Source: a virus
Reading direction: 5' to 3' (one strand)
IMG/VR virus record: IMGVR_UViG_3300006810_008231
Coordinates: 1 to 48,111 of that record
DNA length: 48,111 bases
Shown here: in pieces, positions 1-48,111 of the stretch
How the letters are laid out: every line of letters begins with the position of its first letter
How positions within the stretch are numbered: the first letter of the stretch is position 1
The notes under the pieces: model-generated
What the model was told of the DNA's origin: nothing
Databases searched by the model: none
What the model saw: only the letters and a program-made list of their open reading frames with translations
Made by a program: the position numbers and the translations under genes

Positions 1-844
1 TAAAGCCTAATTTATTTTCTGCTAGATCTGTATTTAAACACCGTCTTGGCTGACCGTCTGGCTTAGAACTATCAAAGAATATAGCCCCCTTAAATCCCAT
101 AAGATTTGCAATCATTTCTGCCAAGTCTATAATCTTAATTTCTCTACCAGTGCCAACATTGATTGGATCTGGCCCGACATCTTTTTCTATTGCCAGTTTG
201 ATAGCTTCTGCACAATCTGGAGCATACAAGAATTCCCTCGACGCTTCGCCTGTTCCCCATAGAGTAACATCTTCATTATTCTTAATCGCCTCGTGGAATT
301 TCAATATAAGAGCAGGTATAACATGACTGGACGTTAAATTGAAATGGTCATAAGGCCCGTACATGTTTACAGGAATTAAATTAACTCCGTTAAATCCATA
401 TTGACAGTGATATGTCTCTACTAACTTCATCAAGGTTTTCTTAGCAATGCCGTATGGCGCATTAGTTTCTTCTGGATAGCCATTCCATAAATCTTCTTCT
501 TTAAACGGCACCTGTGTGAACTTTGGGTACGCACAAACCGTTCCTAATAGAATGAACTTTTTGATATTGATTGTTCTAGCGGCCTCTATGAGATTCGCCC
601 CCATGATTAGATTGTCATACATAAACTTACCGGGATTTTCTCTGTTGGCAAGAATGCCGCCAACGCTACCGGCTGCATGTACAATAACATCAGGTAAAAA
701 ATGGTCGAGTGCTTGATATACTTTTTGCTGATTTCTTAAATCCCAAAACTGAGACCCCGTACCACAAACTTCATAGTCTTGTTCTAATACTGGTTTCAGA
801 TTTTGCCCCAAAAAACCAGTTGCGCCTGTTAGTAATATTTTCAT
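1..844 (-). CDS. fcl: GDP-L-fucose synthase, 3' end cut by window edge
   Basis: NAD(P)-dependent short-chain dehydrogenase/reductase that would convert GDP-4-keto-6-deoxy-mannose to GDP-L-fucose, the donor for fucosylated glycans. I translated 281 codons from the ATG at 844; the gene runs off the window at base 1. A Rossmann GxxGxxG lies at residues 7-13 (GATGFLG), the catalytic Tyr/Lys pair is YGIAK at 131-135, and the stretches GTVCAYPKF and SSHVIPALI match the family, including its conserved Cys and His. The downstream motif SSKPDGQPRR is also typical. The ATG overlaps the stop of the upstream methyltransferase gene (ATGA), so the two are probably translationally coupled. The partner enzyme Gmd is not in the window. 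Family assignment is firm; the glycan it serves is unknown. Confidence 0.93.
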   Translation of the reverse strand, partial: MKILLTGATGFLGQNLKPVLEQDYEVCGTGSQFWDLRNQQKVYQALDHFLPDVIVHAAGSVGGILANRENPGKFMYDNLIMGANLIEAARTINIKKFILLGTVCAYPKFTQVPFKEEDLWNGYPEETNAPYGIAKKTLMKLVETYHCQYGFNGVNLIPVNMYGPYDHFNLTSSHVIPALILKFHEAIKNNEDVTLWGTGEASREFLYAPDCAEAIKLAIEKDVGPDPINVGTGREIKIIDLAEMIANLMGFKGAIFFDSSKPDGQPRRCLNTDLAENKLGF

Positions 845-1308
845 AGTACTTTCATAGCTCCAAAATCTTTTCCTAGGTAAACAGTTGAATGCTTTAATAT
901 CGTTAAGAGCGATGTAAAAAGATGCAATTCACCGTAGCGATGAGTGTCGTCACAGATTACCCACTTATCTTTAAAATTTCCAAATAAATCTAAGTGATTG
1001 AGTACTGGAGATCTATTTCCTTCCCCAATGGGTCCGTCGATCAAAACTGCGTCATATTCGTATTCTTCTGGAAGGTTTGATTTTAATACATCTACATCGT
1101 ACCACCCATTTTTAATCGGGGCGTGTATATAGGTAGAATCAAAGGCTCCTACATACTGAGCGTTGTGTTCTATTGAGTACATTTTGTAGTGCTTAGATAG
1201 GTTTTGTGTGCTCCCAGCTCCAGACCCAAACTCTAAGAGAGACCCTTTTGGAACAATGTCGAGTATGAAACGATACAACTCTTCAGATATATTAGATCCT
1301 CCAAACAT
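841..1308 (-). CDS. Class I SAM-dependent methyltransferase-like protein
   Basis: A 155-residue protein with a motif I-like glycine loop (LLEFGSGAGST, residues 24-34), an acidic residue after the second strand (SIEHN), and a motif IV-like strand (AVLIDGPIGEG, residues 87-97). This is the order of a Rossmann methyltransferase. It is short for the family, with a minimal C-terminal part. It sits among glycosyltransferase genes, so a sugar or glycan acceptor is plausible but not shown. It overlaps fcl downstream by four bases and shares one base with the stop of the upstream gene (TAATG). The ATG at 1308 is the natural coupled start. Confidence 0.7.
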   Translation of the reverse strand: MFGGSNISEELYRFILDIVPKGSLLEFGSGAGSTQNLSKHYKMYSIEHNAQYVGAFDSTYIHAPIKNGWYDVDVLKSNLPEEYEYDAVLIDGPIGEGNRSPVLNHLDLFGNFKDKWVICDDTHRYGELHLFTSLLTILKHSTVYLGKDFGAMKVL

Positions 1309-2066
1309 TAAATTTCCTCCAAGTATGTCTCTATATTCTTATACCAGTCTTTATGTTGCGAATAAGGTCTCGCTCCATGTGCTTCAAAATAATCTAAAGG
1401 GTTGTAATCATTTCCGCGCTCCACTCTATCAAGCCTGCCATGCAACTCGCCCTTGTAATTTTTATTATTATATTCGGACCTCTTGATCTTACACACATGT
1501 TCGTGCCCGCTTTTTTCTAACATTAGCTTCAGTAACGATTCGTCTGAGAAAAGAGAAAAGTGAGTTCTAATGTTACACTTGGATTCTGTTATTTCGTATA
1601 GACTTTCTATCCAATTTTTATAATCGAGACCTTTAGGGTTAACTATCTTCTCCCATACCAATTGATGTGCGCATGTTTTGTCCATTGGCCATTTTCCTAT
1701 GTTTGGATGAGTGGAATATACTGGATGGTCGTATCCCCACTGTACCAACTCGTTCTTCTTTGCCCTGTCTAACACCTCAAAAAATCCGCCGTCGAGTGGT
1801 ATCATATCTACATCCACCACTATACTGTGTCCATCTAATTGAGTAGCTAAATACATTCTTGTAATCTTAGCTTGAATTCCAGAATCTATATTGTTATCTC
1901 TTGGGAACGTAATATACGGATTCGGGTCTTCATCGTAGTTTCCCTCTATAACTCCAACCGTGGGTTCTATATTATAAAGTTTCGTCCAAGCACGACGAAA
2001 TAAAGGTAAAACCTCTGTGTATTCTGGGCGATCATTGACAACTGTTATTATATTGTTTATTTTCAT
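1308..2066 (-). CDS. Putative GT-A fold glycosyltransferase
   Basis: A 252-residue protein with an N-terminal strand (INNIITVVND) and the acidic signature IVVDVDMIPLDGG (residues 82-94), which looks like the DxD metal/nucleotide-sugar site of GT-A glycosyltransferases. I cannot place it in a numbered family. No signal peptide or membrane segment is seen, so it should act in the cytoplasm. Start and stop overlap both neighbours (ATGA upstream, TAATG downstream), placing it in the glycan operon. The DxD motif and the context are the only support for the function. Confidence 0.6.
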   Translation of the reverse strand: MKINNIITVVNDRPEYTEVLPLFRRAWTKLYNIEPTVGVIEGNYDEDPNPYITFPRDNNIDSGIQAKITRMYLATQLDGHSIVVDVDMIPLDGGFFEVLDRAKKNELVQWGYDHPVYSTHPNIGKWPMDKTCAHQLVWEKIVNPKGLDYKNWIESLYEITESKCNIRTHFSLFSDESLLKLMLEKSGHEHVCKIKRSEYNNKNYKGELHGRLDRVERGNDYNPLDYFEAHGARPYSQHKDWYKNIETYLEEI

Positions 2067-2905
2067 TTACACAACTCCAGTATTGTTTGTGCTCTATTTT
2101 TATACGTATGATAATTCTTTGCTAAATTGTATCCTTCCTTAGCGAGATCTTCTCGAAGGTGATCGTTTTCGAGTGCATATTTGGCTTTATTGATCATTTC
2201 CGTTGTGTTGCTGTAAGTAAGACAGTTTACTCCATCTTTTATTCCAAGTGGCCCATATGCTGGATGTGCAGAGGTTAAAAGCATTGTATGGCAACCCATT
2301 GTCTCGAAATTTCTATAGTTGACATCTACCCCAATATTAGCATTCCAATGCACCAGATAGGAATTGACTGCTTCAACCATATTCGGCCCGATAACAAATT
2401 CATCAAATCTAAACCGTGGAAAGTTAGCCTTCAACATATCAATGTAAGGCTTCCTATTTACAACATTGCCACAAAAACCAATTCCGTGGCTCTTGTAATA
2501 CATCGTTTCTAATGGGTAAATAATAGTGTCGTCGTAGCAATTTGGAAGCCAACAATCCTTCTCTGCAAATATTGAGGAAGCATGTAGAACCTTGTCAAAT
2601 CCATACTGTTCATAGACTCGCGACCCCTTGCAGTGTGCATCAATTGCCCAGATAAATTTTTTAGTGTGTATCCTACTTATGTCTGGCATCCAGTCCCAGT
2701 TTTCAATAGAAAACACTAGATCGAAGTGACTGAAGTATTGGTCATACATTCGCCGGTCTGGGTTTGGATCGAAACCATCGTGACCCTTACCCCAAATGTC
2801 TACTTTAGCACCATGATGCTCAAAACCACGCTTGAGACAAAAGCACTCTCTAAAATTTCTGTTTAGGTCATGGTGACCGTTTTCTTGTATAATTAAGATT
2901 TTCAT
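2063..2905 (-). CDS. CgeB-like GT-B glycosyltransferase
   Basis: A 280-residue protein whose last 90 residues match the glycosyltransferase group 1 type 2 domain seen in CgeB-like proteins. This includes the segment NYRNFETMGCHTMLLTSA, then DGVNCLTYSNTTEMINKAK and a helical tail with the NYHTYKNRAQTIL pattern. The N-terminus (MKILIIQENGHHDLNRNFRE) is a Rossmann start of a GT-B enzyme. It is on the short side for a full GT-B protein. It overlaps both neighbours by four bases in the glycan operon. Donor and acceptor are unknown. Confidence 0.75.
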   Translation of the reverse strand: MKILIIQENGHHDLNRNFRECFCLKRGFEHHGAKVDIWGKGHDGFDPNPDRRMYDQYFSHFDLVFSIENWDWMPDISRIHTKKFIWAIDAHCKGSRVYEQYGFDKVLHASSIFAEKDCWLPNCYDDTIIYPLETMYYKSHGIGFCGNVVNRKPYIDMLKANFPRFRFDEFVIGPNMVEAVNSYLVHWNANIGVDVNYRNFETMGCHTMLLTSAHPAYGPLGIKDGVNCLTYSNTTEMINKAKYALENDHLREDLAKEGYNLAKNYHTYKNRAQTILELCK

Positions 2906-3624
2906 TTGTTGTTATTCTCAAACATTCTGTGACATAAATAAATTAATTCAGGATTTATAGTATGTCTAAAGTAATAATGATAACAGCCAATATCGAATAA
3001 ATCTGTGAGGTCTTGTGCTGATTTGCAGTTTATCCTTTTCGCGTCGTTTTGTAAAGCAACATTGTGATCTGACAGGAATTTGCCTATAGAAACGTCGTCC
3101 ATTAAAACACGCCCATTGTATTCTAGTTCCGTCTTATTGTGAACGATAAGCTCTGCCACATCTCTGCTAATGATAAAACAAGACCCAGAGGCATATTTGA
3201 TACCATCGTATACACCATTTATTCCATTGTAATATCCAACTCTTGGCTTGTTGGATAAAAATTCATTGAGCAGTGACGTATTGACATAGCTGCCACAATT
3301 CGGTCTAAAAAAGTAATCCACATCTGAAATTGTATTTAAACAAAATTCCATAGCAGATATAGTCTTCCTTAGTAGGTTTTCTCTTGATTCAATGGTGTTT
3401 ACAACAATTTCATTATTATTTGTTAGCACAGCTTCGTTTGTTTCGACATCAGACACTAATGAAGGATTATGAGACTTGCCATACACTTTATAGATGTTTG
3501 ATGCATACTTAGAATTGTCGATCCAAGTATCTTCACAAGCCTTGACCATATCATGGTAGCAGCGTGTACCCTCGCAATTGTCGGAGGCCAACATTAATCC
3601 TATTATCTTATTTCCAGTATTCAT
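2902..3624 (-). CDS. Putative glycosyltransferase, GT31/Fringe-like features
   Basis: A 240-residue protein with features reminiscent of the beta-1,3-glycosyltransferase (GT31/Fringe) group: a DVDYFFRPNCGSYVN segment in the place of a DxD-bearing strand, YASGSCFIISRDVAEL resembling the conserved acceptor loop, and VLMDDVSIGKFLS resembling the catalytic ED(V)xxG motif. The first half shows a low-similarity Rossmann-like fold. Cytoplasmic, with no membrane segment. It overlaps the epimerase gene upstream by 17 bases and the CgeB-like gene downstream by four. Assignment rests on motif order only; another GT-A family is possible. Confidence 0.55.
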   Translation of the reverse strand: MNTGNKIIGLMLASDNCEGTRCYHDMVKACEDTWIDNSKYASNIYKVYGKSHNPSLVSDVETNEAVLTNNNEIVVNTIESRENLLRKTISAMEFCLNTISDVDYFFRPNCGSYVNTSLLNEFLSNKPRVGYYNGINGVYDGIKYASGSCFIISRDVAELIVHNKTELEYNGRVLMDDVSIGKFLSDHNVALQNDAKRINCKSAQDLTDLFDIGCYHYYFRHTINPELIYLCHRMFENNNK

Positions 3625-4618
3625 ATATACCCTTACTTATTTCATATTGCATAACTTTTTGCTCTCTAACTGGCTCTTTGGATGCCCATGTAAACATTTC
3701 GCATATTAACTCTTCTAAGTCTGTACTGTCCGAAAAATCAAGCTCTTGTTTTGCTAGAGTGTGATCGCAATAGGCGTGTTTCACTTCGTGTCTAGCTTCT
3801 GCGGTTTTTTTACAAACTTTTATTCCACTCTTATTTGCTGCTAAACAAACCTTGTCTGCCAACTGGTTTATAGTGTAGAATTTGTCTGCTCCAATATTAA
3901 ATGTACGCCCATTAAAATCATCTATTACCCTTTCAAGGGGTTCCATGTAATACTTTATGTCAGAAAAGGCTCTGGTCTGTTCACCGTCGCCATAAATTAG
4001 TATTGGTTCTCCAGAAAGGGCTTTTCTTATAAATATTCCAGCAACATTTCTGTATTTATCCCAAATGTTTTGACGAATCCCCATTACGTTGTGGGGTCTT
4101 ATTATTGTGTACCTCAGTCCATGTTGTTCAGCGGCAACTTTAATATCTTGCTCTATAGCATATTTGGCAATGCCGTATGGGTCAATTGGACGGGGGTTCA
4201 TTTGTTCATTAAAAGGTGAGGGTTGATCTCCATATACAGCCATTGAACTGGTGAATACCAATTTTACATCATGGTTGATGCAAGCGTTAATTATTTGTAC
4301 TGAAGATAAGATGTTGTTTGTGTAGTTAAAATGCCTAATGAACGGTGACAGTCCCTCGGCTGCGTAAGCCGCAAAGTGAAAACATACTATTGGCTTTTCT
4401 TGCTCAAAAATATCGTTTAATTGAATTTTAGCCCCGAGAGGCCAAGATAAATTGAATTCATAAAATGAAAACTTATCTGACTCTTGTGTTGGTAGGTATT
4501 CTTTATACCCGCCGCTTAAATCGTCTATTCCTATTACTTTGTACCCCCTATTGATAAGATGTCTGCTAAAATGTGAGCCTAACAATCCAGCACACCCTGT
4601 TACTATTGCTGTTTTCAT
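3608..4618 (-). CDS. NAD-dependent nucleotide-sugar epimerase/dehydratase
   Basis: A 336-residue extended SDR protein. It has the GxxGxxG loop (TGCAGLLGSHFSRHL, residues 8-22), the SSMAVYGDQ segment with catalytic Ser, and the YGIAK Tyr/Lys pair near residue 148. Length and layout suit UDP-glucose 4-epimerase-like enzymes, although dehydratases share these motifs. It would supply a nucleotide sugar to the surrounding glycosyltransferases. The final residues overlap the following glycosyltransferase gene by 17 bases and its start overlaps the gene upstream by four. Exact substrate cannot be read from sequence. Confidence 0.85.
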   Translation of the reverse strand: MKTAIVTGCAGLLGSHFSRHLINRGYKVIGIDDLSGGYKEYLPTQESDKFSFYEFNLSWPLGAKIQLNDIFEQEKPIVCFHFAAYAAEGLSPFIRHFNYTNNILSSVQIINACINHDVKLVFTSSMAVYGDQPSPFNEQMNPRPIDPYGIAKYAIEQDIKVAAEQHGLRYTIIRPHNVMGIRQNIWDKYRNVAGIFIRKALSGEPILIYGDGEQTRAFSDIKYYMEPLERVIDDFNGRTFNIGADKFYTINQLADKVCLAANKSGIKVCKKTAEARHEVKHAYCDHTLAKQELDFSDSTDLEELICEMFTWASKEPVREQKVMQYEISKGIYEYWK

Positions 4619-5247
4619 ATGGTAAACTCCGGTTGGTTTAAATGATTATAAACTTGACCAACAAAATCCTGCGAGTCAATCCTTGATGTTGGAAATGGTT
4701 TCTTCTCAAAAAATTCGTCATGAACCATAGAGTTGTCTTTTACTATTGGGTAAACCGCCTCTCTCAAGAAATTTTGGTCCACTTGATACTTGTTGTGATA
4801 TTCTTTGGTATCATAATCCTGAATCATACCTTTAATACCTTTCAGTAGCCCATTCCTACAACCCCACATCCCGCCAAGAATCTCTGTTTTGTGGTACGGG
4901 TGGTCTCTCATTATGTGAAAGTTCTTATCGCTAGCAAGCCACTCATCGACAGCAGCCCTTTCTCTAAGGCTAAGGCGAGAATCTGTATCTCTAGAAATCA
5001 TTATGTCTGCATTTTCAGCGGCAAAGAATCTCCAGAACATACCGTTCCAATCTGCCCCACCCATCTCAATAACCTCTGATTTGAGATCAAGTAATTTAGA
5101 TTTGATTTCATCCGTAACATCTTCTCCGGTATAAAACCTACACGTCCAACTTGGATAAATTTCTGGGCCTAACTCGGCATTTCTAATTGCACCAATTGTA
5201 TATTTGGGATCTTGTCCCCACAAGCTAAATGATATGATTTTAGTCAT
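4615..5247 (-). CDS. Putative glycosyltransferase with RDTDSR motif
   Basis: A 210-residue protein beginning with a strand (KIISFSLWGQDPKY) and carrying IMISRDTDSRLSLRERAAV (about residues 82-100). The DTD resembles a DxD nucleotide-sugar binding site and is followed by a conserved-looking helix and HIMRDHPYH. Proteins of this shape are often annotated as hypothetical or glycosyltransferase-like; I know no firm name. It overlaps both neighbours by 4-8 bases inside the glycan operon, which supports a role in glycan synthesis. The function is inferred. Confidence 0.5.
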   Translation of the reverse strand: MTKIISFSLWGQDPKYTIGAIRNAELGPEIYPSWTCRFYTGEDVTDEIKSKLLDLKSEVIEMGGADWNGMFWRFFAAENADIMISRDTDSRLSLRERAAVDEWLASDKNFHIMRDHPYHKTEILGGMWGCRNGLLKGIKGMIQDYDTKEYHNKYQVDQNFLREAVYPIVKDNSMVHDEFFEKKPFPTSRIDSQDFVGQVYNHLNQPEFTI

Positions 5248-5959
5248 CTGTTATCCTGCATTTGGGAAACCCTCTTTTCTCTCTTTCTTTAAAAACTACG
5301 CCGTCTCTACTAGAAAAATATAATGTTTTCTTGGCAGCGTAATCATAGTCTCCAGAGTTACTATTCCCCTTTTCTCCATAATGCTCATGTTTAATAATCA
5401 CGTTATCAATATATGCCACCTTGCCAAGTCTATGCACTTCTTGTGTAAATTCATTATCACAATATAGACTTTTATAATCCGGGTGGTAGATATATCCAAA
5501 GTGGTCATATAATTTTCTACCCAGAATTGACAGAGTAATCAGGTTATTTTGAGTATAGCCATCATTGAAATGAGTACAACCATCAAGGTTTGGAAAGTGC
5601 TTAGTCATAGCCAAAGCTATCTCATCATCCCAGCCATAGTCTTGCGGTATCATATCATCAGAAGCGCACACAACAATATCAAAATCAAAATGACAATCTT
5701 CTATGTGCGCATTAATAGAACCTATTTTGTTAGTATTTCTATCAAAGTTTATTTGTCCATCTAAATAGTGATACCCATAGATTAGATCAGCTATTTGCCG
5801 CTTGATATGAGATGAATTCATTGTATCGTCATCTACATCACAATTCACATTAAAAAATATCGAATGCTTAGAGCTTGCTAGATCTGTATATTTATGTAAA
5901 CACTTTAGGAATTTTGTCGGCCTAGCTAGCGTTGGAAATTGCACTAAAATTTTCATCAT
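5240..5959 (-). CDS. GT2-like glycosyltransferase
   Basis: A 239-residue protein resembling GT-A family 2 enzymes. It starts MKILVQFPTLARPTKFLKCL (after an initial Met), has an N-terminal nucleotide-binding strand and NVNCDVDDDTMNS, then DIVVCASDDMIPQDYGWDDE, where SDD is a DxD-like acidic site and the DYGWDDE loop is typical of GT2-like families. No transmembrane segment. The first of two adjacent Met codons (5959) overlaps the upstream stop by four bases. It belongs to the glycan operon; sugar donor unknown. Confidence 0.65.
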   Translation of the reverse strand: MMKILVQFPTLARPTKFLKCLHKYTDLASSKHSIFFNVNCDVDDDTMNSSHIKRQIADLIYGYHYLDGQINFDRNTNKIGSINAHIEDCHFDFDIVVCASDDMIPQDYGWDDEIALAMTKHFPNLDGCTHFNDGYTQNNLITLSILGRKLYDHFGYIYHPDYKSLYCDNEFTQEVHRLGKVAYIDNVIIKHEHYGEKGNSNSGDYDYAAKKTLYFSSRDGVVFKEREKRGFPKCRITDD

Positions 5960-6801
5960 ATACTTCCTATCATTTGTTCAAACACATTATTATTGATATC
6001 TACGCCGAGTTTAGATAGCAGTCTTTGTGTCCGACTAATACAGGTATGCTTAGGTTTAATTTGTTCCTGTATATTCCCGGTCTTAAATATTCCAGTGATG
6101 ATCTTTGACATTTTTTTCTGATCATCTGATAGTAGTCTCACATTGTCATTCACAAACATTGCGTCGAATACCAGTTGGGAGAATATGTTTTCTGGATTAC
6201 CAAAGAAACAAATCTCCTTATACTTATTATATAATGCTCCTAAAGTAGCTACGTTTCCTTCAAAATCAAATTTATCACTTTGGTATAGTCCTGTCATATG
6301 ATATGTTCTATGCCAGTCTAAATTATTCTCATAACTATAATCTAAATCTTTGTTCGTATATATTCTAATTGCGTCTAGTGTAAAATCAAGACTGTTATCT
6401 CTTGGTATAAATAAATCGGCACCCGGAAGAATGTTATGTGATTTAAAATCTTTTAGTTTTGCTTCTGGTACAGAGTCCGGAGTGTTTGTGAACACAAAGG
6501 GAACCTTTATCTTTCTGTCAATCAGTATTGTATTCAGTGTATTTGATTGACTTTCATTAAGCCCTGTAACATTTAAGACTGTATCCGTTTTAGAATGTGA
6601 TAAATATTCAATAATATCTGATGTTAGATGATTATGTCCAGCAATAAATACATCGGGCTTAAATCTATCAAATATATCATAAGTGCTTATTTGATTCTGA
6701 TTCCATAAGACGGCCTCAATTCCAATGGTTTTCATTGTCTGTTGAAAATAAATAGCCTCCGTGCTATTTCTTGACGAGTAGTTTTGTACAAGCACTTTCA
6801 T
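5956..6801 (-). CDS. Unknown protein of the glycan operon, GT-B-like N-terminus
   Basis: A 281-residue protein starting MKVLVQNYSSRNSTEAIYFQ, close in style to the neighbouring glycosyltransferases. It has alternating strands and helices, such as FKPDVFIAGHNHL and TDTVLNVTGLNESQ, and a C-terminal segment (KEICFFGNPENIFSQLVFDAM) that could be the donor-binding half of a GT-B fold. The usual E-x7-E motif is missing, so it may be a divergent or inactive glycosyltransferase. It overlaps both neighbours by four bases. I do not recognise a family. Confidence 0.45.
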   Translation of the reverse strand: MKVLVQNYSSRNSTEAIYFQQTMKTIGIEAVLWNQNQISTYDIFDRFKPDVFIAGHNHLTSDIIEYLSHSKTDTVLNVTGLNESQSNTLNTILIDRKIKVPFVFTNTPDSVPEAKLKDFKSHNILPGADLFIPRDNSLDFTLDAIRIYTNKDLDYSYENNLDWHRTYHMTGLYQSDKFDFEGNVATLGALYNKYKEICFFGNPENIFSQLVFDAMFVNDNVRLLSDDQKKMSKIITGIFKTGNIQEQIKPKHTCISRTQRLLSKLGVDINNNVFEQMIGSI

Positions 6802-7535
6802 TTGTCTAACCTCATAAGTGATTTTATGTTATGTATTTTATACGTTTTAGTCTTTGCTATTTCTACATCCTTGACTTTTACTTCTTCTATCATTCTACCA
6901 ATGGCTTCAAACAAAAACCTATTTTTAAATTCAATAGAGCTTATCATATTATGAAATAGACGTATATCATTTTCACCGTATAAATAAAATGAATCGAGCC
7001 ACTTTTTACTTTTTAAACCGAGGGATATATTTTGTATTACCTTATTATGACTAACAACTCCGATTTCAAAATCGTCTAGCTTTCTGCTTTCCTGAGTCAG
7101 TAGACAGGTTTTATTCCAATCTATTTCAGATAAATGCTGTGGAGTCACCAACAAGCTACCGTTCATTATGAAAATTCTATTGTTAACTGTATTGTTGAGT
7201 GCGATTCTAGCACTTTCACAGCAATTAGAATTCTCGTATACTTGATTCTCTACAATTCTAATGTTTACATTTTTAAATTTACTTTTTACAAAATCAAAAA
7301 CTTTCTTAGAGTCATATCCGCAACATATAATAATCTCAAAGTTAGAGAATACAGCCTTTATAGCTTCTACTTGTCTTTCTATTAAGGATTTACCATTGAT
7401 GTCAACTAATGGAATTGCCCCTTTAGATTTCATCCTGTATCCGTGGTTTTCACTTAGCAGAATGAATGTCACTAAAAAATCTTTACCTTCTCCCTTAATT
7501 CTAGGTGAAGTAATGAAGTCTTTACTTTTCCTCAT
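6798..7535 (-). CDS. Sugar-nucleotidyltransferase-like protein
   Basis: A 245-residue protein with the layout of MobA/GlmU-like NTP transferases: FILLSENHGYRMKSKGAIPL (residues 26-45) stands where the G-x-G-T/S-R-M-x(n)-K-P loop would be, followed by VDINGKSLIERQVEAIKAV and FEIIICCGYDS. The first glycine-rich part is degenerate (SENHGYRM), so activity is uncertain. IFIMNGSLLVTPQHL is a possible substrate of the metal-site strand. It would activate a sugar or alditol phosphate for the nearby transferases. Its start lies eight bases after the upstream stop. Confidence 0.6.
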   Translation of the reverse strand: MRKSKDFITSPRIKGEGKDFLVTFILLSENHGYRMKSKGAIPLVDINGKSLIERQVEAIKAVFSNFEIIICCGYDSKKVFDFVKSKFKNVNIRIVENQVYENSNCCESARIALNNTVNNRIFIMNGSLLVTPQHLSEIDWNKTCLLTQESRKLDDFEIGVVSHNKVIQNISLGLKSKKWLDSFYLYGENDIRLFHNMISSIEFKNRFLFEAIGRMIEEVKVKDVEIAKTKTYKIHNIKSLMRLDK

Positions 7536-7543
7536 TACAACTC

Positions 7544-8341
7544 CTATAGCTCAAGGTGCATTCCATTTTCTTGACATCTTTTTTTAACAGATTCAAACAT
7601 GACTTGAAAATCGTTAAACTTTAGATACTCACTACTGGCAACGTGTCTCATTATAAAGTTTGTTTCGCCAAATAGGCATCGCTGTGAAAATGTAATATAT
7701 TTCTTCATTAATGAGTTTAGATGATCATTAATTCTATCAAGCGTGCTACTTGCTATAACAGCACCACTTTCGCAAAATGCAAAGTAATGATAATTTCTAC
7801 ATTTGTTAAATGCGTCAAAATCTACTACTTCGTTAGTGCTATATGGAGCATTACATACTAATTCTATTTGATATCCCTTAGCCTTTGTTTCTTCTACTAT
7901 TCTGACAAACTCGTAGAGGTTCTCTCTTTTTCCTTTAGTAGTTATTATAATTTTAATCTTTTTTGGGTCATATTCAGATCCAACAATAGAATCAACAGTT
8001 TGTTGTACCTTGTCGTGAGTTGCCTCATTATCATATATGATAATACCAAAAGATATCTCTACTTCTTTATACGCTTTTTCAAGATATACATTTTCTCGTT
8101 CTAGTAGGTCGGCGGATTTTGCCTCATTATAATGTTTCCACTTTTCATCTCTAAATAGGTTACATAGTGAATTCACTGTATAATAAGACGCATCGTCATC
8201 TGTAGTTTTGACTACTTTTGTGCCCGCATTTCTAAATCCGTGGATGCGATTAGCAAGGCAACCTATTTGATCTTCCGAACCGTCTCTTTTCATTGAAAAT
8301 ACACAGTGCTTACAATGTGTAGTCGGTCTATTTCCTGACAC
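7544..8341 (-). CDS. Cys-rich N-terminus joined to GT2-like domain
   Basis: A 265-residue protein. The first 60 residues carry four Cys in the order CKHC (10 and 13), GC (28) and SLC (60), suggesting a zinc or iron-sulfur site. The rest resembles a GT-A domain: SFGIIIYDNEATHDKVQQTV, then KIKIIITTKGKRENL, then NYHYFAFCESGAVIASSTL, where a canonical DxD is not obvious. The start is GTG at 8341 with AGGTGA just upstream; it overlaps the preceding gene by 14 bases. The combination is unusual and I know no named family. The glycan operon context supports a transferase-like role, without proof. Confidence 0.45.
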   Translation of the reverse strand: MSGNRPTTHCKHCVFSMKRDGSEDQIGCLANRIHGFRNAGTKVVKTTDDDASYYTVNSLCNLFRDEKWKHYNEAKSADLLERENVYLEKAYKEVEISFGIIIYDNEATHDKVQQTVDSIVGSEYDPKKIKIIITTKGKRENLYEFVRIVEETKAKGYQIELVCNAPYSTNEVVDFDAFNKCRNYHYFAFCESGAVIASSTLDRINDHLNSLMKKYITFSQRCLFGETNFIMRHVASSEYLKFNDFQVMFESVKKRCQENGMHLEL

Positions 8342-8747
8342 ACTTCACCTCGCAATGTATTCCGTTAATTGTTGTAGTTTCTAGTTCTAGCCCCATTGAC
8401 TTCATTAACTCACACAGCTTATTAAAATTTAACATTGATTGATTAGTCTTAATAATACTCATAGCTTGATCTTCTGGAATACCCTGATTTAATACGCTTT
8501 TAACAAATAGGCGTAACTCAGTTCCTCCGACTGTAATTCTTCCGTTTACTCTTAGCTTACCAACTAGAGCCGCAACAGACTGTTGTATAAATTCATTAGG
8601 GATAGCGTCTAGAACATCGTTGGCAAAAATTTCTTCAGATGAATTATTAGAAACATCATCTAAACCCAAGAAGTTTCCATTAAGAAACTCTATTTTTTTA
8701 TATCCTTCAATACTTGTGTCGCCCTGTTTAACTACGTGTAGTTTCAT
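8328..8747 (-). CDS. Methyltransferase-like protein lacking the SAM loop
   Basis: A 139-residue protein resembling the second half of a class I methyltransferase: EEIFANDVLDAIPNEFI fits the region after motif II, and KLRVNGRITVGGTELRLF fits motif VI with its GG turn, followed by a helical region and a two-strand end. The glycine-rich motif I is absent and the N-terminal 30 residues are too short to hold it. It may be an inactive or accessory partner, or a truncated gene kept in the operon. It starts at ATG 8747, overlapping the upstream stop by four bases. Confidence 0.45.
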   Translation of the reverse strand: MKLHVVKQGDTSIEGYKKIEFLNGNFLGLDDVSNNSSEEIFANDVLDAIPNEFIQQSVAALVGKLRVNGRITVGGTELRLFVKSVLNQGIPEDQAMSIIKTNQSMLNFNKLCELMKSMGLELETTTINGIHCEVKCVRK

Positions 8748-9739
8748 TTTTTAGCTCCGTATGCCTTGTCAAAGATATTGTTCCAGTTGTTTATAAACTG
8801 TTCTTCTGAGAACTTATCAAGAATCGTTTGTCTTGCATTTTTACCCATAGATACCGCTGCGTCTGGATGATCTAGCAGCCACTGTATGTGAGTTTTTAAT
8901 TGTTCTTCATCGTTAGATATAAACCCATTAACACCGTCTTCTATAATCTCTGGTATCATGCAAGTCGCCGTGCTAACTACTGCACAGCCACAAGCCATAG
9001 CTTCCAGTAGGCATGTTGGCACTGGACTAACTGTCGATGTATTAAGAAATATTAGTGACTTTTGATATTCTTGCGATAACCCTTCTGATCCACTGGCAGG
9101 TTCTGATAGACCCGGAGAATTACCAATCAGTTTAACTTTGTCCTTAAACGACTCGGTAATGCGACACCAGCCACTATAATTGCAGCAATAATCACGGTTC
9201 TGAAAATCATTTACGACACTAAGTATTCTATGCTCACGTTCATCGCTTGATGTGGTAAATAATTCAGTGTCTACCGAGTGATGAACTACCTCATGCTGCT
9301 CATCTGCCATTCCCCATGTGTTTACAGAATACTCAGATATAAATACATTAATATCTCCAACAAGCTGTCTCATATGAAAAAATTGCTCATTTGGCCAGCT
9401 TGGAATTGGTAGTGTATGTTCAAGCGATACAATAGGAAGTCTTAGAATCCTATTGATTTGATGAGCGGCCTGTATTTGGCCAAACTTACTTTGCGCTAAA
9501 ATAAAATCAAAGTCTAAACTGTTATATATTGAGTTTGGAGGAAGGGTATAGTAATTTTTGGGCTGCTTACCATACGTAACGTCCCACTGTTTACATCCAT
9601 CGTATCTAAAGGCATAAAAATTGTGATTAGTTTTAGCTAGCTGAGTTTGATACCTTTCATGCGTATCAAATGTAAGAATATTATATGTCTTTTTCTTACA
9701 AATACTTTTACTAATAATGGATGCAGTTTGATTACTCAT
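8744..9739 (-). CDS. GT4-type glycosyltransferase
   Basis: A 331-residue GT-B enzyme. The donor-binding half has CLLEAMACGCAVVSTATC, the E-x7-E-like region of GT4, followed by IPEIIEDGVNGFISNDEEQL and the C-terminal helix pattern EEQFINNWNNIFDKAYG. The N-terminal half (NILTFDTHERYQTQLAKTNH) is less conserved. It should transfer a hexose from a nucleotide sugar to a glycan acceptor in the cytoplasm. Its start overlaps the next GT4 gene by eight bases. The family call is firm; the sugar is unknown. Confidence 0.85.
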   Translation of the reverse strand: MSNQTASIISKSICKKKTYNILTFDTHERYQTQLAKTNHNFYAFRYDGCKQWDVTYGKQPKNYYTLPPNSIYNSLDFDFILAQSKFGQIQAAHQINRILRLPIVSLEHTLPIPSWPNEQFFHMRQLVGDINVFISEYSVNTWGMADEQHEVVHHSVDTELFTTSSDEREHRILSVVNDFQNRDYCCNYSGWCRITESFKDKVKLIGNSPGLSEPASGSEGLSQEYQKSLIFLNTSTVSPVPTCLLEAMACGCAVVSTATCMIPEIIEDGVNGFISNDEEQLKTHIQWLLDHPDAAVSMGKNARQTILDKFSEEQFINNWNNIFDKAYGAKK

Positions 9740-10853
9740 TAAGTAAACCCTTCATTAGATTGCCAATATTTTCATAAGAGAACTTTTTAGCTTGTTTGAG
9801 TCCACTTATTTTCTTTTCTCTTTTCTTGTCCCATTTGTCATAATAATGTCTCATTGTATGTCTCAATTCCATATCACATGGATTGAACCAGTATTCTCTG
9901 CCTGTGAATATATCTGGAAATGCAGCATCTGAGCACTGACATGTCGCGTATGATCCTTTTACGCACTTTCCAGTCAGCGTGTCGTCTTTATCTATAAAAT
10001 CTCTAGGACCACCAAAATCTGAACAAATAGGTGTATTTCCAAAAGCCATCGCTTCAAACGAAGGAATAGACCACGCTTCACCGTGTGATGGACATAAGAA
10101 GCAGTCGCAATGTTGGTGTAGTGCATAGATTTTATCTGGAGGGACATCTTCTGATATAATAATATCCTTATGATATTCAGATATATCCCTATACATTCTC
10201 AGTGAGTTTTTAATGATTGAAATTTTTTGATCCATAATCTGCTGCACCTGTTCAGAATTATGTCCAAACTTTTTCACTTTTAGCACGAGTGACACTGGCT
10301 CAGATTTGTCAAACTCAGCATGAAAACAGCGGATAGCAGCGTCAATATTCTTACGGTCATTTAAATCTCCAATGTAATAAAATTTAAACTTACCTTTAGT
10401 TTGTGGGATATTTAAATCTTCATATTTTCTTGTATAGTTTTCCATGTTAAACGTGTGTGGAACTACCTTAACTGGTATACCGATTCCATCATTTGCTAAA
10501 AACCAAGCACTTTGCTCATTTGGAACCCACACTTCGTCCATCTGTTGTAATTGGTTAAACCATGCTAGGTGTTTAATACTTGTAGATTCAGATGCAAGAT
10601 ATGCGATATTCTTTTTAAACTTTGAAGAACCTACCAGATGGTGAGGCAATACATGCTGAATGCAGACATCGCAATCTTCGCTGGATTTGTTTTCAAGCTC
10701 TTTAATCTTTGCTGGAACATCATTGTCTGATGTTAGTGTAACATGTCTTGCTACAACGTCTACACCGGCTTTATCAAGGGCGAGCATGTTATCCTGTGCA
10801 GCCTGAGACCACCCTCCGCGCTCTCTATAGTGTGATATGTATAATACTTTCAT
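9732..10853 (-). CDS. GT4-type glycosyltransferase
   Basis: A 373-residue GT-B glycosyltransferase. The N-terminus MKVLYISHYRERGGWSQAA contains the acceptor-domain glycine turn; the C-terminal half carries FLCPSHGEAWSIPSFEAMAF, the classic GT4 motif with the E-x7-E pair, and CSDFGGPRDFI. A Cys-containing insert (KCVKGSYATCQCSD) follows and is unusual for the family. It starts at ATG 10853 after a 51-base spacer with a GAGGT ribosome site. It is the second transferase after the long GT gene upstream. Confidence 0.85.
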   Translation of the reverse strand: MKVLYISHYRERGGWSQAAQDNMLALDKAGVDVVARHVTLTSDNDVPAKIKELENKSSEDCDVCIQHVLPHHLVGSSKFKKNIAYLASESTSIKHLAWFNQLQQMDEVWVPNEQSAWFLANDGIGIPVKVVPHTFNMENYTRKYEDLNIPQTKGKFKFYYIGDLNDRKNIDAAIRCFHAEFDKSEPVSLVLKVKKFGHNSEQVQQIMDQKISIIKNSLRMYRDISEYHKDIIISEDVPPDKIYALHQHCDCFLCPSHGEAWSIPSFEAMAFGNTPICSDFGGPRDFIDKDDTLTGKCVKGSYATCQCSDAAFPDIFTGREYWFNPCDMELRHTMRHYYDKWDKKREKKISGLKQAKKFSYENIGNLMKGLLNE

Positions 10854-10904
10854 TAGTTACCTCAAAAATAATGAATCGCCAGAAATTCCTCAACAAGTAA
10901 CATA

Positions 10905-12587
10905 TTAGTTACCCCTCATGCTTTTTACTTTTTCAATTCTCATTCGTTCCCATTGATTTCTTCTTTCGCACATACCTTTTAAATTATTATAAGCCATTTG
11001 TAGATCGAATGGCTGTCTTGTTTGCGGACTATCAAAAGCTGCTGAAGATTCGTTAAAATACATACCACCAGTCATAGATGTGGTGGTTTTATACATGAGG
11101 TCGCGTGTTAACCTCATCTCAAAAAATGTGCCTATCTTTTCAGGCTCACCTAGCACTTTAACAATTAGCCATTTAGCCAGATCTGAGTGGTCTACATTTT
11201 CTGGTATATTTTGAGGAAATGGATCTGGTTGATGTATACGTGGTTGAGCAGCCCACGTTTGATCTATAGGTAGAATATCAAAGCTATCGAAGTAATCTTC
11301 CCATTTTTTTCCACTCAAGTGCCACTGAAAGTGTTTTTCAAAATTCTCTCGTGTCCACTTGCCTTCTTTAGCTCGATCTTCATCATCCCTGTTTTCAAAA
11401 AAGTCTAAAAACAGCTTAGCTGCTGCATCGTTATCTGGAACTGCACGTAAGCATCCAGTTTCTAGTTCTTTATATAGAGCCGCTGGTTTAATTGGATATC
11501 CGTCTAGCTTGCGAATTTCACTTTCCATTGCTGAATAATCAGTGCCACACACTGGTATTCCACAGGCGGCTGCTTCTACATACGGAAGCCCAAAACCCTC
11601 ACAATTGGCATATTGAGTGTAGAGATCAAAAAGGTTTACAATAGAAGATAAATCTTCATATGATGCACCATTCTTTACATTAGATAACGTAGCGCACCAC
11701 TTTCCAGTGAATGGAGATTGTGCAACAGCCCCTTTAAATAATGACGGAAATGGCTTATTGGTTTCATTACATATATATGTAAATAAAACATGTGATGCTA
11801 GTTCATTTTCCTGTAGTAATTCAGGAATGTCCCAACCAAGATCCGGATAGCTGGTGTGGCAATATAAATAATAATCTTTACTTTTAGCTTGGTCTAGGAA
11901 CTTTTTAAAAGCAATAAAAAGATCCGGGTACAATTTACGGCGTTGGTTACGCATTACCGTACCAATAATTTTGTACCGAGGATCTATTCCAAACTTTTGC
12001 TTATGAGCTATTTTGTCTTCTATCGGATGGTAGGCTGGGTGGGCAGACGGTGGAGCACTTCCTAGATAATTAATCTTTCCTCCTGATTGGTCCGTCAAGA
12101 CACCACCCGCCCAATCCGAATATGTAAAACAGGCGTCGGCGCTAGCATATGTAGCAACCCATTGTCTAGCCTGTGGACGAGCATCTACTGTGGGCATAAT
12201 GGCCCACTTAAAATAAGGTCTATATGGAGATCTTTCTGCAAAATCTAACATCCAAAAGTCGCGTATGTCGCATACAACATCTGGCATAAAATCTAGACAT
12301 ACATGTTCAAATATCCATTCACCAAATTGGTTTGTACCCCTTGAATCATATGCCTGCATTTCTTCTTGTGACGCTTTTGGTTCACAGTCTCTATTGGGCA
12401 TAACACCGTAATATTTCCACGGTATATTTGCTGCTCGCGGGTCGTTACGTTGTCCGTAAGATGACATTTCTGCAATCTCATACTTGTCAGTAGAGTGCAG
12501 ATAATTAAGAATTTCTCGTGTGTATGTAGCATATCCAGTATTTAAGAATGTAGCTTCGCTACAGAAAAGTATACGCTTTTTTCGCAT
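10905..12587 (-). CDS. Large GT4-like glycosyltransferase
   Basis: A 560-residue protein starting MRKKRILFCSEATFLNTGYA. I chose the ATG at 12587, two bases beyond the SSB stop (TAAAATG); a longer reading would overlap SSB. The N-terminal acceptor domain has the NTGYATYTRE glycine turn. The donor domain shows KIIGTVMRNQRRKLYPDLFI, then CEGFGLPYVEAAACGIP with the GT4 E-x7-E pair. About 120 extra C-terminal residues have no recognised domain. It follows SSB in the same transcript and opens the glycan cluster. Confidence 0.8.
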   Translation of the reverse strand: MRKKRILFCSEATFLNTGYATYTREILNYLHSTDKYEIAEMSSYGQRNDPRAANIPWKYYGVMPNRDCEPKASQEEMQAYDSRGTNQFGEWIFEHVCLDFMPDVVCDIRDFWMLDFAERSPYRPYFKWAIMPTVDARPQARQWVATYASADACFTYSDWAGGVLTDQSGGKINYLGSAPPSAHPAYHPIEDKIAHKQKFGIDPRYKIIGTVMRNQRRKLYPDLFIAFKKFLDQAKSKDYYLYCHTSYPDLGWDIPELLQENELASHVLFTYICNETNKPFPSLFKGAVAQSPFTGKWCATLSNVKNGASYEDLSSIVNLFDLYTQYANCEGFGLPYVEAAACGIPVCGTDYSAMESEIRKLDGYPIKPAALYKELETGCLRAVPDNDAAAKLFLDFFENRDDEDRAKEGKWTRENFEKHFQWHLSGKKWEDYFDSFDILPIDQTWAAQPRIHQPDPFPQNIPENVDHSDLAKWLIVKVLGEPEKIGTFFEMRLTRDLMYKTTTSMTGGMYFNESSAAFDSPQTRQPFDLQMAYNNLKGMCERRNQWERMRIEKVKSMRGN

Positions 12588-12588
12588 T

Positions 12589-12900
12589 TTAGTCCTTTTC
12601 AGGTTGGCAAATGTCAAATTCGTTGACTCTGAAAATAACAGAGCAGTCATCGGATGACACGTTTCTAGCGGAGCAGTAGACGGTCATTTTAGTACCCTTA
12701 TCTACTAGCTTTTCAATAGTTTCAGCACCTGTATGCCATGCTTCAAGATTAATAAAAGTAGGAATTCTGGTTTTTTCACCTGTAGCCTTAGATCTTCTAT
12801 AGGTATAGGAGACCAATGTAAATTCAACAACGCTAACGCCGCCTTCAACCGAGAGTTCCGGCTTATCTGTCACAAAGCCGGTAAAAGTGCAAACATTCAT
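12589..12900 (-). CDS. Single-stranded DNA-binding protein (OB fold), first copy
   Basis: A 103-residue SSB-like protein: MNVCTFTGFVTDKPEL is the first OB strand, VVEFTLVSYTYRR the second, FINLEAWHTGAETIEKLVDK the W-containing strand and helix, followed by KGTKMTVYCSARN and a closing strand. The long acidic tail of bacterial SSB is nearly absent (ends CQPEKD). It should bind ssDNA during replication. It has its own promoter (13016-13044) and a structured leader (12933-12996), and is followed almost directly by a glycosyltransferase gene. A second SSB lies at 43104-43424. Confidence 0.85.
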   Translation of the reverse strand: MNVCTFTGFVTDKPELSVEGGVSVVEFTLVSYTYRRSKATGEKTRIPTFINLEAWHTGAETIEKLVDKGTKMTVYCSARNVSSDDCSVIFRVNEFDICQPEKD

Positions 12901-12932
12901 TATGACCCCTCAATAATAGGCAATGTAAGAAA

Positions 12933-12996
12933 AGCAGCTTGGAGTATGCTTTTGAATCCGGGCTAACCCTAATACCAGACTGAACCCCACGCTGCT
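12933..12996 (-). ncRNA. Conserved leader RNA element, copy A (ssb)
   Basis: This lies in the 5' leader of the ssb gene. As RNA: P1 arms AGCAGC-g-UGGGGU and ACUCCA-a-GCUGCU, J1/2 UCAGUCUGGU, P2 AUUAGGG/CCCGGAU with one A-G mismatch and loop UUAG, then J2/1 UCAAAAGCAU. The J strands match copies B and C (17678-17733, 34754-34813) while the stems differ in sequence. P1 is followed by UUUUCUU, which could act as a terminator. Predicted start of transcription is about 13009. No known RNA family was recognised; the ligand or binding partner is unknown. Confidence 0.65.
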
Positions 12997-13015
12997 GTAA
13001 TATTTAACAACACCT

Positions 13016-13044
13016 ATTATAGTGTCAAAACTCAAAAAATCCAA
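13016..13044 (-). promoter_or_regulatory. Sigma-70-type promoter for ssb and the glycan cluster
   Basis: On the minus strand, TTGGAT (13044-13039), a 17-base spacer and TATAAT (13021-13016). The -35 box directly follows the stop codon of the polymerase C-half. The next gene is ssb, with RNA element A in the leader. The exact -10 and optimal spacing make this one of the better promoters in the window. Confidence 0.7.
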
Positions 13045-14613
13045 TTAAATCTCATGAATTTTTTCAATAATAAACGAATTATCACCCTTTTTGACTTCCC
13101 CGCAGAATAAAAGGTTGTTACCCTCGTATAGCATATATTCATATTTCTGTCTAGTTTCCGGAAAGACTACAACACTATCAAGCATACAAGTCTCATCTTC
13201 AATTGTCAAGAAACACATGAGTTGCCCCGGATTCTTTCCGTTCTTAGTCTTGACAGTATTGATACGAATAATATTACCAGCCACACATAGATTGCCGCCA
13301 TATTTACCATCAACAATTTCTTTACACGTTGTAGTAGCAGCCGAGGTATCAGCCGCGTCTATTCTTGATAGAGAAACGGGACACCCTAAAAACTTAATTT
13401 CCTGATCAATAATCCAAGATGGATCATCATCAAGGCTAAATGGTGGATTGTCAATCATTTCGATTTCATTTTGAATTGTTTGACTGCGTGCAACCGTGCT
13501 CGTGCCGCCGCCTTGTTTTTTAGTGGGGGCAATATCTGTAAAACAATCTTTTAGACTAACCCATTCTTTAGCGGAATAATTATTGTTAACCCATTCTTGT
13601 TCTTTTTTAGTCAGGATGCGGAAAATCTCATACTCATATAATGCTTTATTTCTAGATACTCCAGTAGACTTTGTACTGAAGAAACCTATAGATGCTAGGG
13701 CTTTAAAAGATGTAGAGTTTATTTTTGGCGATAGATAGATTAGAACATCCATCCACGAAAAATCTCTGGATGGTTTACCTAATTCTTCTTCTACAGACTT
13801 AACAGTTTCTATAACCTTGTCGCCAGATACTCCAGTAAGCGATTTAATATCTTTGACACCAAAGTATATATCATCACCAAATGCTTCAAACTTTTGGCTG
13901 AAACGTGTCAGGCTTGGAACTTTTACTTCAATGTTGAATAGTTTAGCTTCTGATACAAGTTCATAGATTTCTTGGTGGGGATCTTGCTTGTCAGCAGCAT
14001 GATATAGATAAGATAGAAAAAACTCTTTAGTGTGATTAGCTTTATACCAAGCTGTATGGTATGCGTTTACTGCGTATGAGACACTGTGAGATTTATTAAA
14101 TGCATATCGTGAAGATTTTTCAATCCAGCCAAAGATATCCTCAGCAATTTTCTTTTTAACAATTCCAGTATTAACGCAGCCGCTGATAAACTTAGTTTTA
14201 ATTTTAGCCATCAGGTCGGCTTTTTTCTTACCAATAGCTTTTCTTAGTTCATCTGCTTCTTTAAGATCAAACCCAGCCAATTTCTGAGCGATACGCATTG
14301 ACTGCTCTTGATATACTAGAACTCCATATGTTGCCTTTAGTACATCTTCAAGTGAATTGTCAAGATATGTAACCTTATCTCGTCCATGTTTTCTATCAAC
14401 ATAGTGTTGAGTCATGGATTTACCATCTGTAATAGCTTTAAGGGTGCCGGGTCTGATGATAGCTATAAGAGCCGATAACTCTTCAATATTAGACGGAGCT
14501 AGTCTCTTCGACCACGCTTTACCTAGATTACTCTCTAGCTGAAATACGCCCTTAGTATATCCGTTCTTAAACAGATCCCAAGTCTTTTCATCCTGAAAGT
14601 TAATATCAGACAT
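13045..14613 (-). CDS. dnaE: DNA polymerase III alpha, C-terminal half (split gene)
   Basis: A 522-residue piece of a bacterial-type replicative polymerase. It begins at the point that follows the third catalytic Asp region in intact DnaE: GVFQLESNLGKAW, then VVYQEQ-like LVYQEQSMRIAQKL, LRKAIGKKKADLMAKI and SSRYAFNKSHSVSYAVNAYH, all thumb/fingers signatures, followed by a helix-hairpin region and an OB domain at the end. I use the ATG at 14613, which overlaps the exonuclease stop by eight bases; the longer reading begins with TTG. The catalytic Asp residues are in the other half (16034-17650). No intein is seen. Confidence 0.88.
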   Translation of the reverse strand: MSDINFQDEKTWDLFKNGYTKGVFQLESNLGKAWSKRLAPSNIEELSALIAIIRPGTLKAITDGKSMTQHYVDRKHGRDKVTYLDNSLEDVLKATYGVLVYQEQSMRIAQKLAGFDLKEADELRKAIGKKKADLMAKIKTKFISGCVNTGIVKKKIAEDIFGWIEKSSRYAFNKSHSVSYAVNAYHTAWYKANHTKEFFLSYLYHAADKQDPHQEIYELVSEAKLFNIEVKVPSLTRFSQKFEAFGDDIYFGVKDIKSLTGVSGDKVIETVKSVEEELGKPSRDFSWMDVLIYLSPKINSTSFKALASIGFFSTKSTGVSRNKALYEYEIFRILTKKEQEWVNNNYSAKEWVSLKDCFTDIAPTKKQGGGTSTVARSQTIQNEIEMIDNPPFSLDDDPSWIIDQEIKFLGCPVSLSRIDAADTSAATTTCKEIVDGKYGGNLCVAGNIIRINTVKTKNGKNPGQLMCFLTIEDETCMLDSVVVFPETRQKYEYMLYEGNNLLFCGEVKKGDNSFIIEKIHEI

Positions 14614-15283
14614 ACAAATCCCCGTTAGCAAATGCTTTATCAACTTTTAAATTACGGTATACAGCCCTGTGCGTCTTCATAAATTTAATCATTACATTAG
14701 CTGTATCTTTTACGTCCTGTAGAGCATCGTGTGCATTTTCAGATGATAGACCCATACGTTCACGTAGGCTATCCATGCTAATAGATTTTACATTAGGGTC
14801 GCCTTCAGTCCACATGAAAACATTATCCATTACATCAATTTTATAAATCTGATGAAATAGCTTCTGCCGTTCACGCTTATCATCCCACGGTCCAAATTCT
14901 TTACATAGTCTGTCTATAATAATCATATCATATCCAAGTATATTAAACCCAGCCGGTATTGGGGCAAAGAATGAAGTTCCCTTCCAGTTGTACTTATCAA
15001 CAAACTGAGTAAACTTTTTCCATACAGTTTTTAGGTGTGGAGCCTTAGCTATTTGTTCTCTGGTTTTACCAGTAACCTTTAATGCTCCTTCTTCAATTGG
15101 TCCAAGACCTTTTGCGATAGCTTTCTCGTCATCTACTTCGGCACGTATTTCGCTGTTGAATGTACCCTTCAGCTTGAAATTTCTACCATCAAGTGCTAAT
15201 GCAGCCAACTGCGTGGGTTGACATATTCTTGGGTCTCTACCACCTGTTTCAAAGTCAAATACGATCAAATCTCTATTAGCCAT
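14606..15283 (-). CDS. DnaQ-like DEDDh 3'-5' exonuclease
   Basis: A 225-residue proofreading-type exonuclease. The first acidic pair is in IVFDFETGG (residues 8-16), the second region is GFNILGYDMIIIDRLC (exo II, with Asp), and HDALQDVKDTANVM carries the exo III His and Asp. The family removes mismatched 3' ends during replication. It lies between the two polymerase halves and overlaps the downstream half by eight bases, so it is probably the proofreading partner of the split polymerase. The start ATG 15283 follows the HNH gene by ten bases. Confidence 0.9.
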   Translation of the reverse strand: MANRDLIVFDFETGGRDPRICQPTQLAALALDGRNFKLKGTFNSEIRAEVDDEKAIAKGLGPIEEGALKVTGKTREQIAKAPHLKTVWKKFTQFVDKYNWKGTSFFAPIPAGFNILGYDMIIIDRLCKEFGPWDDKRERQKLFHQIYKIDVMDNVFMWTEGDPNVKSISMDSLRERMGLSSENAHDALQDVKDTANVMIKFMKTHRAVYRNLKVDKAFANGDLYV

Positions 15284-15293
15284 GTGTTTTCCT

Positions 15294-15986
15294 TTAATTA
15301 AGTCCTTGATAATTAGTTATGAGTCTGCACATATCTATAAACTCTTTTTGTTGCAAATCCCATTTCATTTGATTTACCTTTTTGTGGAGCCATTGGACAT
15401 TCCCTTCAATATACCCTTTACTTGGGTCTATTCTATCTAACGAAGCTGTAGCTCTCTGCTTGCTCTTGTTTGTTATAGCAAAGTGTATTGGTTGTCCTGA
15501 TATAGAGCATCTCTTCCCTTGTTTAACAAATAAATCCCAAGCATATTCAATAGTTATGTCAAATTCTAAATTTCTTTTTTTTGCTTCACGTATTACCCTG
15601 CCCCAGTATGAGTGGCGAATATCTTTATATCCACGATACTGCTCATGATCTTTTCCTCTTTTTCTGGATGTACATCCACAACTTTTAGTGTTTCCAGTAG
15701 ACAAGCAGTGGTTTCTTACATCTATTTCTTTACCACAGACACAGACACATCTGAAGACGGCATGACTTTTATCGTCATATCCAACAAGGTGTATTGGTAT
15801 TAAATCTCCAAACGTTTTACCTACATATCTGTCTCTAATATCCTTTCGTATCCCAAACTCTTTCATCTTCTTAGAGATACAAGCCTCAGATACCCCGAAG
15901 TATTTTGCTACTTCTCTTTGCTTCTTACCTTCTATCAACACCATCCTTTTTAATGTTGAATGCGTGATGTCTTCTCGTTTTTTCAT
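15294..15986 (-). CDS. HNH endonuclease, homing-type
   Basis: A 230-residue protein with an N-terminal helix-turn-helix-like segment (GKKQREVAKYFGVSEACISK), a Cys cluster (FRCVCVCGKE and KSCGCTSRKRG, a zinc-finger-like pattern) and an HNH core, GKRCSISGQPIHF then SLDRIDPSKGYIEGNVQWLH. The order matches phage HNH homing endonucleases. It sits exactly between the polymerase N-half and the exonuclease gene, with a strong AAGGAG ribosome site and a TATAAATA box upstream. Such genes move and often lie at gene splits, so it may have helped break dnaE. Its recognition site cannot be read from sequence. Confidence 0.85.
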   Translation of the reverse strand: MKKREDITHSTLKRMVLIEGKKQREVAKYFGVSEACISKKMKEFGIRKDIRDRYVGKTFGDLIPIHLVGYDDKSHAVFRCVCVCGKEIDVRNHCLSTGNTKSCGCTSRKRGKDHEQYRGYKDIRHSYWGRVIREAKKRNLEFDITIEYAWDLFVKQGKRCSISGQPIHFAITNKSKQRATASLDRIDPSKGYIEGNVQWLHKKVNQMKWDLQQKEFIDMCRLITNYQGLN

Positions 15987-16015
15987 AGATAGCTCCTTGT
16001 TAAGTTTGATCTATC

Positions 16016-16023
16016 TATTTATA
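16016..16023 (-). promoter_or_regulatory. TATAAATA box before the HNH endonuclease
   Basis: On the minus strand TATAAATA lies 29 bases upstream of the endonuclease ATG. It is identical to the late promoter box of T4-type phages, which lacks a -35 element and is often found before homing endonucleases. I see no -35 box at the proper spacing. This phage carries a small sigma factor (39402-39887), so a late-type promoter is possible, but a single match of eight AT-rich bases is weak evidence. Confidence 0.4.
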
Positions 16024-16033
16024 CACGAAAAAG

Positions 16034-17650
16034 TCATTTCGCTTGGTTTTCTTCTAGTAACTCCTGTATGTGCATAACTTTATCTAATAACGAGAGTCCG
16101 AGCAAGTCGAACTTAACATGTCCAAGTGCTTCTAAATCTGCCATTTCTAATCCAGCGATTTTTTCTCCACCGCTACGTTGGTTGACCATTGGGCATACTT
16201 TATGTAATGGCTCGGCTGAAATAACAACACCAGCAGCATGTTTTCCCTGAGTCTTAAACGTGCCCTCTATTTCAATTGCCTGCTTAAAAAACTCTGCATA
16301 GTCACCATCAAGATCTCCATTGTCGTTAATGAAACAAAAATCACGGAGGTCGTCAGCGTTATTGATTAATGCCCATCTGATTATAGAACGTTCATCTTCA
16401 TCCATTTCCTGTAGCTGATCGGAAATAGCCGCCTCGTCTGGTATAGACTTAGTAATTTCATTCATTTCACTAAAGCTACACACATCACTGATGCGTAAAA
16501 CTTCTTTAACGGCGCTGCGACCCTGCAATCTTCCAAATGTAAGCATCTGACTTACGTTGTCTTTTCCATAAGTAGATTTAAGATACTCAATGATATCATC
16601 ACGCTTATTAGCTGGAACATCCATATCAATATCTGGAAGGGAATCTGTACGGGCTGCATTATAAAACCTTTCAAATAATAAGTCAAACTCAATTGGGTCA
16701 ATCTGAGTGATTTCAATCAAGTATGAAATAAGACAACCGGCAGCAGACCCTCTACCCGGACCCGCTAACCATCCTTGACTTTTTACATATCGGATAATAT
16801 CTTGCACGATTAGAAAATATCCAAATAACTTAGCTTGATTAATAACATCAAATTCAGTTGTAAATCTATCAAGATACTTCTGCTTGTCGCCTTCTTTATC
16901 TACCTTGCCTGTTTTAGACAGGAATTTCACCCATCCATTACGGCATAGCTGCTTCAGATATTCTTCTTCTGACTGTCCAGTTGGAGTTGGAAACTTTGGC
17001 AGCATTGGCGGATTAAGAATTTCGTAATCTTCGCACAGGTTGTAGATTTTCTCTAAACACAATTGTCCGTATTCATCATCTGGCATCTCGCTATTGGACT
17101 TAACATAGAACGTGTCTTTAATGAAAAACTCTTCATTTTGTTCTAGTTTACCAGATCTTAACAATGTATTTACTTTAGGTAAAGTGGTCTTCATGGCGGA
17201 ACATAGAAGTATTCTATGGAGATGTGCATCGTCTTTCTCAACATAATGTGACGGGGTTGTAAGCGGGTTATGCTTGAATGTAAGCGAATCGTCACATGGG
17301 GACTTATCATGCGTCAGGCATATCAGATTTCCACGTTTACAGATATTTTCAGTAATATGAAAATACTCATTGCCTTCCGGGCTTAACGAGGAAACAATCT
17401 CAATTAAATTGAACCAACCCTGTTTATTCTTTGCGAACAGAGTATAATGATCAAAGGAGCAGCCAATAATTGGCTTGATATTATTATCCTTGCATGTCTT
17501 ATAAAATGATACAGCACCGGATATAGATTTGTAATCTGATATACCGCAGGCTGGATATTCATTCTCAACGCATTTCTTGGACAATTGTTTAGGTTTTGAG
17601 AAACCTTTTAGAAGTGAATAATGTGTATAGTTGCAAAGTGGGTATTTCAT
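16034..17650 (-). CDS. dnaE: DNA polymerase III alpha, N-terminal half (split gene)
   Basis: A 538-residue protein. It starts with a PHP domain (NYTHYSLLKGFSKPKQLSKK, ACGISDYKSISG, IKPIIGCSFD) and continues with the palm: GWLAGPGRGSAAGCLISYL, the catalytic pair in LPDIDMDVPANKRDDIIEYL, FGRLQGRSAVKEVLRI, and the third catalytic Asp in VKFDLLGLSLLDKV near the end. It then stops where an intact DnaE would continue into the fingers; that part is at 13045-14613. It has a promoter and RNA element B upstream. The two halves must associate to make a working polymerase. Confidence 0.88.
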   Translation of the reverse strand: MKYPLCNYTHYSLLKGFSKPKQLSKKCVENEYPACGISDYKSISGAVSFYKTCKDNNIKPIIGCSFDHYTLFAKNKQGWFNLIEIVSSLSPEGNEYFHITENICKRGNLICLTHDKSPCDDSLTFKHNPLTTPSHYVEKDDAHLHRILLCSAMKTTLPKVNTLLRSGKLEQNEEFFIKDTFYVKSNSEMPDDEYGQLCLEKIYNLCEDYEILNPPMLPKFPTPTGQSEEEYLKQLCRNGWVKFLSKTGKVDKEGDKQKYLDRFTTEFDVINQAKLFGYFLIVQDIIRYVKSQGWLAGPGRGSAAGCLISYLIEITQIDPIEFDLLFERFYNAARTDSLPDIDMDVPANKRDDIIEYLKSTYGKDNVSQMLTFGRLQGRSAVKEVLRISDVCSFSEMNEITKSIPDEAAISDQLQEMDEDERSIIRWALINNADDLRDFCFINDNGDLDGDYAEFFKQAIEIEGTFKTQGKHAAGVVISAEPLHKVCPMVNQRSGGEKIAGLEMADLEALGHVKFDLLGLSLLDKVMHIQELLEENQAK

Positions 17651-17677
17651 AATATCCTCAATGAAAAATCAAAAATA

Positions 17678-17733
17678 GAATGGGCATATCGTCTTGAATC
17701 CCGAAATCGGGATATGCTCATGAATGCCCACTC
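17678..17733 (-). ncRNA. Conserved leader RNA element, copy B (dnaE N-half)
   Basis: This is in the leader of the polymerase N-half, beginning at or very near the predicted transcript start. RNA structure: P1 GAGUGGGCAU with AUGCCCAUUC, J1/2 UCAUGAGCAU, P2 AUCCCG/CGGGAU with loop AUUU, J2/1 UCAAGACGAU. P1 is followed by AUUCUAUUUUUGAUUUUU (as written, U-rich), so P1 could serve as a terminator stem. The J sequences match copies A and C. The ribosome site of the gene (GAGGA, about 20 bases on) lies outside the element. Confidence 0.7.
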
Positions 17734-17734
17734 T

Positions 17735-17763
17735 ATTATAGCACAATAACTCAACTTTTACAA
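17735..17763 (-). promoter_or_regulatory. Sigma-70-type promoter for the polymerase operon
   Basis: Minus strand: TTGTAA (17763-17758), 17-base spacer, TATAAT (17740-17735), then AGAG. The predicted start falls at the first bases of RNA element B, so the mRNA would open with the structured element. It sits between the stop of the DUF1501 gene and the polymerase N-half. Confidence 0.7.
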
Positions 17764-17779
17764 GTCAAAACATTGAACT

Positions 17780-19006
17780 TTACAAAAGTTCCTCAATAAG
17801 TCTGCCGCCGTTGGCGATCTTCATTGGTCTTCCACTCTTACTTGTGTAGATGGCCTTGGTGTCAATACTCAGTGCTTGGAGCGTTGTAGCCATGAGATCT
17901 TGGGCTTCATAAGACATCCCGTCGATCATCTTTCCATCGGCTGTTGTTGCACCAATAGCTTGACCTCCCTTAAATAGACCACCAGAAACAAATGCGCTCC
18001 ATGTAGCAGCCCAATGGTCTCTTCCTGCGTTTTGATTAATACGTGGAGTTCTACCAAATTCGCCCATCATTACGATAGCTACATTATCCCACATATTTAA
18101 TCTTTTCAGGTCAAGAATAAGAGTAGATACTACCTTATCAAGTTCTGGCAGTTTAGTACTTAATGTATCATGGGTCATCTGATGAAGATCCCATCCACCA
18201 AAACCAATTTCTACAAACGGCACGCCTTGCTGAATTAACCTTCTTGCCATTAAAGCGCTGTTACCAAGTCCACTATTACCATACATTGCTCTAACTGCAT
18301 CTGGTTCCATCTGTAGATTCAACGCATTCATTTGTGGAGATGTGTTTAGTCTAATCGTTTTTTCATACAACTTTTTATGATCCATAGGCAAGTCGCCACG
18401 ATTAGAATCAATGAACCCCTTCTCTATCATTGTCAGCATTTCTAGTCTATTCTGATTTAACTGACCTCCGAGGTTATTAATCTGACCATTAGAGTTAACG
18501 ATAAATGGGTTGTAGGATGTTCCTAAAAACCCACCACCAACACTGCCTGTACCTACAGAGAAAAATGCAGGTATTTCTAGTTCTTTTCTGGTTTTTCCCA
18601 ATTCGTATGACACAACCGACCCTACAGATGGATGAATAACTGTTGGATTTGGCTTAAAACCAGTATGCATATAATATGTACCGCGCATATGGTCAGCTTC
18701 ACGAGTAGACATGCTGCGTATTACAGAAAAGTCTTTTCCAAGTTTAGCTAACTCAGGTAGATACTCACTAATCTGGAAATCTCCAGCGGTACTAATTGGA
18801 TTATGCGGACCACCTTCTTTTGTTCCGGGTTTTAAATCCCACATATCAATAGTAGGAGGACCACCGCCCAGCCAGATTAGAATCGCAGCCTTTTGGTCTT
18901 TAGTAAGTTGAGAATGATTTTTAATAATCTGTTCACCAAAGGCTAGCGATGTACCAGCAAGGGCGGTTAGCCCTGTTGAATGTCGTATAAAGTCTCTTCT
19001 ATTCAT
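17780..19006 (-). CDS. DUF1501 protein with Tat signal, first copy
   Basis: A 408-residue exported protein of the DUF1501 family, which has an alkaline-phosphatase/sulfatase-like fold and is abundant in Planctomycetes. A twin-arginine signal (MNRRDFIRHSTGLTALAGTS) leads; LIWLGGGPPTIDMWDLKPG contains the first acidic metal-site region; the C-terminal part has GGWDLHQMTHDTLS and MMGEFGRTPRINQNAGRDHW, the family signature. The family's activity is not known to me with certainty. Export through Tat would place it in the periplasm. It follows a Cys-containing conserved phage gene by ten bases. A second copy lies at 20569-21822. Confidence 0.88.
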   Translation of the reverse strand: MNRRDFIRHSTGLTALAGTSLAFGEQIIKNHSQLTKDQKAAILIWLGGGPPTIDMWDLKPGTKEGGPHNPISTAGDFQISEYLPELAKLGKDFSVIRSMSTREADHMRGTYYMHTGFKPNPTVIHPSVGSVVSYELGKTRKELEIPAFFSVGTGSVGGGFLGTSYNPFIVNSNGQINNLGGQLNQNRLEMLTMIEKGFIDSNRGDLPMDHKKLYEKTIRLNTSPQMNALNLQMEPDAVRAMYGNSGLGNSALMARRLIQQGVPFVEIGFGGWDLHQMTHDTLSTKLPELDKVVSTLILDLKRLNMWDNVAIVMMGEFGRTPRINQNAGRDHWAATWSAFVSGGLFKGGQAIGATTADGKMIDGMSYEAQDLMATTLQALSIDTKAIYTSKSGRPMKIANGGRLIEELL

Positions 19007-19016
19007 TTTATTTTCC

Positions 19017-19685
19017 TCACCAAGCTCTACATGACCAGTAGCGGGCTTTCCACTTTGGTCCGGGATTATCGCAATTATGACGCGCTCTAAATGATTTTCG
19101 ACGTTCCGGTATGTTCTTCTTGATCTTCATGTTAGGATCTCCGAAGTTTACCTTGACAACGTTACCCTTTTCATTCTTTACATAAACGCTGAACTTTTTA
19201 GGTCCAGAAGGGGTTCTAAATGGTTTGTTTAGCTTTACTGTACGGCCTTGATATTTTTCAGATTGTGCCTTTTTCCAAGACTCTGGATCTGGCCTGTCTG
19301 GGTCTCCCTTCTTCGCTGGTTTATAATTCTTGCCTTCTCTTTCCTTCTTTTTTCTAATATTTTCCCAGAGTCCGGGACGATCAGCAGCAAAATTCCATTC
19401 TTCTACTTCTGATTCTTCAAAGTCAACTTCTTCGGCTGTTACATAGTCTTCGTCTTCAGGAAGATAAAAATTGTCCTCATTAATTTCTTCTTCAAATCCA
19501 AATGCTTCATATGTAAACTGAAAGTCTGCTGCTTCTACATAATCAATGTCTTCACACGCCTTGCTTATGCATATTGCAGTACGCTGTTTTTGATCTGGAT
19601 ATTCTTCTTTCATCTTTGGGTCACTCATACAGCGACCCATAAACTTGTTCTTATCTTCTTTGCCTTTTTTAGATGGAATTGGCAT
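19017..19685 (-). CDS. Conserved phage-type protein of unknown function
   Basis: A 222-residue protein in three parts. The N-terminus (KNKFMGRCMSDPKMKEEYPD, then QKQRTAICISKACED) is a Cys-containing motif that recurs in proteins of large marine phages. A middle region is acidic (residues 46-100). The C-terminus is basic and ends with NIPERRKSFRARHNCDNPGP and KWKARYWSCRAW, also a recurrent phage ending. I know no biochemical function. The ATG at 19685 follows the PAP2 gene. It may be a structural or assembly protein; this is a guess from charge layout. Confidence 0.5.
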   Translation of the reverse strand: MPIPSKKGKEDKNKFMGRCMSDPKMKEEYPDQKQRTAICISKACEDIDYVEAADFQFTYEAFGFEEEINEDNFYLPEDEDYVTAEEVDFEESEVEEWNFAADRPGLWENIRKKKEREGKNYKPAKKGDPDRPDPESWKKAQSEKYQGRTVKLNKPFRTPSGPKKFSVYVKNEKGNVVKVNFGDPNMKIKKNIPERRKSFRARHNCDNPGPKWKARYWSCRAW

Positions 19686-19694
19686 TAATAACTC

Positions 19695-20351
19695 CTAAAA
19701 ATTTTCTAGTTCTGGAAATAATCTATATCTAATATCTTCCCATAACGCTCCAGTGATTACCATAGAAGCCTCATTGTCTGATGGGTAATGAACCCCCTGT
19801 AGCATTCTAGCCATACCGACATCAGAAACAACCCCAAAGAATTCACCAGAATATTCTGGGTATGCAGACGCTAATACATACGCGCCTAGAGCGCCATAAC
19901 ATGTATGGCCAGATGGATAAGATGGCGTTTTAGCACTTTTCGTATGGATTACTTTTAGCTCAATTCCATACTTTTCTGCTAATTGCTCTGGTCTGGGCCT
20001 ATTATATTTCCACTTCAAGTTCATTACTACGGGGTAGACTAATTTATACGCTTTGTCGAAAATATCTTGTGGCATCTTTAACCCATGCCTTTTAAGGATC
20101 TTATAATAAAGATCAAGCGGTTCTTCGTCTACCAGTTTAATAAGGTCAATCTGTTCAGCGGTTCTATTCTCAGTTAACTCGTGTACATAGTGAAGTTCCT
20201 TTCTTGTGGTTTCACTATTATTAGCAGGGGGTAGCGGTAAAACCCCCTTCCAATTTATTGTGATGTCATTGCTAACATCCCAAGTCTTAGTGGTTTCACC
20301 ATACTTAATTTTATTTAAACTATCTAATATATAGGTTTCTGCTTGTTTCAT
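19695..20351 (-). CDS. PAP2-family (acid) phosphatase
   Basis: A 218-residue protein with all three PAP2 motifs: KWKYNRPRP (motif 1), SYPSGHTCYGALGAYVLA (motif 2, with the catalytic-support His) and GMARMLQGVHYPSDNEA (motif 3, with Arg, His and Asp). The family hydrolyses phosphate monoesters or lipid phosphates. No membrane helices of the lipid-phosphatase type and no clear signal peptide are seen, so it resembles the soluble acid phosphatase/haloperoxidase branch. I use ATG 20351; the longer form starts with TTG. It overlaps the small membrane-protein gene upstream by 32 bases. Confidence 0.85.
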   Translation of the reverse strand: MKQAETYILDSLNKIKYGETTKTWDVSNDITINWKGVLPLPPANNSETTRKELHYVHELTENRTAEQIDLIKLVDEEPLDLYYKILKRHGLKMPQDIFDKAYKLVYPVVMNLKWKYNRPRPEQLAEKYGIELKVIHTKSAKTPSYPSGHTCYGALGAYVLASAYPEYSGEFFGVVSDVGMARMLQGVHYPSDNEASMVITGALWEDIRYRLFPELENF

Positions 20352-20559
20352 TTTTGGTTTCCGCAAAGTACTTTGGTTTTAAGATTTCTTTTGGGGCTAT
20401 CGCTGGTGGCGGGGGAACAGTTATATTGCCAGACTCTGGCTTAACATAAATAGGAATTGGTTGGAGAATCACCGGAACGTGCCTGTGATTTTCCCATAAA
20501 GTATAAACCGATAAAGATAAAGACACACAGACGAAAAACCCCAAAAGAAAATCTTTCAT
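20320..20559 (-). CDS. Small membrane-anchored proline-rich protein
   Basis: A 79-residue protein with one N-terminal membrane segment (FLLGFFVCVSLSLSVYTLW, residues 4-22), then a Pro-rich stretch (VPPPPAIAPKEILKPKYF). It could span the periplasm from the inner membrane, or be a short lipoprotein-like or spanin-like piece, but nothing specific shows this. It lies between the second DUF1501 gene and the PAP2 phosphatase, both of which suggest exported or membrane functions, and overlaps the phosphatase gene. Function unknown. Confidence 0.6.
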   Translation of the reverse strand: MKDFLLGFFVCVSLSLSVYTLWENHRHVPVILQPIPIYVKPESGNITVPPPPAIAPKEILKPKYFAETKNETSRNLYIR

Positions 20560-20568
20560 TTTAGTCTC

Positions 20569-21822
20569 CTACGCTATATCTGTAAGGATATTTTTCTCTT
20601 GATTGCCGGTTATTGGCATCGGTCTGCCTTCTATTGAGAACCAAGTATTACCTCTTTGTAGACCCATATGATTGAGAATAGTCCATCTGAGGTCTTCAGG
20701 GGTACATAGACCATCTTCTGGAAACTCTGCGGCAGCATTGGTTTTACCAATAATTCTACCCATATCATATGACGCAGAAGAAATCATAAGTGGCACTGAA
20801 TTACTCCAATGGTCACGACCAGCATTACCGTTAATCTTTGGAGTTCTGCCAAACTCACTTGTTACAACAAGCATAGTTTTTTCTGATAAGCCTCTTTTAG
20901 CAAGGGTATCAATTAACAGACCAAGATATTTATCAAGTGTAACCTGACGGGAATTAAGACCTGCGACAATGTTGCTGTGCATATCCCACCCGCCATAATT
21001 GATATTTACAAATTTAGCCCCATTTTGCACGGCTCTTATTGCTGATAACATGTCCTTACCAAGCTGATCATCTTTGAATAGATTATAATCCGCATCTTCC
21101 TCTATTCTAAATGTTTCGCCAGCTTTGCCGGTTATTGCTTGAACCGCTTGTTCTTGAAATTCATTCCAAGATCTTCCAAGTTCACCAAGTTGTGATTTAG
21201 ATTCTACTAATCGTAGTAGATTAGCTCTGTTATCAAATTGAGATCTTTCGCCCTTAATCTGGAGGTCACTAACTCCGCGAGCATTTGCTTCATATCCAGT
21301 ATATTTTTGACCCATCCATGCCGCAGCATCACCATCAATTTTATTCATTTTGATGTAAGTTGGAAGGCCATGAGGTTGTGATACCGGCCCATAGTAACCA
21401 GCCACAACTGCACCGTAACTTGGATACTTTTGTACGGTTCCGCCTTGATTACGCTCACCACCAACAACCCAATGCGTGGCCGTCTGATGGTTAGAATCTT
21501 TATGATAGAAGCCATGTACAACGCTGATTTTGTCTGCTCTTGTACTTAGCTCCTTAAATAGTCCACCAATATGTAAACCATCTACATTAGTTTGTAGGTA
21601 GCCCGTCGCAGATCTGCGTTCTACTGGAGCGTTTGGTATTGGATTGAATGTCTCAATATGAGTCGATCCTCCACCAAGAAATACAAAGATGACATTGTTA
21701 TCATTTTTAGATAGTTTAGGATCATATTCTCCAGCATATGATGCTGAGATATTACCATCTACAAGATAAGCTCCACCAAGAAAACTAACACCGTATTTAA
21801 TAAAATCTCTACGTGTATTCAT
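20569..21822 (-). CDS. DUF1501 protein with Tat signal, second copy
   Basis: A 417-residue DUF1501 protein, clearly related to the 17780-19006 gene but divergent. The Tat motif is MNTRRDFIKYGVSFLGGAYL. The first metal-site region is FVFLGGGSTHIETFNPIPN, and the C-terminal signature is SEFGRTPKINGNAGRDHW. It keeps the GGWDMHSN segment. Such proteins are common on host chromosomes of Planctomycetes, where they are often next to DUF1549/DUF1553 genes; those partners are absent here. It may act on a host envelope component; this is inference. Confidence 0.88.
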   Translation of the reverse strand: MNTRRDFIKYGVSFLGGAYLVDGNISASYAGEYDPKLSKNDNNVIFVFLGGGSTHIETFNPIPNAPVERRSATGYLQTNVDGLHIGGLFKELSTRADKISVVHGFYHKDSNHQTATHWVVGGERNQGGTVQKYPSYGAVVAGYYGPVSQPHGLPTYIKMNKIDGDAAAWMGQKYTGYEANARGVSDLQIKGERSQFDNRANLLRLVESKSQLGELGRSWNEFQEQAVQAITGKAGETFRIEEDADYNLFKDDQLGKDMLSAIRAVQNGAKFVNINYGGWDMHSNIVAGLNSRQVTLDKYLGLLIDTLAKRGLSEKTMLVVTSEFGRTPKINGNAGRDHWSNSVPLMISSASYDMGRIIGKTNAAAEFPEDGLCTPEDLRWTILNHMGLQRGNTWFSIEGRPMPITGNQEKNILTDIA

Positions 21823-21834
21823 CTCAAAACTCCT

Positions 21835-22863
21835 TTAGCCGGGGGATTCGTAATAGCCAATGTTAAAACCTTCATTCGTACAACGCTTAACAGTATCATT
21901 CATACCGTGCTTTTTAAGATGGTCCTCTATATAAATACACATTTTTTGGTCTGTACCCGGCCAGTTATTTTTGTAGAAATGGCATAGTTTAGTACATCTG
22001 AAATCTGACCTTTTATTATTGATGGGTTTAGGGAGGTTATTCTTTTGTATTTCTTCAAATCTATCCTTTAACATACCAAGAAATTTTTCTTGATCCTTCT
22101 TGTCGAAACACATACTAAATGGACCACCATCTTTTACGAAAAAGATACTCATAATTGCTTGTTTATAGTCTGGATACAGTTTAGAAATAGCGTAATTGTA
22201 CAATAGCAACTGTGGATCTTTACATAGTTTATCGTAGTCTTTTTCTTCTCCTGTCGCCCAATCTATTCTGCGGCCAGTTTTCCAGTCGATGACCTCTATT
22301 GTATCATCTGATACCTGAGTTACAAGGTCAATTGTGCCTTTTATCGCCAATTGCCCCTTAATAATTTCCCCGTTTGGCATTTCGTACTCAAATTTTGCCC
22401 AATCTTCTTCGATTGGAATATCAAAATGAGGTTCTGGGTCAACTACGTTTCTATTTCTTGGATCAAATTGACCATCATTATAATGTAGAGTTTTCCAGCA
22501 TAGATCGTGTACAGTTTTTTTATCTACATTAGCCCATTTATGATCCGATTGCTTTTGGTAGGACTCGTAAGAAAGTTGCTCTAATTCTTCTACAAACTCT
22601 TGAGTATACAGTCTATCCTTATCTACCCTTACCTTGCCAACAGCTTCGTCTACAATCTCAAGGTATTTCTTTCTGGGGTTATCCTGTTGATACTTTTTAA
22701 GGCCAGCTAGGACTTCCATTACTTTATGTACCATTGTTCCAAGTTCAGCCTTTTTACCAGATGCAGATCTATGTCCTAAGACATAGGTGATAAAGTATTG
22801 CATCTGGCAATAAGAGTAGTTATTATAGCTAAAGATCTCACATAAGTAATTAACATCAGGCAC
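21835..22863 (-). CDS. PD-(D/E)XK nuclease, Cas4/RecB-like
   Basis: A 342-residue protein. The N-terminal YSYCQMQYFITYVLG and GTMVHKVMEVLAG match the PDDEXK_1 (RecB/Cas4-like) start. The nuclease core is IKGTIDLVTQVSD with catalytic Asp and EVIDWKTGRRID with D-x-K. The C-terminus has Cys residues (FRCTKLCHFYK, KMCIYIE, RCTNEG) that with the N-terminal Cys could bind an iron-sulfur cluster, as in Cas4 and AddB. The start is GTG at 22863, overlapping the dNMP kinase stop by eight bases. It likely processes DNA ends in replication or recombination. Confidence 0.8.
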   Translation of the reverse strand: MPDVNYLCEIFSYNNYSYCQMQYFITYVLGHRSASGKKAELGTMVHKVMEVLAGLKKYQQDNPRKKYLEIVDEAVGKVRVDKDRLYTQEFVEELEQLSYESYQKQSDHKWANVDKKTVHDLCWKTLHYNDGQFDPRNRNVVDPEPHFDIPIEEDWAKFEYEMPNGEIIKGQLAIKGTIDLVTQVSDDTIEVIDWKTGRRIDWATGEEKDYDKLCKDPQLLLYNYAISKLYPDYKQAIMSIFFVKDGGPFSMCFDKKDQEKFLGMLKDRFEEIQKNNLPKPINNKRSDFRCTKLCHFYKNNWPGTDQKMCIYIEDHLKKHGMNDTVKRCTNEGFNIGYYESPG

Positions 22864-23623
22864 CTCTATATATTTTAGTCAATTTATTAAATAGTCCATC
22901 CATTCCAACATTTGCATTTTCTATGATATGCGTAAACTTGGACTGGTCGAAATTATGTGGATCAAGACAGGTTTCGCTAGCGTGATCATCTTCTTCGTAA
23001 ACCCGTGTTAAACGAATAACTTCCCCTCCATTTTCAAGTATAGATTCTACCTCGTTGGGAAATCTGACATCTGGAATTACTGCTAATTCACTACCCTCTG
23101 CTAAAATTCTTTTAATGGTATTATCAACCCATATATTTGGATACATTTTACGCATGATTTCCGTGCCAAAAAACTGCATAAACTCACGAGCAGTCATTGG
23201 TCCCTTATGATGACATATCTTACCGTTGGGACCAATATCGCTAGTATCTCCCGGCATATCTTCCCATCTAAACTGCGTCAGTGAGTTTTTATCTGCTTCA
23301 GATCCGTATACCTGCTCTGGCCTTATATTAAATAGATGCACTGCTAGATTTTTTAGAGTATCCGCAAAGCTATACATTTTTACATACGGCCACATGTTTT
23401 CTTCTGCATAATCAAGAAATGCGTCATCTGTTCTTTGAACGTCAAATACACCCCAATCTTTTACCCCAACTTCAAAAAATGTTTCTATTGTTAATTTACC
23501 ATCAAGACTGACATTAAAATCTTCAACTAACCCGCGTTCTTTTAATACTAAACCATGAAGCCAATTTGCAGACGTTGTTTTACCAGCCTGTTTTTTTCCA
23601 GATATCCCAATAATTCTTGTCAT
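22856..23623 (-). CDS. Deoxynucleoside monophosphate kinase
   Basis: A 255-residue P-loop kinase. The Walker A loop is GISGKKQAGKTTSANW (residues 6-21), and the segments MQFFGTEIMRKMYPNIWVDN and AVIPDVRFPNEVESI match T4 gene 1-type dNMP kinases. The enzyme phosphorylates dNMPs to dNDPs. It shares one base with the primase stop upstream (TAATG) and overlaps the nuclease gene downstream, so it is in the replication operon. It complements the dUTPase, reductase and ThyX genes of this window. Confidence 0.85.
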   Translation of the reverse strand: MTRIIGISGKKQAGKTTSANWLHGLVLKERGLVEDFNVSLDGKLTIETFFEVGVKDWGVFDVQRTDDAFLDYAEENMWPYVKMYSFADTLKNLAVHLFNIRPEQVYGSEADKNSLTQFRWEDMPGDTSDIGPNGKICHHKGPMTAREFMQFFGTEIMRKMYPNIWVDNTIKRILAEGSELAVIPDVRFPNEVESILENGGEVIRLTRVYEEDDHASETCLDPHNFDQSKFTHIIENANVGMDGLFNKLTKIYRGA

Positions 23624-24645
23624 TAGTATAGTCCCTTCAAGTCATTAAGAATATTATTTTGTATCTCTAATACTGACATGTCTCCAACATCTTTTCTAGA
23701 CAATGCTGGAAACTTTAGCGTGAACAAACGATTAAACATTCTCTGAATCTTTATTTTAGATTCTCTACCAGCTTGATCATTATCTGTAAGAATTACCAAC
23801 TTTGTTACGCCACTCGTAATAATTTTGTTCTTCTGTACTTCTGATATTTCTTTTCCAAATATACTTACTGCGTTTATAACGCCTGCTTCATGAATTCTCC
23901 ACACGTCGCCTTGCCCCTCTAAAATGAAAAGGCATGATTTAGACTGTGCGTGTTCGATAGCCCTTTGATAGTTGTATAAATAATCTGTTTTTCTGAAGTG
24001 CTTTGTGAATATGAACTTAGGCTGTATATATGTCCTAGTTGCCCTCCCGATGTAACCTGCAATAGAATTTTTATCAGAATAAATAGGTATAACTGCCCTG
24101 CTATACATTGGAGAGTTTTTATCTTCACAGTCTTCTACCTCGAAATATTTTAGTGTATCAGATTTAAATCCACGCGATTCAAAATATGGAGAGTTACCAA
24201 TTGTCGGCACTTGTTCATAAGTACCGACGTTCTGTAACACATGCTTTTTCTTAAACACCCGTACAATCTTAGAGAATTCATTTTCTTCATCGACGGGCTT
24301 CTTGTCTGTTTTGTATTCATTTCCAATTGAGTATAGCTCTAATATATACTTCAGTGCATCTTTAAATTCCTTCTGGGTTCCATCTTTTACAGATAATACA
24401 GATTTTACAAATCCATAAATATCCCAATTATCTTCGTGGCAACCCCTAGTCCAACACCTCCATTGACATCTATCTTTAGAAAACGAAACACCTTTTGGGT
24501 TATCGCTTCCTTCATGGATTGGACATCTACAGAATACAGTATCTCCTAATACCTCATACTCAATATCAAAACTTCCTAACAGTCTTTCTATATCCTGATA
24601 TACTAGTGTCTTGATCTTATTTAGATCATGCTTCTTCGTCTTCAT
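23623..24645 (-). CDS. DnaG-like primase (CHC2 zinc finger, Toprim)
   Basis: A 340-residue primase. The zinc finger is FCRCPIHEGSDNP then CQWRCWTRGC, and the Toprim domain has CLFILEGQGDVWRIHEAG (first Glu) and LVILTDNDQAGRESKI (DxD). There is no room for a full DnaG C-terminal helicase-binding domain. I chose ATG 24645, preceded by GGAG; an upstream TTG would enlarge the overlap with the helicase gene. It follows the helicase in the operon and would prime its fork. Confidence 0.88.
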   Translation of the reverse strand: MKTKKHDLNKIKTLVYQDIERLLGSFDIEYEVLGDTVFCRCPIHEGSDNPKGVSFSKDRCQWRCWTRGCHEDNWDIYGFVKSVLSVKDGTQKEFKDALKYILELYSIGNEYKTDKKPVDEENEFSKIVRVFKKKHVLQNVGTYEQVPTIGNSPYFESRGFKSDTLKYFEVEDCEDKNSPMYSRAVIPIYSDKNSIAGYIGRATRTYIQPKFIFTKHFRKTDYLYNYQRAIEHAQSKSCLFILEGQGDVWRIHEAGVINAVSIFGKEISEVQKNKIITSGVTKLVILTDNDQAGRESKIKIQRMFNRLFTLKFPALSRKDVGDMSVLEIQNNILNDLKGLY

Positions 24646-26074
24646 CGAATGGTAACTCCGAACCCTCGATTGCTCCTTGTGTCTCTCTGTATGCAACAAA
24701 TTCATCTCTAGTTCTCAATTCTTCTAGTTTACTATATTCGCCAAACATTTTCATATTTATGTAATTACCGTCCATGAGGCCCGCGCCATGTCTGGCTTTC
24801 AAGGTTACAAGTTTTCTGTTACCGGCACTTGGACCATCTTCGGCTAATTCCTCAGCAGACTTTAGCTTAAATATAGAAAATGACGTACACAGCCAAATAA
24901 GTCTATCAGATCCAGAAACAGCGTCTGTTGATTCTTTAGTGATGCCGTCTCTGTTTAACTGGACAAATGATAGACATGGAAAATCATACTTAACAGCGAG
25001 GTTGTGTAGTGATGTAATTTGGAACCCTAACGCTTGATATTCCTGTATGTTGTTTGTTATAGATGAAGATGACATCAATTTTAAATAATCGTATACTACC
25101 AAGCATTCATTTGTTTGCCCATTCTCATTAGTGCCTACTTCCTGTATAATCCATCTCTTGATTATGTTAATTATGTTTTCAAAGGGCGCTCCAGCTACAC
25201 TCACATAAGTGTATGGTATCTCTTTAATCTTCTGTACGGCTTCTTTTGCTTTGATATACTTTTCTTCATCATCACCTATCTTACCGGTTGCTACCTCATT
25301 AATAGGTATCCCCGTCATGTTTGCAATAATTCTATTAAGGTGATCTTCCTTAGACATTTCTGTATCGAGCATAAGTACAGGAATGTTTCTTGATGCAACA
25401 TTTAATGCTACATTATCTGCAAATACTGATTTTCCAACGCCGGGTCTAGCAGAAACTAGGTCAACACACTTTCTACGTAGACCACCGCCAATAACTGCAT
25501 CAAATCTAGGAAATCCAGTAGCTATACCAATCTGGTCACACTTATTCTCTATTAGAAAATCTAAATAGTCTTCTACTCCATCGCCAATTTTTTCTGGTTT
25601 TTTGTGAGTATCATCCTCACGTAGAAATTCCATTATTGGGTTTTCAATCAATCCAATAATTTCGTCAATGTCTTCATCACCATTGATTTTGTCAACGTCG
25701 TGTGCTATTTTTACTGATAGAGATTTTATCTTTCGGGCAAATTCAAACTTTTTAATTTGTCCAGCAAAGTGTAGTACGTTTTCCTTTTTGATAGGAAAAT
25801 CCATTAGTGAGTTGATATACTCAAGCTCTTGCTTTGTATTAACAGATTCTATCAAGCCGAGTTGATTCGCAGCGGATAGGATAGAAGGAATATCTACAGA
25901 CGCATCGCTCTGCAATACTTTTTCAATACACTTGTATAGAATCTGGTTATTTTGATGCCCGAATGTATTATAATCAATTAGATCAGATACATCTACATAG
26001 GCTTCTAATCCATATGTAAATAGACCTGCTAATACGGCACGTTCTGCGCCGATATCTGTCAATTTGGACGACAT
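24626..26074 (-). CDS. DnaB-like replicative helicase
   Basis: A 482-residue hexameric-type DNA helicase. The N-terminal domain (LTDIGAERAVLAGLFTYGL) matches the DnaB N-terminal helical part. The RecA-like core has Walker A in DLVSARPGVGKSVFADNVAL, Walker B in ECLVVYDYLKLMSS and the arginine-finger-like region near KLVTLKARHG. It precedes the primase gene and follows a small zinc-ribbon gene by three bases. It unwinds DNA ahead of the split polymerase. Confidence 0.9.
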   Translation of the reverse strand: MSSKLTDIGAERAVLAGLFTYGLEAYVDVSDLIDYNTFGHQNNQILYKCIEKVLQSDASVDIPSILSAANQLGLIESVNTKQELEYINSLMDFPIKKENVLHFAGQIKKFEFARKIKSLSVKIAHDVDKINGDEDIDEIIGLIENPIMEFLREDDTHKKPEKIGDGVEDYLDFLIENKCDQIGIATGFPRFDAVIGGGLRRKCVDLVSARPGVGKSVFADNVALNVASRNIPVLMLDTEMSKEDHLNRIIANMTGIPINEVATGKIGDDEEKYIKAKEAVQKIKEIPYTYVSVAGAPFENIINIIKRWIIQEVGTNENGQTNECLVVYDYLKLMSSSSITNNIQEYQALGFQITSLHNLAVKYDFPCLSFVQLNRDGITKESTDAVSGSDRLIWLCTSFSIFKLKSAEELAEDGPSAGNRKLVTLKARHGAGLMDGNYINMKMFGEYSKLEELRTRDEFVAYRETQGAIEGSELPFDEDEEA

Positions 26075-26077
26075 TTT

Positions 26078-26476
26078 TTACCTTCCGCCGCAACGGCTAC
26101 ACCTGTGGTAAGAACCATGAATAAACTTTGGATCAATTTTAAATTCTTTGCCACAGACATGGCATTCTACAACTTCCATCTTATGGGGTTTTCTGACTCT
26201 TGGCGTTTTTTCAAACATTGGTGTTGAGATATCTTTATCTTCACCATCGTCTGTCCACTGATTTTTTTTAGCTTTCACAGTTTGTTTACCTCTTTGAGAT
26301 TCTTCTCTAGTGACAGTAAAATCCTCATTAACTTTAGAGGATGACTTTTTATCTGGTTGCTGTTGTTGTTCAACTTGTTCATGTGATTTTTCTCCAATAA
26401 AACTTGCTACTAGTTTTTGTTTTTGTTCGTCTGTTAGACTATTAAGTATAGCCTCTAGGATTGCATCTTGTGTCAT
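26078..26476 (-). CDS. Small protein with C-terminal zinc ribbon
   Basis: A 132-residue protein. A helical, Gln-rich first half (VEQQQQPDKKSSSKV) and a basic linker lead to a zinc ribbon, ECHVCGKEFK and HRCSRCGGR (two CxxC pairs). It lies just before the helicase gene, in the RecA-primase operon, and may bind DNA or a replication partner. No family is recognised. The start overlaps the upstream gene by four bases. Confidence 0.6.
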   Translation of the reverse strand: MTQDAILEAILNSLTDEQKQKLVASFIGEKSHEQVEQQQQPDKKSSSKVNEDFTVTREESQRGKQTVKAKKNQWTDDGEDKDISTPMFEKTPRVRKPHKMEVVECHVCGKEFKIDPKFIHGSYHRCSRCGGR

Positions 26477-26931
26477 ATTCTTTTTCCCTTTTCCATTAAG
26501 CAGTCAGCTTTTTTTCTTACTATTTGTTCTTTATTTTTTAATGATTCAGATCTAGCTTCTGCTACATTCTTCCACTCATTTATTTTGTTTGCTATATGAT
26601 TCTCTCGAATTACTGTCGCCTCTTTTACTTCGTGCTTCGTGTACTGAGAAAAGTTTTCAGACTCCTGTGATATTATAGTCATTAAAGACCCCTTACACCA
26701 ATTAATTACCACCTCTTGCTTTCCTTTTTCCGAATTTATATGGTCTGCGTATTGATACAACATATAAGCATAATTAAAACACTCATCTCTAGTAAGTGAG
26801 TTCATATCTTTTAAAGATATCTGCTCTGGCAATCTAAACTCATCCTTGAATTCCGGTGGTCCTAGATTCTTTGTGTTTATATAGTTATCTATACCTATAA
26901 GAAAATGTTCAAGCCTCTCTTGCGCTGTCAA
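26473..26931 (-). CDS. Unknown replication-operon protein
   Basis: A 152-residue, mostly helical, highly charged protein (for example EVKEATVIRENHIANKINEW, KNVAEARSESLKNK). The best start is TTG at 26931 with GGAG upstream, because no ATG occurs in the first 40 codons. It overlaps the nuclease gene upstream by 23 bases and the zinc-ribbon gene downstream by four. It could be a recombination mediator or helicase accessory protein by location, as is common in this position, but no motif shows this. Confidence 0.5.
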   Translation of the reverse strand: MTAQERLEHFLIGIDNYINTKNLGPPEFKDEFRLPEQISLKDMNSLTRDECFNYAYMLYQYADHINSEKGKQEVVINWCKGSLMTIISQESENFSQYTKHEVKEATVIRENHIANKINEWKNVAEARSESLKNKEQIVRKKADCLMEKGKRI

Positions 26932-27340
26932 TTTGCTGTCTCCATATTTCTTCGTCGTCTGAATAGTTTAATTCAACTAAGGTGATAGCATTCAACTCGC
27001 ACCAATCTGATTTTAACATATCTCTTCGCTTATGATCATAAAAGCCAGCCTTAGTCTTATGAAAGAATAGACAAAATTCATAGTGCTGCTTACCATGTAC
27101 CTCAATCCCCATTGTAGCACTTGGAACGAAAAAGTCAAGGAATAATGCGGATTTTTTGCTTGGATTTCTCGTACCCGGCAGCTTTACTTCTTCGTATACC
27201 GTCCATCCTTTAAAAATTTCTGATAAGATTTCTCTAGCCTTCAGGTGATAACTTGATCTTTTTTTTGAATCGTCATTTCTTACGATATATTTATTTAGAT
27301 CAATCCTGTATTGCTTTCCATTTAGCCCATAAACTTTCAT
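26909..27340 (-). CDS. PD-(D/E)XK/Vsr-like nuclease
   Basis: A 143-residue protein with a restriction-endonuclease-like core: ALFLDFFVPSATMGIEVHGK contains the Asp and the E-x-x-x-K-type pair, followed by QHYEF and the helix DHKRRDMLKSDWCE. It resembles the Vsr/DUF559 group of small nucleases. No HNH or GIY motif. It lies directly after recA (overlap of four bases), so a role in recombination or repair is reasonable. Active-site assignment is by inspection. Confidence 0.65.
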   Translation of the reverse strand: MKVYGLNGKQYRIDLNKYIVRNDDSKKRSSYHLKAREILSEIFKGWTVYEEVKLPGTRNPSKKSALFLDFFVPSATMGIEVHGKQHYEFCLFFHKTKAGFYDHKRRDMLKSDWCELNAITLVELNYSDDEEIWRQQIDSAREA

Positions 27341-28446
27341 ACTATTTCTCTAATTTGTTCATGTATGAACGTAGTTACATCTTCATTTTCAGACAGGAAG
27401 TCTGTAAGGTTCTGCATCCCTTGAAATTTGAAAAATTTACTAACCGCCTCTTCATCGTTTGAGTTTATTCCATTATCATCTAAAAGTTTTTTGATAGTTG
27501 GATCGGTGCGATTTTCAATAGCTGCTGTAATCTCATACCATGCCCCCGACCTTTTAATCATGCTAAACTCATTAGCTAACTGAGCTATTTCCTGAGCCTC
27601 ATCTATTCCAAGCCCATATCTAATCCATCCCTGTGCTGTCGAGTTTGGTACACCTCCAGATGCAGATGTTAAAATTTTCCAGTTTGCTATTTGTCCAATA
27701 TTTGGTCCAGAGTCATCACCAGTTTTTGTCCACTTGCCCTTATGAGTAATAATCATTTTAGTTCCCGCTTGATACTGGATCATGTTTCCAGAATCTTCCA
27801 TCTTTGCGGGTGCCCATCTGCTACCGCCAGTGTTTGCAATGTTGTGTAAGATGCAAATAACAATAGCTTTATTTCTAGAAACATCACCAGATATTCTCTT
27901 AAAAAACATTGACAATAATCTCGGTAGATTATTTCTGACCCCGGTTCTTACTTCGCCTTCAAGTTCTTCTTGCGGAACCATATTTGACACCGAGTCTACA
28001 ATCACAACTAGATCTGGCGTGCCTTTAATGTATGCTTCTAGTGCGTTCAGATACATTTCTGCTGATACAACTGGTTTTTCGTCTGTGGCTTGAACAATCT
28101 TTATCTTTTTTGGATCTAATCCCTTGATTCCTGTAAAGTTCTCTTTTGTCATGCGACCCTCGGTATTGAAATAAATAATATTCTTACCGAGTGCTTGACA
28201 TTTTGCGGCAAAGTAGAGTGCGGTTGTCGTCTTTCCGGTTTTAGGATCTCCACCTATAATTACACAGTTGCCCTCGCGGATTCCACCTCCAAGAGCAATA
28301 TCCAATGCTGGAGACACACTAATCTTATTAAACTTTTCTAATTTCTCTAGGACTTCCTCTCCGCTTTCTATAATGCCGCCATACTTAGATATAATCTGAT
28401 TACTGACAACATCATCTTCAAATTTACTTACCTTCTTCTTCGCCAC
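27337..28446 (-). CDS. RecA/UvsX-like recombinase
   Basis: A 369-residue recombinase. Walker A is IIGGDPKTGKTTTALYFA, with a non-canonical GDPKTGKTT loop in place of GPESSGKTT; Walker B is LVVIVDSVSNMV, and MGLQ-like loops follow (NNLPRLLSMFFKRIS). It should catalyse strand exchange for recombination-dependent replication. Start is GTG at 28446 with AGGAGA eight bases upstream; it overlaps the preceding gene by 23 bases. Length and motif order fit phage RecA/UvsX. Confidence 0.88.
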   Translation of the reverse strand: MAKKKVSKFEDDVVSNQIISKYGGIIESGEEVLEKLEKFNKISVSPALDIALGGGIREGNCVIIGGDPKTGKTTTALYFAAKCQALGKNIIYFNTEGRMTKENFTGIKGLDPKKIKIVQATDEKPVVSAEMYLNALEAYIKGTPDLVVIVDSVSNMVPQEELEGEVRTGVRNNLPRLLSMFFKRISGDVSRNKAIVICILHNIANTGGSRWAPAKMEDSGNMIQYQAGTKMIITHKGKWTKTGDDSGPNIGQIANWKILTSASGGVPNSTAQGWIRYGLGIDEAQEIAQLANEFSMIKRSGAWYEITAAIENRTDPTIKKLLDDNGINSNDEEAVSKFFKFQGMQNLTDFLSENEDVTTFIHEQIREIV

Positions 28447-28885
28447 GTTCTAATCTCCTAAGTTTATCAAGTGTGGATTTTTTGCCATATGTTTTTTTTC
28501 TAGTAGTTGCATTTTCTTTTACATCAATTTCTTTCTTTTGTTTTTTCTTAGATTGCTCATTTTCTAGCTTATACTTGTCAAGTATACTTTTAACCTTTGG
28601 GTTATTAAGAGAAAATATACTTTTAAACTCTGGACCATGTATAGCTTTAACTACAACTTCTTCCGGATAGTCTTTCAAGATCTTACCAGCAGCGAAGAGT
28701 TGGCGTTTAAATGTCCAGTCCCATGGCTTTTTATTCCAGAATTTGTAAGGTAGCGAACCTTCATTTTTATGTTCGGCATTTTTCAAGCACATTATTTCCG
28801 CAATGTAAGCCGCACAGGTGCAATGGTCGCCAGTAGTTTGATGTCTATACTTACTCTTTTCGGTTCTTCGGCGTTTCTTTAACAT
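28424..28885 (-). CDS. Unknown protein upstream of recA
   Basis: A 153-residue protein. A basic N-terminus (MLKKRRRTEKSKYRH) precedes HCTCAAYIAEIMC, a segment with three Cys, and WDWTFKRQLFAAGKIL. The C-terminal third is lysine- and glutamate-rich and probably helical or disordered. It overlaps the recA gene by 23 bases and the upstream gene by 35 bases, so it is clearly part of the same operon. Function unknown. A DNA-binding role is possible from its charge only. Confidence 0.5.
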   Translation of the reverse strand: MLKKRRRTEKSKYRHQTTGDHCTCAAYIAEIMCLKNAEHKNEGSLPYKFWNKKPWDWTFKRQLFAAGKILKDYPEEVVVKAIHGPEFKSIFSLNNPKVKSILDKYKLENEQSKKKQKKEIDVKENATTRKKTYGKKSTLDKLRRLERGEEEGK

Positions 28886-29270
28886 TGATTATAGCCTCTG
28901 CAAAACAATTCTCAATTGTGTCACTGTATGTTTTTTCAATTATTAGTTCTGGTATCAACCACATCTGCTTCTCAACGCTGTTGCCATTTATCTTGCCATA
29001 AGTAAGGTAGTTTTTAGATGGGCCAGCCATAGATCCCATTACCGATGTAATCAGATATATACGGTCACAATCTGTGACATCCAATATTTCTTCATGAGAT
29101 CTAAACTGTATAGATAAAGACTGGAGAAAAATGCCAGACTGTGTGCTTAGCTTCACCAAGTCTGTCCAGTCTGACATTTTATACATATATCTATCTACGC
29201 CATCGCTAGTTTTACACTTGATCCACGTAGCTTGCTTGTTAGATCTATAATGGTCTAACCATTTTGACAT
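28851..29270 (-). CDS. Hypothetical protein
   Basis: A 139-residue protein, mixed alpha/beta, with no signal or membrane segment. The N-terminus (MSKWLDHYRSNKQATWIKCK) and the segment IYLITSVMGSMAGPSKNYL do not point to a known family. It is expressed with the recA-region genes: its ATG shares one base with the stop of the gene upstream (TAATG), and its end overlaps the next gene by 35 bases. Confidence 0.5.
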   Translation of the reverse strand: MSKWLDHYRSNKQATWIKCKTSDGVDRYMYKMSDWTDLVKLSTQSGIFLQSLSIQFRSHEEILDVTDCDRIYLITSVMGSMAGPSKNYLTYGKINGNSVEKQMWLIPELIIEKTYSDTIENCFAEAIINVKETPKNRKE

Positions 29271-29566
29271 TACTTAGCCTCATTAATTTTGAATACACAT
29301 TTAGGTCTTGGGTTAGATCCACGCTTGCGAATATCATCTGCCATCATAGATGCGTCCTGTGTCATAATGGCTATACCCTCTCTAGTAGCCATCATATTCT
29401 TAGCATTCAATAGCTCTGGTTCATTTCTCTTGCAGTGTGCAACATGTTTTTTTACGGCTGTTTTGCTTCTATCCAAAGCAACACAAATTTCGTCAATATT
29501 TTCACCATTCCAGTGTTGCTCTATGTAAAACTTTTCCGCCGTACCTAGTGGTCCCTGTTTAGCCAT
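29270..29566 (-). CDS. Putative HTH protein with GIAIMTQDAS motif
   Basis: A 98-residue protein. Residues 10-40 (EKFYIEQHWNGENIDEICVA, then LDRSKTAVKKHVAHC) look like a helix-turn-helix of the homeodomain-like type. The second half has REGIAIMTQDASMMADDIRK, which resembles a segment in the FmdB-like gene at 29882-30217 (LAVFVSQDASTIGQLADRN). A DNA-binding regulator is plausible. It ends one base inside the next gene and overlaps the upstream gene by eight bases. Confidence 0.55.
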   Translation of the reverse strand: MAKQGPLGTAEKFYIEQHWNGENIDEICVALDRSKTAVKKHVAHCKRNEPELLNAKNMMATREGIAIMTQDASMMADDIRKRGSNPRPKCVFKINEAK

Positions 29567-29882
29567 CTAGAAAACTCCTTTGTGCTCGTGTCAAGTAGAT
29601 GTTGTTTCTGGTTTTCAGATAAATCATATAATAGTCAAATGTTGACTTTGAAACTTTTCTCATTTTTGTATCAAGAAATTTTACCCTATAGCCATTCATC
29701 CCGTTTGGGTCAAACAGTATGCTTTCATGCACACGTATATAATATAACTGAGATCGCTCATTTCCAATTATTTTTGCGAAAAAATCCTCCTTTTGGCTAG
29801 AAATTTCTTCGCCGTTCTTATTGAATAGCTTTTCAGATCTTTCTTCTTGAATTATATTTTCGTTTTCTGATATAAATTGCAT
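29559..29882 (-). CDS. Hypothetical protein
   Basis: A 107-residue protein starting MQFISENENIIQEERSEKLF (ATG 29882, in a TGATG overlap with the gene upstream; a longer TTG start is one codon earlier). It contains QLYYIRVHESILFDPNGMNG and a basic C-terminus (STFDYYMIYLKTRNN). No domain is recognised. It is part of the small-gene run between phoH and recA. Confidence 0.5.
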   Translation of the reverse strand: MQFISENENIIQEERSEKLFNKNGEEISSQKEDFFAKIIGNERSQLYYIRVHESILFDPNGMNGYRVKFLDTKMRKVSKSTFDYYMIYLKTRNNIYLTRAQRSFLDG

Positions 29883-30217
29883 CAATCACCCTCCATTATC
29901 CATTTATGTCTTTGCTTGGGAGTCATTTTATTTATTTTACGTATATATGACTTGTCTTCTTTTTGAGGTTCACTTTCTAGCTTTTTAGCGGCATCTTCTG
30001 ATAATTTAGATCTGTTTTTCTTAGCGTTTCTGTCTGCTAACTGTCCTATAGTTGATGCGTCCTGTGAAACAAATACTGCTAGACCACCGGATATTAGTCT
30101 CTCATAAGTGTTATTTTTACACTTTGGGCATTTCTTGTGAGGCTCATCGTGTATTGACTGATAAACATCCTGTTGGTGAAACCCGCAGTGGTTACACGCA
30201 TAATCATAATGTGGCAT
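29882..30217 (-). CDS. FmdB-type zinc-ribbon protein
   Basis: A 111-residue protein. The zinc ribbon is YDYACNHCGFHQ and KKCPKCKNN (two CxxC), the start of the FmdB putative regulator family, which is common in phages. ERLISGGLAVFVSQDAS and TIGQLADRNAKKN follow, matching the extended phage version. A basic tail (MTPKQRHKWIMEGD) ends it. The family is thought to be regulatory, with unknown detail. It lies one base from the phoH gene, suggesting joint expression. Confidence 0.75.
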   Translation of the reverse strand: MPHYDYACNHCGFHQQDVYQSIHDEPHKKCPKCKNNTYERLISGGLAVFVSQDASTIGQLADRNAKKNRSKLSEDAAKKLESEPQKEDKSYIRKINKMTPKQRHKWIMEGD

Positions 30218-30218
30218 A

Positions 30219-30884
30219 TTAATCCTCCAGAGCCGATAAGATTCGGCCTATAATTCCATTCCTTTGAATATCTGACTTATCTAATTTGCATATTCCAACC
30301 CCCTTTACACGCTCTAGTTTATTCATACATTCCTCTAGACCGCTTTTATGTCTAATATCGCTCTGTCTAATATCTCCATTGATTAGAACCTTAGACCCCT
30401 CACCCATTCTTGTGATAAACATTTTTATTTGTTCATAAGTGCAGTTTTGGGCTTCGTCTAATATCATATATGTATGATGATAAGTTGCCCCTCGCATGAC
30501 TTCTAGCGGCTGATAACTGATTCTTTTATCATTACAGTACAGCCCATAAAACGCTTGACCTAGAAAAAACTTAAAATTCTCCTGCATGGGTATAAGATAA
30601 GGATTAATCTTTTCCATTAGCTCTCCGGGTAATGACCCAATGTCTTTACCGGCACAAACGAGTGGTCTAGTCACAACTATGTTCTCTATTTCCCCCCTGT
30701 GTAAATGTTCGGCTGCTATACCAGCAGCTATAAAAGATTTGCCACACCCAGCCGGGCCAGAACAAAAGGTTACATCATTCTCAATAATATTTATTATATA
30801 GTTTTTCTGATTTTCAGTTTTAGCTTCTACATGCTTAATATTATGTCTAGATTCTTTAGCTGATTTATTTTTTCGTGATGTCAT
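30219..30884 (-). CDS. phoH: PhoH-like ATPase
   Basis: A 221-residue PhoH-type P-loop ATPase. Walker A is CSGPAGCGKSFIAAGIAAEH (residues 41-60), ENIVVTRPLVCAGKDIGSLP is the family-specific segment, Walker B is YMILDEAQNCTYEQIKMFI, and SKVLINGDIRQSD follows. It may act on RNA in stressed or infected cells; PhoH is frequent in marine phages. It follows dUTPase by nine bases in a nucleotide/stress operon. Confidence 0.9.
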   Translation of the reverse strand: MTSRKNKSAKESRHNIKHVEAKTENQKNYIINIIENDVTFCSGPAGCGKSFIAAGIAAEHLHRGEIENIVVTRPLVCAGKDIGSLPGELMEKINPYLIPMQENFKFFLGQAFYGLYCNDKRISYQPLEVMRGATYHHTYMILDEAQNCTYEQIKMFITRMGEGSKVLINGDIRQSDIRHKSGLEECMNKLERVKGVGICKLDKSDIQRNGIIGRILSALED

Positions 30885-30893
30885 ATGTTGCCT

Positions 30894-31403
30894 TTATTTG
30901 CCAGAACTTCCAAAACCTTTATCACCCCTATATGAGTCGTTTAGTTCGTCCACTTCTACCATAGCAAACATTTGCACTTTTTCTAACAGAATCTGCGCTA
31001 TTCTGTCACCGGACTTAATCCTGACTTCTTGGTGAGTATCTGTATTAAATAGACAAACACCTACTTCACCTCTATATTCACAGTCTATCACACCCGCTAA
31101 AACATCTACCCCACATTTTACTGAAAGGCCAGATCTAGGCCATATCAACCCGCAGTAACCATTAGGAATCTCCATAGAGATGCCAGTCTTAATCAATAGT
31201 CTTTCCTGTGGCCTTAGTATTACATCCTCAGAAGAATATAAATCCCAACCAGCATCGGTGCCTAGATTTTTTGTTGGCAATAAAGCGTTTTCTGATAGCC
31301 GTTTTACTTTAACTGTATTCAATCCAAATTTATTACACATCTTTTCATCCAGTTGTTTCATTCTAGCAATATAGTCTTGGCAAACCACATCGTTATTTTC
31401 CAT
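30894..31403 (-). CDS. dut: dUTPase
   Basis: A 169-residue trimeric-type dUTP diphosphatase. All five motifs are present: AGWDLYSS, WPRSGLSVKCG, AGVIDCEYRGEVGV, GDRIAQILL and RGDKGFGSSG. It hydrolyses dUTP to dUMP, which feeds ThyX and prevents uracil incorporation. A ~27-residue N-terminal extension precedes the core. It lies eight bases after the reductase beta gene. Confidence 0.93.
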   Translation of the reverse strand: MENNDVVCQDYIARMKQLDEKMCNKFGLNTVKVKRLSENALLPTKNLGTDAGWDLYSSEDVILRPQERLLIKTGISMEIPNGYCGLIWPRSGLSVKCGVDVLAGVIDCEYRGEVGVCLFNTDTHQEVRIKSGDRIAQILLEKVQMFAMVEVDELNDSYRGDKGFGSSGK

Positions 31404-31411
31404 TTTTTCTC

Positions 31412-32488
31412 CTATAGAAGTTCATCTAGGTCAAGATCTTCAATATCATTTTTACTTGCACCAATTTTGTAACTTGTAATTTCATGCTCTTGTGGCGCTA
31501 CTTGGACGGCCTCGCTGTTCATCCACGGGTCTGTCCATCCAGAAATTGGATTTTTGTAACCATTATTATATGGCAACCCAATTGCTTTTCTTCTAGAGTT
31601 ACACAACCAATCTATATACTGATGTAGTACAGTCTCATTTAGACCTATAATACTGCCATCTTTAAAGAGATATGATGCCCACTCTTTTTCTTCATGTGCT
31701 GCTGATTCAAACATTTTACATGCTTGTTCTTCACATTCGCTAGCCGTTTCTGTAAAACCCTCTTCTTTTACATTAATCAAGATTTTTAATATCTCCTGAG
31801 TATTGTAAAGATGTAGAGCTTCATCCCTCTTAATTAGCTTAACAATGTCAGCGTTTCCAATCATTTTCTTGTTTTCGGCAAATGCGAAAGCACATACGAA
31901 ACTAACGTAAAATCTAATTGCTTCAAGAATGTTTATACTAATAAGTGTTAAATAAATTTGCTTTTGTATATCCTTATGGGATTTACCTTTAGCAATTTTA
32001 TTCAGAGTATCATATTCTTTAATAGCGACATCTGCACGTTTGAGAATTTCTTTATCGGTCAGACAGCCATCTAAAACTTCAGATGGATCGCTATATACAT
32101 TCTTGATGATATAAGTATAGCTATAGCTGTGAATCTGCTCAAAGAACTGCCAAACATTCATACAGGCTTCTAGCTCTGGATTAGAAACAAATTCCTGTAA
32201 TGTTGGCACGCCTCTACAAATAACGCTATCCATCATTGTCTGATACTTGAGATTACTCGTAAAAATAAATCGCTCATTGTCGGACATAATATTATTGTCC
32301 TTAAAATCATTGCGATCTTTTTTCAGTTCTATCTCTTCGGGCCTCCAGAAGAATTCTAGCTGCTTTTTATACAGGTCAAAAAATACTGGATACTTAAATC
32401 TATCATACCTTTGTAGTGATAGGTCTTCGCCTAGAAACAGAGGTTGATTTAGATAGTCAACATTGGTTTTATTTAGAATAGTTTGCAT
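31412..32488 (-). CDS. nrdB: Ribonucleotide reductase class Ia, beta subunit
   Basis: A 358-residue radical-bearing subunit. The metal ligands and Tyr are in FFEQIHSYSYTYII (Glu, His and the radical Tyr, as in E. coli NrdB), NILEAIRFYVSFVCAFAF, and LIKRDEALHLYNTQEI (Glu and His). The C-terminus DLDLDELL resembles the tail that binds the alpha subunit. It follows nrdA by eight bases in the same transcript and is expressed ahead of dUTPase. Confidence 0.93.
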   Translation of the reverse strand: MQTILNKTNVDYLNQPLFLGEDLSLQRYDRFKYPVFFDLYKKQLEFFWRPEEIELKKDRNDFKDNNIMSDNERFIFTSNLKYQTMMDSVICRGVPTLQEFVSNPELEACMNVWQFFEQIHSYSYTYIIKNVYSDPSEVLDGCLTDKEILKRADVAIKEYDTLNKIAKGKSHKDIQKQIYLTLISINILEAIRFYVSFVCAFAFAENKKMIGNADIVKLIKRDEALHLYNTQEILKILINVKEEGFTETASECEEQACKMFESAAHEEKEWASYLFKDGSIIGLNETVLHQYIDWLCNSRRKAIGLPYNNGYKNPISGWTDPWMNSEAVQVAPQEHEITSYKIGASKNDIEDLDLDELL

Positions 32489-32496
32489 GTTTTACC

Positions 32497-34722
32497 TTAA
32501 ATAGCACAGGCGCCGCTTTCGCAGGTTGATTTTTCAGTTTCGCCATCTCCGTCTGGAGTGTTGGCATAATAAAAGTTTTTCAATCCATATTTGTATCCGT
32601 ATAACTGATCTTTCAATAGAGCACTTAGCGGAATGTTTCCTTCTTCAAAATTAGCATAATCATAATAAAGATTTGTACTAATGCCCATATCAACAAATTT
32701 CTGTATGACTGCCGATATATTCATAATACATTTATTATCTGGTAATTCCCACGCTCTTGTGTAGTAGTTTTTTCTATGTGAAAAATTAGGAACTATTTGC
32801 TTTAGGATTCCATTCTTGGCTTTCTTATAAGATAGTAGATTTCTAACAGGCTCAATTCCGTTTGTGCTGTTCTGAATAACACTGCTAGACTCACACGGCA
32901 TAACTGCGGACAGGGTTGAGTGACGTAGCCCATGCTCTTTAATGCGAACACGTAGTCCATCCCAATCCATATTGTAAGTAGGACTTACAAGTTCATCTAC
33001 TGTCTTCTTGTACCAGTCAATTGGCAATAAGCCCTTAGAATATTTAGTATCTTCAAATCCTTTACATCTACCTTTTTCTTCTGCTAACTTGCATGATTCA
33101 TTAAGAAGATGCCACTGAATTTTTTCCATAACCTCATGAATTAGATGAAGTGCGGTATTATCATAATAGAAGACTTTATTCTTAGCTAGAAATCCAGCAA
33201 GGTTTGTTATACCAATACCAAGAGATCTTCTATTCTTAGTGAATCTTTCTCCAGCTTTAACTGGATAATCCTGATAGTCAATAATAGACTCAAGCAACCT
33301 TACGGCCATAGCACATGCTTGTTCTATATCCTTGTCACTATTAACTTCAAGCAAGTTAATCGCAGACAACATACAGATGCCAATTTCACCATCCTCATCA
33401 TCTATAGAACTGATTGGCTTTGTATGATGAAGAATTTCTACACATAGGTTTGTCATTTTTACTGGAGCATCCCAGCTTCCATGCTCATTACATGTATCAA
33501 TATTCATAGAATATATACGACCAGTTTCCAGTCTCTCTCTACAGAATATTTCCATCAACTTTCTTGCTGATATTTTTCTTTTAAACTGTAGCTTTCTAGA
33601 GTTTTCATACTTTAGGTATAACTTTTCAAATTCTTCATTGTCGCCAAAAGCCTCATATAAGCCGGTGGCTTCATCTGGACTGAACAAAGTAATATTTTCG
33701 TTCTTTACAAGTCTCTCATAAAACAGTTTACAAAACTGAACTGTATAGTCAAGTTTTCTAACCCTGTTATCGTCTGTTCCAGCGTTATTCTTTAATACGA
33801 TGATGTCATCTATCTCATAGTGCCAGAATGGAATATTGACGTTAGCAGACCCGCCACGTATGCCGTTTTGCGACGTAGACTTAACAGCAGCTTCAAAGTT
33901 TTTCAGATATGGAATTAATCCAGTATGAATTACTTCACCACCACGTATAGGCGAATTAATCGGTCTGATCCGACCTGCATTTAACCCAATACCGGCCCTG
34001 CGTGCAGTATAACGCCCAACGGCATGAATAGAAGAGAATATACTATCTAAGTCGTCACCAACATCTACGAGTACACATGAAGCAAACTGCTTGATAGTTG
34101 TACGCACACCAGCCATGATTGGCGTTGGTAGGTTTATTTTAAATGTAGAAAAACAATCATACGCAGTTTTAACATCACGTATATCGTCAAATAGACACAT
34201 TGCAATTAGTATATAGGCAAACTGTGGAGTTTCATAAATCTCTCCAGTTGATCTATTCTTTACTAGGTATTTATCAATCATTTGTTGTAGACCCGCATAA
34301 GTATACAGGTCGTCACGTTCATGCTTCATGAACGATTCAATTTTTTCAATATCTTGATCTGACCATTTTTCAAGTATGTTTGGGTCGTACACCCCATTAT
34401 CAACTCTTACCTGAAGATGATGAAGTAAACCGGTAGGATTATTCGGTTCGTGCCACACATCTTTTCTTAAAGACATGTTCAGCAACCGCGCTGCTACCTG
34501 TTGATAGTTTGGAGTATCAGTAGAAATCAAATCAGATGCGGACTTAATAAGTATCTGATGTATTTTTCTTGTTTCAATGCCATCTGAGATAGAAAGATTA
34601 GAATTCATTTCTATATCAGAAAACGATACTCCGGCTATTCCTTCTGTTGCCCATTCCAAAACTTTATGAATTTTTTCAACATCATAGTTTTCCGACTCTC
34701 CGTTTCTTTTGAGAACGTGCAT
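32497..34722 (-). CDS. nrdA: Ribonucleotide reductase class Ia, alpha subunit
   Basis: A 741-residue alpha subunit with an N-terminal ATP cone (MHVLKRNGESENYDVEKIHK). The active-site Cys regions are FASCVLVDVGDDLDSIFSSI, MTNLCVEILHHT and IGICMLSAINLLEV, and the radical-transfer Tyr pair is in LKNFYYANTPDG. The C-terminus ends CESGACAI with the redox-active Cys pair. It reduces ribonucleotides to deoxyribonucleotides. RNA element C (34754-34813) lies in its leader. The ribosome site is AAGGAAT. Confidence 0.95.
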   Translation of the reverse strand: MHVLKRNGESENYDVEKIHKVLEWATEGIAGVSFSDIEMNSNLSISDGIETRKIHQILIKSASDLISTDTPNYQQVAARLLNMSLRKDVWHEPNNPTGLLHHLQVRVDNGVYDPNILEKWSDQDIEKIESFMKHERDDLYTYAGLQQMIDKYLVKNRSTGEIYETPQFAYILIAMCLFDDIRDVKTAYDCFSTFKINLPTPIMAGVRTTIKQFASCVLVDVGDDLDSIFSSIHAVGRYTARRAGIGLNAGRIRPINSPIRGGEVIHTGLIPYLKNFEAAVKSTSQNGIRGGSANVNIPFWHYEIDDIIVLKNNAGTDDNRVRKLDYTVQFCKLFYERLVKNENITLFSPDEATGLYEAFGDNEEFEKLYLKYENSRKLQFKRKISARKLMEIFCRERLETGRIYSMNIDTCNEHGSWDAPVKMTNLCVEILHHTKPISSIDDEDGEIGICMLSAINLLEVNSDKDIEQACAMAVRLLESIIDYQDYPVKAGERFTKNRRSLGIGITNLAGFLAKNKVFYYDNTALHLIHEVMEKIQWHLLNESCKLAEEKGRCKGFEDTKYSKGLLPIDWYKKTVDELVSPTYNMDWDGLRVRIKEHGLRHSTLSAVMPCESSSVIQNSTNGIEPVRNLLSYKKAKNGILKQIVPNFSHRKNYYTRAWELPDNKCIMNISAVIQKFVDMGISTNLYYDYANFEEGNIPLSALLKDQLYGYKYGLKNFYYANTPDGDGETEKSTCESGACAI

Positions 34723-34753
34723 TGTATTCCTTTATATGTCAATTTAAAAAGAG

Positions 34754-34813
34754 ACCGGCCAGATATGGTTTTGAATCTAAATTAGATTAGATATCTTATT
34801 GAATCTGGCCGGT
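34754..34813 (-). ncRNA. Conserved leader RNA element, copy C (nrdA)
   Basis: In the 99-base gap before nrdA. RNA structure: P1 ACCGGCCAGAU paired perfectly with AUCUGGCCGGU, J1/2 UCAAUAAGAU, P2 AUCUAA/UUAGAU with loop UCUAAU, J2/1 UCAAAACCAU. P1 is followed by CUCUUUUU, so the pair could be an intrinsic terminator for transcripts coming from the gene upstream. Between P1 and its partner are 38 bases, the same as in copy A. No good promoter is seen just upstream, unlike A and B; read-through from the envelope operon would deliver it. Confidence 0.7.
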
Positions 34814-34821
34814 TGTATCAA

Positions 34822-35232
34822 TTACCATTGTTTTTTATATGGTTTAAACTTTGGTTTTTCTTCTGGAAAGAGAACCGCTGGATCTGGAGTAGTTCCAACT
34901 GGAGTTTCTATTTCTGGTTCAACTGATTCTTGAACGGGTTCTTCAACTGGTTCCTCTATTATAGCGTTCTCAACGGGTTTTTCCAGTGCTATTTGTCCAG
35001 ATTGTGGATTTTTTATAGCATTCAAGATCTCATCATTTTTAACAAATGTATAGCCGCTACCTTTTATTATTTTCCACCCCTGTTGTTTGAGTGGCATAAA
35101 TTTAGCGTTAGATTCGCGTGTATTTTTTTCTACAATGATAACATCACACCCACTTGGCGGGGTGCTGCCATCGTAAACATAAGCCTGAATATTTAAATCA
35201 GCACATCTACTTAATAGCTCTTTAGTATTCAT
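34822..35232 (-). CDS. Unknown protein with acidic Pro/Glu-rich tail
   Basis: A 136-residue protein: an N-terminal domain of about 80 residues with PSGCDVIIVEKNTRESNAKF and QQGWKIIKGSGYTFVKNDE, and a tail rich in Glu, Pro and Val (EEPVEEPVQESVEPEIE). I use ATG 35232, five bases after GGAGG; a GTG two codons earlier gives a longer form. It ends the envelope operon, ahead of RNA element C. No function is recognised. Confidence 0.55.
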   Translation of the reverse strand: MNTKELLSRCADLNIQAYVYDGSTPPSGCDVIIVEKNTRESNAKFMPLKQQGWKIIKGSGYTFVKNDEILNAIKNPQSGQIALEKPVENAIIEEPVEEPVQESVEPEIETPVGTTPDPAVLFPEEKPKFKPYKKQW

Positions 35233-35234
35233 AG

Positions 35235-35483
35235 TCACCTCCAGTTAAGCATGTTATTAATACGCATTTGCTGAGTGTAATCTACACCGTTAATAATACA
35301 CTTACGGTTGTTATACTCATGAATCCATTTTTTCTCTTCTTCTGAGAGGTGTCCACCCTTAGACATCCATCGCAACTTTTTAAAAGCAAATTTAATTACT
35401 GCATTAGAAACAGGGTCTTCCATGACCCCAAGAATTGTACCAAGCGTTCCTCCAATACCAATGGATGCTAGGATAGATACCAT
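35235..35483 (-). CDS. Small membrane-associated protein
   Basis: An 82-residue protein whose N-terminus (VSILASIGIGGTLGTILGVM, residues 2-21) is a hydrophobic, glycine-rich segment compatible with membrane insertion, followed by a charged helical part (GGHLSEEEKKWIHEYNNRK). Size and layout are compatible with a holin-like protein, but there is only one hydrophobic segment. It lies between the protease-thioredoxin gene and the Pro/Glu-rich gene, overlapping the latter's region closely. Confidence 0.5.
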   Translation of the reverse strand: MVSILASIGIGGTLGTILGVMEDPVSNAVIKFAFKKLRWMSKGGHLSEEEKKWIHEYNNRKCIINGVDYTQQMRINNMLNWR

Positions 35484-35486
35484 ATT

Positions 35487-37385
35487 CTACTCCTTGCTAG
35501 GAGACTCTGGTGTAATTTTTTGTCCTAGTTTTTTCATCATCCGGGCCTTTAAGAACCCACGAACTCCACCGGTAGCTTGACCTGCACCAATAAGTGCTAG
35601 CAGACCGGCAATAAGCCTTTGAAAGAACGATCTATCTTCACCATCTTCATTTTGAGTTGATTGAAGTTCTTCTATGGCTGGTCCAACATTACTCATAACG
35701 CCAGATATAATTTCGTCTTTATCTGGAACTACTATACCTTTTATATTACCTTTAAGATCACCAATTTCATCTCTAACTGCACTAAGAATAATTTCTCGTG
35801 TAGTTTCAGCTTCAGTTGGTGGGGGTGTGACTTTATCCCTAACTTCTAGTGAATCGGTAATAGCTGTATAAGCCTGTGCGTGTATTCTTTCAAATACGAT
35901 TTCCAAAGGAGTTCCTTGTGGAACTTTTTCTAAAATTGATCTCTCTACTTTGCCAGCAATTAGTGATTTAAGACCTAAGCTCTGCTTCTTTACAAGAACC
36001 ATAACGTAAAATGGATCTGGATCAATACCTGCCGTTGTTACAAAAGATTCATACCTTATAGGTTGCGTTCTTTCGTCTACTATTTCTATGTTAGCTTTAC
36101 CATCAAAAAATTCTGCGTTAGCTCTAGCTATTGGGCCTTGAATTGCTTTTAGCAAAACCCTAGCGGCAGCTTCTCGTGTAAAGCCTTCTAGCTGCTTTTT
36201 AGCGGCAACTATGATTGAAACATTTTCCCAATCAATATCTTCTACTATTGGTTCTGTTGGTGTTGGAGCTACCTCTTGACCCGGTGGCGGCGGAACATCT
36301 AAATCGTCTGGATCGGATATTCCCGGAGGTGCTGGTGCTGCTGGTAACTCATCAAATTCTGGATTAGAGTTCCAGTTATCTGGAGGTGTAGGTGTTCTTG
36401 GTACTGATGGAGGACCATCATCTGGAACAATCTCTCCACCGGGAGCATTACCAAATAAGAGAGTGCCAAGACCCTTAACGCCCCTAATGATCCAGCCTAA
36501 TAGTGATAATCTTCTACCAGAGGTATATCCAGTTGCATACTTTGATGTTCCTCGAACCCATACGGTTGGTAGTTTATCTACATCTTTACCAGTCGCTTGT
36601 CTAAATTCATTTACTAATTGCTTATTATCCCATTCTCCATTGTCATGTTTTACTTCAATTGGATTTAAGCCTCTAGAAGTAAAATCTTTATATGATACTT
36701 CTCTCTTTAACACTTGGCACGCTCCACACCAGTCTGCTGTGAAGATAACAACATCTGCTTTTTTTGCTATCTTTGGTTCTTCATTTTTACGTGGGCTTGC
36801 TGTGTCACCAACCTTTGCTTTTGACGCAGATAATGCCTGCACAATTAATCTATGTGCAGAAAAGTATGAATTATTTGAATTAAGTGGAATGTCTACAGCC
36901 TGTGCTATTCCAACAATTTCATCATTTTCATTAATTAGTGGGCCTCCAGAATTACCCGGAGATATTCTCATTGATGCATAATTTACAGTTTCACCATTTC
37001 CACCTGTAATTTTACCATACGTTACAGCGTAATTTCCACCCGGATAACCAATAGAATGAACTAGGCTATCAACCGGTGGTGGACTATCTGATACATTAAA
37101 TGATTTATACCTTTTGCCATTTTCGCTAGGAACATAGTATACAATTGGACCATCTAATGCATCTGTAACGTATACAAGTTCTGCTGTAACATCTTCCATT
37201 TTTATGGATTTTCCAAGTCCATTCAGACAATGTTTAGCAGTAAACAAATAATTACCGTCCACCATAAAACCCGTGCAACCACTGAGTTTAATTACCCTGC
37301 TGTCGGTATCTACAACATCTACAGGTTGTGCAAAACCTATCGAGCTACAAGCAAGTAAAACAAGTGTAACAAGTAATCTTTTCAT
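35487..37385 (-). CDS. Secreted trypsin-like protease fused to thioredoxin domain
   Basis: A 632-residue protein, read from ATG 37385 with an upstream GGAGA. A signal peptide (MKRLLVTLVLLACSSIGFAQ) is followed by a trypsin-like domain: catalytic His in LFTAKHCLNG (about residue 52), an Asp in VTDALDGP (about 75-78) and Ser in SPGNSGGPLI (about 146). A thioredoxin-like domain follows, with VIFTADWCGACQVLKRE (CxxC at about 220-223). Then a Pro-rich stretch, an alpha/beta region and a C-terminal hydrophobic segment (RLIAGLLALIGAGQ) that may anchor it. It would act outside the cytoplasmic membrane. I know no phage protein with this domain order. Confidence 0.8.
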   Translation of the reverse strand: MKRLLVTLVLLACSSIGFAQPVDVVDTDSRVIKLSGCTGFMVDGNYLFTAKHCLNGLGKSIKMEDVTAELVYVTDALDGPIVYYVPSENGKRYKSFNVSDSPPPVDSLVHSIGYPGGNYAVTYGKITGGNGETVNYASMRISPGNSGGPLINENDEIVGIAQAVDIPLNSNNSYFSAHRLIVQALSASKAKVGDTASPRKNEEPKIAKKADVVIFTADWCGACQVLKREVSYKDFTSRGLNPIEVKHDNGEWDNKQLVNEFRQATGKDVDKLPTVWVRGTSKYATGYTSGRRLSLLGWIIRGVKGLGTLLFGNAPGGEIVPDDGPPSVPRTPTPPDNWNSNPEFDELPAAPAPPGISDPDDLDVPPPPGQEVAPTPTEPIVEDIDWENVSIIVAAKKQLEGFTREAAARVLLKAIQGPIARANAEFFDGKANIEIVDERTQPIRYESFVTTAGIDPDPFYVMVLVKKQSLGLKSLIAGKVERSILEKVPQGTPLEIVFERIHAQAYTAITDSLEVRDKVTPPPTEAETTREIILSAVRDEIGDLKGNIKGIVVPDKDEIISGVMSNVGPAIEELQSTQNEDGEDRSFFQRLIAGLLALIGAGQATGGVRGFLKARMMKKLGQKITPESPSKE

Positions 37386-37398
37386 ATCAATCTCCTGT

Positions 37399-38010
37399 TT
37401 AAGTCCCATCTATTGTGAATAAGTATTGTATTATGGGGGATCTCGCTAAATCCGCAGGAGAAACCCTTTCGTCTGCTAAATATGGCACAGGGTCCATGAA
37501 TTCTTTTCTTAGTGCCACTGTTACGGCTGTACTGCAAACCTTCGCTTTAGCCACATCGTCATCATTAATATTTTGCTGAAAAATTCTTGCTCCCGGTATG
37601 AACCTCATAAACATTTTAAATATATTTTTCCAGCCGTATGGTTGACCAGTCCACTTAACAATATCCTGAGTCATTTTATTTGCTATTTCTTTTGTGTAAA
37701 CAAGATCTATATTCTGTATAGACTTGTCATCTAGCATTTTTTGGTATGATATTGAGTTAACTGGTCTAAAAACGTCTATATTGGTTGGGCTATCTTTTAC
37801 TTGACTTTCTAGCGATACCGATCTACCACCCTTAAACTCTCTAAATTCTACACACATCCAAGTATCATTAAACTTACTTGCAAGTGCTACATGAGAATGA
37901 ATACCACCTGTGTACCGTTGTATTAAAAAACTTATTAAACCTTCACCTCTAAATAATAAAATATCGCCTTCTTGAAGGATGCTTTTAGCCTCTTCGTACT
38001 TTATTAACAT
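37399..38010 (-). CDS. YiiX/C92-like permuted NlpC/P60 amidase
   Basis: A 203-residue protein. GDILLFRGEGLISFLIQRYT and GGIHSHVALAS carry the His of the permuted papain-like fold; KVCSTAVTVALRKEF near the C-terminus carries the candidate nucleophile Cys. This resembles the YiiX (peptidase C92) group, whose members cut amide bonds in lipids or peptidoglycan. I use ATG 38010; the alternative TTG overlaps the upstream gene further. It lies between the membrane PAS gene and the protease-thioredoxin gene, so an envelope target is likely. Confidence 0.7.
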   Translation of the reverse strand: MLIKYEEAKSILQEGDILLFRGEGLISFLIQRYTGGIHSHVALASKFNDTWMCVEFREFKGGRSVSLESQVKDSPTNIDVFRPVNSISYQKMLDDKSIQNIDLVYTKEIANKMTQDIVKWTGQPYGWKNIFKMFMRFIPGARIFQQNINDDDVAKAKVCSTAVTVALRKEFMDPVPYLADERVSPADLARSPIIQYLFTIDGT

Positions 38011-38020
38011 GAGAACCCCT

Positions 38021-38608
38021 TTATGGTTGGACAATATTAATTAAATATCCTCCGTGTTGGTCCTCCCCTACCTTGTATGGATAACCAGATAGGATAATAG
38101 CCTTTCCTTCTAAGGTTTTCGTTTCTATGTAAAATTTCCTAGCCATTTTAAGGCATGATTCAAATTCATGTATGACATGATCTCTATCGTCTTCATGAAG
38201 GAAAGACAACCAGTCAAAACCTTCCATATCGGACTGAGATTTGCCAGTGACTTTATAAAATGCTTCATTAGTCCAAATTAATCTGCCATCTTTGTCTGTT
38301 TCAAACAGTCCGGCATCTAGATAATGTAATGAAGCCCTTGTTCTTTGATCTATTACCCGCTGTCTCTTTTCTATAGTTTCACAGGTAGTCCTCAATGAAT
38401 TAACTGTATCTTTTATTGATTTTCCACCGTTTGTTGTAACTTCTGACTTGATTTGTTCAACTGATAGTTTTAACTCTTCATTAGTTTCAAAAATCTTATT
38501 GACGGGGATAATTATTTTCTTCCATGCCGTAATAATAATTGAAATAGAAGCTACCAAAATTGTTATTTTGTCTAAATACTCTATTATTCCGTTTATTAAA
38601 GAAGCCAT
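38021..38608 (-). CDS. Membrane-anchored PAS-domain protein
   Basis: A 195-residue protein: one N-terminal membrane helix (ITILVASISIIITAWKKIII, residues 15-34), a coiled-coil-like segment (NEELKLSVEQIKSEV to RQRVIDQR), and a PAS domain (LDAGLFETDKDGRLIWTNEA, FYKVTGKSQSDMEGFDWLS, FLHEDDRDHVIHEF). PAS domains sense small molecules, redox or light. No kinase, cyclase or other output domain follows. It opens the envelope operon after the terminator at 38621-38653. It may sense host state for lysis or envelope timing; this is inference. Confidence 0.75.
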   Translation of the reverse strand: MASLINGIIEYLDKITILVASISIIITAWKKIIIPVNKIFETNEELKLSVEQIKSEVTTNGGKSIKDTVNSLRTTCETIEKRQRVIDQRTRASLHYLDAGLFETDKDGRLIWTNEAFYKVTGKSQSDMEGFDWLSFLHEDDRDHVIHEFESCLKMARKFYIETKTLEGKAIILSGYPYKVGEDQHGGYLINIVQP

Positions 38609-38620
38609 AGCAGCCTTTCA

Positions 38621-38653
38621 TAAAAATGGCCAGACCCCAAGTGAGATCTGGCC
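38621..38653 (-). terminator. Intrinsic terminator after the low-complexity protein gene
   Basis: Minus strand: stem GGCCAGA (38653-38647) with TCTGGCC (38634-38628), loop about 12 bases, followed by ATTTTTA. It closes the single-gene unit 38670-39320 and separates it from the PAS operon. It is a clean GC-rich hairpin with a T run. Confidence 0.8.
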
Positions 38654-38669
38654 TAAGAATCAGACTGCA

Positions 38670-39320
38670 TTATGATTCATAAACATTCTTCGCTTTGTAC
38701 TCGTCGGTTGTTGGATTAGGAGCACCAACTCGATAAGTAAGTTCTCCGGGAACGCTTCTTGTTGGAGCAGCAGCGTTATCAGATGCGGCTGTTGATCCAT
38801 CGTCTGCCTGTACATAATCTTGTGCGTTTCCAGCCCCAGAACCCTTTGTGAATGGAGGGGTAATCTGTGTGCTTGGGGCAGCAAAAATGTTGAATGTAGC
38901 TCCAGATCCTAGACGACGAGTAGAATTGATCGCATTGATGCTACTCCTTGTGGAGAATGCACCGTTGTAATCAGATCCGCCACCGGCTAGAACTGTATTA
39001 GCAACACCACCAATAGTTGTAGAAACGTTTCCACCCTTCATGACCCACTGAGTAGCATTAGCTTCAAACGCTAAAGTGCCTCCAGAAACAGCCTTAGCAA
39101 TACCAACTCGATCAGTTGTTGCTGCACCGGTTCCATCATTAGCAACGACTGTAGAACCAAATGATTCACCTCTATCGTCAGCCAACTGATCTACCCTGAT
39201 GACACTTGTGATTGGACCACCAGCGGCTGTATTTCCAGCATTAACAATTGTACCATTGTTATTGTTTGTGCTAGATGATGTTACCGCTGAAGAACCATCC
39301 GTAACCTGAACTGTAGCCAT
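38670..39320 (-). CDS. Low-complexity Ser/Thr/Ala/Gly protein, possibly structural
   Basis: A 216-residue, Cys-free protein rich in Ala, Gly, Ser, Thr and Asn. It lacks a signal peptide or membrane segment and begins MATVQVTDGSSAVTSSSTNN. Beta-type segments (TSVIRVDQLADDRGESFGS, NATQWVMKGGNVSTTIGGV) suggest a repetitive beta protein such as a decoration or fibre component. ATG 39320 has a strong GGAGGAG upstream. It is flanked by a TATAAT box and an intrinsic terminator, so it is its own unit and may be highly expressed. No family is recognised. Confidence 0.55.
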   Translation of the reverse strand: MATVQVTDGSSAVTSSSTNNNNGTIVNAGNTAAGGPITSVIRVDQLADDRGESFGSTVVANDGTGAATTDRVGIAKAVSGGTLAFEANATQWVMKGGNVSTTIGGVANTVLAGGGSDYNGAFSTRSSINAINSTRRLGSGATFNIFAAPSTQITPPFTKGSGAGNAQDYVQADDGSTAASDNAAAPTRSVPGELTYRVGAPNPTTDEYKAKNVYES

Positions 39321-39391
39321 TTTAGACTCCTCCAAAAATAATAGAAAGTTTTTATCAATTCCAGTTCCTTTTTAGCTCCAGTTCCTAGTTT

Positions 39392-39397
39392 ATTATA
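39392..39397 (-). promoter_or_regulatory. Promoter-like -10 box before the low-complexity protein gene
   Basis: TATAAT on the minus strand (39397-39392), followed by AAACT. No convincing -35 box occurs at 16-18 bases; the best nearby is AAGATA. It lies just past the stop of the sigma factor gene and gives a leader of about 65 bases that contains GGAACTGGA twice (a direct repeat). It is plausible as a promoter, but the missing -35 lowers confidence. Confidence 0.5.
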
Positions 39398-39401
39398 CAC
39401 A

Positions 39402-39887
39402 TTATCTCATTTTATATCTTAAAGTTTCTAGGGTATTTTTTATTTTTAATCTAACTGTTTCAGGGTGGATTCCATTTTTAATACCTATTTCTCTCAAGCT
39501 ATAATTCCATAGATACTTATCTACCAGCATATGGCCGTCTTTTAGCTGGCTAATTTCATCCATTACGTCAATCATCGTTTTCTTTATTTCAAATGAATTA
39601 TCTGCTTCTACACGGTGTTTATGTAACTTACGGTTAGTTGGTTCATTTTTCTTCAATTGAGTCAGGCACTCTACCTTCAGCCCATTGTGTAGGTATGTAG
39701 TAAATTTTGATTTCTTTTGCGGGTCATAATGAACTATAGCTCTAGACAACGCATTGAGGGCGCAACTATTAAGTTCGTCTTCAGTTAATTTGTTCCTAAA
39801 TCTGTTAGTAACTGACTTTATTAAAGCCTTTATGTCACTATCCTTACTAGCTTCCTTAATCTTCTCGTTCAACAGTTCTTTCTTCAT
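39402..39887 (-). CDS. Small sigma-70-family factor
   Basis: A 161-residue protein resembling a minimal phage sigma factor. Region 2-like: LTEDELNSCALNALSRAIVH, then YDPQKKSKFTTYLHNGLKVE; region 4-like: LVDKYLWNYSLREIGIKNG and IHPETVRLKIKNTLETLR, with an HTH. It lacks region 1 and an extended region 3. It may redirect RNA polymerase to late or middle phage promoters; a TATAAATA box before the HNH gene (16016-16023) is one possible target. It overlaps the upstream gene by 32 bases. Confidence 0.75.
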   Translation of the reverse strand: MKKELLNEKIKEASKDSDIKALIKSVTNRFRNKLTEDELNSCALNALSRAIVHYDPQKKSKFTTYLHNGLKVECLTQLKKNEPTNRKLHKHRVEADNSFEIKKTMIDVMDEISQLKDGHMLVDKYLWNYSLREIGIKNGIHPETVRLKIKNTLETLRYKMR

Positions 39888-40299
39888 CTTTTACCTCAAT
39901 TTCATTTTCAAGTGATTTTCTAACATCTGAAAAATTAAACATTTTTCCAACACCAATAAAGAATCGGTATCTGGATACAACTTTTAAAGCCTCTATTCCT
40001 TCAATCTTTTCAATCTTATTTCTTAGTGACGGTGTAATATCAAAGTTTGTATGGCCGACCCAGCAGTCGTAGTTAATTGCCAGCGATAATTCTTTAATTA
40101 GTTCTTCACTAATTGGAACACCCGGTTGTTCCATTATAGCATCGACATCTTCAGAGTCAAGCATATCTCGAAATTCTTCTGGAATTTCTGGCTCAGGAGG
40201 CATCATTTTAGATATAATGTGTTCTATAAACGGGTTTGATACCTGATCCTCTATTACATCTTCATACTTTTGCCAGCCTATTTTTTTTTGTTTTCTCAT
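39856..40299 (-). CDS. Conserved phage-type protein of unknown function
   Basis: A 147-residue protein starting MRKQKKIGWQKYEDVIEDQV (ATG 40299, GGAGG seven bases upstream, one base after the stop of the previous gene; a longer TTG/other start would overlap it by 95 bases). The second half has YDCWVGHTNFDITPSLRNKI and GIEALKVVSRYRFFIGVGKM, a segment that recurs in large phages. It overlaps the sigma-factor gene by 32 bases, so a role in phage transcription is possible, though the link is only positional. Confidence 0.5.
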   Translation of the reverse strand: MRKQKKIGWQKYEDVIEDQVSNPFIEHIISKMMPPEPEIPEEFRDMLDSEDVDAIMEQPGVPISEELIKELSLAINYDCWVGHTNFDITPSLRNKIEKIEGIEALKVVSRYRFFIGVGKMFNFSDVRKSLENEIEVKDEERTVERED

Positions 40300-40300
40300 A

Positions 40301-40684
40301 CTAACCTCCCCGTAAAAGATCGGTTGGACTAATACATGGTTCCTCTGAAACTTTCCTTTCTTTATTCTTTGTTTTTCGTGTGCTTTTAACGTCATTCTGC
40401 AAATGTTCTTTCAATTCTATTTTAGCTATTTCTTGAATTCTATTTAAAAAGTCTCTATACAGGTTTGGATTTTCAGACTCTGCAAAGCCATCTTTAATCA
40501 AGTCAATGGTTGTAGCTGAAAATTTGTTTGATGTTATGTTATAAAATAGATGAGCAAAAAACTGCATTGTTGTATCTTCAAAGTCTTCAACATCTATGTC
40601 TACTATGCATTCACCTGTATTTTTAATTGAATAGATTATAGATGCGACTATTTCTTCTTGTACGATTTCGATTTCATCAGACAT
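40301..40684 (-). CDS. Hypothetical protein
   Basis: A 127-residue acidic protein at the N-terminus (MSDEIEIVQEEIVASIIYSI) with a basic C-terminal tail (DVKSTRKTKNKERKV). Predicted mostly helical, with no motif recognised. It overlaps the glycosyltransferase gene upstream by eight bases and abuts the next gene. It may be a small partner protein of the sigma region; that is a guess. Confidence 0.5.
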   Translation of the reverse strand: MSDEIEIVQEEIVASIIYSIKNTGECIVDIDVEDFEDTTMQFFAHLFYNITSNKFSATTIDLIKDGFAESENPNLYRDFLNRIQEIAKIELKEHLQNDVKSTRKTKNKERKVSEEPCISPTDLLRGG

Positions 40685-41768
40685 CTAATACTTTCATTAT
40701 CTTAATAGCAGAATTATCCCAGCTAAATTCTGTAGCTGTATCAAGTCCCGCTTTGTTGTATGTATTTTCGTGATTTTGCACACGCACATGCACGCTTCTC
40801 ATATGGTTAGATATTTGTTCTATTTGATCCTCCCCAATACGTGCCCATTCTCCCTTGCCATGAAACCATTTTCCGTCATAAGCTATTTCTGTGTCATCTA
40901 TCGTTACTAGCATACTATTTTCTTCAGTACAAAATTCAGTATGTGCTGAGAAGTCAGTAATAATAACCTGTTTACCACAGGCCATCATCTCCAGTGCCTC
41001 TAGATTCCACCCCTCAGCCCTCGCTGGGAAAACGCCGCAGTCTACTTTTCTCATAATATTATACACTTCTTCCTGTGAATTTACACGAGGAATTAGTTTA
41101 ACTCTTGGGTCATTATATTTATTATACCAGTAATTATTCTCATCAGGAGAATTGAATGGGTTTTCACACATCATCCATAGTTGCACGTCTTCATTATCTG
41201 GAAACGCTTTTTTGAAAGCATCAATAAGTACATCGTGGCCCTTGCGGACTTCCCATTTTCCACAGTTAAAAAATACTGTACTGGATGGTTTTGGCTCTGA
41301 TAGGGCTTGAATAACACTGCCGTCAAACACCTTCATATCAACGCCAAGAGGAATTACATGTGTAATATCCTCCATGTTATATCCCCAATAATTCTTTTCT
41401 AGATTATTTATTACTATTTGCTTAGCCCATTCTGAACATACGAAAATCATATCTACACTTCTCAAGTGGTGCTTTTCTAGCTCGTTAAATGAGTCTAATT
41501 CAAATATTGGAAATCCTACACGTTTACCGCCTCCAACGAATTGAGACATATCATGCTGATGCCAAATGCGAATACAGGGTGCTTTTGGGTTAAACATATT
41601 TCTATTACCCATTAAACCTTTTACGTAGTTTGCCTGTACGTCACTTGTTACGGCTGGATCTCCAATAGGCCATAAAGACACTGGCATATATTTATCTAAT
41701 GCTTTACAGATATTATAACCCGCTATGCCATAGCCTAGTTGATTTATTGGTGCTATAATGTTAATCAT
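40677..41768 (-). CDS. GT4-type glycosyltransferase, separate from the main cluster
   Basis: A 363-residue GT-B enzyme. The N-terminus (IAPINQLGYGIAGYNICKAL) has the glycine turn, VFFNCGKWEVRKGHDVLIDA opens the donor domain and ARAEGWNLEALEMMACG holds the GT4 E-x7-E motif. It is far from the main glycan cluster (1-12.6 kb) and stands next to sigma-region genes. It may glycosylate a virion protein, DNA or a host target; the sequence does not say. Its start overlaps the upstream gene by four bases. Confidence 0.82.
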   Translation of the reverse strand: MINIIAPINQLGYGIAGYNICKALDKYMPVSLWPIGDPAVTSDVQANYVKGLMGNRNMFNPKAPCIRIWHQHDMSQFVGGGKRVGFPIFELDSFNELEKHHLRSVDMIFVCSEWAKQIVINNLEKNYWGYNMEDITHVIPLGVDMKVFDGSVIQALSEPKPSSTVFFNCGKWEVRKGHDVLIDAFKKAFPDNEDVQLWMMCENPFNSPDENNYWYNKYNDPRVKLIPRVNSQEEVYNIMRKVDCGVFPARAEGWNLEALEMMACGKQVIITDFSAHTEFCTEENSMLVTIDDTEIAYDGKWFHGKGEWARIGEDQIEQISNHMRSVHVRVQNHENTYNKAGLDTATEFSWDNSAIKIMKVLDV

Positions 41769-42124
41769 AGATTTGATGCAATTCTTATAAATTGTTGAAT
41801 ACTTGTAATATCATTGTTTGAAAAAATTTGGGCACAAACAGTTTTAGCTTGCGATGCCTTATATCCAAGAGACTTTAAGGCTAAACAGCAGTCATCAAAT
41901 AGCGGGTGTTTCTTAGGTTTTTCAACTTTAGGTTTTGCAACTTTAGGTTTTTTGATTTTCTTTGGTTTTTCTACGTATAGTATGGTTGGCATATCCTTTT
42001 CTATATACCCAAGCTCAAAGAAATCTAGATTACGCTTAAACCTGTACTCTTCTGGACTATTGTAGCCTCTAACTAAACAGTACAACATATACGAAAAAAA
42101 AGCAATTACAATAACAGAACTCAT
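41765..42124 (-). CDS. Membrane protein with Lys/Pro linker and RuvA-C-like end
   Basis: A 119-residue protein: one N-terminal membrane segment (SVIVIAFFSYMLYCLVRGY), a Lys/Pro/Val repeat region (VEKPKKIKKPKVAKPKVEKP) and a C-terminal domain HPLFDDCCLALKSLGYKASQ, then AKTVCAQIFSN, resembling the small helical domain III of RuvA that touches the Holliday-junction ATPase. I use ATG 42124; a TTG lies upstream. It may tether a DNA or protein partner at the membrane. The RuvA likeness is by eye and needs a profile search. Confidence 0.5.
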   Translation of the reverse strand: MSSVIVIAFFSYMLYCLVRGYNSPEEYRFKRNLDFFELGYIEKDMPTILYVEKPKKIKKPKVAKPKVEKPKKHPLFDDCCLALKSLGYKASQAKTVCAQIFSNNDITSIQQFIRIASNL

Positions 42125-42141
42125 GTGAACACCATGCAAAA

Positions 42142-42555
42142 TTAGTTAACGGAAATTTTCTTGACTAAATCAGCTTCTGAAACAATAGAATCTACGAATA
42201 CTGTCAACATCCCATGCTCCATAGAAGCGGATTTGACTTCATGATTCTTAGAAATTCCAAAATTGATCGTGAATGCCCTTTTGGCGATCCCCCTATGATT
42301 ATAGCATACGGAACTGTCCTTGTCGAGACCTTTTGACGAGATTGTCAAAATATTTCCTTTTACTGACACATCTACATCGTCTTTACTGTATCCAGCAAGG
42401 GCGAACTGTATTTGTGCAGAACCATCTTCCTGCTTAATGATATCGTACTTTGGGAAGGATGAACTTGAATTTTTCCCACCAAAAACGTCAAAAAGCAAAC
42501 CGTCCAAACCAACGCTTCTATGTAGAGCATCTGCTAGTTTTAAAGTAGTAGTCAT
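42142..42555 (-). CDS. Hsp20-type small heat-shock protein
   Basis: A 137-residue alpha-crystallin-domain protein. The core is FPKYDIIKQEDGSAQIQFAL, AGYSKDDVDVSVKGNILTIS and RGIAKRAFTINFGIS, with a closing VFVDSIVSEADL. The family binds unfolding proteins as an ATP-independent holdase. Hsp20 genes are common in T4-like and cyanophages. The ATG 42555 is preceded by GAGAGG. Confidence 0.85.
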   Translation of the reverse strand: MTTTLKLADALHRSVGLDGLLFDVFGGKNSSSSFPKYDIIKQEDGSAQIQFALAGYSKDDVDVSVKGNILTISSKGLDKDSSVCYNHRGIAKRAFTINFGISKNHEVKSASMEHGMLTVFVDSIVSEADLVKKISVN

Positions 42556-42614
42556 ATAGACCTCTCTTTCTAGTCACCCATTAGGCATGACAATTGGCAG
42601 GTGTCCACATGAGT

Positions 42615-42695
42615 CTATTCATCTTCAGCTATTATGCTGCAATGTATTGCAAGTAGCCAAAAAAAAATAATCACTAAGATTTCTAATATTTTCAT
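42615..42695 (-). CDS. Very short putative membrane peptide (26 aa)
   Basis: A 26-codon reading frame (ATG 42695, stop TAG 42617-42615). It starts in a TAATG overlap with the stop of the CAP gene, which suggests coupling. The product MKILEILVIIFFWLLAIHCS then IIAEDE is nearly all hydrophobic and would span a membrane once. No Shine-Dalgarno is visible, so translation depends on coupling. A peptide this short could also be chance. Confidence 0.35.
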   Translation of the reverse strand: MKILEILVIIFFWLLAIHCSIIAEDE

Positions 42696-43054
42696 TATCT
42701 AAATCTCGCACACCAGTAATATCTGCCACTACGTGATTTATACACGGCACAGCCTATTTTGGTATAACGAGAATTTAGTATGTTTCTCCTATGTCCGTCA
42801 CTATTCATCCACATCTGCACGACAGATTGTGGACTTACGTTTGCAACAGCTATGTTTTCTGCACCATGTCTAATGTTGGCGTGTTGTAGCGTTTCGTTTT
42901 CTGCCATCCACATTGAGTGCTCAATCGCTTCATTCATTAACTGATCATCTATTTCAAGTACCGATAGTCCATATTGTAATCTAACAATATTGTGATATTC
43001 TACCGTTTGATTAAACCATAAATGATAAGTTATAAAAAAACATAAACAGTACAT
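42695..43054 (-). CDS. CAP-domain (SCP/PR1-like) protein
   Basis: A 119-residue protein. A hydrophobic N-terminus (MYCLCFFITYHLW) may be a signal anchor, followed by a CAP domain: the helix HSMWMAENETLQHANIRHGA with the family His and Glu, then ENIAVANVSPQSVVQMWMNS and GHRRNILNSRYTKIGCAVY. The family includes secreted YkwD-type proteins of unclear activity. I prefer ATG 43054, downstream of the terminator hairpin; a longer frame would start inside the SSB gene. It has no clear ribosome site. Confidence 0.75.
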   Translation of the reverse strand: MYCLCFFITYHLWFNQTVEYHNIVRLQYGLSVLEIDDQLMNEAIEHSMWMAENETLQHANIRHGAENIAVANVSPQSVVQMWMNSDGHRRNILNSRYTKIGCAVYKSRSGRYYWCARFR

Positions 43055-43055
43055 A

Positions 43056-43088
43056 TAAAATGAAAGCGGGGCGACATGACGCCGCCCC
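43056..43088 (-). terminator. Terminator-like hairpin after the second SSB gene
   Basis: Minus strand: GGGGCG with CGCCCC around GCGTCATGT, followed by GCTTTCATTTT. The stem is GC-rich but the T run is broken, so termination may be partial, letting some transcripts reach the CAP gene whose ATG is at 43054. Confidence 0.5.
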
Positions 43089-43103
43089 ACCCTTTTCTGG
43101 CTA

Positions 43104-43424
43104 TTAGTCTTTTTGAGTAACTGGAGGACCAAGAGCGATTTCATCTGCCATTACACAGATTGAACTACGCTGATTGCCTTCTGCATCCTCATAATTATCC
43201 ACCTTTAGCTTACCCTGAATTTCTACTAGCCTGCCTTTAACGAGGAAGGTTTGTAAAGTTTCCGCCATCTTGCCAAAGCAGAGGACGTTTAGGAAAAGCG
43301 TTTCATCGTCTCGTCGTCCATTAGATGCGATTCGGAACTTACTCATTGGAGTACCCTTATGGGTTGTTCCAGCTTCAGCGTTCTTAGTGAGACGACCACT
43401 CCCAATCCAACAGTTCAAATTCAT
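43104..43424 (-). CDS. ssb: Single-stranded DNA-binding protein (OB fold), second copy
   Basis: A 106-residue SSB, closer to the classical bacterial type than the 12589-12900 copy. MNLNCWIGSGRLTKNAEAGT opens the OB fold, FRIASNGRRDDETLFLNVLC gives the aromatic/acidic strand, FGKMAETLQTFLVKGRLVEI the helix and strand, KLKVDNYEDAEGNQRSSI the family loop. The C-terminal acidic tail is missing. ATG 43424 with GGAG upstream; an upstream longer frame is not needed. Two SSBs may serve separate stages or substrates. Confidence 0.88.
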   Translation of the reverse strand: MNLNCWIGSGRLTKNAEAGTTHKGTPMSKFRIASNGRRDDETLFLNVLCFGKMAETLQTFLVKGRLVEIQGKLKVDNYEDAEGNQRSSICVMADEIALGPPVTQKD

Positions 43425-43425
43425 T

Positions 43426-43746
43426 TCAGATCTCCAGTGCAGAACGAATACGGCCTCGCACAACCTGTGCGTTGCCACGATTAGATGCGCTTGTTGAAGC
43501 GCTGTAGAGAGTCTCGGTAAAACTTCGTGGTAGACCAAGTGCTGTACCAGCCTTTAGGGTTTCACGCTTGTTTGATCCATAAGATCCTACTCCGAGATAA
43601 TTTGCTACCGCTGTGACGGGGTTAAAGGTTTGACCCTTGCTCTTACCTCGTGTTACAGTAGCGGTAATTGAGTTACTGTCATCAACGCCCCAATCGTAAG
43701 AAGCCGGGGCAGCAGACAGTGCCTGATAAAAATCAGATCGTTCCAT
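43426..43746 (-). CDS. Hypothetical protein, Ser/Ala-rich
   Basis: A 106-residue protein starting MERSDFYQALSAAPASYDWG with AAGGAT upstream; the longer frame has no ribosome site. Residues 37-75 are glycine/threonine-rich (KSKGQTFNPVTAVANYLGVG, SYGSNKRETLKAGTALGLP). It lacks a signal or membrane segment. It ends one base before the SSB gene. No family is recognised; it may be a short virion or DNA-associated protein. Confidence 0.5.
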   Translation of the reverse strand: MERSDFYQALSAAPASYDWGVDDSNSITATVTRGKSKGQTFNPVTAVANYLGVGSYGSNKRETLKAGTALGLPRSFTETLYSASTSASNRGNAQVVRGRIRSALEI

Positions 43747-43771
43747 TTTCAAATCCTTCATCAAAAAGTTA

Positions 43772-43960
43772 CTAAAAGTTATCCGACACAACGTCAGATG
43801 ATATTGGTTCTAGTTTTTCAAGTTCTGCCTTGCCTTCCGAAAGGTAAGATTCAAGATTACTGATCTCGGCGTCTAGCTTTTGCTTTTGCTCCCGAAGCAT
43901 CAGAATCTGATTTTGAACATTGACTAGATGTGCCTTAGACATTTCTGTTAGCGTTGGCAT
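43772..43960 (-). CDS. Small coiled-coil protein
   Basis: A 62-residue protein, mostly one amphipathic helix (NVQNQILMLREQKQKLDAEI, SNLESYLSEGKAELEKLEP), probably a coiled-coil dimer. AGGAGAAG lies just upstream of the ATG. Directly 5' is the TATAAT box of 43972-43999. It is the first gene after the structured RNA and might be a partner or regulator of nearby products; no function is known. Confidence 0.6.
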   Translation of the reverse strand: MPTLTEMSKAHLVNVQNQILMLREQKQKLDAEISNLESYLSEGKAELEKLEPISSDVVSDNF

Positions 43961-43971
43961 TCTCTTCTCCT

Positions 43972-43999
43972 ATTATAGTCTGGAAACGGTGATTTTCAA
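43972..43999 (-). promoter_or_regulatory. Promoter-like sequence overlapping the ribosome site of the coiled-coil gene
   Basis: TTGAAA (43999-43994), 16-base spacer, TATAAT (43977-43972) and then AGGAGAAGAGAATG. If used, the transcript would start only about five bases before the ATG and would lose its AGGAG. That makes normal use doubtful; leaderless initiation or a chance match are alternatives. The -35 lies inside the hairpin GATTTTCA/TGAAAATC. Confidence 0.4.
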
Positions 44000-44021
44000 A
44001 TGAAAATCTTGAAAAATTCTG

Positions 44022-44050
44022 AAAAAATCACTAACCGAGAATCTCGGTTC
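44022..44050 (-). terminator. Terminator-like hairpin at the 3' end of the structured RNA
   Basis: Minus strand: AACCGAG (44049-44043) with CTCGGTT (44039-44033), three-base loop, then AGTGATTTTTTC. A T run follows after five bases. The right arm CTCGGTT could instead pair with AACCGAG near the RNA's 5' end, so folding of the whole RNA and termination may compete. Confidence 0.55.
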
Positions 44051-44443
44051 TGTAAAGATACACCACGGGTTTTTAGGGTCATAATACCCCCACTCGGTAA
44101 GATGTCAGCTAGGGTAGTGATAGAATATTTATCTCAAAACTCTTTCGAGTATGACCCTCTAGGTTGATCCTCATCAGAGCCTAGATTCTTGCAAGATAAA
44201 TTTTTATCAGTCGGCAGGATTTGTGAGATCCATCGGGGTCCGGTTTATTACTTTTACCATAATAAACTTATTGAAGGTTTGGCTACCTTCCGGCCTCTAC
44301 CTTACGTACATTATGTGGTACGCCTGTGTCTTCCGAACTCTCTCAATCAGGGTAGGAGAGCTATACCTCACCAGTTACTCTTTTGTACAATTTCGATTCA
44401 AGCAAGCTCGGTTGACGATCTTACCTTTCGGTAATCATACTCT
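44022..44443 (-). ncRNA. Candidate large structured RNA (about 420 nt)
   Basis: A gene-free stretch transcribed on the minus strand from a good promoter (44444-44472). Pairings read as RNA (window coordinates): UUACC-GAAA-GGUAA (44434-44421, GNRA loop), CUCUC/GAGAG (44360-44356 with 44344-44340), CGUAC/GUACG (44322-44318 with 44309-44305), GAAGGU/ACCUUC (44290-44285 with 44278-44273), the 8-bp stem GUUUAUUA/UAAUAAAC (44267-44260 with 44250-44243), UCUAGG/CCUAGA (44185-44180 with 44163-44158), ACUC-GAAA-GAGU (44150-44139, GNRA loop) and the long-range GGGUCAUA/UAUGACCC (44157-44150 with 44083-44076). AACCGAG (44413-44407) could close the molecule with CUCGGUU (44039-44033). It does not match tRNA, tmRNA, RNase P, 6S or intron motifs I know. 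Confidence 0.65.
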
Positions 44444-44472
44444 ATTATAGCGTTGGCCAGATATTTTTCCAA
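44444..44472 (-). promoter_or_regulatory. Sigma-70-type promoter of the structured RNA
   Basis: TTGGAA (44472-44467), 17-base spacer, TATAAT (44449-44444), then AGAGTATG. It directly follows the stop of the small gene 44474-44686. Same pattern as the promoters at 13016 and 17735 (TTGNNN-17-TATAATAG). Confidence 0.7.
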
Positions 44473-44473
44473 A

Positions 44474-44686
44474 TTAAAATTCCCCATGTTTAAGGAATTT
44501 CATTAATTCCTCGTGTGACCAAATATCTTCAAATTGACCATCAGTCGCCATGATTGCCAGTTCTCGATAATTTTCGTACATTGTAAGGAATTCTTCTGCA
44601 ATTTTTCTAGTACCAAATTGTCTCAGAGTTTCTTCAGCGTGTGAGGTCATTCGGTTTATCTTTTCACCCCTTGAGATACCACTCAT
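44474..44686 (-). CDS. Small helical protein
   Basis: A 70-residue protein, mainly helical (HAEETLRQFGTRKIAEEFLT, MYENYRELAIMATDGQF), with no motif I recognise. It overlaps the nuclease gene upstream by four bases and ends at the promoter of the structured RNA. Possibly an accessory protein; function unknown. Confidence 0.55.
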   Translation of the reverse strand: MSGISRGEKINRMTSHAEETLRQFGTRKIAEEFLTMYENYRELAIMATDGQFEDIWSHEELMKFLKHGEF

Positions 44687-45204
44687 AATTTCTCCATTTT
44701 AGAAGCTGGAACAATGTAATTCATAGGCTTTCCAATGCCATACCGGCGTTTTACCTTAAATTTATCAAAATTTTCTCTCGTGATTTTTCCAAGAATTTGA
44801 ATAATTCCATTGGAACTATCAAATCTTGTTAATACATAAAGTTTTGGTGGTTTTCTAGTCTCGTATTCCCTTACGGGAATCTTTAATTCTGGCTCACCAG
44901 AACCCATATAAGTAATAGTCTTTACTTCTATTCCATTAAAGTCCTCTCCACCGTCTCTCACTGCGTAAATTTCCTCATCTACGGAGTCACCTGTTGCAAT
45001 AGCCCATCCGAGTTCACCTAGAACACCTAGAAAATGAGCCATATATTGGCGGTCAATGTCCATCTTGTCCGCAATTTTTGTTTTAGCACGATTGCTAAAT
45101 AGTTTTGTATCTTTGTTTCTAAAAGATGAATGTTTAGCATCATGTCTTTTAATAGCTAAATCAACAGCATAGTTTAGTTGTTCTTTATTTAACTGTATGT
45201 TCAT
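44683..45204 (-). CDS. PD-(D/E)XK-type nuclease-like protein
   Basis: A 173-residue protein. The segment GGEDFNGIEVKTITYMGSGE has the D-x(n)-E-x-K pattern of PD-(D/E)XK nucleases, after a helix with a conserved Glu (FLGVLGELGWAIATGD). KLYVLTRFDSSNG is a following strand. It resembles restriction-enzyme-like proteins in phages. ATG 45204 has GGAG upstream; its promoter is at 45237-45264. Specificity is unknown. Confidence 0.6.
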   Translation of the reverse strand: MNIQLNKEQLNYAVDLAIKRHDAKHSSFRNKDTKLFSNRAKTKIADKMDIDRQYMAHFLGVLGELGWAIATGDSVDEEIYAVRDGGEDFNGIEVKTITYMGSGEPELKIPVREYETRKPPKLYVLTRFDSSNGIIQILGKITRENFDKFKVKRRYGIGKPMNYIVPASKMEKL

Positions 45205-45236
45205 TCTGATCTCCAATGTTTGGGTGATACACCGCT

Positions 45237-45264
45237 AGTATACTTTATATCGACAGGATGTCAA
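45237..45264 (-). promoter_or_regulatory. Strong sigma-70-type promoter
   Basis: TTGACA (45264-45259), the perfect -35 consensus, 16-base spacer, TATACT (45242-45237). It starts about 30 bases before the nuclease gene and just past the dCMP deaminase stop. By sequence the best -35 in this window. Confidence 0.75.
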
Positions 45265-45271
45265 TCGAAAT

Positions 45272-45715
45272 CTACTCAAATTCCGAATATTCATGAAGAA
45301 AAACGCCAGCCTCAGCAAACATTTGTCTCGATGTTTTAAAATCTTCTTCCCAGCCAGTATGTGGGTTCTCAGGCGACACAACCCTCGAAATACCTGATTG
45401 TATCAGCATAGACGCGCATCTAGGGCACGGCATAAAAGGATAGGTATAAAGAGTGCATTTTTCTAACGACCTGTTAGCAAACAACAGGGCGTTCATTTCC
45501 GCATGAACGATAATTTTGTATTTTTCTTCCCTATTGTTCAGACGTTCATCGTCCTCGATACTTCTTGGAAATCCATTATATCCGATAGATACGACTCTAT
45601 TGTTATCATCTATGATAACAGCACCAACCTGAGTACTAGGATCTTTACTCCAAGATGACACCTCTCTTGCGAGTCTTAAAAATCTGAAATCCCATACTAT
45701 GCTTGAATCCCACAT
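45272..45715 (-). CDS. dCMP deaminase
   Basis: A 147-residue zinc deaminase. The active-site HAEMNALLFA (His and Glu) and PCPRCASMLIQSG (Cys pair) are intact, with DPSTQVGAVIIDDNNRVV upstream. It deaminates dCMP to dUMP, feeding ThyX. It shares one base with the cupin gene upstream (TAATG-type junction). Together with dUTPase, dNMP kinase, reductase and ThyX it forms the dTMP supply. Confidence 0.9.
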   Translation of the reverse strand: MWDSSIVWDFRFLRLAREVSSWSKDPSTQVGAVIIDDNNRVVSIGYNGFPRSIEDDERLNNREEKYKIIVHAEMNALLFANRSLEKCTLYTYPFMPCPRCASMLIQSGISRVVSPENPHTGWEEDFKTSRQMFAEAGVFLHEYSEFE

Positions 45716-46056
45716 TATCCTCTCCCATACTTATCAGAGTATCTAACGATATCATTTTCATCGCAAACCCCACACTGCATTTCATATATCTCAAGATTAC
45801 CAGAGCCAGTATTCTTAATCATATGTTTTATTCGTTTGTTAATAGTAAAACTATCACCAGTAGATACTTCGATATCTACACTGCCCAGTGTCAATAGACC
45901 ATTACCACTGGCTACGAACCAGAATTCATCTCTTTGTTCGTGTGACTGATAGGATAATTCTTCTCCCTCAGAAACCACAATAGTCTTAAATACAACATTG
46001 TTTGTTCTAAATATATCTTTATAATACCCCCACGGTTTCAAAATTAAATCATTCAT
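45715..46056 (-). CDS. Cupin, mannose-6-phosphate isomerase type II-like
   Basis: A 113-residue single-domain cupin resembling the C-terminal isomerase part of ManC/AlgA: KPWGYYKDIF, then SEGEELSYQSHEQRDEFWFV with metal-binding His, INKRIKHMIKNTGSGNLEIY and the ending NDIVRYSDKYGR. It would interconvert fructose-6-P and mannose-6-P, which can lead to GDP-mannose and then to the GDP-fucose made by the fcl gene at 1-844. The guanylyltransferase part is absent. ATG 46056 with GAGGAA. Confidence 0.8.
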   Translation of the reverse strand: MNDLILKPWGYYKDIFRTNNVVFKTIVVSEGEELSYQSHEQRDEFWFVASGNGLLTLGSVDIEVSTGDSFTINKRIKHMIKNTGSGNLEIYEMQCGVCDENDIVRYSDKYGRG

Positions 46057-46297
46057 AGCATTCCTCGTAATAGTCGTAGAATTTATCAACAAATCTGTCA
46101 TACGTGTTAGCGTTCCTCAAGTCTTGCCTAATAAGATTGTACAATTCTTTTGGAAACTTCATCATACCATATTCTTCAAACATTTCAAGTGAAATCTTCC
46201 TTTTTTCATTGGAGTCCTTCATCACGTAAACGTGTTCCTTCTCCCTACCTTTAACTTCAATCGTCCAGTCATCAATTGCAACTTTAGGTTTTTTCAT
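46049..46297 (-). CDS. Hypothetical small protein
   Basis: An 82-residue charged protein (IDDWTIEVKGREKEHVYVMK, KELYNLIRQDLRNANTYDRF) ending YDYYEECYE. It overlaps the cupin gene by eight bases and the preceding gene by four. No domain recognised. Confidence 0.5.
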   Translation of the reverse strand: MKKPKVAIDDWTIEVKGREKEHVYVMKDSNEKRKISLEMFEEYGMMKFPKELYNLIRQDLRNANTYDRFVDKFYDYYEECYE

Positions 46298-46497
46298 ATG
46301 AATCGTCTACTCACTTTCTGTAAAAGTTCAGAAATTTGTTCAAGTTCACTGGCAGACAAGCCCTCCATGTAATCTTTACAACACGGTTCATCACGAGTAT
46401 CTTTCTGTAATTGAGAAAATCTACCGTCGTAGATATACCCAACAGTTAATCTCCTGCCGTCCAGTATTGTCTTCTTATCTTTTGACAAATAAAACAT
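46294..46497 (-). CDS. Hypothetical small protein with strong ribosome site
   Basis: A 67-residue protein starting MFYLSKDKKTILDGRRLTVG. The start is ATG 46497, since GGAGGA lies seven bases upstream; the frame's earlier TTG is the ribosome site itself. It contains two adjacent Cys (EPCCKDYMEG). The preceding gap carries a promoter-like site and an inverted repeat covering the ribosome site. Function unknown. Confidence 0.55.
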   Translation of the reverse strand: MFYLSKDKKTILDGRRLTVGYIYDGRFSQLQKDTRDEPCCKDYMEGLSASELEQISELLQKVSRRFI

Positions 46498-46502
46498 AAA
46501 AA

Positions 46503-46576
46503 AATCCTCCAAAAAAGTTACTGACTTCTATACTATGCTCAACATAGCAAAAAATCAATAAAATTCTTGGAGGATT
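46503..46576 (-). repeat. Inverted repeat pairing with the ribosome site
   Basis: The arms AATCCTCCAA (46576-46567) and TTGGAGGATT (46512-46503) on the minus strand are perfect 10-base complements. The second arm contains the GGAGGA ribosome site of 46294-46497, so in a transcript from further upstream the first arm could hide it. The arms are 54 bases apart and enclose the hairpin CTATG-TTGAG-CATAG and a promoter-like pair. A transcript from that inner promoter would lack the first arm. Confidence 0.55.
46530..46558 (-). promoter_or_regulatory. Weak sigma-70-like promoter inside the inverted repeat
   Basis: TTGATT (46558-46553), 17-base spacer, TAGTAT (46535-46530). The -10 is poor (TAGTAT). 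The palindrome CTATG/CATAG in the spacer could be an operator. The leader would be about 26 bases and carry only the exposed ribosome site. Confidence 0.45.
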
Positions 46577-46594
46577 ACTAATTTTGTTGTAAAT

Positions 46595-46771
46595 TTATTC
46601 AGACAGCTTGATTTCGAGCCTATAAACACGATCCTCTAGCTTATCTATACCTAATGCTTTCCTTTGCAGCCATAAACCAAACCACATTGAACCAACTAAT
46701 ACGGCAATAACAATGAAACACCCCAATAAGGCTTCACCGCTGGTTGGACCGCCATTCTTTCCACTCGTCAT
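46595..46771 (-). CDS. Small single-span membrane protein
   Basis: A 58-residue protein (MTSGKNGGPTSGEALLGCFI). One membrane segment at about 14-37 (LLGCFIVIAVLVGSMWFGLW) and a short basic/acidic helical end (DKLEDRVYRLEIKLSE). Chosen start is ATG 46771 with AGAGG; the longer frame starts with TTG. It overlaps the preceding gene by 38 bases. It could be a small holin- or regulator-like protein. Confidence 0.55.
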   Translation of the reverse strand: MTSGKNGGPTSGEALLGCFIVIAVLVGSMWFGLWLQRKALGIDKLEDRVYRLEIKLSE

Positions 46772-46913
46772 CGTCCTCTGGCTCCACAAAAAATTCGTTA
46801 TAAGTTACTTTTAGAATTCTAAGATCCTCACGGCGAACTACTGCAAATTCATCATCGACATCATCGTAATTGAATATGACATTTGCAATTGCATCTTTAA
46901 GAGGTTTAAACAT
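46734..46913 (-). CDS. Small acidic protein
   Basis: A 59-residue protein starting MFKPLKDAIANVIFNYDDVD and ending with an acidic run and EWRSNQR. ATG 46913 lies in the stop region of the upstream 51-codon gene, suggesting coupling; a TTG eight codons earlier is the alternative. It overlaps the membrane-protein gene by 38 bases. Function unknown. Confidence 0.5.
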   Translation of the reverse strand: MFKPLKDAIANVIFNYDDVDDEFAVVRREDLRILKVTYNEFFVEPEDDDEWKEWRSNQR

Positions 46914-47061
46914 CTGATTCTCCAAGTTCTTCGTCAAACTCTCTCATAAGTTTCTCGATCCTACGTTCACGTAACATCTGCCTTCTTTGCAGTCTCAACT
47001 TTTCTTTTACTCTTTTTTCTCTAGCTTTTACCTTTTTGATTTTTCTTCTTTCTTTGCCCAT
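46906..47061 (-). CDS. Very basic small protein (51 aa)
   Basis: A 51-codon gene between the SNase and the small acidic gene. It starts two bases after the SNase stop and its end overlaps the next ATG by eight bases, the typical operon spacing here. The product MGKERRKIKKVKAREKRVKE, then KLRLQRRQMLRERR, is almost wholly Lys/Arg/Glu and probably one long helix, with an acidic tip (FDEELGESDV). It may bind nucleic acid. The coding call rests on spacing. Confidence 0.55.
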   Translation of the reverse strand: MGKERRKIKKVKAREKRVKEKLRLQRRQMLRERRIEKLMREFDEELGESDV

Positions 47062-47063
47062 AA

Positions 47064-47369
47064 TCAATCCTCATATGGCCAAGTGGTTGCAAGAACATCA
47101 TTAACGCCATCAATTGTTACTAGCCACCTTCCGTACTTTCCAGTTTTTCCCGTGCTGATGGTTACATAACCAAGCTCGTTAGTTACCTTATTAAGCAGGT
47201 CCGCACACGTATTAGTGGCGAATGTCCACTGAGGATGGCCACGTTCAGGTGTATCGACTCCCGTTAGGCGTCCTCTAATCTTCACCGTCACCCCAAAACC
47301 AAGATCCACTAGAAAGTCAACGGTATCACCGTCTACAACTCTAGCAACTTTAGCTCGATACTGGTACAT
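47064..47369 (-). CDS. SNase-like (thermonuclease) protein
   Basis: A 101-residue protein resembling staphylococcal nuclease: ARVVDGDTVDFLVDLGFG, then RGRLTGVDTPERG with candidate Arg and Glu, and KTGKYGRWLVTIDG with Arg. It is shorter than the usual 135-residue domain. ATG 47369 has AGGAAG upstream; ATG 47384 is less likely. It overlaps the deaminase-like gene upstream by 20 bases. Confidence 0.75.
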   Translation of the reverse strand: MYQYRAKVARVVDGDTVDFLVDLGFGVTVKIRGRLTGVDTPERGHPQWTFATNTCADLLNKVTNELGYVTISTGKTGKYGRWLVTIDGVNDVLATTWPYED

Positions 47370-47790
47370 AATCTTCCTTTCCATTTGTAATACAGTTTTT
47401 TGTTGACCACCAGACATCGTTAATTCCGATGGAATCTATGATTGATTGACAATTAGCACACGGTTTACTGTTCTGTAATATCCCAAACCTGTTTAGTCTT
47501 ATTATAACAAAAGAAAAGCTGCTGTCAAGGTAAAATTTACCCCACGCCTTAGAAATTGCATCAGTTTCTGCGTGTGCGTAATTGTATTGTTTATATTTTT
47601 GTACGTTAAATCTATTTGCAAGGTATAAGATTTTGGGACTTGGATCGTAACTATTTACTCCGATTGATACAAGTTTATTTTTCTTATACAGGAATGCAAA
47701 GTGATACGGCCTATACCGCCCACTCATAGGCTGATGATACTTGGGGAAAAGATCAAATGCCATTCCTAAAGATTTATCTATCCGTTTCAT
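47350..47790 (-). CDS. Cytidine deaminase-like zinc protein
   Basis: A 146-residue protein with HAETDAISKAWGK (His and Glu) and PCANCQSIIDSIGI (Cys pair), the zinc deaminase active site, in a fold that otherwise differs from the dCMP deaminase at 45272-45715. It could deaminate a free base, nucleoside or nucleic acid. It shares one base with the thyX stop (TAATG) and precedes the SNase. Confidence 0.75.
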   Translation of the reverse strand: MKRIDKSLGMAFDLFPKYHQPMSGRYRPYHFAFLYKKNKLVSIGVNSYDPSPKILYLANRFNVQKYKQYNYAHAETDAISKAWGKFYLDSSFSFVIIRLNRFGILQNSKPCANCQSIIDSIGINDVWWSTKNCITNGKEDYVPVSS

Positions 47791-48111
47791 TAGCTTCTAA
47801 ACGCTTCTATCGTATGCTTGAATGGATTTCCTTCAATGTTTTGTACCTGCTCCAACATTATAGCAGCAATTTCGCGGATTTCAAGTTGAGCATGTTCAGA
47901 ATTACGAAGTTTTTGGAAATTCGCAAATGAGCGCATATTAAACATAATATCTGCCTGAATCTGGCTGTTGTATGTTTTGAAGAATCTCGCTGACTCTTTT
48001 GCTCGCTTGCGTCCCAATACTGGTTCAAGGTCTGCCAAGCAAGCGTGATATAATCTATTACCCTCTTCAGTATATTCTTCTAATCTTTCATACCAATCAT
48101 CAGATGGGGTA
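47790..48111 (-). CDS. thyX: Flavin-dependent thymidylate synthase ThyX, 5' end cut by window edge
   Basis: I read the frame back to the right window edge (start not in view). EEGNRLYHACLADLEPVLGR opens the visible part, and QADIMFNMRSFANFQKLR, then AQLEIREIAAIMLEQVQNI, is the ThyX C-terminal signature with the AQxEIR motif. The upstream FAD-binding RHRxxSxxExS motif lies outside. It methylates dUMP to dTMP with folate and FAD, completing the phage dTMP pathway. Confidence 0.9.
   Translation of the reverse strand, partial: TPSDDWYERLEEYTEEGNRLYHACLADLEPVLGRKRAKESARFFKTYNSQIQADIMFNMRSFANFQKLRNSEHAQLEIREIAAIMLEQVQNIEGNPFKHTIEAFRS

Follow-up and report, generated by a model that had tools for sequence, protein, structure and literature searches.

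An RNA element consisting of two covarying stems around conserved UCA loops was found in 67 distinct copies on about 27 IMG/VR phage contigs by covariance models, whole-contig searches and a pattern scan. This element family of environmental phages is previously undescribed and has no Rfam entry, and searches of open full texts returned no paper whose title and abstract describe the motif. Concerning its function, we infer an intercistronic signal for RNA processing or end protection that would be read by a dimeric protein, a reading which we hold with about as much confidence as doubt. It is favored since junctions in precursor RNAs, rather than a pathway, are common to the sites of the element.

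Three copies in the window

The window denotes the whole analyzed stretch of 48,111 nucleotides (virus record IMGVR_UViG_3300006810_008231). A first-pass annotation had described three two-stem structures on its minus strand, and their sequences, places and pairings proved to be as described. A two-stem descriptor (P1, TCA plus seven bases, P2 hairpin, TCA plus seven bases, P1) returned exactly these three sites in the window compared to none in 200 dinucleotide-preserving shuffles, and minimum free energy folding gave z-scores of -2.0, -4.8 and -7.2 for the three copies. The genes following them, previously assigned to replication and dNTP metabolism, were confirmed as ssb, the N-terminal half of dnaE and nrdA. 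The features are as follows:

12933..12996, minus: copy 1, ssb leader, variant type (see below) with a G-C pair at 8-8'
12996-12984 (5') and 12945-12933 (3'), minus: P1 arms of copy 1
12983-12974 and 12955-12946, minus: loop strands of copy 1, J1/2 UCAGUCUGGU and J2/1 UCAAAAGCAU
12973-12956, minus: P2 hairpin of copy 1
17674..17737, minus: copy 2, leader of the dnaE N-half, C-G pair at 8-8'
17737-17724 and 17687-17674, minus: P1 arms of copy 2
17723-17714 and 17697-17688, minus: loop strands of copy 2, J1/2 UCAUGAGCAU and J2/1 UCAAGACGAU
17713-17698, minus: P2 of copy 2
34754..34813, minus: copy 3, between a gene for 138 aa and nrdA
34813-34803 and 34764-34754, minus: P1 arms of copy 3
34802-34793 and 34774-34765, minus: loop strands of copy 3, J1/2 UCAAUAAGAU and J2/1 UCAAAACCAU
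34792-34775, minus: P2 of copy 3
12983-12946, 17723-17688 and 34802-34765, minus: loop-to-loop spans of copies 1, 2 and 3
12589..12900, minus: ssb, downstream of copy 1 (PHROG 44)
16034..17650, minus: DnaE N-terminal half, downstream of copy 2 (PHROG 405, profile 243-618)
32497..34722, minus: nrdA, downstream of copy 3 (PHROG 84)
17735..17763, minus: sigma-70-like promoter TTGTAA-17-TATAAT at copy 2, consensus match only
13016..13021, minus: TATAAT box upstream of copy 1, from sequence only, kept in L015-L017
34746..34753, minus: U-rich run after P1 of copy 3, with comparable runs after copies 1 and 2

The promoter predicted at copy 2 by its consensus match would place the transcription start at or inside P1, and the U-rich run after copy 3 is a possible terminator tail in the window clade.

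The window DnaE is split (13045-17650, minus strand) into halves corresponding to profile positions 243-618 and 623-1055, with two genes in between, one of them encoding an RNase_T-family exonuclease. L060 shows this gene order, too, again with DnaE in split form and a gene resembling an exonuclease. Just upstream of the dnaE leader, a full-length DUF1501 protein is encoded (17780-19006, minus strand; Pfam PF07394, E=1e-86).

Homologs and covariation

The first covariance model identified 42 copies in whole contigs, and the pattern scan of IMG/VR added 13 further contigs with the element; the maximum was seven copies in a contig of 120 kb. Among the close relatives by DnaE and SSB in IMG/VR (L015-L018), the structure was found with different stems at the orthologous leaders, before ssb in L015-L017 and before dnaE in L015-L018, while L002 carries a copy nearly identical to copy 3. 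In more distant phages, the element occupies other places. A model trained without the window clade (R3) recovered the nrdA copy at E=2.6e-7, whereas the dnaE and ssb copies reached only 14 and 11 bits; in a 5.1-kb stretch, they ranked first (E=0.1) and second (E=0.44) with a clade-free model. These two copies are assigned to the family because of the orthologous copies in L015-L018.

No match at E<=1 was obtained in 395 kb of four close relatives that lack the element, and no isolate or named phage with the element was found by DNA similarity. When a looser pattern was applied to 84,980 bacterial and archaeal genomes, no match among those listed was convincing after a check of the stems, and a gapped sequence pattern of the window version gave chance matches only. 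The window copies overlapped no Rfam match at gathering thresholds or at E<=5, and the elements of L060/L063, L403, L405, L233, L394 and L402 matched none in Rfam 15, where only tRNA and tmRNA families were hit in these contigs. The first-pass proposal of an aptamer or protein-binding RNA was thus refuted by neither search, since relatives with compensatory stem changes exist and an Rfam counterpart was not found.

In L095 (567-627) and L077 (1329-1389), a coding gene upstream of dnaB contains a structure resembling the element (E=6e-4 and 0.044), whose stems are conserved between the two phages and whose loop letters vary. Since its central helix is incomplete, these copies are treated as doubtful, and they are possibly due to chance.

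Within the alignments, 215 two-sided pair changes were counted over 43 copies compared to 73 in shuffles, and an early set of 18 copies had shown 89 compared to 32. The six-base-pair core of P1 is paired in all sequences of alignment A2, and P2 in 93% of the cells. The U-A pair closing P1, the UCA with which both loop strands begin, the pyrimidine at position 10 and the A-U pair closing P2 are invariant or nearly so, while positions 4-6 of each loop strand are free to vary. This bears out the earlier view that a conserved loop between covarying stems marks a genuine structured RNA which is probably recognized by a partner.

The loop itself, described before as an open ten-by-ten internal loop, is conserved but is not open in the main type, which comprises 60 copies. 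Here, positions 7 and 8 pair with positions 8 and 7 of the opposite strand, with Watson-Crick pairs in 58/60 and 57/60 copies. The two pairings, 7-8' and 8-7', gave z-scores of 9.2 and 10.2 against permutation, a strength like that of P1 and P2, and in a set of 33 copies the central helix was paired in 66 of 66 cells with 36 two-sided changes. Cross-pairing of the loop in the opposite register (sum 11) was unsupported, so that only register 15 holds. The architecture of the main type is accordingly P1, a UCANNN/UY loop (6x2), two base pairs, a UY/UCANNN loop (2x6) and P2. Since the central helix splits the loop into these two parts, the element has a near two-fold symmetry.

A variant type comprises the window copies and those of L015, L016 and L002. 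In none of its seven distinct copies is 7-8' paired, while 8-8' is a Watson-Crick pair, G-C or C-G, in all seven. As L017 carries the main type at the same ssb and dnaE leaders, one type stands in for the other at orthologous sites.

The P2 pentaloop CUAGA recurs on differing P2 stems in L394, L395, L396, L203 and L018, which suggests a constraint on the apical loop as well. An impression by eye that tandem copies might kiss did not hold across relatives, again judged by eye.

Genomic positions and alternative readings

The element shares its strand with the upstream gene in 44 of 45 cases and with its downstream neighbor in 41 of 48, and G-U pairs outnumber A-C combinations by 37 to 9. Both observations indicate that the sense-strand RNA is the selected form. 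Besides the leaders of the window clade, the sites include tandem doublets before dnaE with a spacing of 62 nt, triplets between phoH and a zinc-ribbon gene, a junction at which stop and start codons overlap in element-free relatives, single copies that part a stop codon from a separate strong terminator (four contigs), and, among relatives, the 3' UTR of an operon. Many copies end 9-40 nt before a start codon. In the tRNA-bearing contigs, the element lies directly 3' of 5 of 12 tRNAs compared to 0 of 20,000 random intergenic placements, and it was also found directly 5' of two tRNAs. In G102, the two pieces of a permuted tmRNA (Rfam RF04321, 83 bits, E=1.9e-16) are separated by an intervening sequence that one copy of the element fills. 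The intervening sequence of a permuted tmRNA is an RNA that must be removed. At L404:1770-2021 (contig 3300020438_002496), the permuted tmRNA (RF04321, 83 bits) lies beside tRNA-Glu, and ordinary tmRNAs were seen in other element-bearing contigs (L421, L435 and L439). The permuted form hints at Alphaproteobacteria as a possible host group.

For the family as a whole, these positions do not support the proposed tie to replication and dNTP genes or a dNTP or nucleotide ligand, since relatives of the element lie beside tRNAs, in the permuted tmRNA, after phoH and in an operon 3' UTR. A small-molecule aptamer, for example a riboswitch for dNTPs, would account for conserved loop nucleotides between variable stems and for the genes of dNTP and DNA metabolism after the window copies. 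A riboswitch would be expected to have a highly conserved core and to serve one pathway, whereas very few nucleotides are conserved here, three positions of each loop strand vary freely, and the contexts, including sites after tRNAs, in the tmRNA and in 3' UTRs, are functionally unrelated. We therefore regard this reading as highly improbable.

The window leaders of ssb, dnaE and nrdA could also point to an operator, at which a phage regulatory protein would control translation or transcription downstream, or to a put/nut-like site of processive antitermination. T4 gp43 and gp32, which autoregulate on their own mRNA leaders (PMC3014915), provide a precedent, and the short distance to start codons, the tandem arrays and the two-fold symmetric site would be compatible with it. 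Nevertheless, such an operator is unlikely, since in 7 of 48 cases the element and the downstream gene lie on opposite strands, copies occur after tRNAs and inside the tmRNA gene, and the putative target genes are functionally unrelated.

While the U-runs allow a further explanation, their distribution is uneven. The element might be a promoter-plus-stem-loop cassette, a leader terminator or attenuator like the T4-type PeSLs that limits read-through and permits modular shuffling. For the window clade, this agrees with a U-run after P1 in all 10 copies, with promoter-like boxes ahead of copies 1 and 2, and with plain terminator hairpins in the nrdA (L004-L009) and dnaE (L034) leaders of element-free relatives. 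Since these relatives have plain U-run hairpins there, a hairpin as such seems to be useful at the two leaders. Across the family, a U-run of four or more follows only 10 of the 59 other copies, in four contigs the element is closely followed by a strong terminator separate from it, and the conserved UCA loops and the central helix would be superfluous for a terminator. The earlier idea of P1 as a terminator stem may consequently hold for the window clade, but does not apply family-wide, and the cassette is rather unlikely as a general explanation. The U-runs and promoter boxes likely reflect an extra role as terminator or 5'-stabilizer in the window copies only.

PeSLs are promoter early stem-loops (Arbiol 2010 and Comeau 2014, as cited in PMC4503421). 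As far as they are characterized there, they resemble the element in combining a promoter and a stem-loop at gene boundaries, in several copies per genome that vary in presence between relatives (PMC4503421). Copies 1 and 2 of the window look like such an arrangement. Compared to PeSLs as outlined in that source, most copies of the element have no promoter and no terminator tail, and the sites after tRNAs and in the tmRNA differ. By inspection, a promoter is absent at the tRNA, 3'-UTR and tandem sites. Likewise, UCA loops with a helix of two base pairs are, to our knowledge, not a PeSL feature. The empty sites and a partial deletion of the element would be compatible with the recombination and module shuffling of PeSLs.

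Copies of the element seem to be gained and lost quickly, as indicated by remnants: in L165, upstream of dnaE (8585), one of two tandem elements has collapsed, and L205 (4205-4290) has half an element ahead of a complete one. Together with sporadic presence, empty sites in relatives and tandem copies, these remnants could reflect a small palindrome, mobile or self-propagating like REP or MITE elements, whose insertion targets are gene ends and whose RNA fold is only a by-product. Such an origin is very unlikely, since the stems differ wholly between copies while pairing is kept, the sense orientation is strict, G-U pairs exceed A-C, and there is no common terminal sequence beyond UCA.

Proposed RNA processing and possible partners

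For the preferred reading as a processing or end-protection signal, we propose that the phage-borne element punctuates polycistronic transcripts. The two identical UCA loop faces would be bound by a host or phage protein, as a homodimer or in two copies, and the two-fold symmetry would suit such a dimeric partner. The binder would probably be either an endoribonuclease, with host RNase III as an example, or an exonuclease-blocking protein, and cutting or shielding at the element would provide defined ends for mRNA segments, tRNAs and tmRNA pieces. In the window clade, where the element follows a promoter and carries a U-run, it may double as a 5'-end stabilizer or attenuator. The sites at tRNA 3' ends, in the tmRNA intervening sequence and between stop codon and terminator, and those of the tandem arrays where genes meet, argue for processing. 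The window copies, which lack the two-base-pair helix in the main register, and the promoter-proximal dnaE site, which leaves little upstream RNA to process, argue against it.

Intercistronic RNase III sites are known from T7-type phages. Like these, the element is an intercistronic hairpin of the sense strand with an internal loop, present several times per genome. Unlike these, it has a double 6x2 loop with a fixed UCA on both strands and is a putative site known from sequence. Furthermore, RNase III normally requires a longer regular duplex. A search of 17 contigs, some with and some without the element, found neither an encoded RNase III nor a dsRNA-binding domain, so that the nuclease would come from the host or be of an unknown kind. 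In a comparison of gene content, no RNA-binding protein tracked the presence of the element; the best-correlated gene families were a glycosyltransferase and a sigma-like factor. The sigma-like factor was dropped as a partner, as G008, with seven copies, gave no match to it. The window encodes a sigma-factor-like protein of 161 aa (39402-39887, minus strand; PHROG 351/1740); several contigs that carry the element encode relatives of this protein, and none was detected in four relatives that lack the element.

The element might also cut itself as a symmetric ribozyme or be cut at the central helix by a dimeric phage or host nuclease, and thus excise itself from mRNA, tRNA and tmRNA precursors, which we consider quite unlikely. 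Theta (HDV-like) ribozymes adjoin phage tRNAs and resemble the element as phage RNA structures placed immediately at the 3' ends of tRNAs, which hints at processing of the trailer (PMC10879173). In contrast to their nested double pseudoknot, the element is a symmetric two-stem hairpin with a nested fold around a central helix of two base pairs, it has no Rfam ribozyme match, and it is common between protein genes, too. Judged by sequence, the element is not established as a member of the PeSLs, the RNase III sites or the theta ribozymes.

The U1A polyadenylation-inhibition element has two identical single-stranded boxes flanking a short helix and is bound by two copies of the same protein. The phage element likewise presents identical boxes on opposite strands around a short helix, which is an architectural analogy only, as the U1A element is eukaryotic and differs in box and spacing.

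Altogether, the element represents a recurrent RNA family of environmental phages with covariation at the level of base pairs, including a helix of two base pairs that is visible by comparison only. Its positions point to a common step of RNA processing or protection imposed by the phage. If cleavage holds true, the element would be a compact, symmetric and sequence-light processing signal, and a self-excising form would be a categorically new two-fold symmetric RNA module. If it is bound by a protein, it would offer a route to a new RNA-binding partner.

Follow-up and report, generated by a model that had tools for sequence, protein, structure and literature searches.

The window that we analysed, a 48,111-nucleotide stretch of IMG/VR virus record IMGVR_UViG_3300006810_008231, encodes a protein in which a trypsin-like protease is joined to a thioredoxin-like domain. 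This protein is apparently exported and membrane-anchored, and is made by a little-known group of large bacterial viruses. The gene and its surroundings contain the following features, given in the direction of transcription together with the evidence used to place them.

39392..39400, minus strand: promoter-like GTGTATAAT before the upstream 221-aa gene, a putative role (variants at the matching place in relatives)
38670..39335, minus strand: upstream conserved 221-aa protein (synteny)
38628..38653, minus strand: terminator-like hairpin between the 221-aa gene and the cassette (sequence)
38021..38608, minus strand: cassette gene 1, with an N-terminal membrane helix, coiled coil and PAS domain (PAS_3, E 4.6e-8)
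37399..38010, minus strand: cassette gene 2, a permuted papain-like enzyme of the YaeF/YiiX type with H40, E55, Y125 and C159 (PHROG 1128, E 6.5e-11; sub-threshold Peptidase_C92)
35487..37385, minus strand: protease-thioredoxin membrane protein, 632 aa (intact ORF; Trypsin_2, E 3.3e-13; 12 further contigs)
37329..37385, minus strand: its signal peptide, residues 1-19, signal-peptidase-I-like, MKRLLVTLVLLACSSIGFA then Q (sequence and alignment)
36891..37280, minus strand: its S1 trypsin-like protease domain, residues 36-165, with H52, D78 and S146 (Pfam, invariant columns, Foldseek)
36453..36767, minus strand: its thioredoxin-like domain, residues 207-311, with C220-x-x-C223, cis-Pro P273 and a long hydrophobic last helix, 293-311 (sub-threshold Pfam, PDB profile matches, predicted secondary structure)
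36246..36428, minus strand: its Pro-rich linker, residues 320-380, unconstrained in sequence (alignment, codon-position test)
35841..36236, minus strand: its alpha/beta domain, residues 384-515, two beta-alpha-beta-alpha units (AF2, Foldseek, VIA-align, weak internal repeat, codon test)
35562..35618, minus strand: its candidate C-terminal membrane helix, residues 590-608, then a Lys/Arg-rich tail (hydropathy, alignment conservation)
35235..35483, minus strand: cassette gene 4, an 82-aa protein with one N-terminal membrane helix (alignment, hydropathy)

The ATG of the protease-thioredoxin gene at 37385 is preceded by a Shine-Dalgarno-like GGAG, and an alternative, longer start is possible at 37409. 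We found the protein encoded in 12 further IMG/VR contigs, one of which has only the C-terminal part, with 45-97% identity over full-length alignments. A codon-position test showed that nucleotide changes cluster at third positions in every domain but the linker, indicating selection on the protein. This clustering, the Trypsin_2 score, the frame kept in the further contigs and the residues invariant in nine aligned sequences (H52, D78, S146, C37, C53, C220, C223 and P273) argue that the ORF is not a product of chance. The initial annotation had placed a signal peptide, the protease motifs TAKHC and GNSGGP, a WCGAC motif, a Pro-rich linker and a C-terminal hydrophobic segment in one reading frame, and all of these were recovered in the 632-aa ORF: the motifs contain H52, S146, and C220 and C223, the linker occupies about residues 320-380, and the final segment, at residues 590-608, is borderline (Kyte-Doolittle 1.31). 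An alpha/beta domain at about residues 384-515 and the four-gene context had been absent from that reading. The full-length AF2 model was of low confidence (pLDDT 54), and active-site geometry was therefore left out of the argument.

Domain searches separated the two halves of the proposed fusion. Pfam Trypsin_2 matched residues 37-160 at 51 bits, well above its curated cutoff of 27.6, confirming the protease half, but the thioredoxin families matched residues 207-290 at 20.1-22.7 bits, under their cutoff of 27 (the highest being Thioredoxin_2 on the isolated domain). A putative His-Asp-Ser triad of H52, D78 and S146 was assigned from the alignment. The C37/C53 pair sits where trypsin has its C42-C58 disulfide; when relatives were checked singly, only four cysteines were common to them, those of the pairs C37/C53 and C220/C223. 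Foldseek comparison of the protease domain returned Deg/HtrA and Spl proteases (E 1e-5). No PDZ domain was matched in the 632-aa protein by Pfam at E 1, and the protein scored far under the cutoffs of the NCBIfam HtrA models. PADLOC matches (RT-Protease, LmuA) were rejected as confined to the S1 domain.

The assignment of residues 207-311 as thioredoxin-like is supported by motif and predicted fold. The CxxC and cis-Pro that characterise the superfamily are present in all nine aligned sequences, and a profile of this region built from six relatives hit PDB entries for TXNDC5, PDI and thioredoxin, with E values from 3e-5 to 5e-3. The strongly hydrophobic helix at residues 293-311 would fall at the expected place of the last helix of the thioredoxin fold; we rejected it as a middle membrane helix, since a crossing that leaves the protease external would seem to need the basic residues on the opposite side. 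The dipeptide inside the CxxC varies among relatives (GA, RA, PS, SS and EP), and the Trp that precedes the motif has been lost in two lineages.

The alpha/beta domain of about 130 residues that follows the linker is, in most comparisons, the most conserved part of the protein at second codon positions. It had no Pfam match in the window protein. Its AF2 model is of moderate confidence (pLDDT about 74), and in that model its closest folds are of the tautomerase/MIF type (Foldseek E 1.8e-3; VIA-align Z 7.3, rated middling by the tool), suggesting a weak resemblance to this superfamily; the two-unit structure of the model agrees with the weak internal repeat in the sequence. Most tautomerase/MIF members have a catalytic N-terminal proline, although non-Pro1 members exist, whereas the domain here is internal, begins DIDWENVSII and lacks such a proline, which would make a role in assembly or binding likelier than tautomerase activity. 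The C-terminal helix falls under the hydrophobicity threshold in relative L026, and the Lys/Arg-rich tail behind it suggests a type I membrane topology. At the other end of the protein, every full-length relative has a signal-peptidase-I-like end to its signal peptide. We also considered a lipoprotein (LLAC, residues 10-13), which is unlikely because C13 is absent from most relatives.

All of the relatives are uncultured genome fragments, and cultured relatives were not found. The initial annotation had called the combination unusual for a phage and had suggested looking for the same fusion in other phages; very unusual it proved to be, with no match among 50,697 phage records, nor among 72,556 plasmid records. 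When 84,980 bacterial and archaeal genomes were scanned with two short peptide patterns, one match appeared, to the protease domain only. In 400 genomes of the phylum containing that match, the protease-thioredoxin profile matched 59 places, none of which extends past position 188 of the 282-position profile: all end in or just after the protease, short of the CxxC. As far as we could see, the fusion is limited to this viral group in the collections searched. The domain types are known, and judging from these sequence searches it is their combination and setting that are new to the collections.

In relatives with sufficiently long contigs, four genes form a compact block in which this gene comes third. 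The order is membrane/coiled-coil protein, permuted papain-like enzyme, protease-thioredoxin protein and membrane protein of about 82 aa, with start codons that mostly abut or overlap the preceding stop. A PAS or PAS-like domain occurs in the cassette of the window and of L003, L025-L027 and L044, either on its own or following a membrane helix and coiled coil; L025-L027 have a coiled-coil gene plus a separate PAS gene, and several relatives have the protease and no PAS domain. The product of the second gene scored 19.6 bits against Pfam Peptidase_C92, under the cutoff of 27, and its His-Glu-Tyr-Cys set, with the Cys near the C-terminus, is invariant in six sequences; among cultured phages it is matched only by Bacillus phages, at 23-24%. 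Enzymes of the permuted papain-like class are often lipid-directed. One of them, a type VI secretion (T6SS) effector, is a phospholipase (PMC12994826), and the catalytic His49, Glu64, Tyr127 and Cys154 of a solved Bacillus cereus enzyme (PMC3142127) match the set found here.

Upstream of the cassette, G+C-rich hairpin-like sequence lies at the matching place in relatives, and the conserved 221-aa protein is perhaps virion-related. The promoter-like GTGTATAAT recurs slightly above chance, at 39392-39400 and 41058-41066 in the window and at 909, 5015 and 6312 in L026. The copies at 39392 and 6312, each before the conserved upstream gene, are a possible phage promoter. The T4-like late promoter TATAAATA was rejected, occurring at chance level in the window and nowhere upstream of the cassette. 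Rfam and tRNA searches returned no match.

A search with the papain-like gene yielded 30 loci. In eleven of these (L028-L038, a sister clade) the next gene encodes a different S1 protease of 662-687 aa, which has a signal peptide, an S1 domain, a four-cysteine zinc-ribbon-like region, a Pro-rich spacer, a coiled coil, a membrane helix and a basic tail, and no thioredoxin domain. Common origin of this whole protein with that of the window was not upheld by profile comparison, in which a non-significant match (E 0.026) covered the signal peptide and protease only. The part common to the slot in both clades is apparently an exported, seemingly membrane-tethered protease, the thioredoxin domain belonging to one build only. 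The most distant loci (L040-L048, a third clade) have no protease directly downstream of the papain-like gene, and gene 1 of one member of this clade gives weak matches to Rz-like spanins (E 0.008), seen in this clade only. L028 (11545-12567) and L029 (11508-12443) encode a second secreted S1 protease, two genes downstream of the gene that adjoins the papain-like one.

Several other genes of these genomes deserve mention. The window has two DUF1501 genes (17780-19006 and 20569-21822; E 1e-86 and 8e-60), which flank a PAP2 phosphatase gene (19695-20366). DUF1501 is almost absent from known phages; the two largest relatives, of 142 kb and 161 kb, have one copy apiece; the family is expanded in planctomycetes, and these genes may hint at a planctomycete host. 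A DNA polymerase is split between the ORFs at 13045-14643 and 16034-17650, which match consecutive stretches of a single phage polymerase family (phrog_405; positions 623-1055 and 243-618); between them lie two ORFs, one of them an exonuclease (RNase_T). A CAP/SCP-domain protein with a hydrophobic N-terminus is encoded at 42695-43144 (E 2e-20). The ribonucleotide reductase of L004 (10638-13916) is 1092 aa long and that of the near-identical L006 is 734 aa long, the difference being an intein-like insertion.

The protein had initially been proposed to cut and refold disulfide-bonded envelope proteins of the host. The signal peptide, the invariant C37/C53 pair and the membrane and papain-like neighbours speak for an envelope role, with export itself a prediction. 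Refolding fared less well: the varying CxxC dipeptide and the loss of the Trp fit reduction of substrate disulfides before cutting at least as well, and refolding cannot be the function common to both clades, since the exported S1 protease of the sister clade has no thioredoxin domain. We tentatively propose that the protein is exported and tethered to the inner membrane, that its protease cuts envelope proteins, and that the cassette acts in an attack on the envelope, most probably at or near lysis; this reading we consider quite possible, if short of probable. In such a model, the Sec pathway would export the protein and its signal peptide would be cleaved off, leaving the protease and thioredoxin-like domains beyond the cytoplasmic membrane. 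A flexible Pro-rich spacer would come next, then the alpha/beta domain, which probably serves assembly or binding, and the C-terminal helix would anchor the protein in the host inner membrane with its basic tail inside. The protease (H52-D78-S146) would cut envelope proteins, and the thioredoxin-like domain would most likely act on disulfides, reducing or shuffling those of the substrate or those within the protease. The membrane/coiled-coil protein, the papain-like hydrolase and the small membrane protein would work with it as an envelope-attack cassette.

This reading is supported by the conserved four-gene order and by the sister-clade slot, which is filled by a protein of different build and like layout. 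Against it stand the borderline C-terminal helix and the restriction of the weak spanin matches to the third clade. As for lysis, a search of five records of 48-161 kb (including those of 119, 142 and 161 kb) gave no match to Amidase_2, SLT, Phage_lysozyme, M15_4, M23 or Amidase_3. The absence of these six endolysin families makes the cassette a candidate lysis unit; it is suggestive, the records being fragments and other lysin families existing. However, the cassette adjoins glycosyltransferase and nucleotide-metabolism genes with no recognised lysis genes beside it, which argues against lysis, and the third-clade loci indicate that the protease is not required for the papain-like core. A more specific version, which we regard as doubtful, is a spanin-less lysis cassette in which the tethered protease, with its own disulfide reductase, would destroy proteins that hold the outer membrane to the cell, the papain-like enzyme being an endolysin or membrane lipase. 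How phages that lack spanins disrupt the outer membrane was left unanswered by a survey of spanins, which mentioned a type I inner-membrane protein as one possible agent (PMC6139136).

Other explanations share some of this evidence. Known exclusion proteins are usually small and non-enzymatic, which counts against the unlikely alternative that a tethered protease acts early in superinfection exclusion or receptor destruction, cutting the receptor or proteins of incoming phages at the membrane. The predicted periplasmic, membrane-tethered topology would suit that role, as would the other envelope-related genes of these phages (CAP, PAP2, glycosyltransferases), and T4 Spackle is a precedent, a known periplasmic exclusion protein (PMC7677548); the conserved papain-like hydrolase and membrane/coiled-coil neighbours nevertheless look more like envelope breakdown. 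The Deg/HtrA-like protease domain and the PAS domain encoded by a neighbouring gene in the window and in some of the relatives could instead point to host take-over or control of envelope stress, in which a DegS-like site protease would cut a membrane regulator or clear damaged proteins while the PAS neighbour senses and signals. With no PDZ domain detected by Pfam and the PAS domain missing from several relatives that keep the protease, this is quite improbable.

Since the window encodes several probable exported or membrane proteins, cutting and disulfide exchange might aid the maturation of the phage's own exports (DUF1501, PAP2 or CAP proteins, for example). We think such quality control very improbable, as relatives G003-G007 (fragments) keep the cassette with no DUF1501 match and the sister clade has other parts in place of the thioredoxin domain. 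A virion or prohead processing protease is scarcely credible: large phages often encode maturation proteases (PMC7824862) and the conserved upstream gene is perhaps virion-related, but capsid maturation in the cytoplasm cannot be reconciled with a signal peptide and a membrane helix, and S1 is not a prohead-protease family in Pfam. A conserved cassette with differently built, exported and apparently tethered proteases in two clades is a concrete candidate for spanin-less passage of the outer membrane. The fusion of protease and thioredoxin-like domain is also an added architecture, which our searches of these collections located in this uncultured viral group and nowhere else.

Among known systems, the HtrA/Deg proteases (DegP, DegS, HhoA) are the best structural matches and have in common with this protein the S1 fold, the triad and the character of an exported or membrane-tethered envelope protease. 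The protein differs from them in lacking a PDZ domain, in its C-terminal rather than N-terminal anchor, and in its added thioredoxin-like and alpha/beta domains and invariant trypsin-like Cys pair. The glutamyl endopeptidase/Spl-type enzymes, which sequence comparison with the PDB matched at E about 6e-4, are likewise secreted S1 proteases and are similar in size, but are free single-domain enzymes. With the thioredoxin/PDI family the protein has in common the CxxC, the cis-Pro, the predicted beta-alpha order and PDB profile matches, and it departs from that family in its sub-threshold score, variable CxxC dipeptide, long hydrophobic last helix and fusion to a protease. Two-component and unimolecular phage spanins offer a possible functional analogy, as membrane-tethered, periplasm-spanning proteins in a compact envelope cassette (PMC6139136). 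The 632-aa protein is probably neither an outer-membrane lipoprotein nor a type II i-spanin, and it has no PHROG spanin match; in contrast to spanins it is predicted to be enzymatic and of type I topology. The sister-clade protease (L028-L038) occupies the same slot after the papain-like gene and resembles the window protein in having a signal peptide, an S1 domain, a Pro-rich spacer, a membrane helix at the C-terminal end and a basic tail, but carries a zinc-ribbon-like Cys cluster and a coiled coil in place of the thioredoxin-like and alpha/beta domains, and a GQSGSG active site.

Follow-up and report, generated by a model that had tools for sequence, protein, structure and literature searches.

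A conserved structured RNA in a gene-free gap of a phage genome, with a pseudoknotted core that likely recurs in unrelated phages

A gene-free gap with its own transcription signals

The phage sequence analyzed here (IMG/VR virus record IMGVR_UViG_3300006810_008231, positions 1 to 48,111; hereafter the window, 48,111 bases, 37% G+C) carries nearly all of its phage DNA-metabolism genes on the minus strand, and has a gap, 44022-44443, that holds no gene-like ORF between a 70-aa ORF (44474-44686, minus) and a 62-aa ORF (Table 1). Two plus-strand ORFs listed within the gap show no conservation in homologues, and no conserved open frame was found on either strand, the longest frames in homologues scattering about the shuffle mean. 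The minus strand of the gap is more stably folded than its shuffles (z -2.99; 1 of 100 shuffles), with weaker folding on the plus strand (z -1.84, 7 of 100).

Promoter and terminator of the putative RNA gene both lie on the minus strand. The preliminary description had taken the gap for a gene-free transcript with a TTGGAA-17-TATAAT promoter at one end and a hairpin with T run at the other; both signals were found, and the absence of gene-like ORFs and of conserved coding potential upholds the gene-free reading. In 14 of 17 scanned sequences, a TATAAT box precedes the first conserved motif by 39-54 nt, the exceptions including one copy that starts at a contig end (L177) and one without a box (L026); L109 does have a TATAAT, which the scanning script did not credit. 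In the window copy, a -35 box and terminator are also present, and the 1.8-kb region contains seven terminator-like sites (vs 0.8 expected). From these promoter and terminator sequences alone, and with no RNA data, we infer that the gap holds an independently transcribed RNA gene; the transcript and its ends are likewise inferred.

Some features of the surroundings were noted in passing. A TCGGTRG-like box stands directly 5' of the -10 TATAAT in L031, L039, L083, L109, and L168, and is possibly a phage-specific promoter element. The 177-aa gene 5' of the RNA (44683-45216, minus) looks PD-(D/E)XK nuclease-like by eye, with no Pfam or PHROG match. The DNA polymerase of the window (phrog_405; 13045-17650, minus) is split into two ORFs, between which lie two others (14606-15283 and 15294-15986), and some of its cultured hits are annotated as DNA polymerase III alpha.

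Table 1. Features of the RNA locus in the window, with the basis of each assignment
Feature	Position	Strand	Basis
Inferred structured non-coding RNA, about 415 nt	44022..44437	-	promoter and terminator, homologues on other contigs, covariation
RNA promoter TTGGAA-17-TATAAT	44444..44472	-	sequence; TATAAT position repeated in relatives
5' domain hairpin	44347..44369	-	AGGU-loop-ACCU in relatives, diverged in window to GGUA...UACC
Helix P_A, 5' strand	44297..44303	-	pairs with 44111-44117
Hairpin H1	44273..44290	-	near-invariant loop UARCCAAA, covarying stem
Optional variable hairpin	44243..44267	-	other sequence or missing in relatives
GACCC element	44235..44240	-	alternative partner of PK 5' strand, idea only
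Hairpin H3, conserved loop CUCACAA	44217..44231	-	both-sided changes at 4/4 pairs
Core helix P1, 5' strand	44193..44208	-	pairs with 44119-44135
Core hairpin P2/P2b, CUAGG-CUC-UGAU-GAGG-AUCA-A-CCUAG	44159..44184	-	100% of cells paired, both-sided changes
Pseudoknot PK, 5' strand GGGUCAU	44151..44157	-	covaries with 44076-44082
CUCGAAAGAG tetraloop hairpin inside P1	44140..44149	-	similar hairpin in most relatives
Core helix P1, 3' strand	44119..44135	-	strand-swap test
Helix P_A, 3' strand	44111..44117	-	covariation
Pseudoknot PK, 3' strand AUGACCC	44076..44082	-	covariation
Conserved tail UAAAAACCCGUG	44064..44075	-	its CC proposed to pair with GG of P2b loop
Intrinsic terminator, hairpin AACCGAG-ATT-CTCGGTT then T run	44033..44049	-	sequence
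Separate promoter TTGAAA-16-TATAAT of the next gene (62-aa ORF)	43972..43999	-	sequence
62-aa coiled-coil-like ORF, next gene 3' of RNA, outside RNA	43772..43960	-	found in both RNA-carrying and RNA-lacking relatives

Covarying helices in the window's phage group

Relatives were first reached through the downstream 108-aa gene; among these, L007 and L008 are DNA-similar inside the gap, and further homologues came from motif scans, a nucleotide profile, and a covariance model. RNA homologues are present in the window and on 18 other phage contigs (L002, L007, L008, L026, L027, L031, L032, L039, L051, L083, L109, L168 [= L030 + L052], L174, L177, L181, L182, L185, and L191). L002 is a strain 98.9% identical to the window, L026 equals L027 over the printed stretch, and L174, L181, and L182 are near-identical. 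Because search patterns were taken from the first homologues, selection accounts in part for how conserved the searched motifs look; this bias does not touch L191 or the pairings that the patterns did not cover. BLAST searches of cultured phages with the window RNA and six homologues or distant members returned nothing or short chance-like matches, and the flanking proteins have no relatives in cultured phages. The sole match in genome contigs, in a Thaumarchaeota MAG (L117), looks like a chance coding match and was rejected. Two RNA-carrying relatives also have tmRNA genes (L051:8151-8364, minus; L032:1-170, plus), one of them of the permuted type.

Covariation was counted on a MAFFT alignment of 14 homologues over seven helices (36 base pairs, 498 cells), using shuffles that ignore relatedness. 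Of these cells 94.8% are paired, vs 82% in shuffles, and both-sided changes occur at 22 pairs and 75 cells (vs 12 and 24). None of 500 shuffles scored as high on any of five measures, and slid registers were all far lower. Support is best for P_A, H1, H3, P2/P2b, and the 7-bp long-range pseudoknot PK. Both-sided changes affect six of the seven pairs of P_A (AAGGCUC/GAGCCUU and variants), and PK stays paired through GGGUCAU/AUGACCC, GAGUCAU/AUGACUC (L109), GGGUCAA/UUGACCC (L083), and GGGUGAA/UUCACCC (L177 and L185). The 5' domain hairpin is paired in 94.6% of cells, but with little variation.

Helix P1 was too variable for MAFFT, and RNAalifold on that alignment missed it, so it was tested by strand swapping: duplexes of a sequence's own strands average -19.6 kcal/mol, vs -14.2 for strands swapped between sequences. 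P1 is not individually outstanding in the window, L039, L052, L065/L073, L109, L135, or L144. The GACCC element 5' of P1 keeps a fixed place in the group and is altered in step in L109. Its competition with the PK 3' strand as a folding switch is possible as an idea only; its pairing with the PK 5' strand is not above chance in any single sequence and is unsupported outside the window group.

The stems conserved in related phages, with their strong covariation, make it near certain that the gap RNA is a conserved structured RNA. They coincide in part with those proposed in the preliminary description, which had missed P_A, H1, H3, P1, and P2. Its long-range pair GGGTCAT/ATGACCC is conserved and covaries, and its CUCGAAAGAG hairpin holds a conserved position, in similar form in most relatives. 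The 8-bp stem GUUUAUUA does mark a hairpin site in relatives, but one that is optional and variable in sequence there. Neither the 5' GAAA hairpin UUACCGAAAGGUAA nor the 5'/3' closing stem AACCGAG/CUCGGUU is conserved beyond the near-identical L002.

A compact core in other phage lineages

In the architecture we propose, the 3' half of the RNA would form a compact core in which P1 encloses hairpin P2 and the PK 5' strand, with the PK 3' strand lying 3' of P1 and followed by an AAA-NN tail that would dock on the P2 loop by two base pairs; the 5' domain and helices P_A, H1, and H3 would elaborate this core in the window's group. Elsewhere the order is P1, P2 with a three-by-one internal loop, the PK 5' strand right after P2, the PK 3' strand 3' of P1, and then an A-rich tail.

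About six further phage-contig lineages carry the core, recognized through P2-motif matches (L065/L073/L088, L069, L127, L134, L135, and L156), and the covariance model led to two more cores in the 174-kb contig G001 (L195 and L200), whose pseudoknots span 11 and 10 bp and whose loops and tails differ. PK sequences in the distant members are CCATTGCAC, GCCTGTAGTA, ACCTGTAAAGA, and ACCTGTGAAG, and in the cores recognized through the P2 motif single PK matches are rarely reached by shuffling (0 to 21 of 1000). Since the distant members were mostly found by the P2-motif search, their P2 conservation is not independent evidence. A descriptor with free loop sequence, a tail complementary to the last two loop bases, PK ≥ 7, and stem ≥ 5 matched 20 distinct sites in 4.3 Mb, vs 0 and 2 in two dinucleotide-shuffled copies. 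The 20 sites include strains of one lineage, and the 4.3 Mb were gathered by related searches; the counts show that the combination of features is specific, not how frequent it is. Recurrence of the core in unrelated phages is likely.

Most members have GG:CC as their loop and tail bases, L195 has CG:CG, and L200 has CA:UG; the docking of the tail on the P2 loop is inferred from only these two variant sequences. The core is as compact as about 110 nt in L156, and in L073 (3660-4140, minus) a terminator-like hairpin with a U run stands immediately 5' of the PK 3' strand.

Other P2-motif sites were set aside. At L130 and L136 the motif comes with no PK and the sequence looks coding, L139 was rejected for lacking PK, and the L190 site lies inside an annotated microvirus protein. 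L144, from a microvirus and located before the capsid gene, is a possible member only, its bulged PK being no better than chance under an exact test. Readings of the GAGG loop as a CsrA or Shine-Dalgarno site were rejected, the loop being GNGG in the group (GCGG, GGGG, GUGG) and GGCG or GACA elsewhere.

Neighboring genes and possible roles

At gathering score, no Rfam 15 covariance model, including GOLLD, ROOL, OLE, and raiA, matched the window RNA, its homologues, or the distant members, and a lax Rfam search gave nothing plausible for any family, these four included, at E up to 10. ARAGORN and Rfam yielded no tmRNA or tRNA match for the RNA. The earlier reading of a gene-free structured transcript unlike the known ornate RNAs is thus supported by covariation, by the lack of a coding frame, and by the lack of an Rfam match. 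No description of the motif was found in open-access papers; subscription journals are not excluded. We take the RNA to be the first recognized member of a new RNA class, outside all described families. The novelty lies at the level of the RNA family: orphan structured phage RNAs are already a known phenomenon, and the function could prove to be of a known kind. GOLLD and ROOL are larger than the window RNA. They resemble it in being structured, pseudoknotted, phage-associated non-coding RNAs with some copies near tRNA genes and no established role (PMC12286853), but differ in that the window RNA has no Rfam match.

The surroundings of the RNA bear on whether it serves the gene next to it. In most of the window group, a small MAEAHLRNVQQQI-like ORF comes next, its start codon 4-45 nt after the conserved 3' end, a spacing that leaves no room for a separate promoter; in L177 and L185, the RNA runs straight into the ribosome binding site. 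In L134, L135, L156, and L144, a same-strand start codon follows within about 20-35 nt. Such coupling would suit a cis-regulatory leader, riboswitch-like or protein-responsive, that controls the gene directly downstream, with PK and tail near the ribosome binding site or terminator; in the window, the terminator indeed lies 3' of the core, and pairing between its 3' arm and the 5' AACCGAG is possible. Pseudoknotted translational riboswitches (preQ1-II and SAM-II) are likewise compact, often with the 3' strand near the ribosome binding site, but the RNA studied here lacks an Rfam match, has copies without a coupled gene, and has no known ligand.

Several observations make a leader doubtful as the general explanation. 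In the window and L032, the next gene is 94 and 145 nt off, with a promoter in between. No gene on the same strand is closely coupled to the copies in L195, L200, L127, and L069: flanking genes are on the opposite strand in L127 and L069, and L195 comes after a tRNA-Leu gene, with TTGACA-17-TATTAT upstream of its next gene. Downstream genes differ from lineage to lineage, and in at least 12 relatives no RNA was detected immediately upstream of the 62-aa/108-aa genes. About 16 kb separate the RNA of G002 from the 62-aa/108-aa locus, and it sits beside a different gene and 3' of three tRNA genes. A leader tied to the single-strand binding protein (SSB) operon is weakened by the occurrence of that operon without the RNA in other relatives. 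The translational operator of T4 gene 32 offers a likeness, being a pseudoknot that precedes a set of genes with a single-strand binding protein among them. That operator, however, is short and adjoins gene 32, whereas the SSB gene of the window is two ORFs further downstream and the RNA also occurs away from SSB. Since relatives can carry the RNA and the downstream operon apart from each other, and several RNA copies occur by themselves, action in trans is favored over service as a leader to one particular operon; in some lineages the RNA could still act as a leader.

Our best explanation, on which we consider the case evenly poised, is thus a structured non-coding RNA of ∼415 nt that is encoded by the phage, transcribed on its own, and acting in trans. 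Most likely it would work in trans during infection, serving as a folded scaffold to which a protein or the translation machinery binds, for which there are no partner data, and would not be tied as a leader to a single operon. The homologues, helices, pseudoknot, and promoter position are established by sequence comparison; the transcript and the action in trans are inferences.

A self-cleaving ribozyme, with transcript cleavage by a compact core whose internal-loop and tail nucleotides are invariant, is improbable, and there are no cleavage data. The small core, the two pseudoknot contacts, the conserved unpaired positions, and the lack of a fixed gene partner would fit, but neither the RNA nor its core matches any Rfam ribozyme family, no conserved candidate cleavage site was identified, and small ribozymes, to our knowledge, do not usually come in long, elaborated versions that have conserved 5' domains. 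In HDV-like ribozymes, a hairpin loop gives a comparable 2-bp contact to a nested pseudoknot, but the order of hairpin and pseudoknot strands is not the same, and the RNA has no Rfam match. Processive antitermination on the polymerase that made the RNA, as by the HK022 put RNA, is very improbable: the RNA does lie just 3' of a promoter, in the window just 5' of a terminator, and in L073 the terminator-like hairpin falls just before the PK 3' strand, but several copies have no same-strand operon downstream, and the put element consists of two simple hairpins without such a pseudoknot.

Beyond the window's group, we suggest only tentatively, and with less than even confidence, that the double-pseudoknot core defines a widespread class whose members serve unrelated phages as catalytic RNAs or as RNA machines working in trans, sometimes with two copies per genome. 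Its users would include GC-rich phages, possibly microviruses, and the window's group, which has its own polymerase. An RNA class shared by unrelated phages probably serves a general phage need, i.e. regulation, host takeover, or escape from host defenses. Its compact members are small enough for direct transcription, probing, and crystallization, and this candidate new kind of viral RNA is now open to testing.

Minor observations concern the two contigs G002 and G001. Several CGCTGACTGTNNAACANNTGGCGATGC-like repeat copies lie beside the tRNA cluster in G002 (L191, about 2200-2700). G001, which has two copies of the RNA, also encodes a Tat-signal-like protein (L202 core -2507 to -1224, minus) resembling what we take to be a planctomycete DUF1501 protein, a possible hint at the host.
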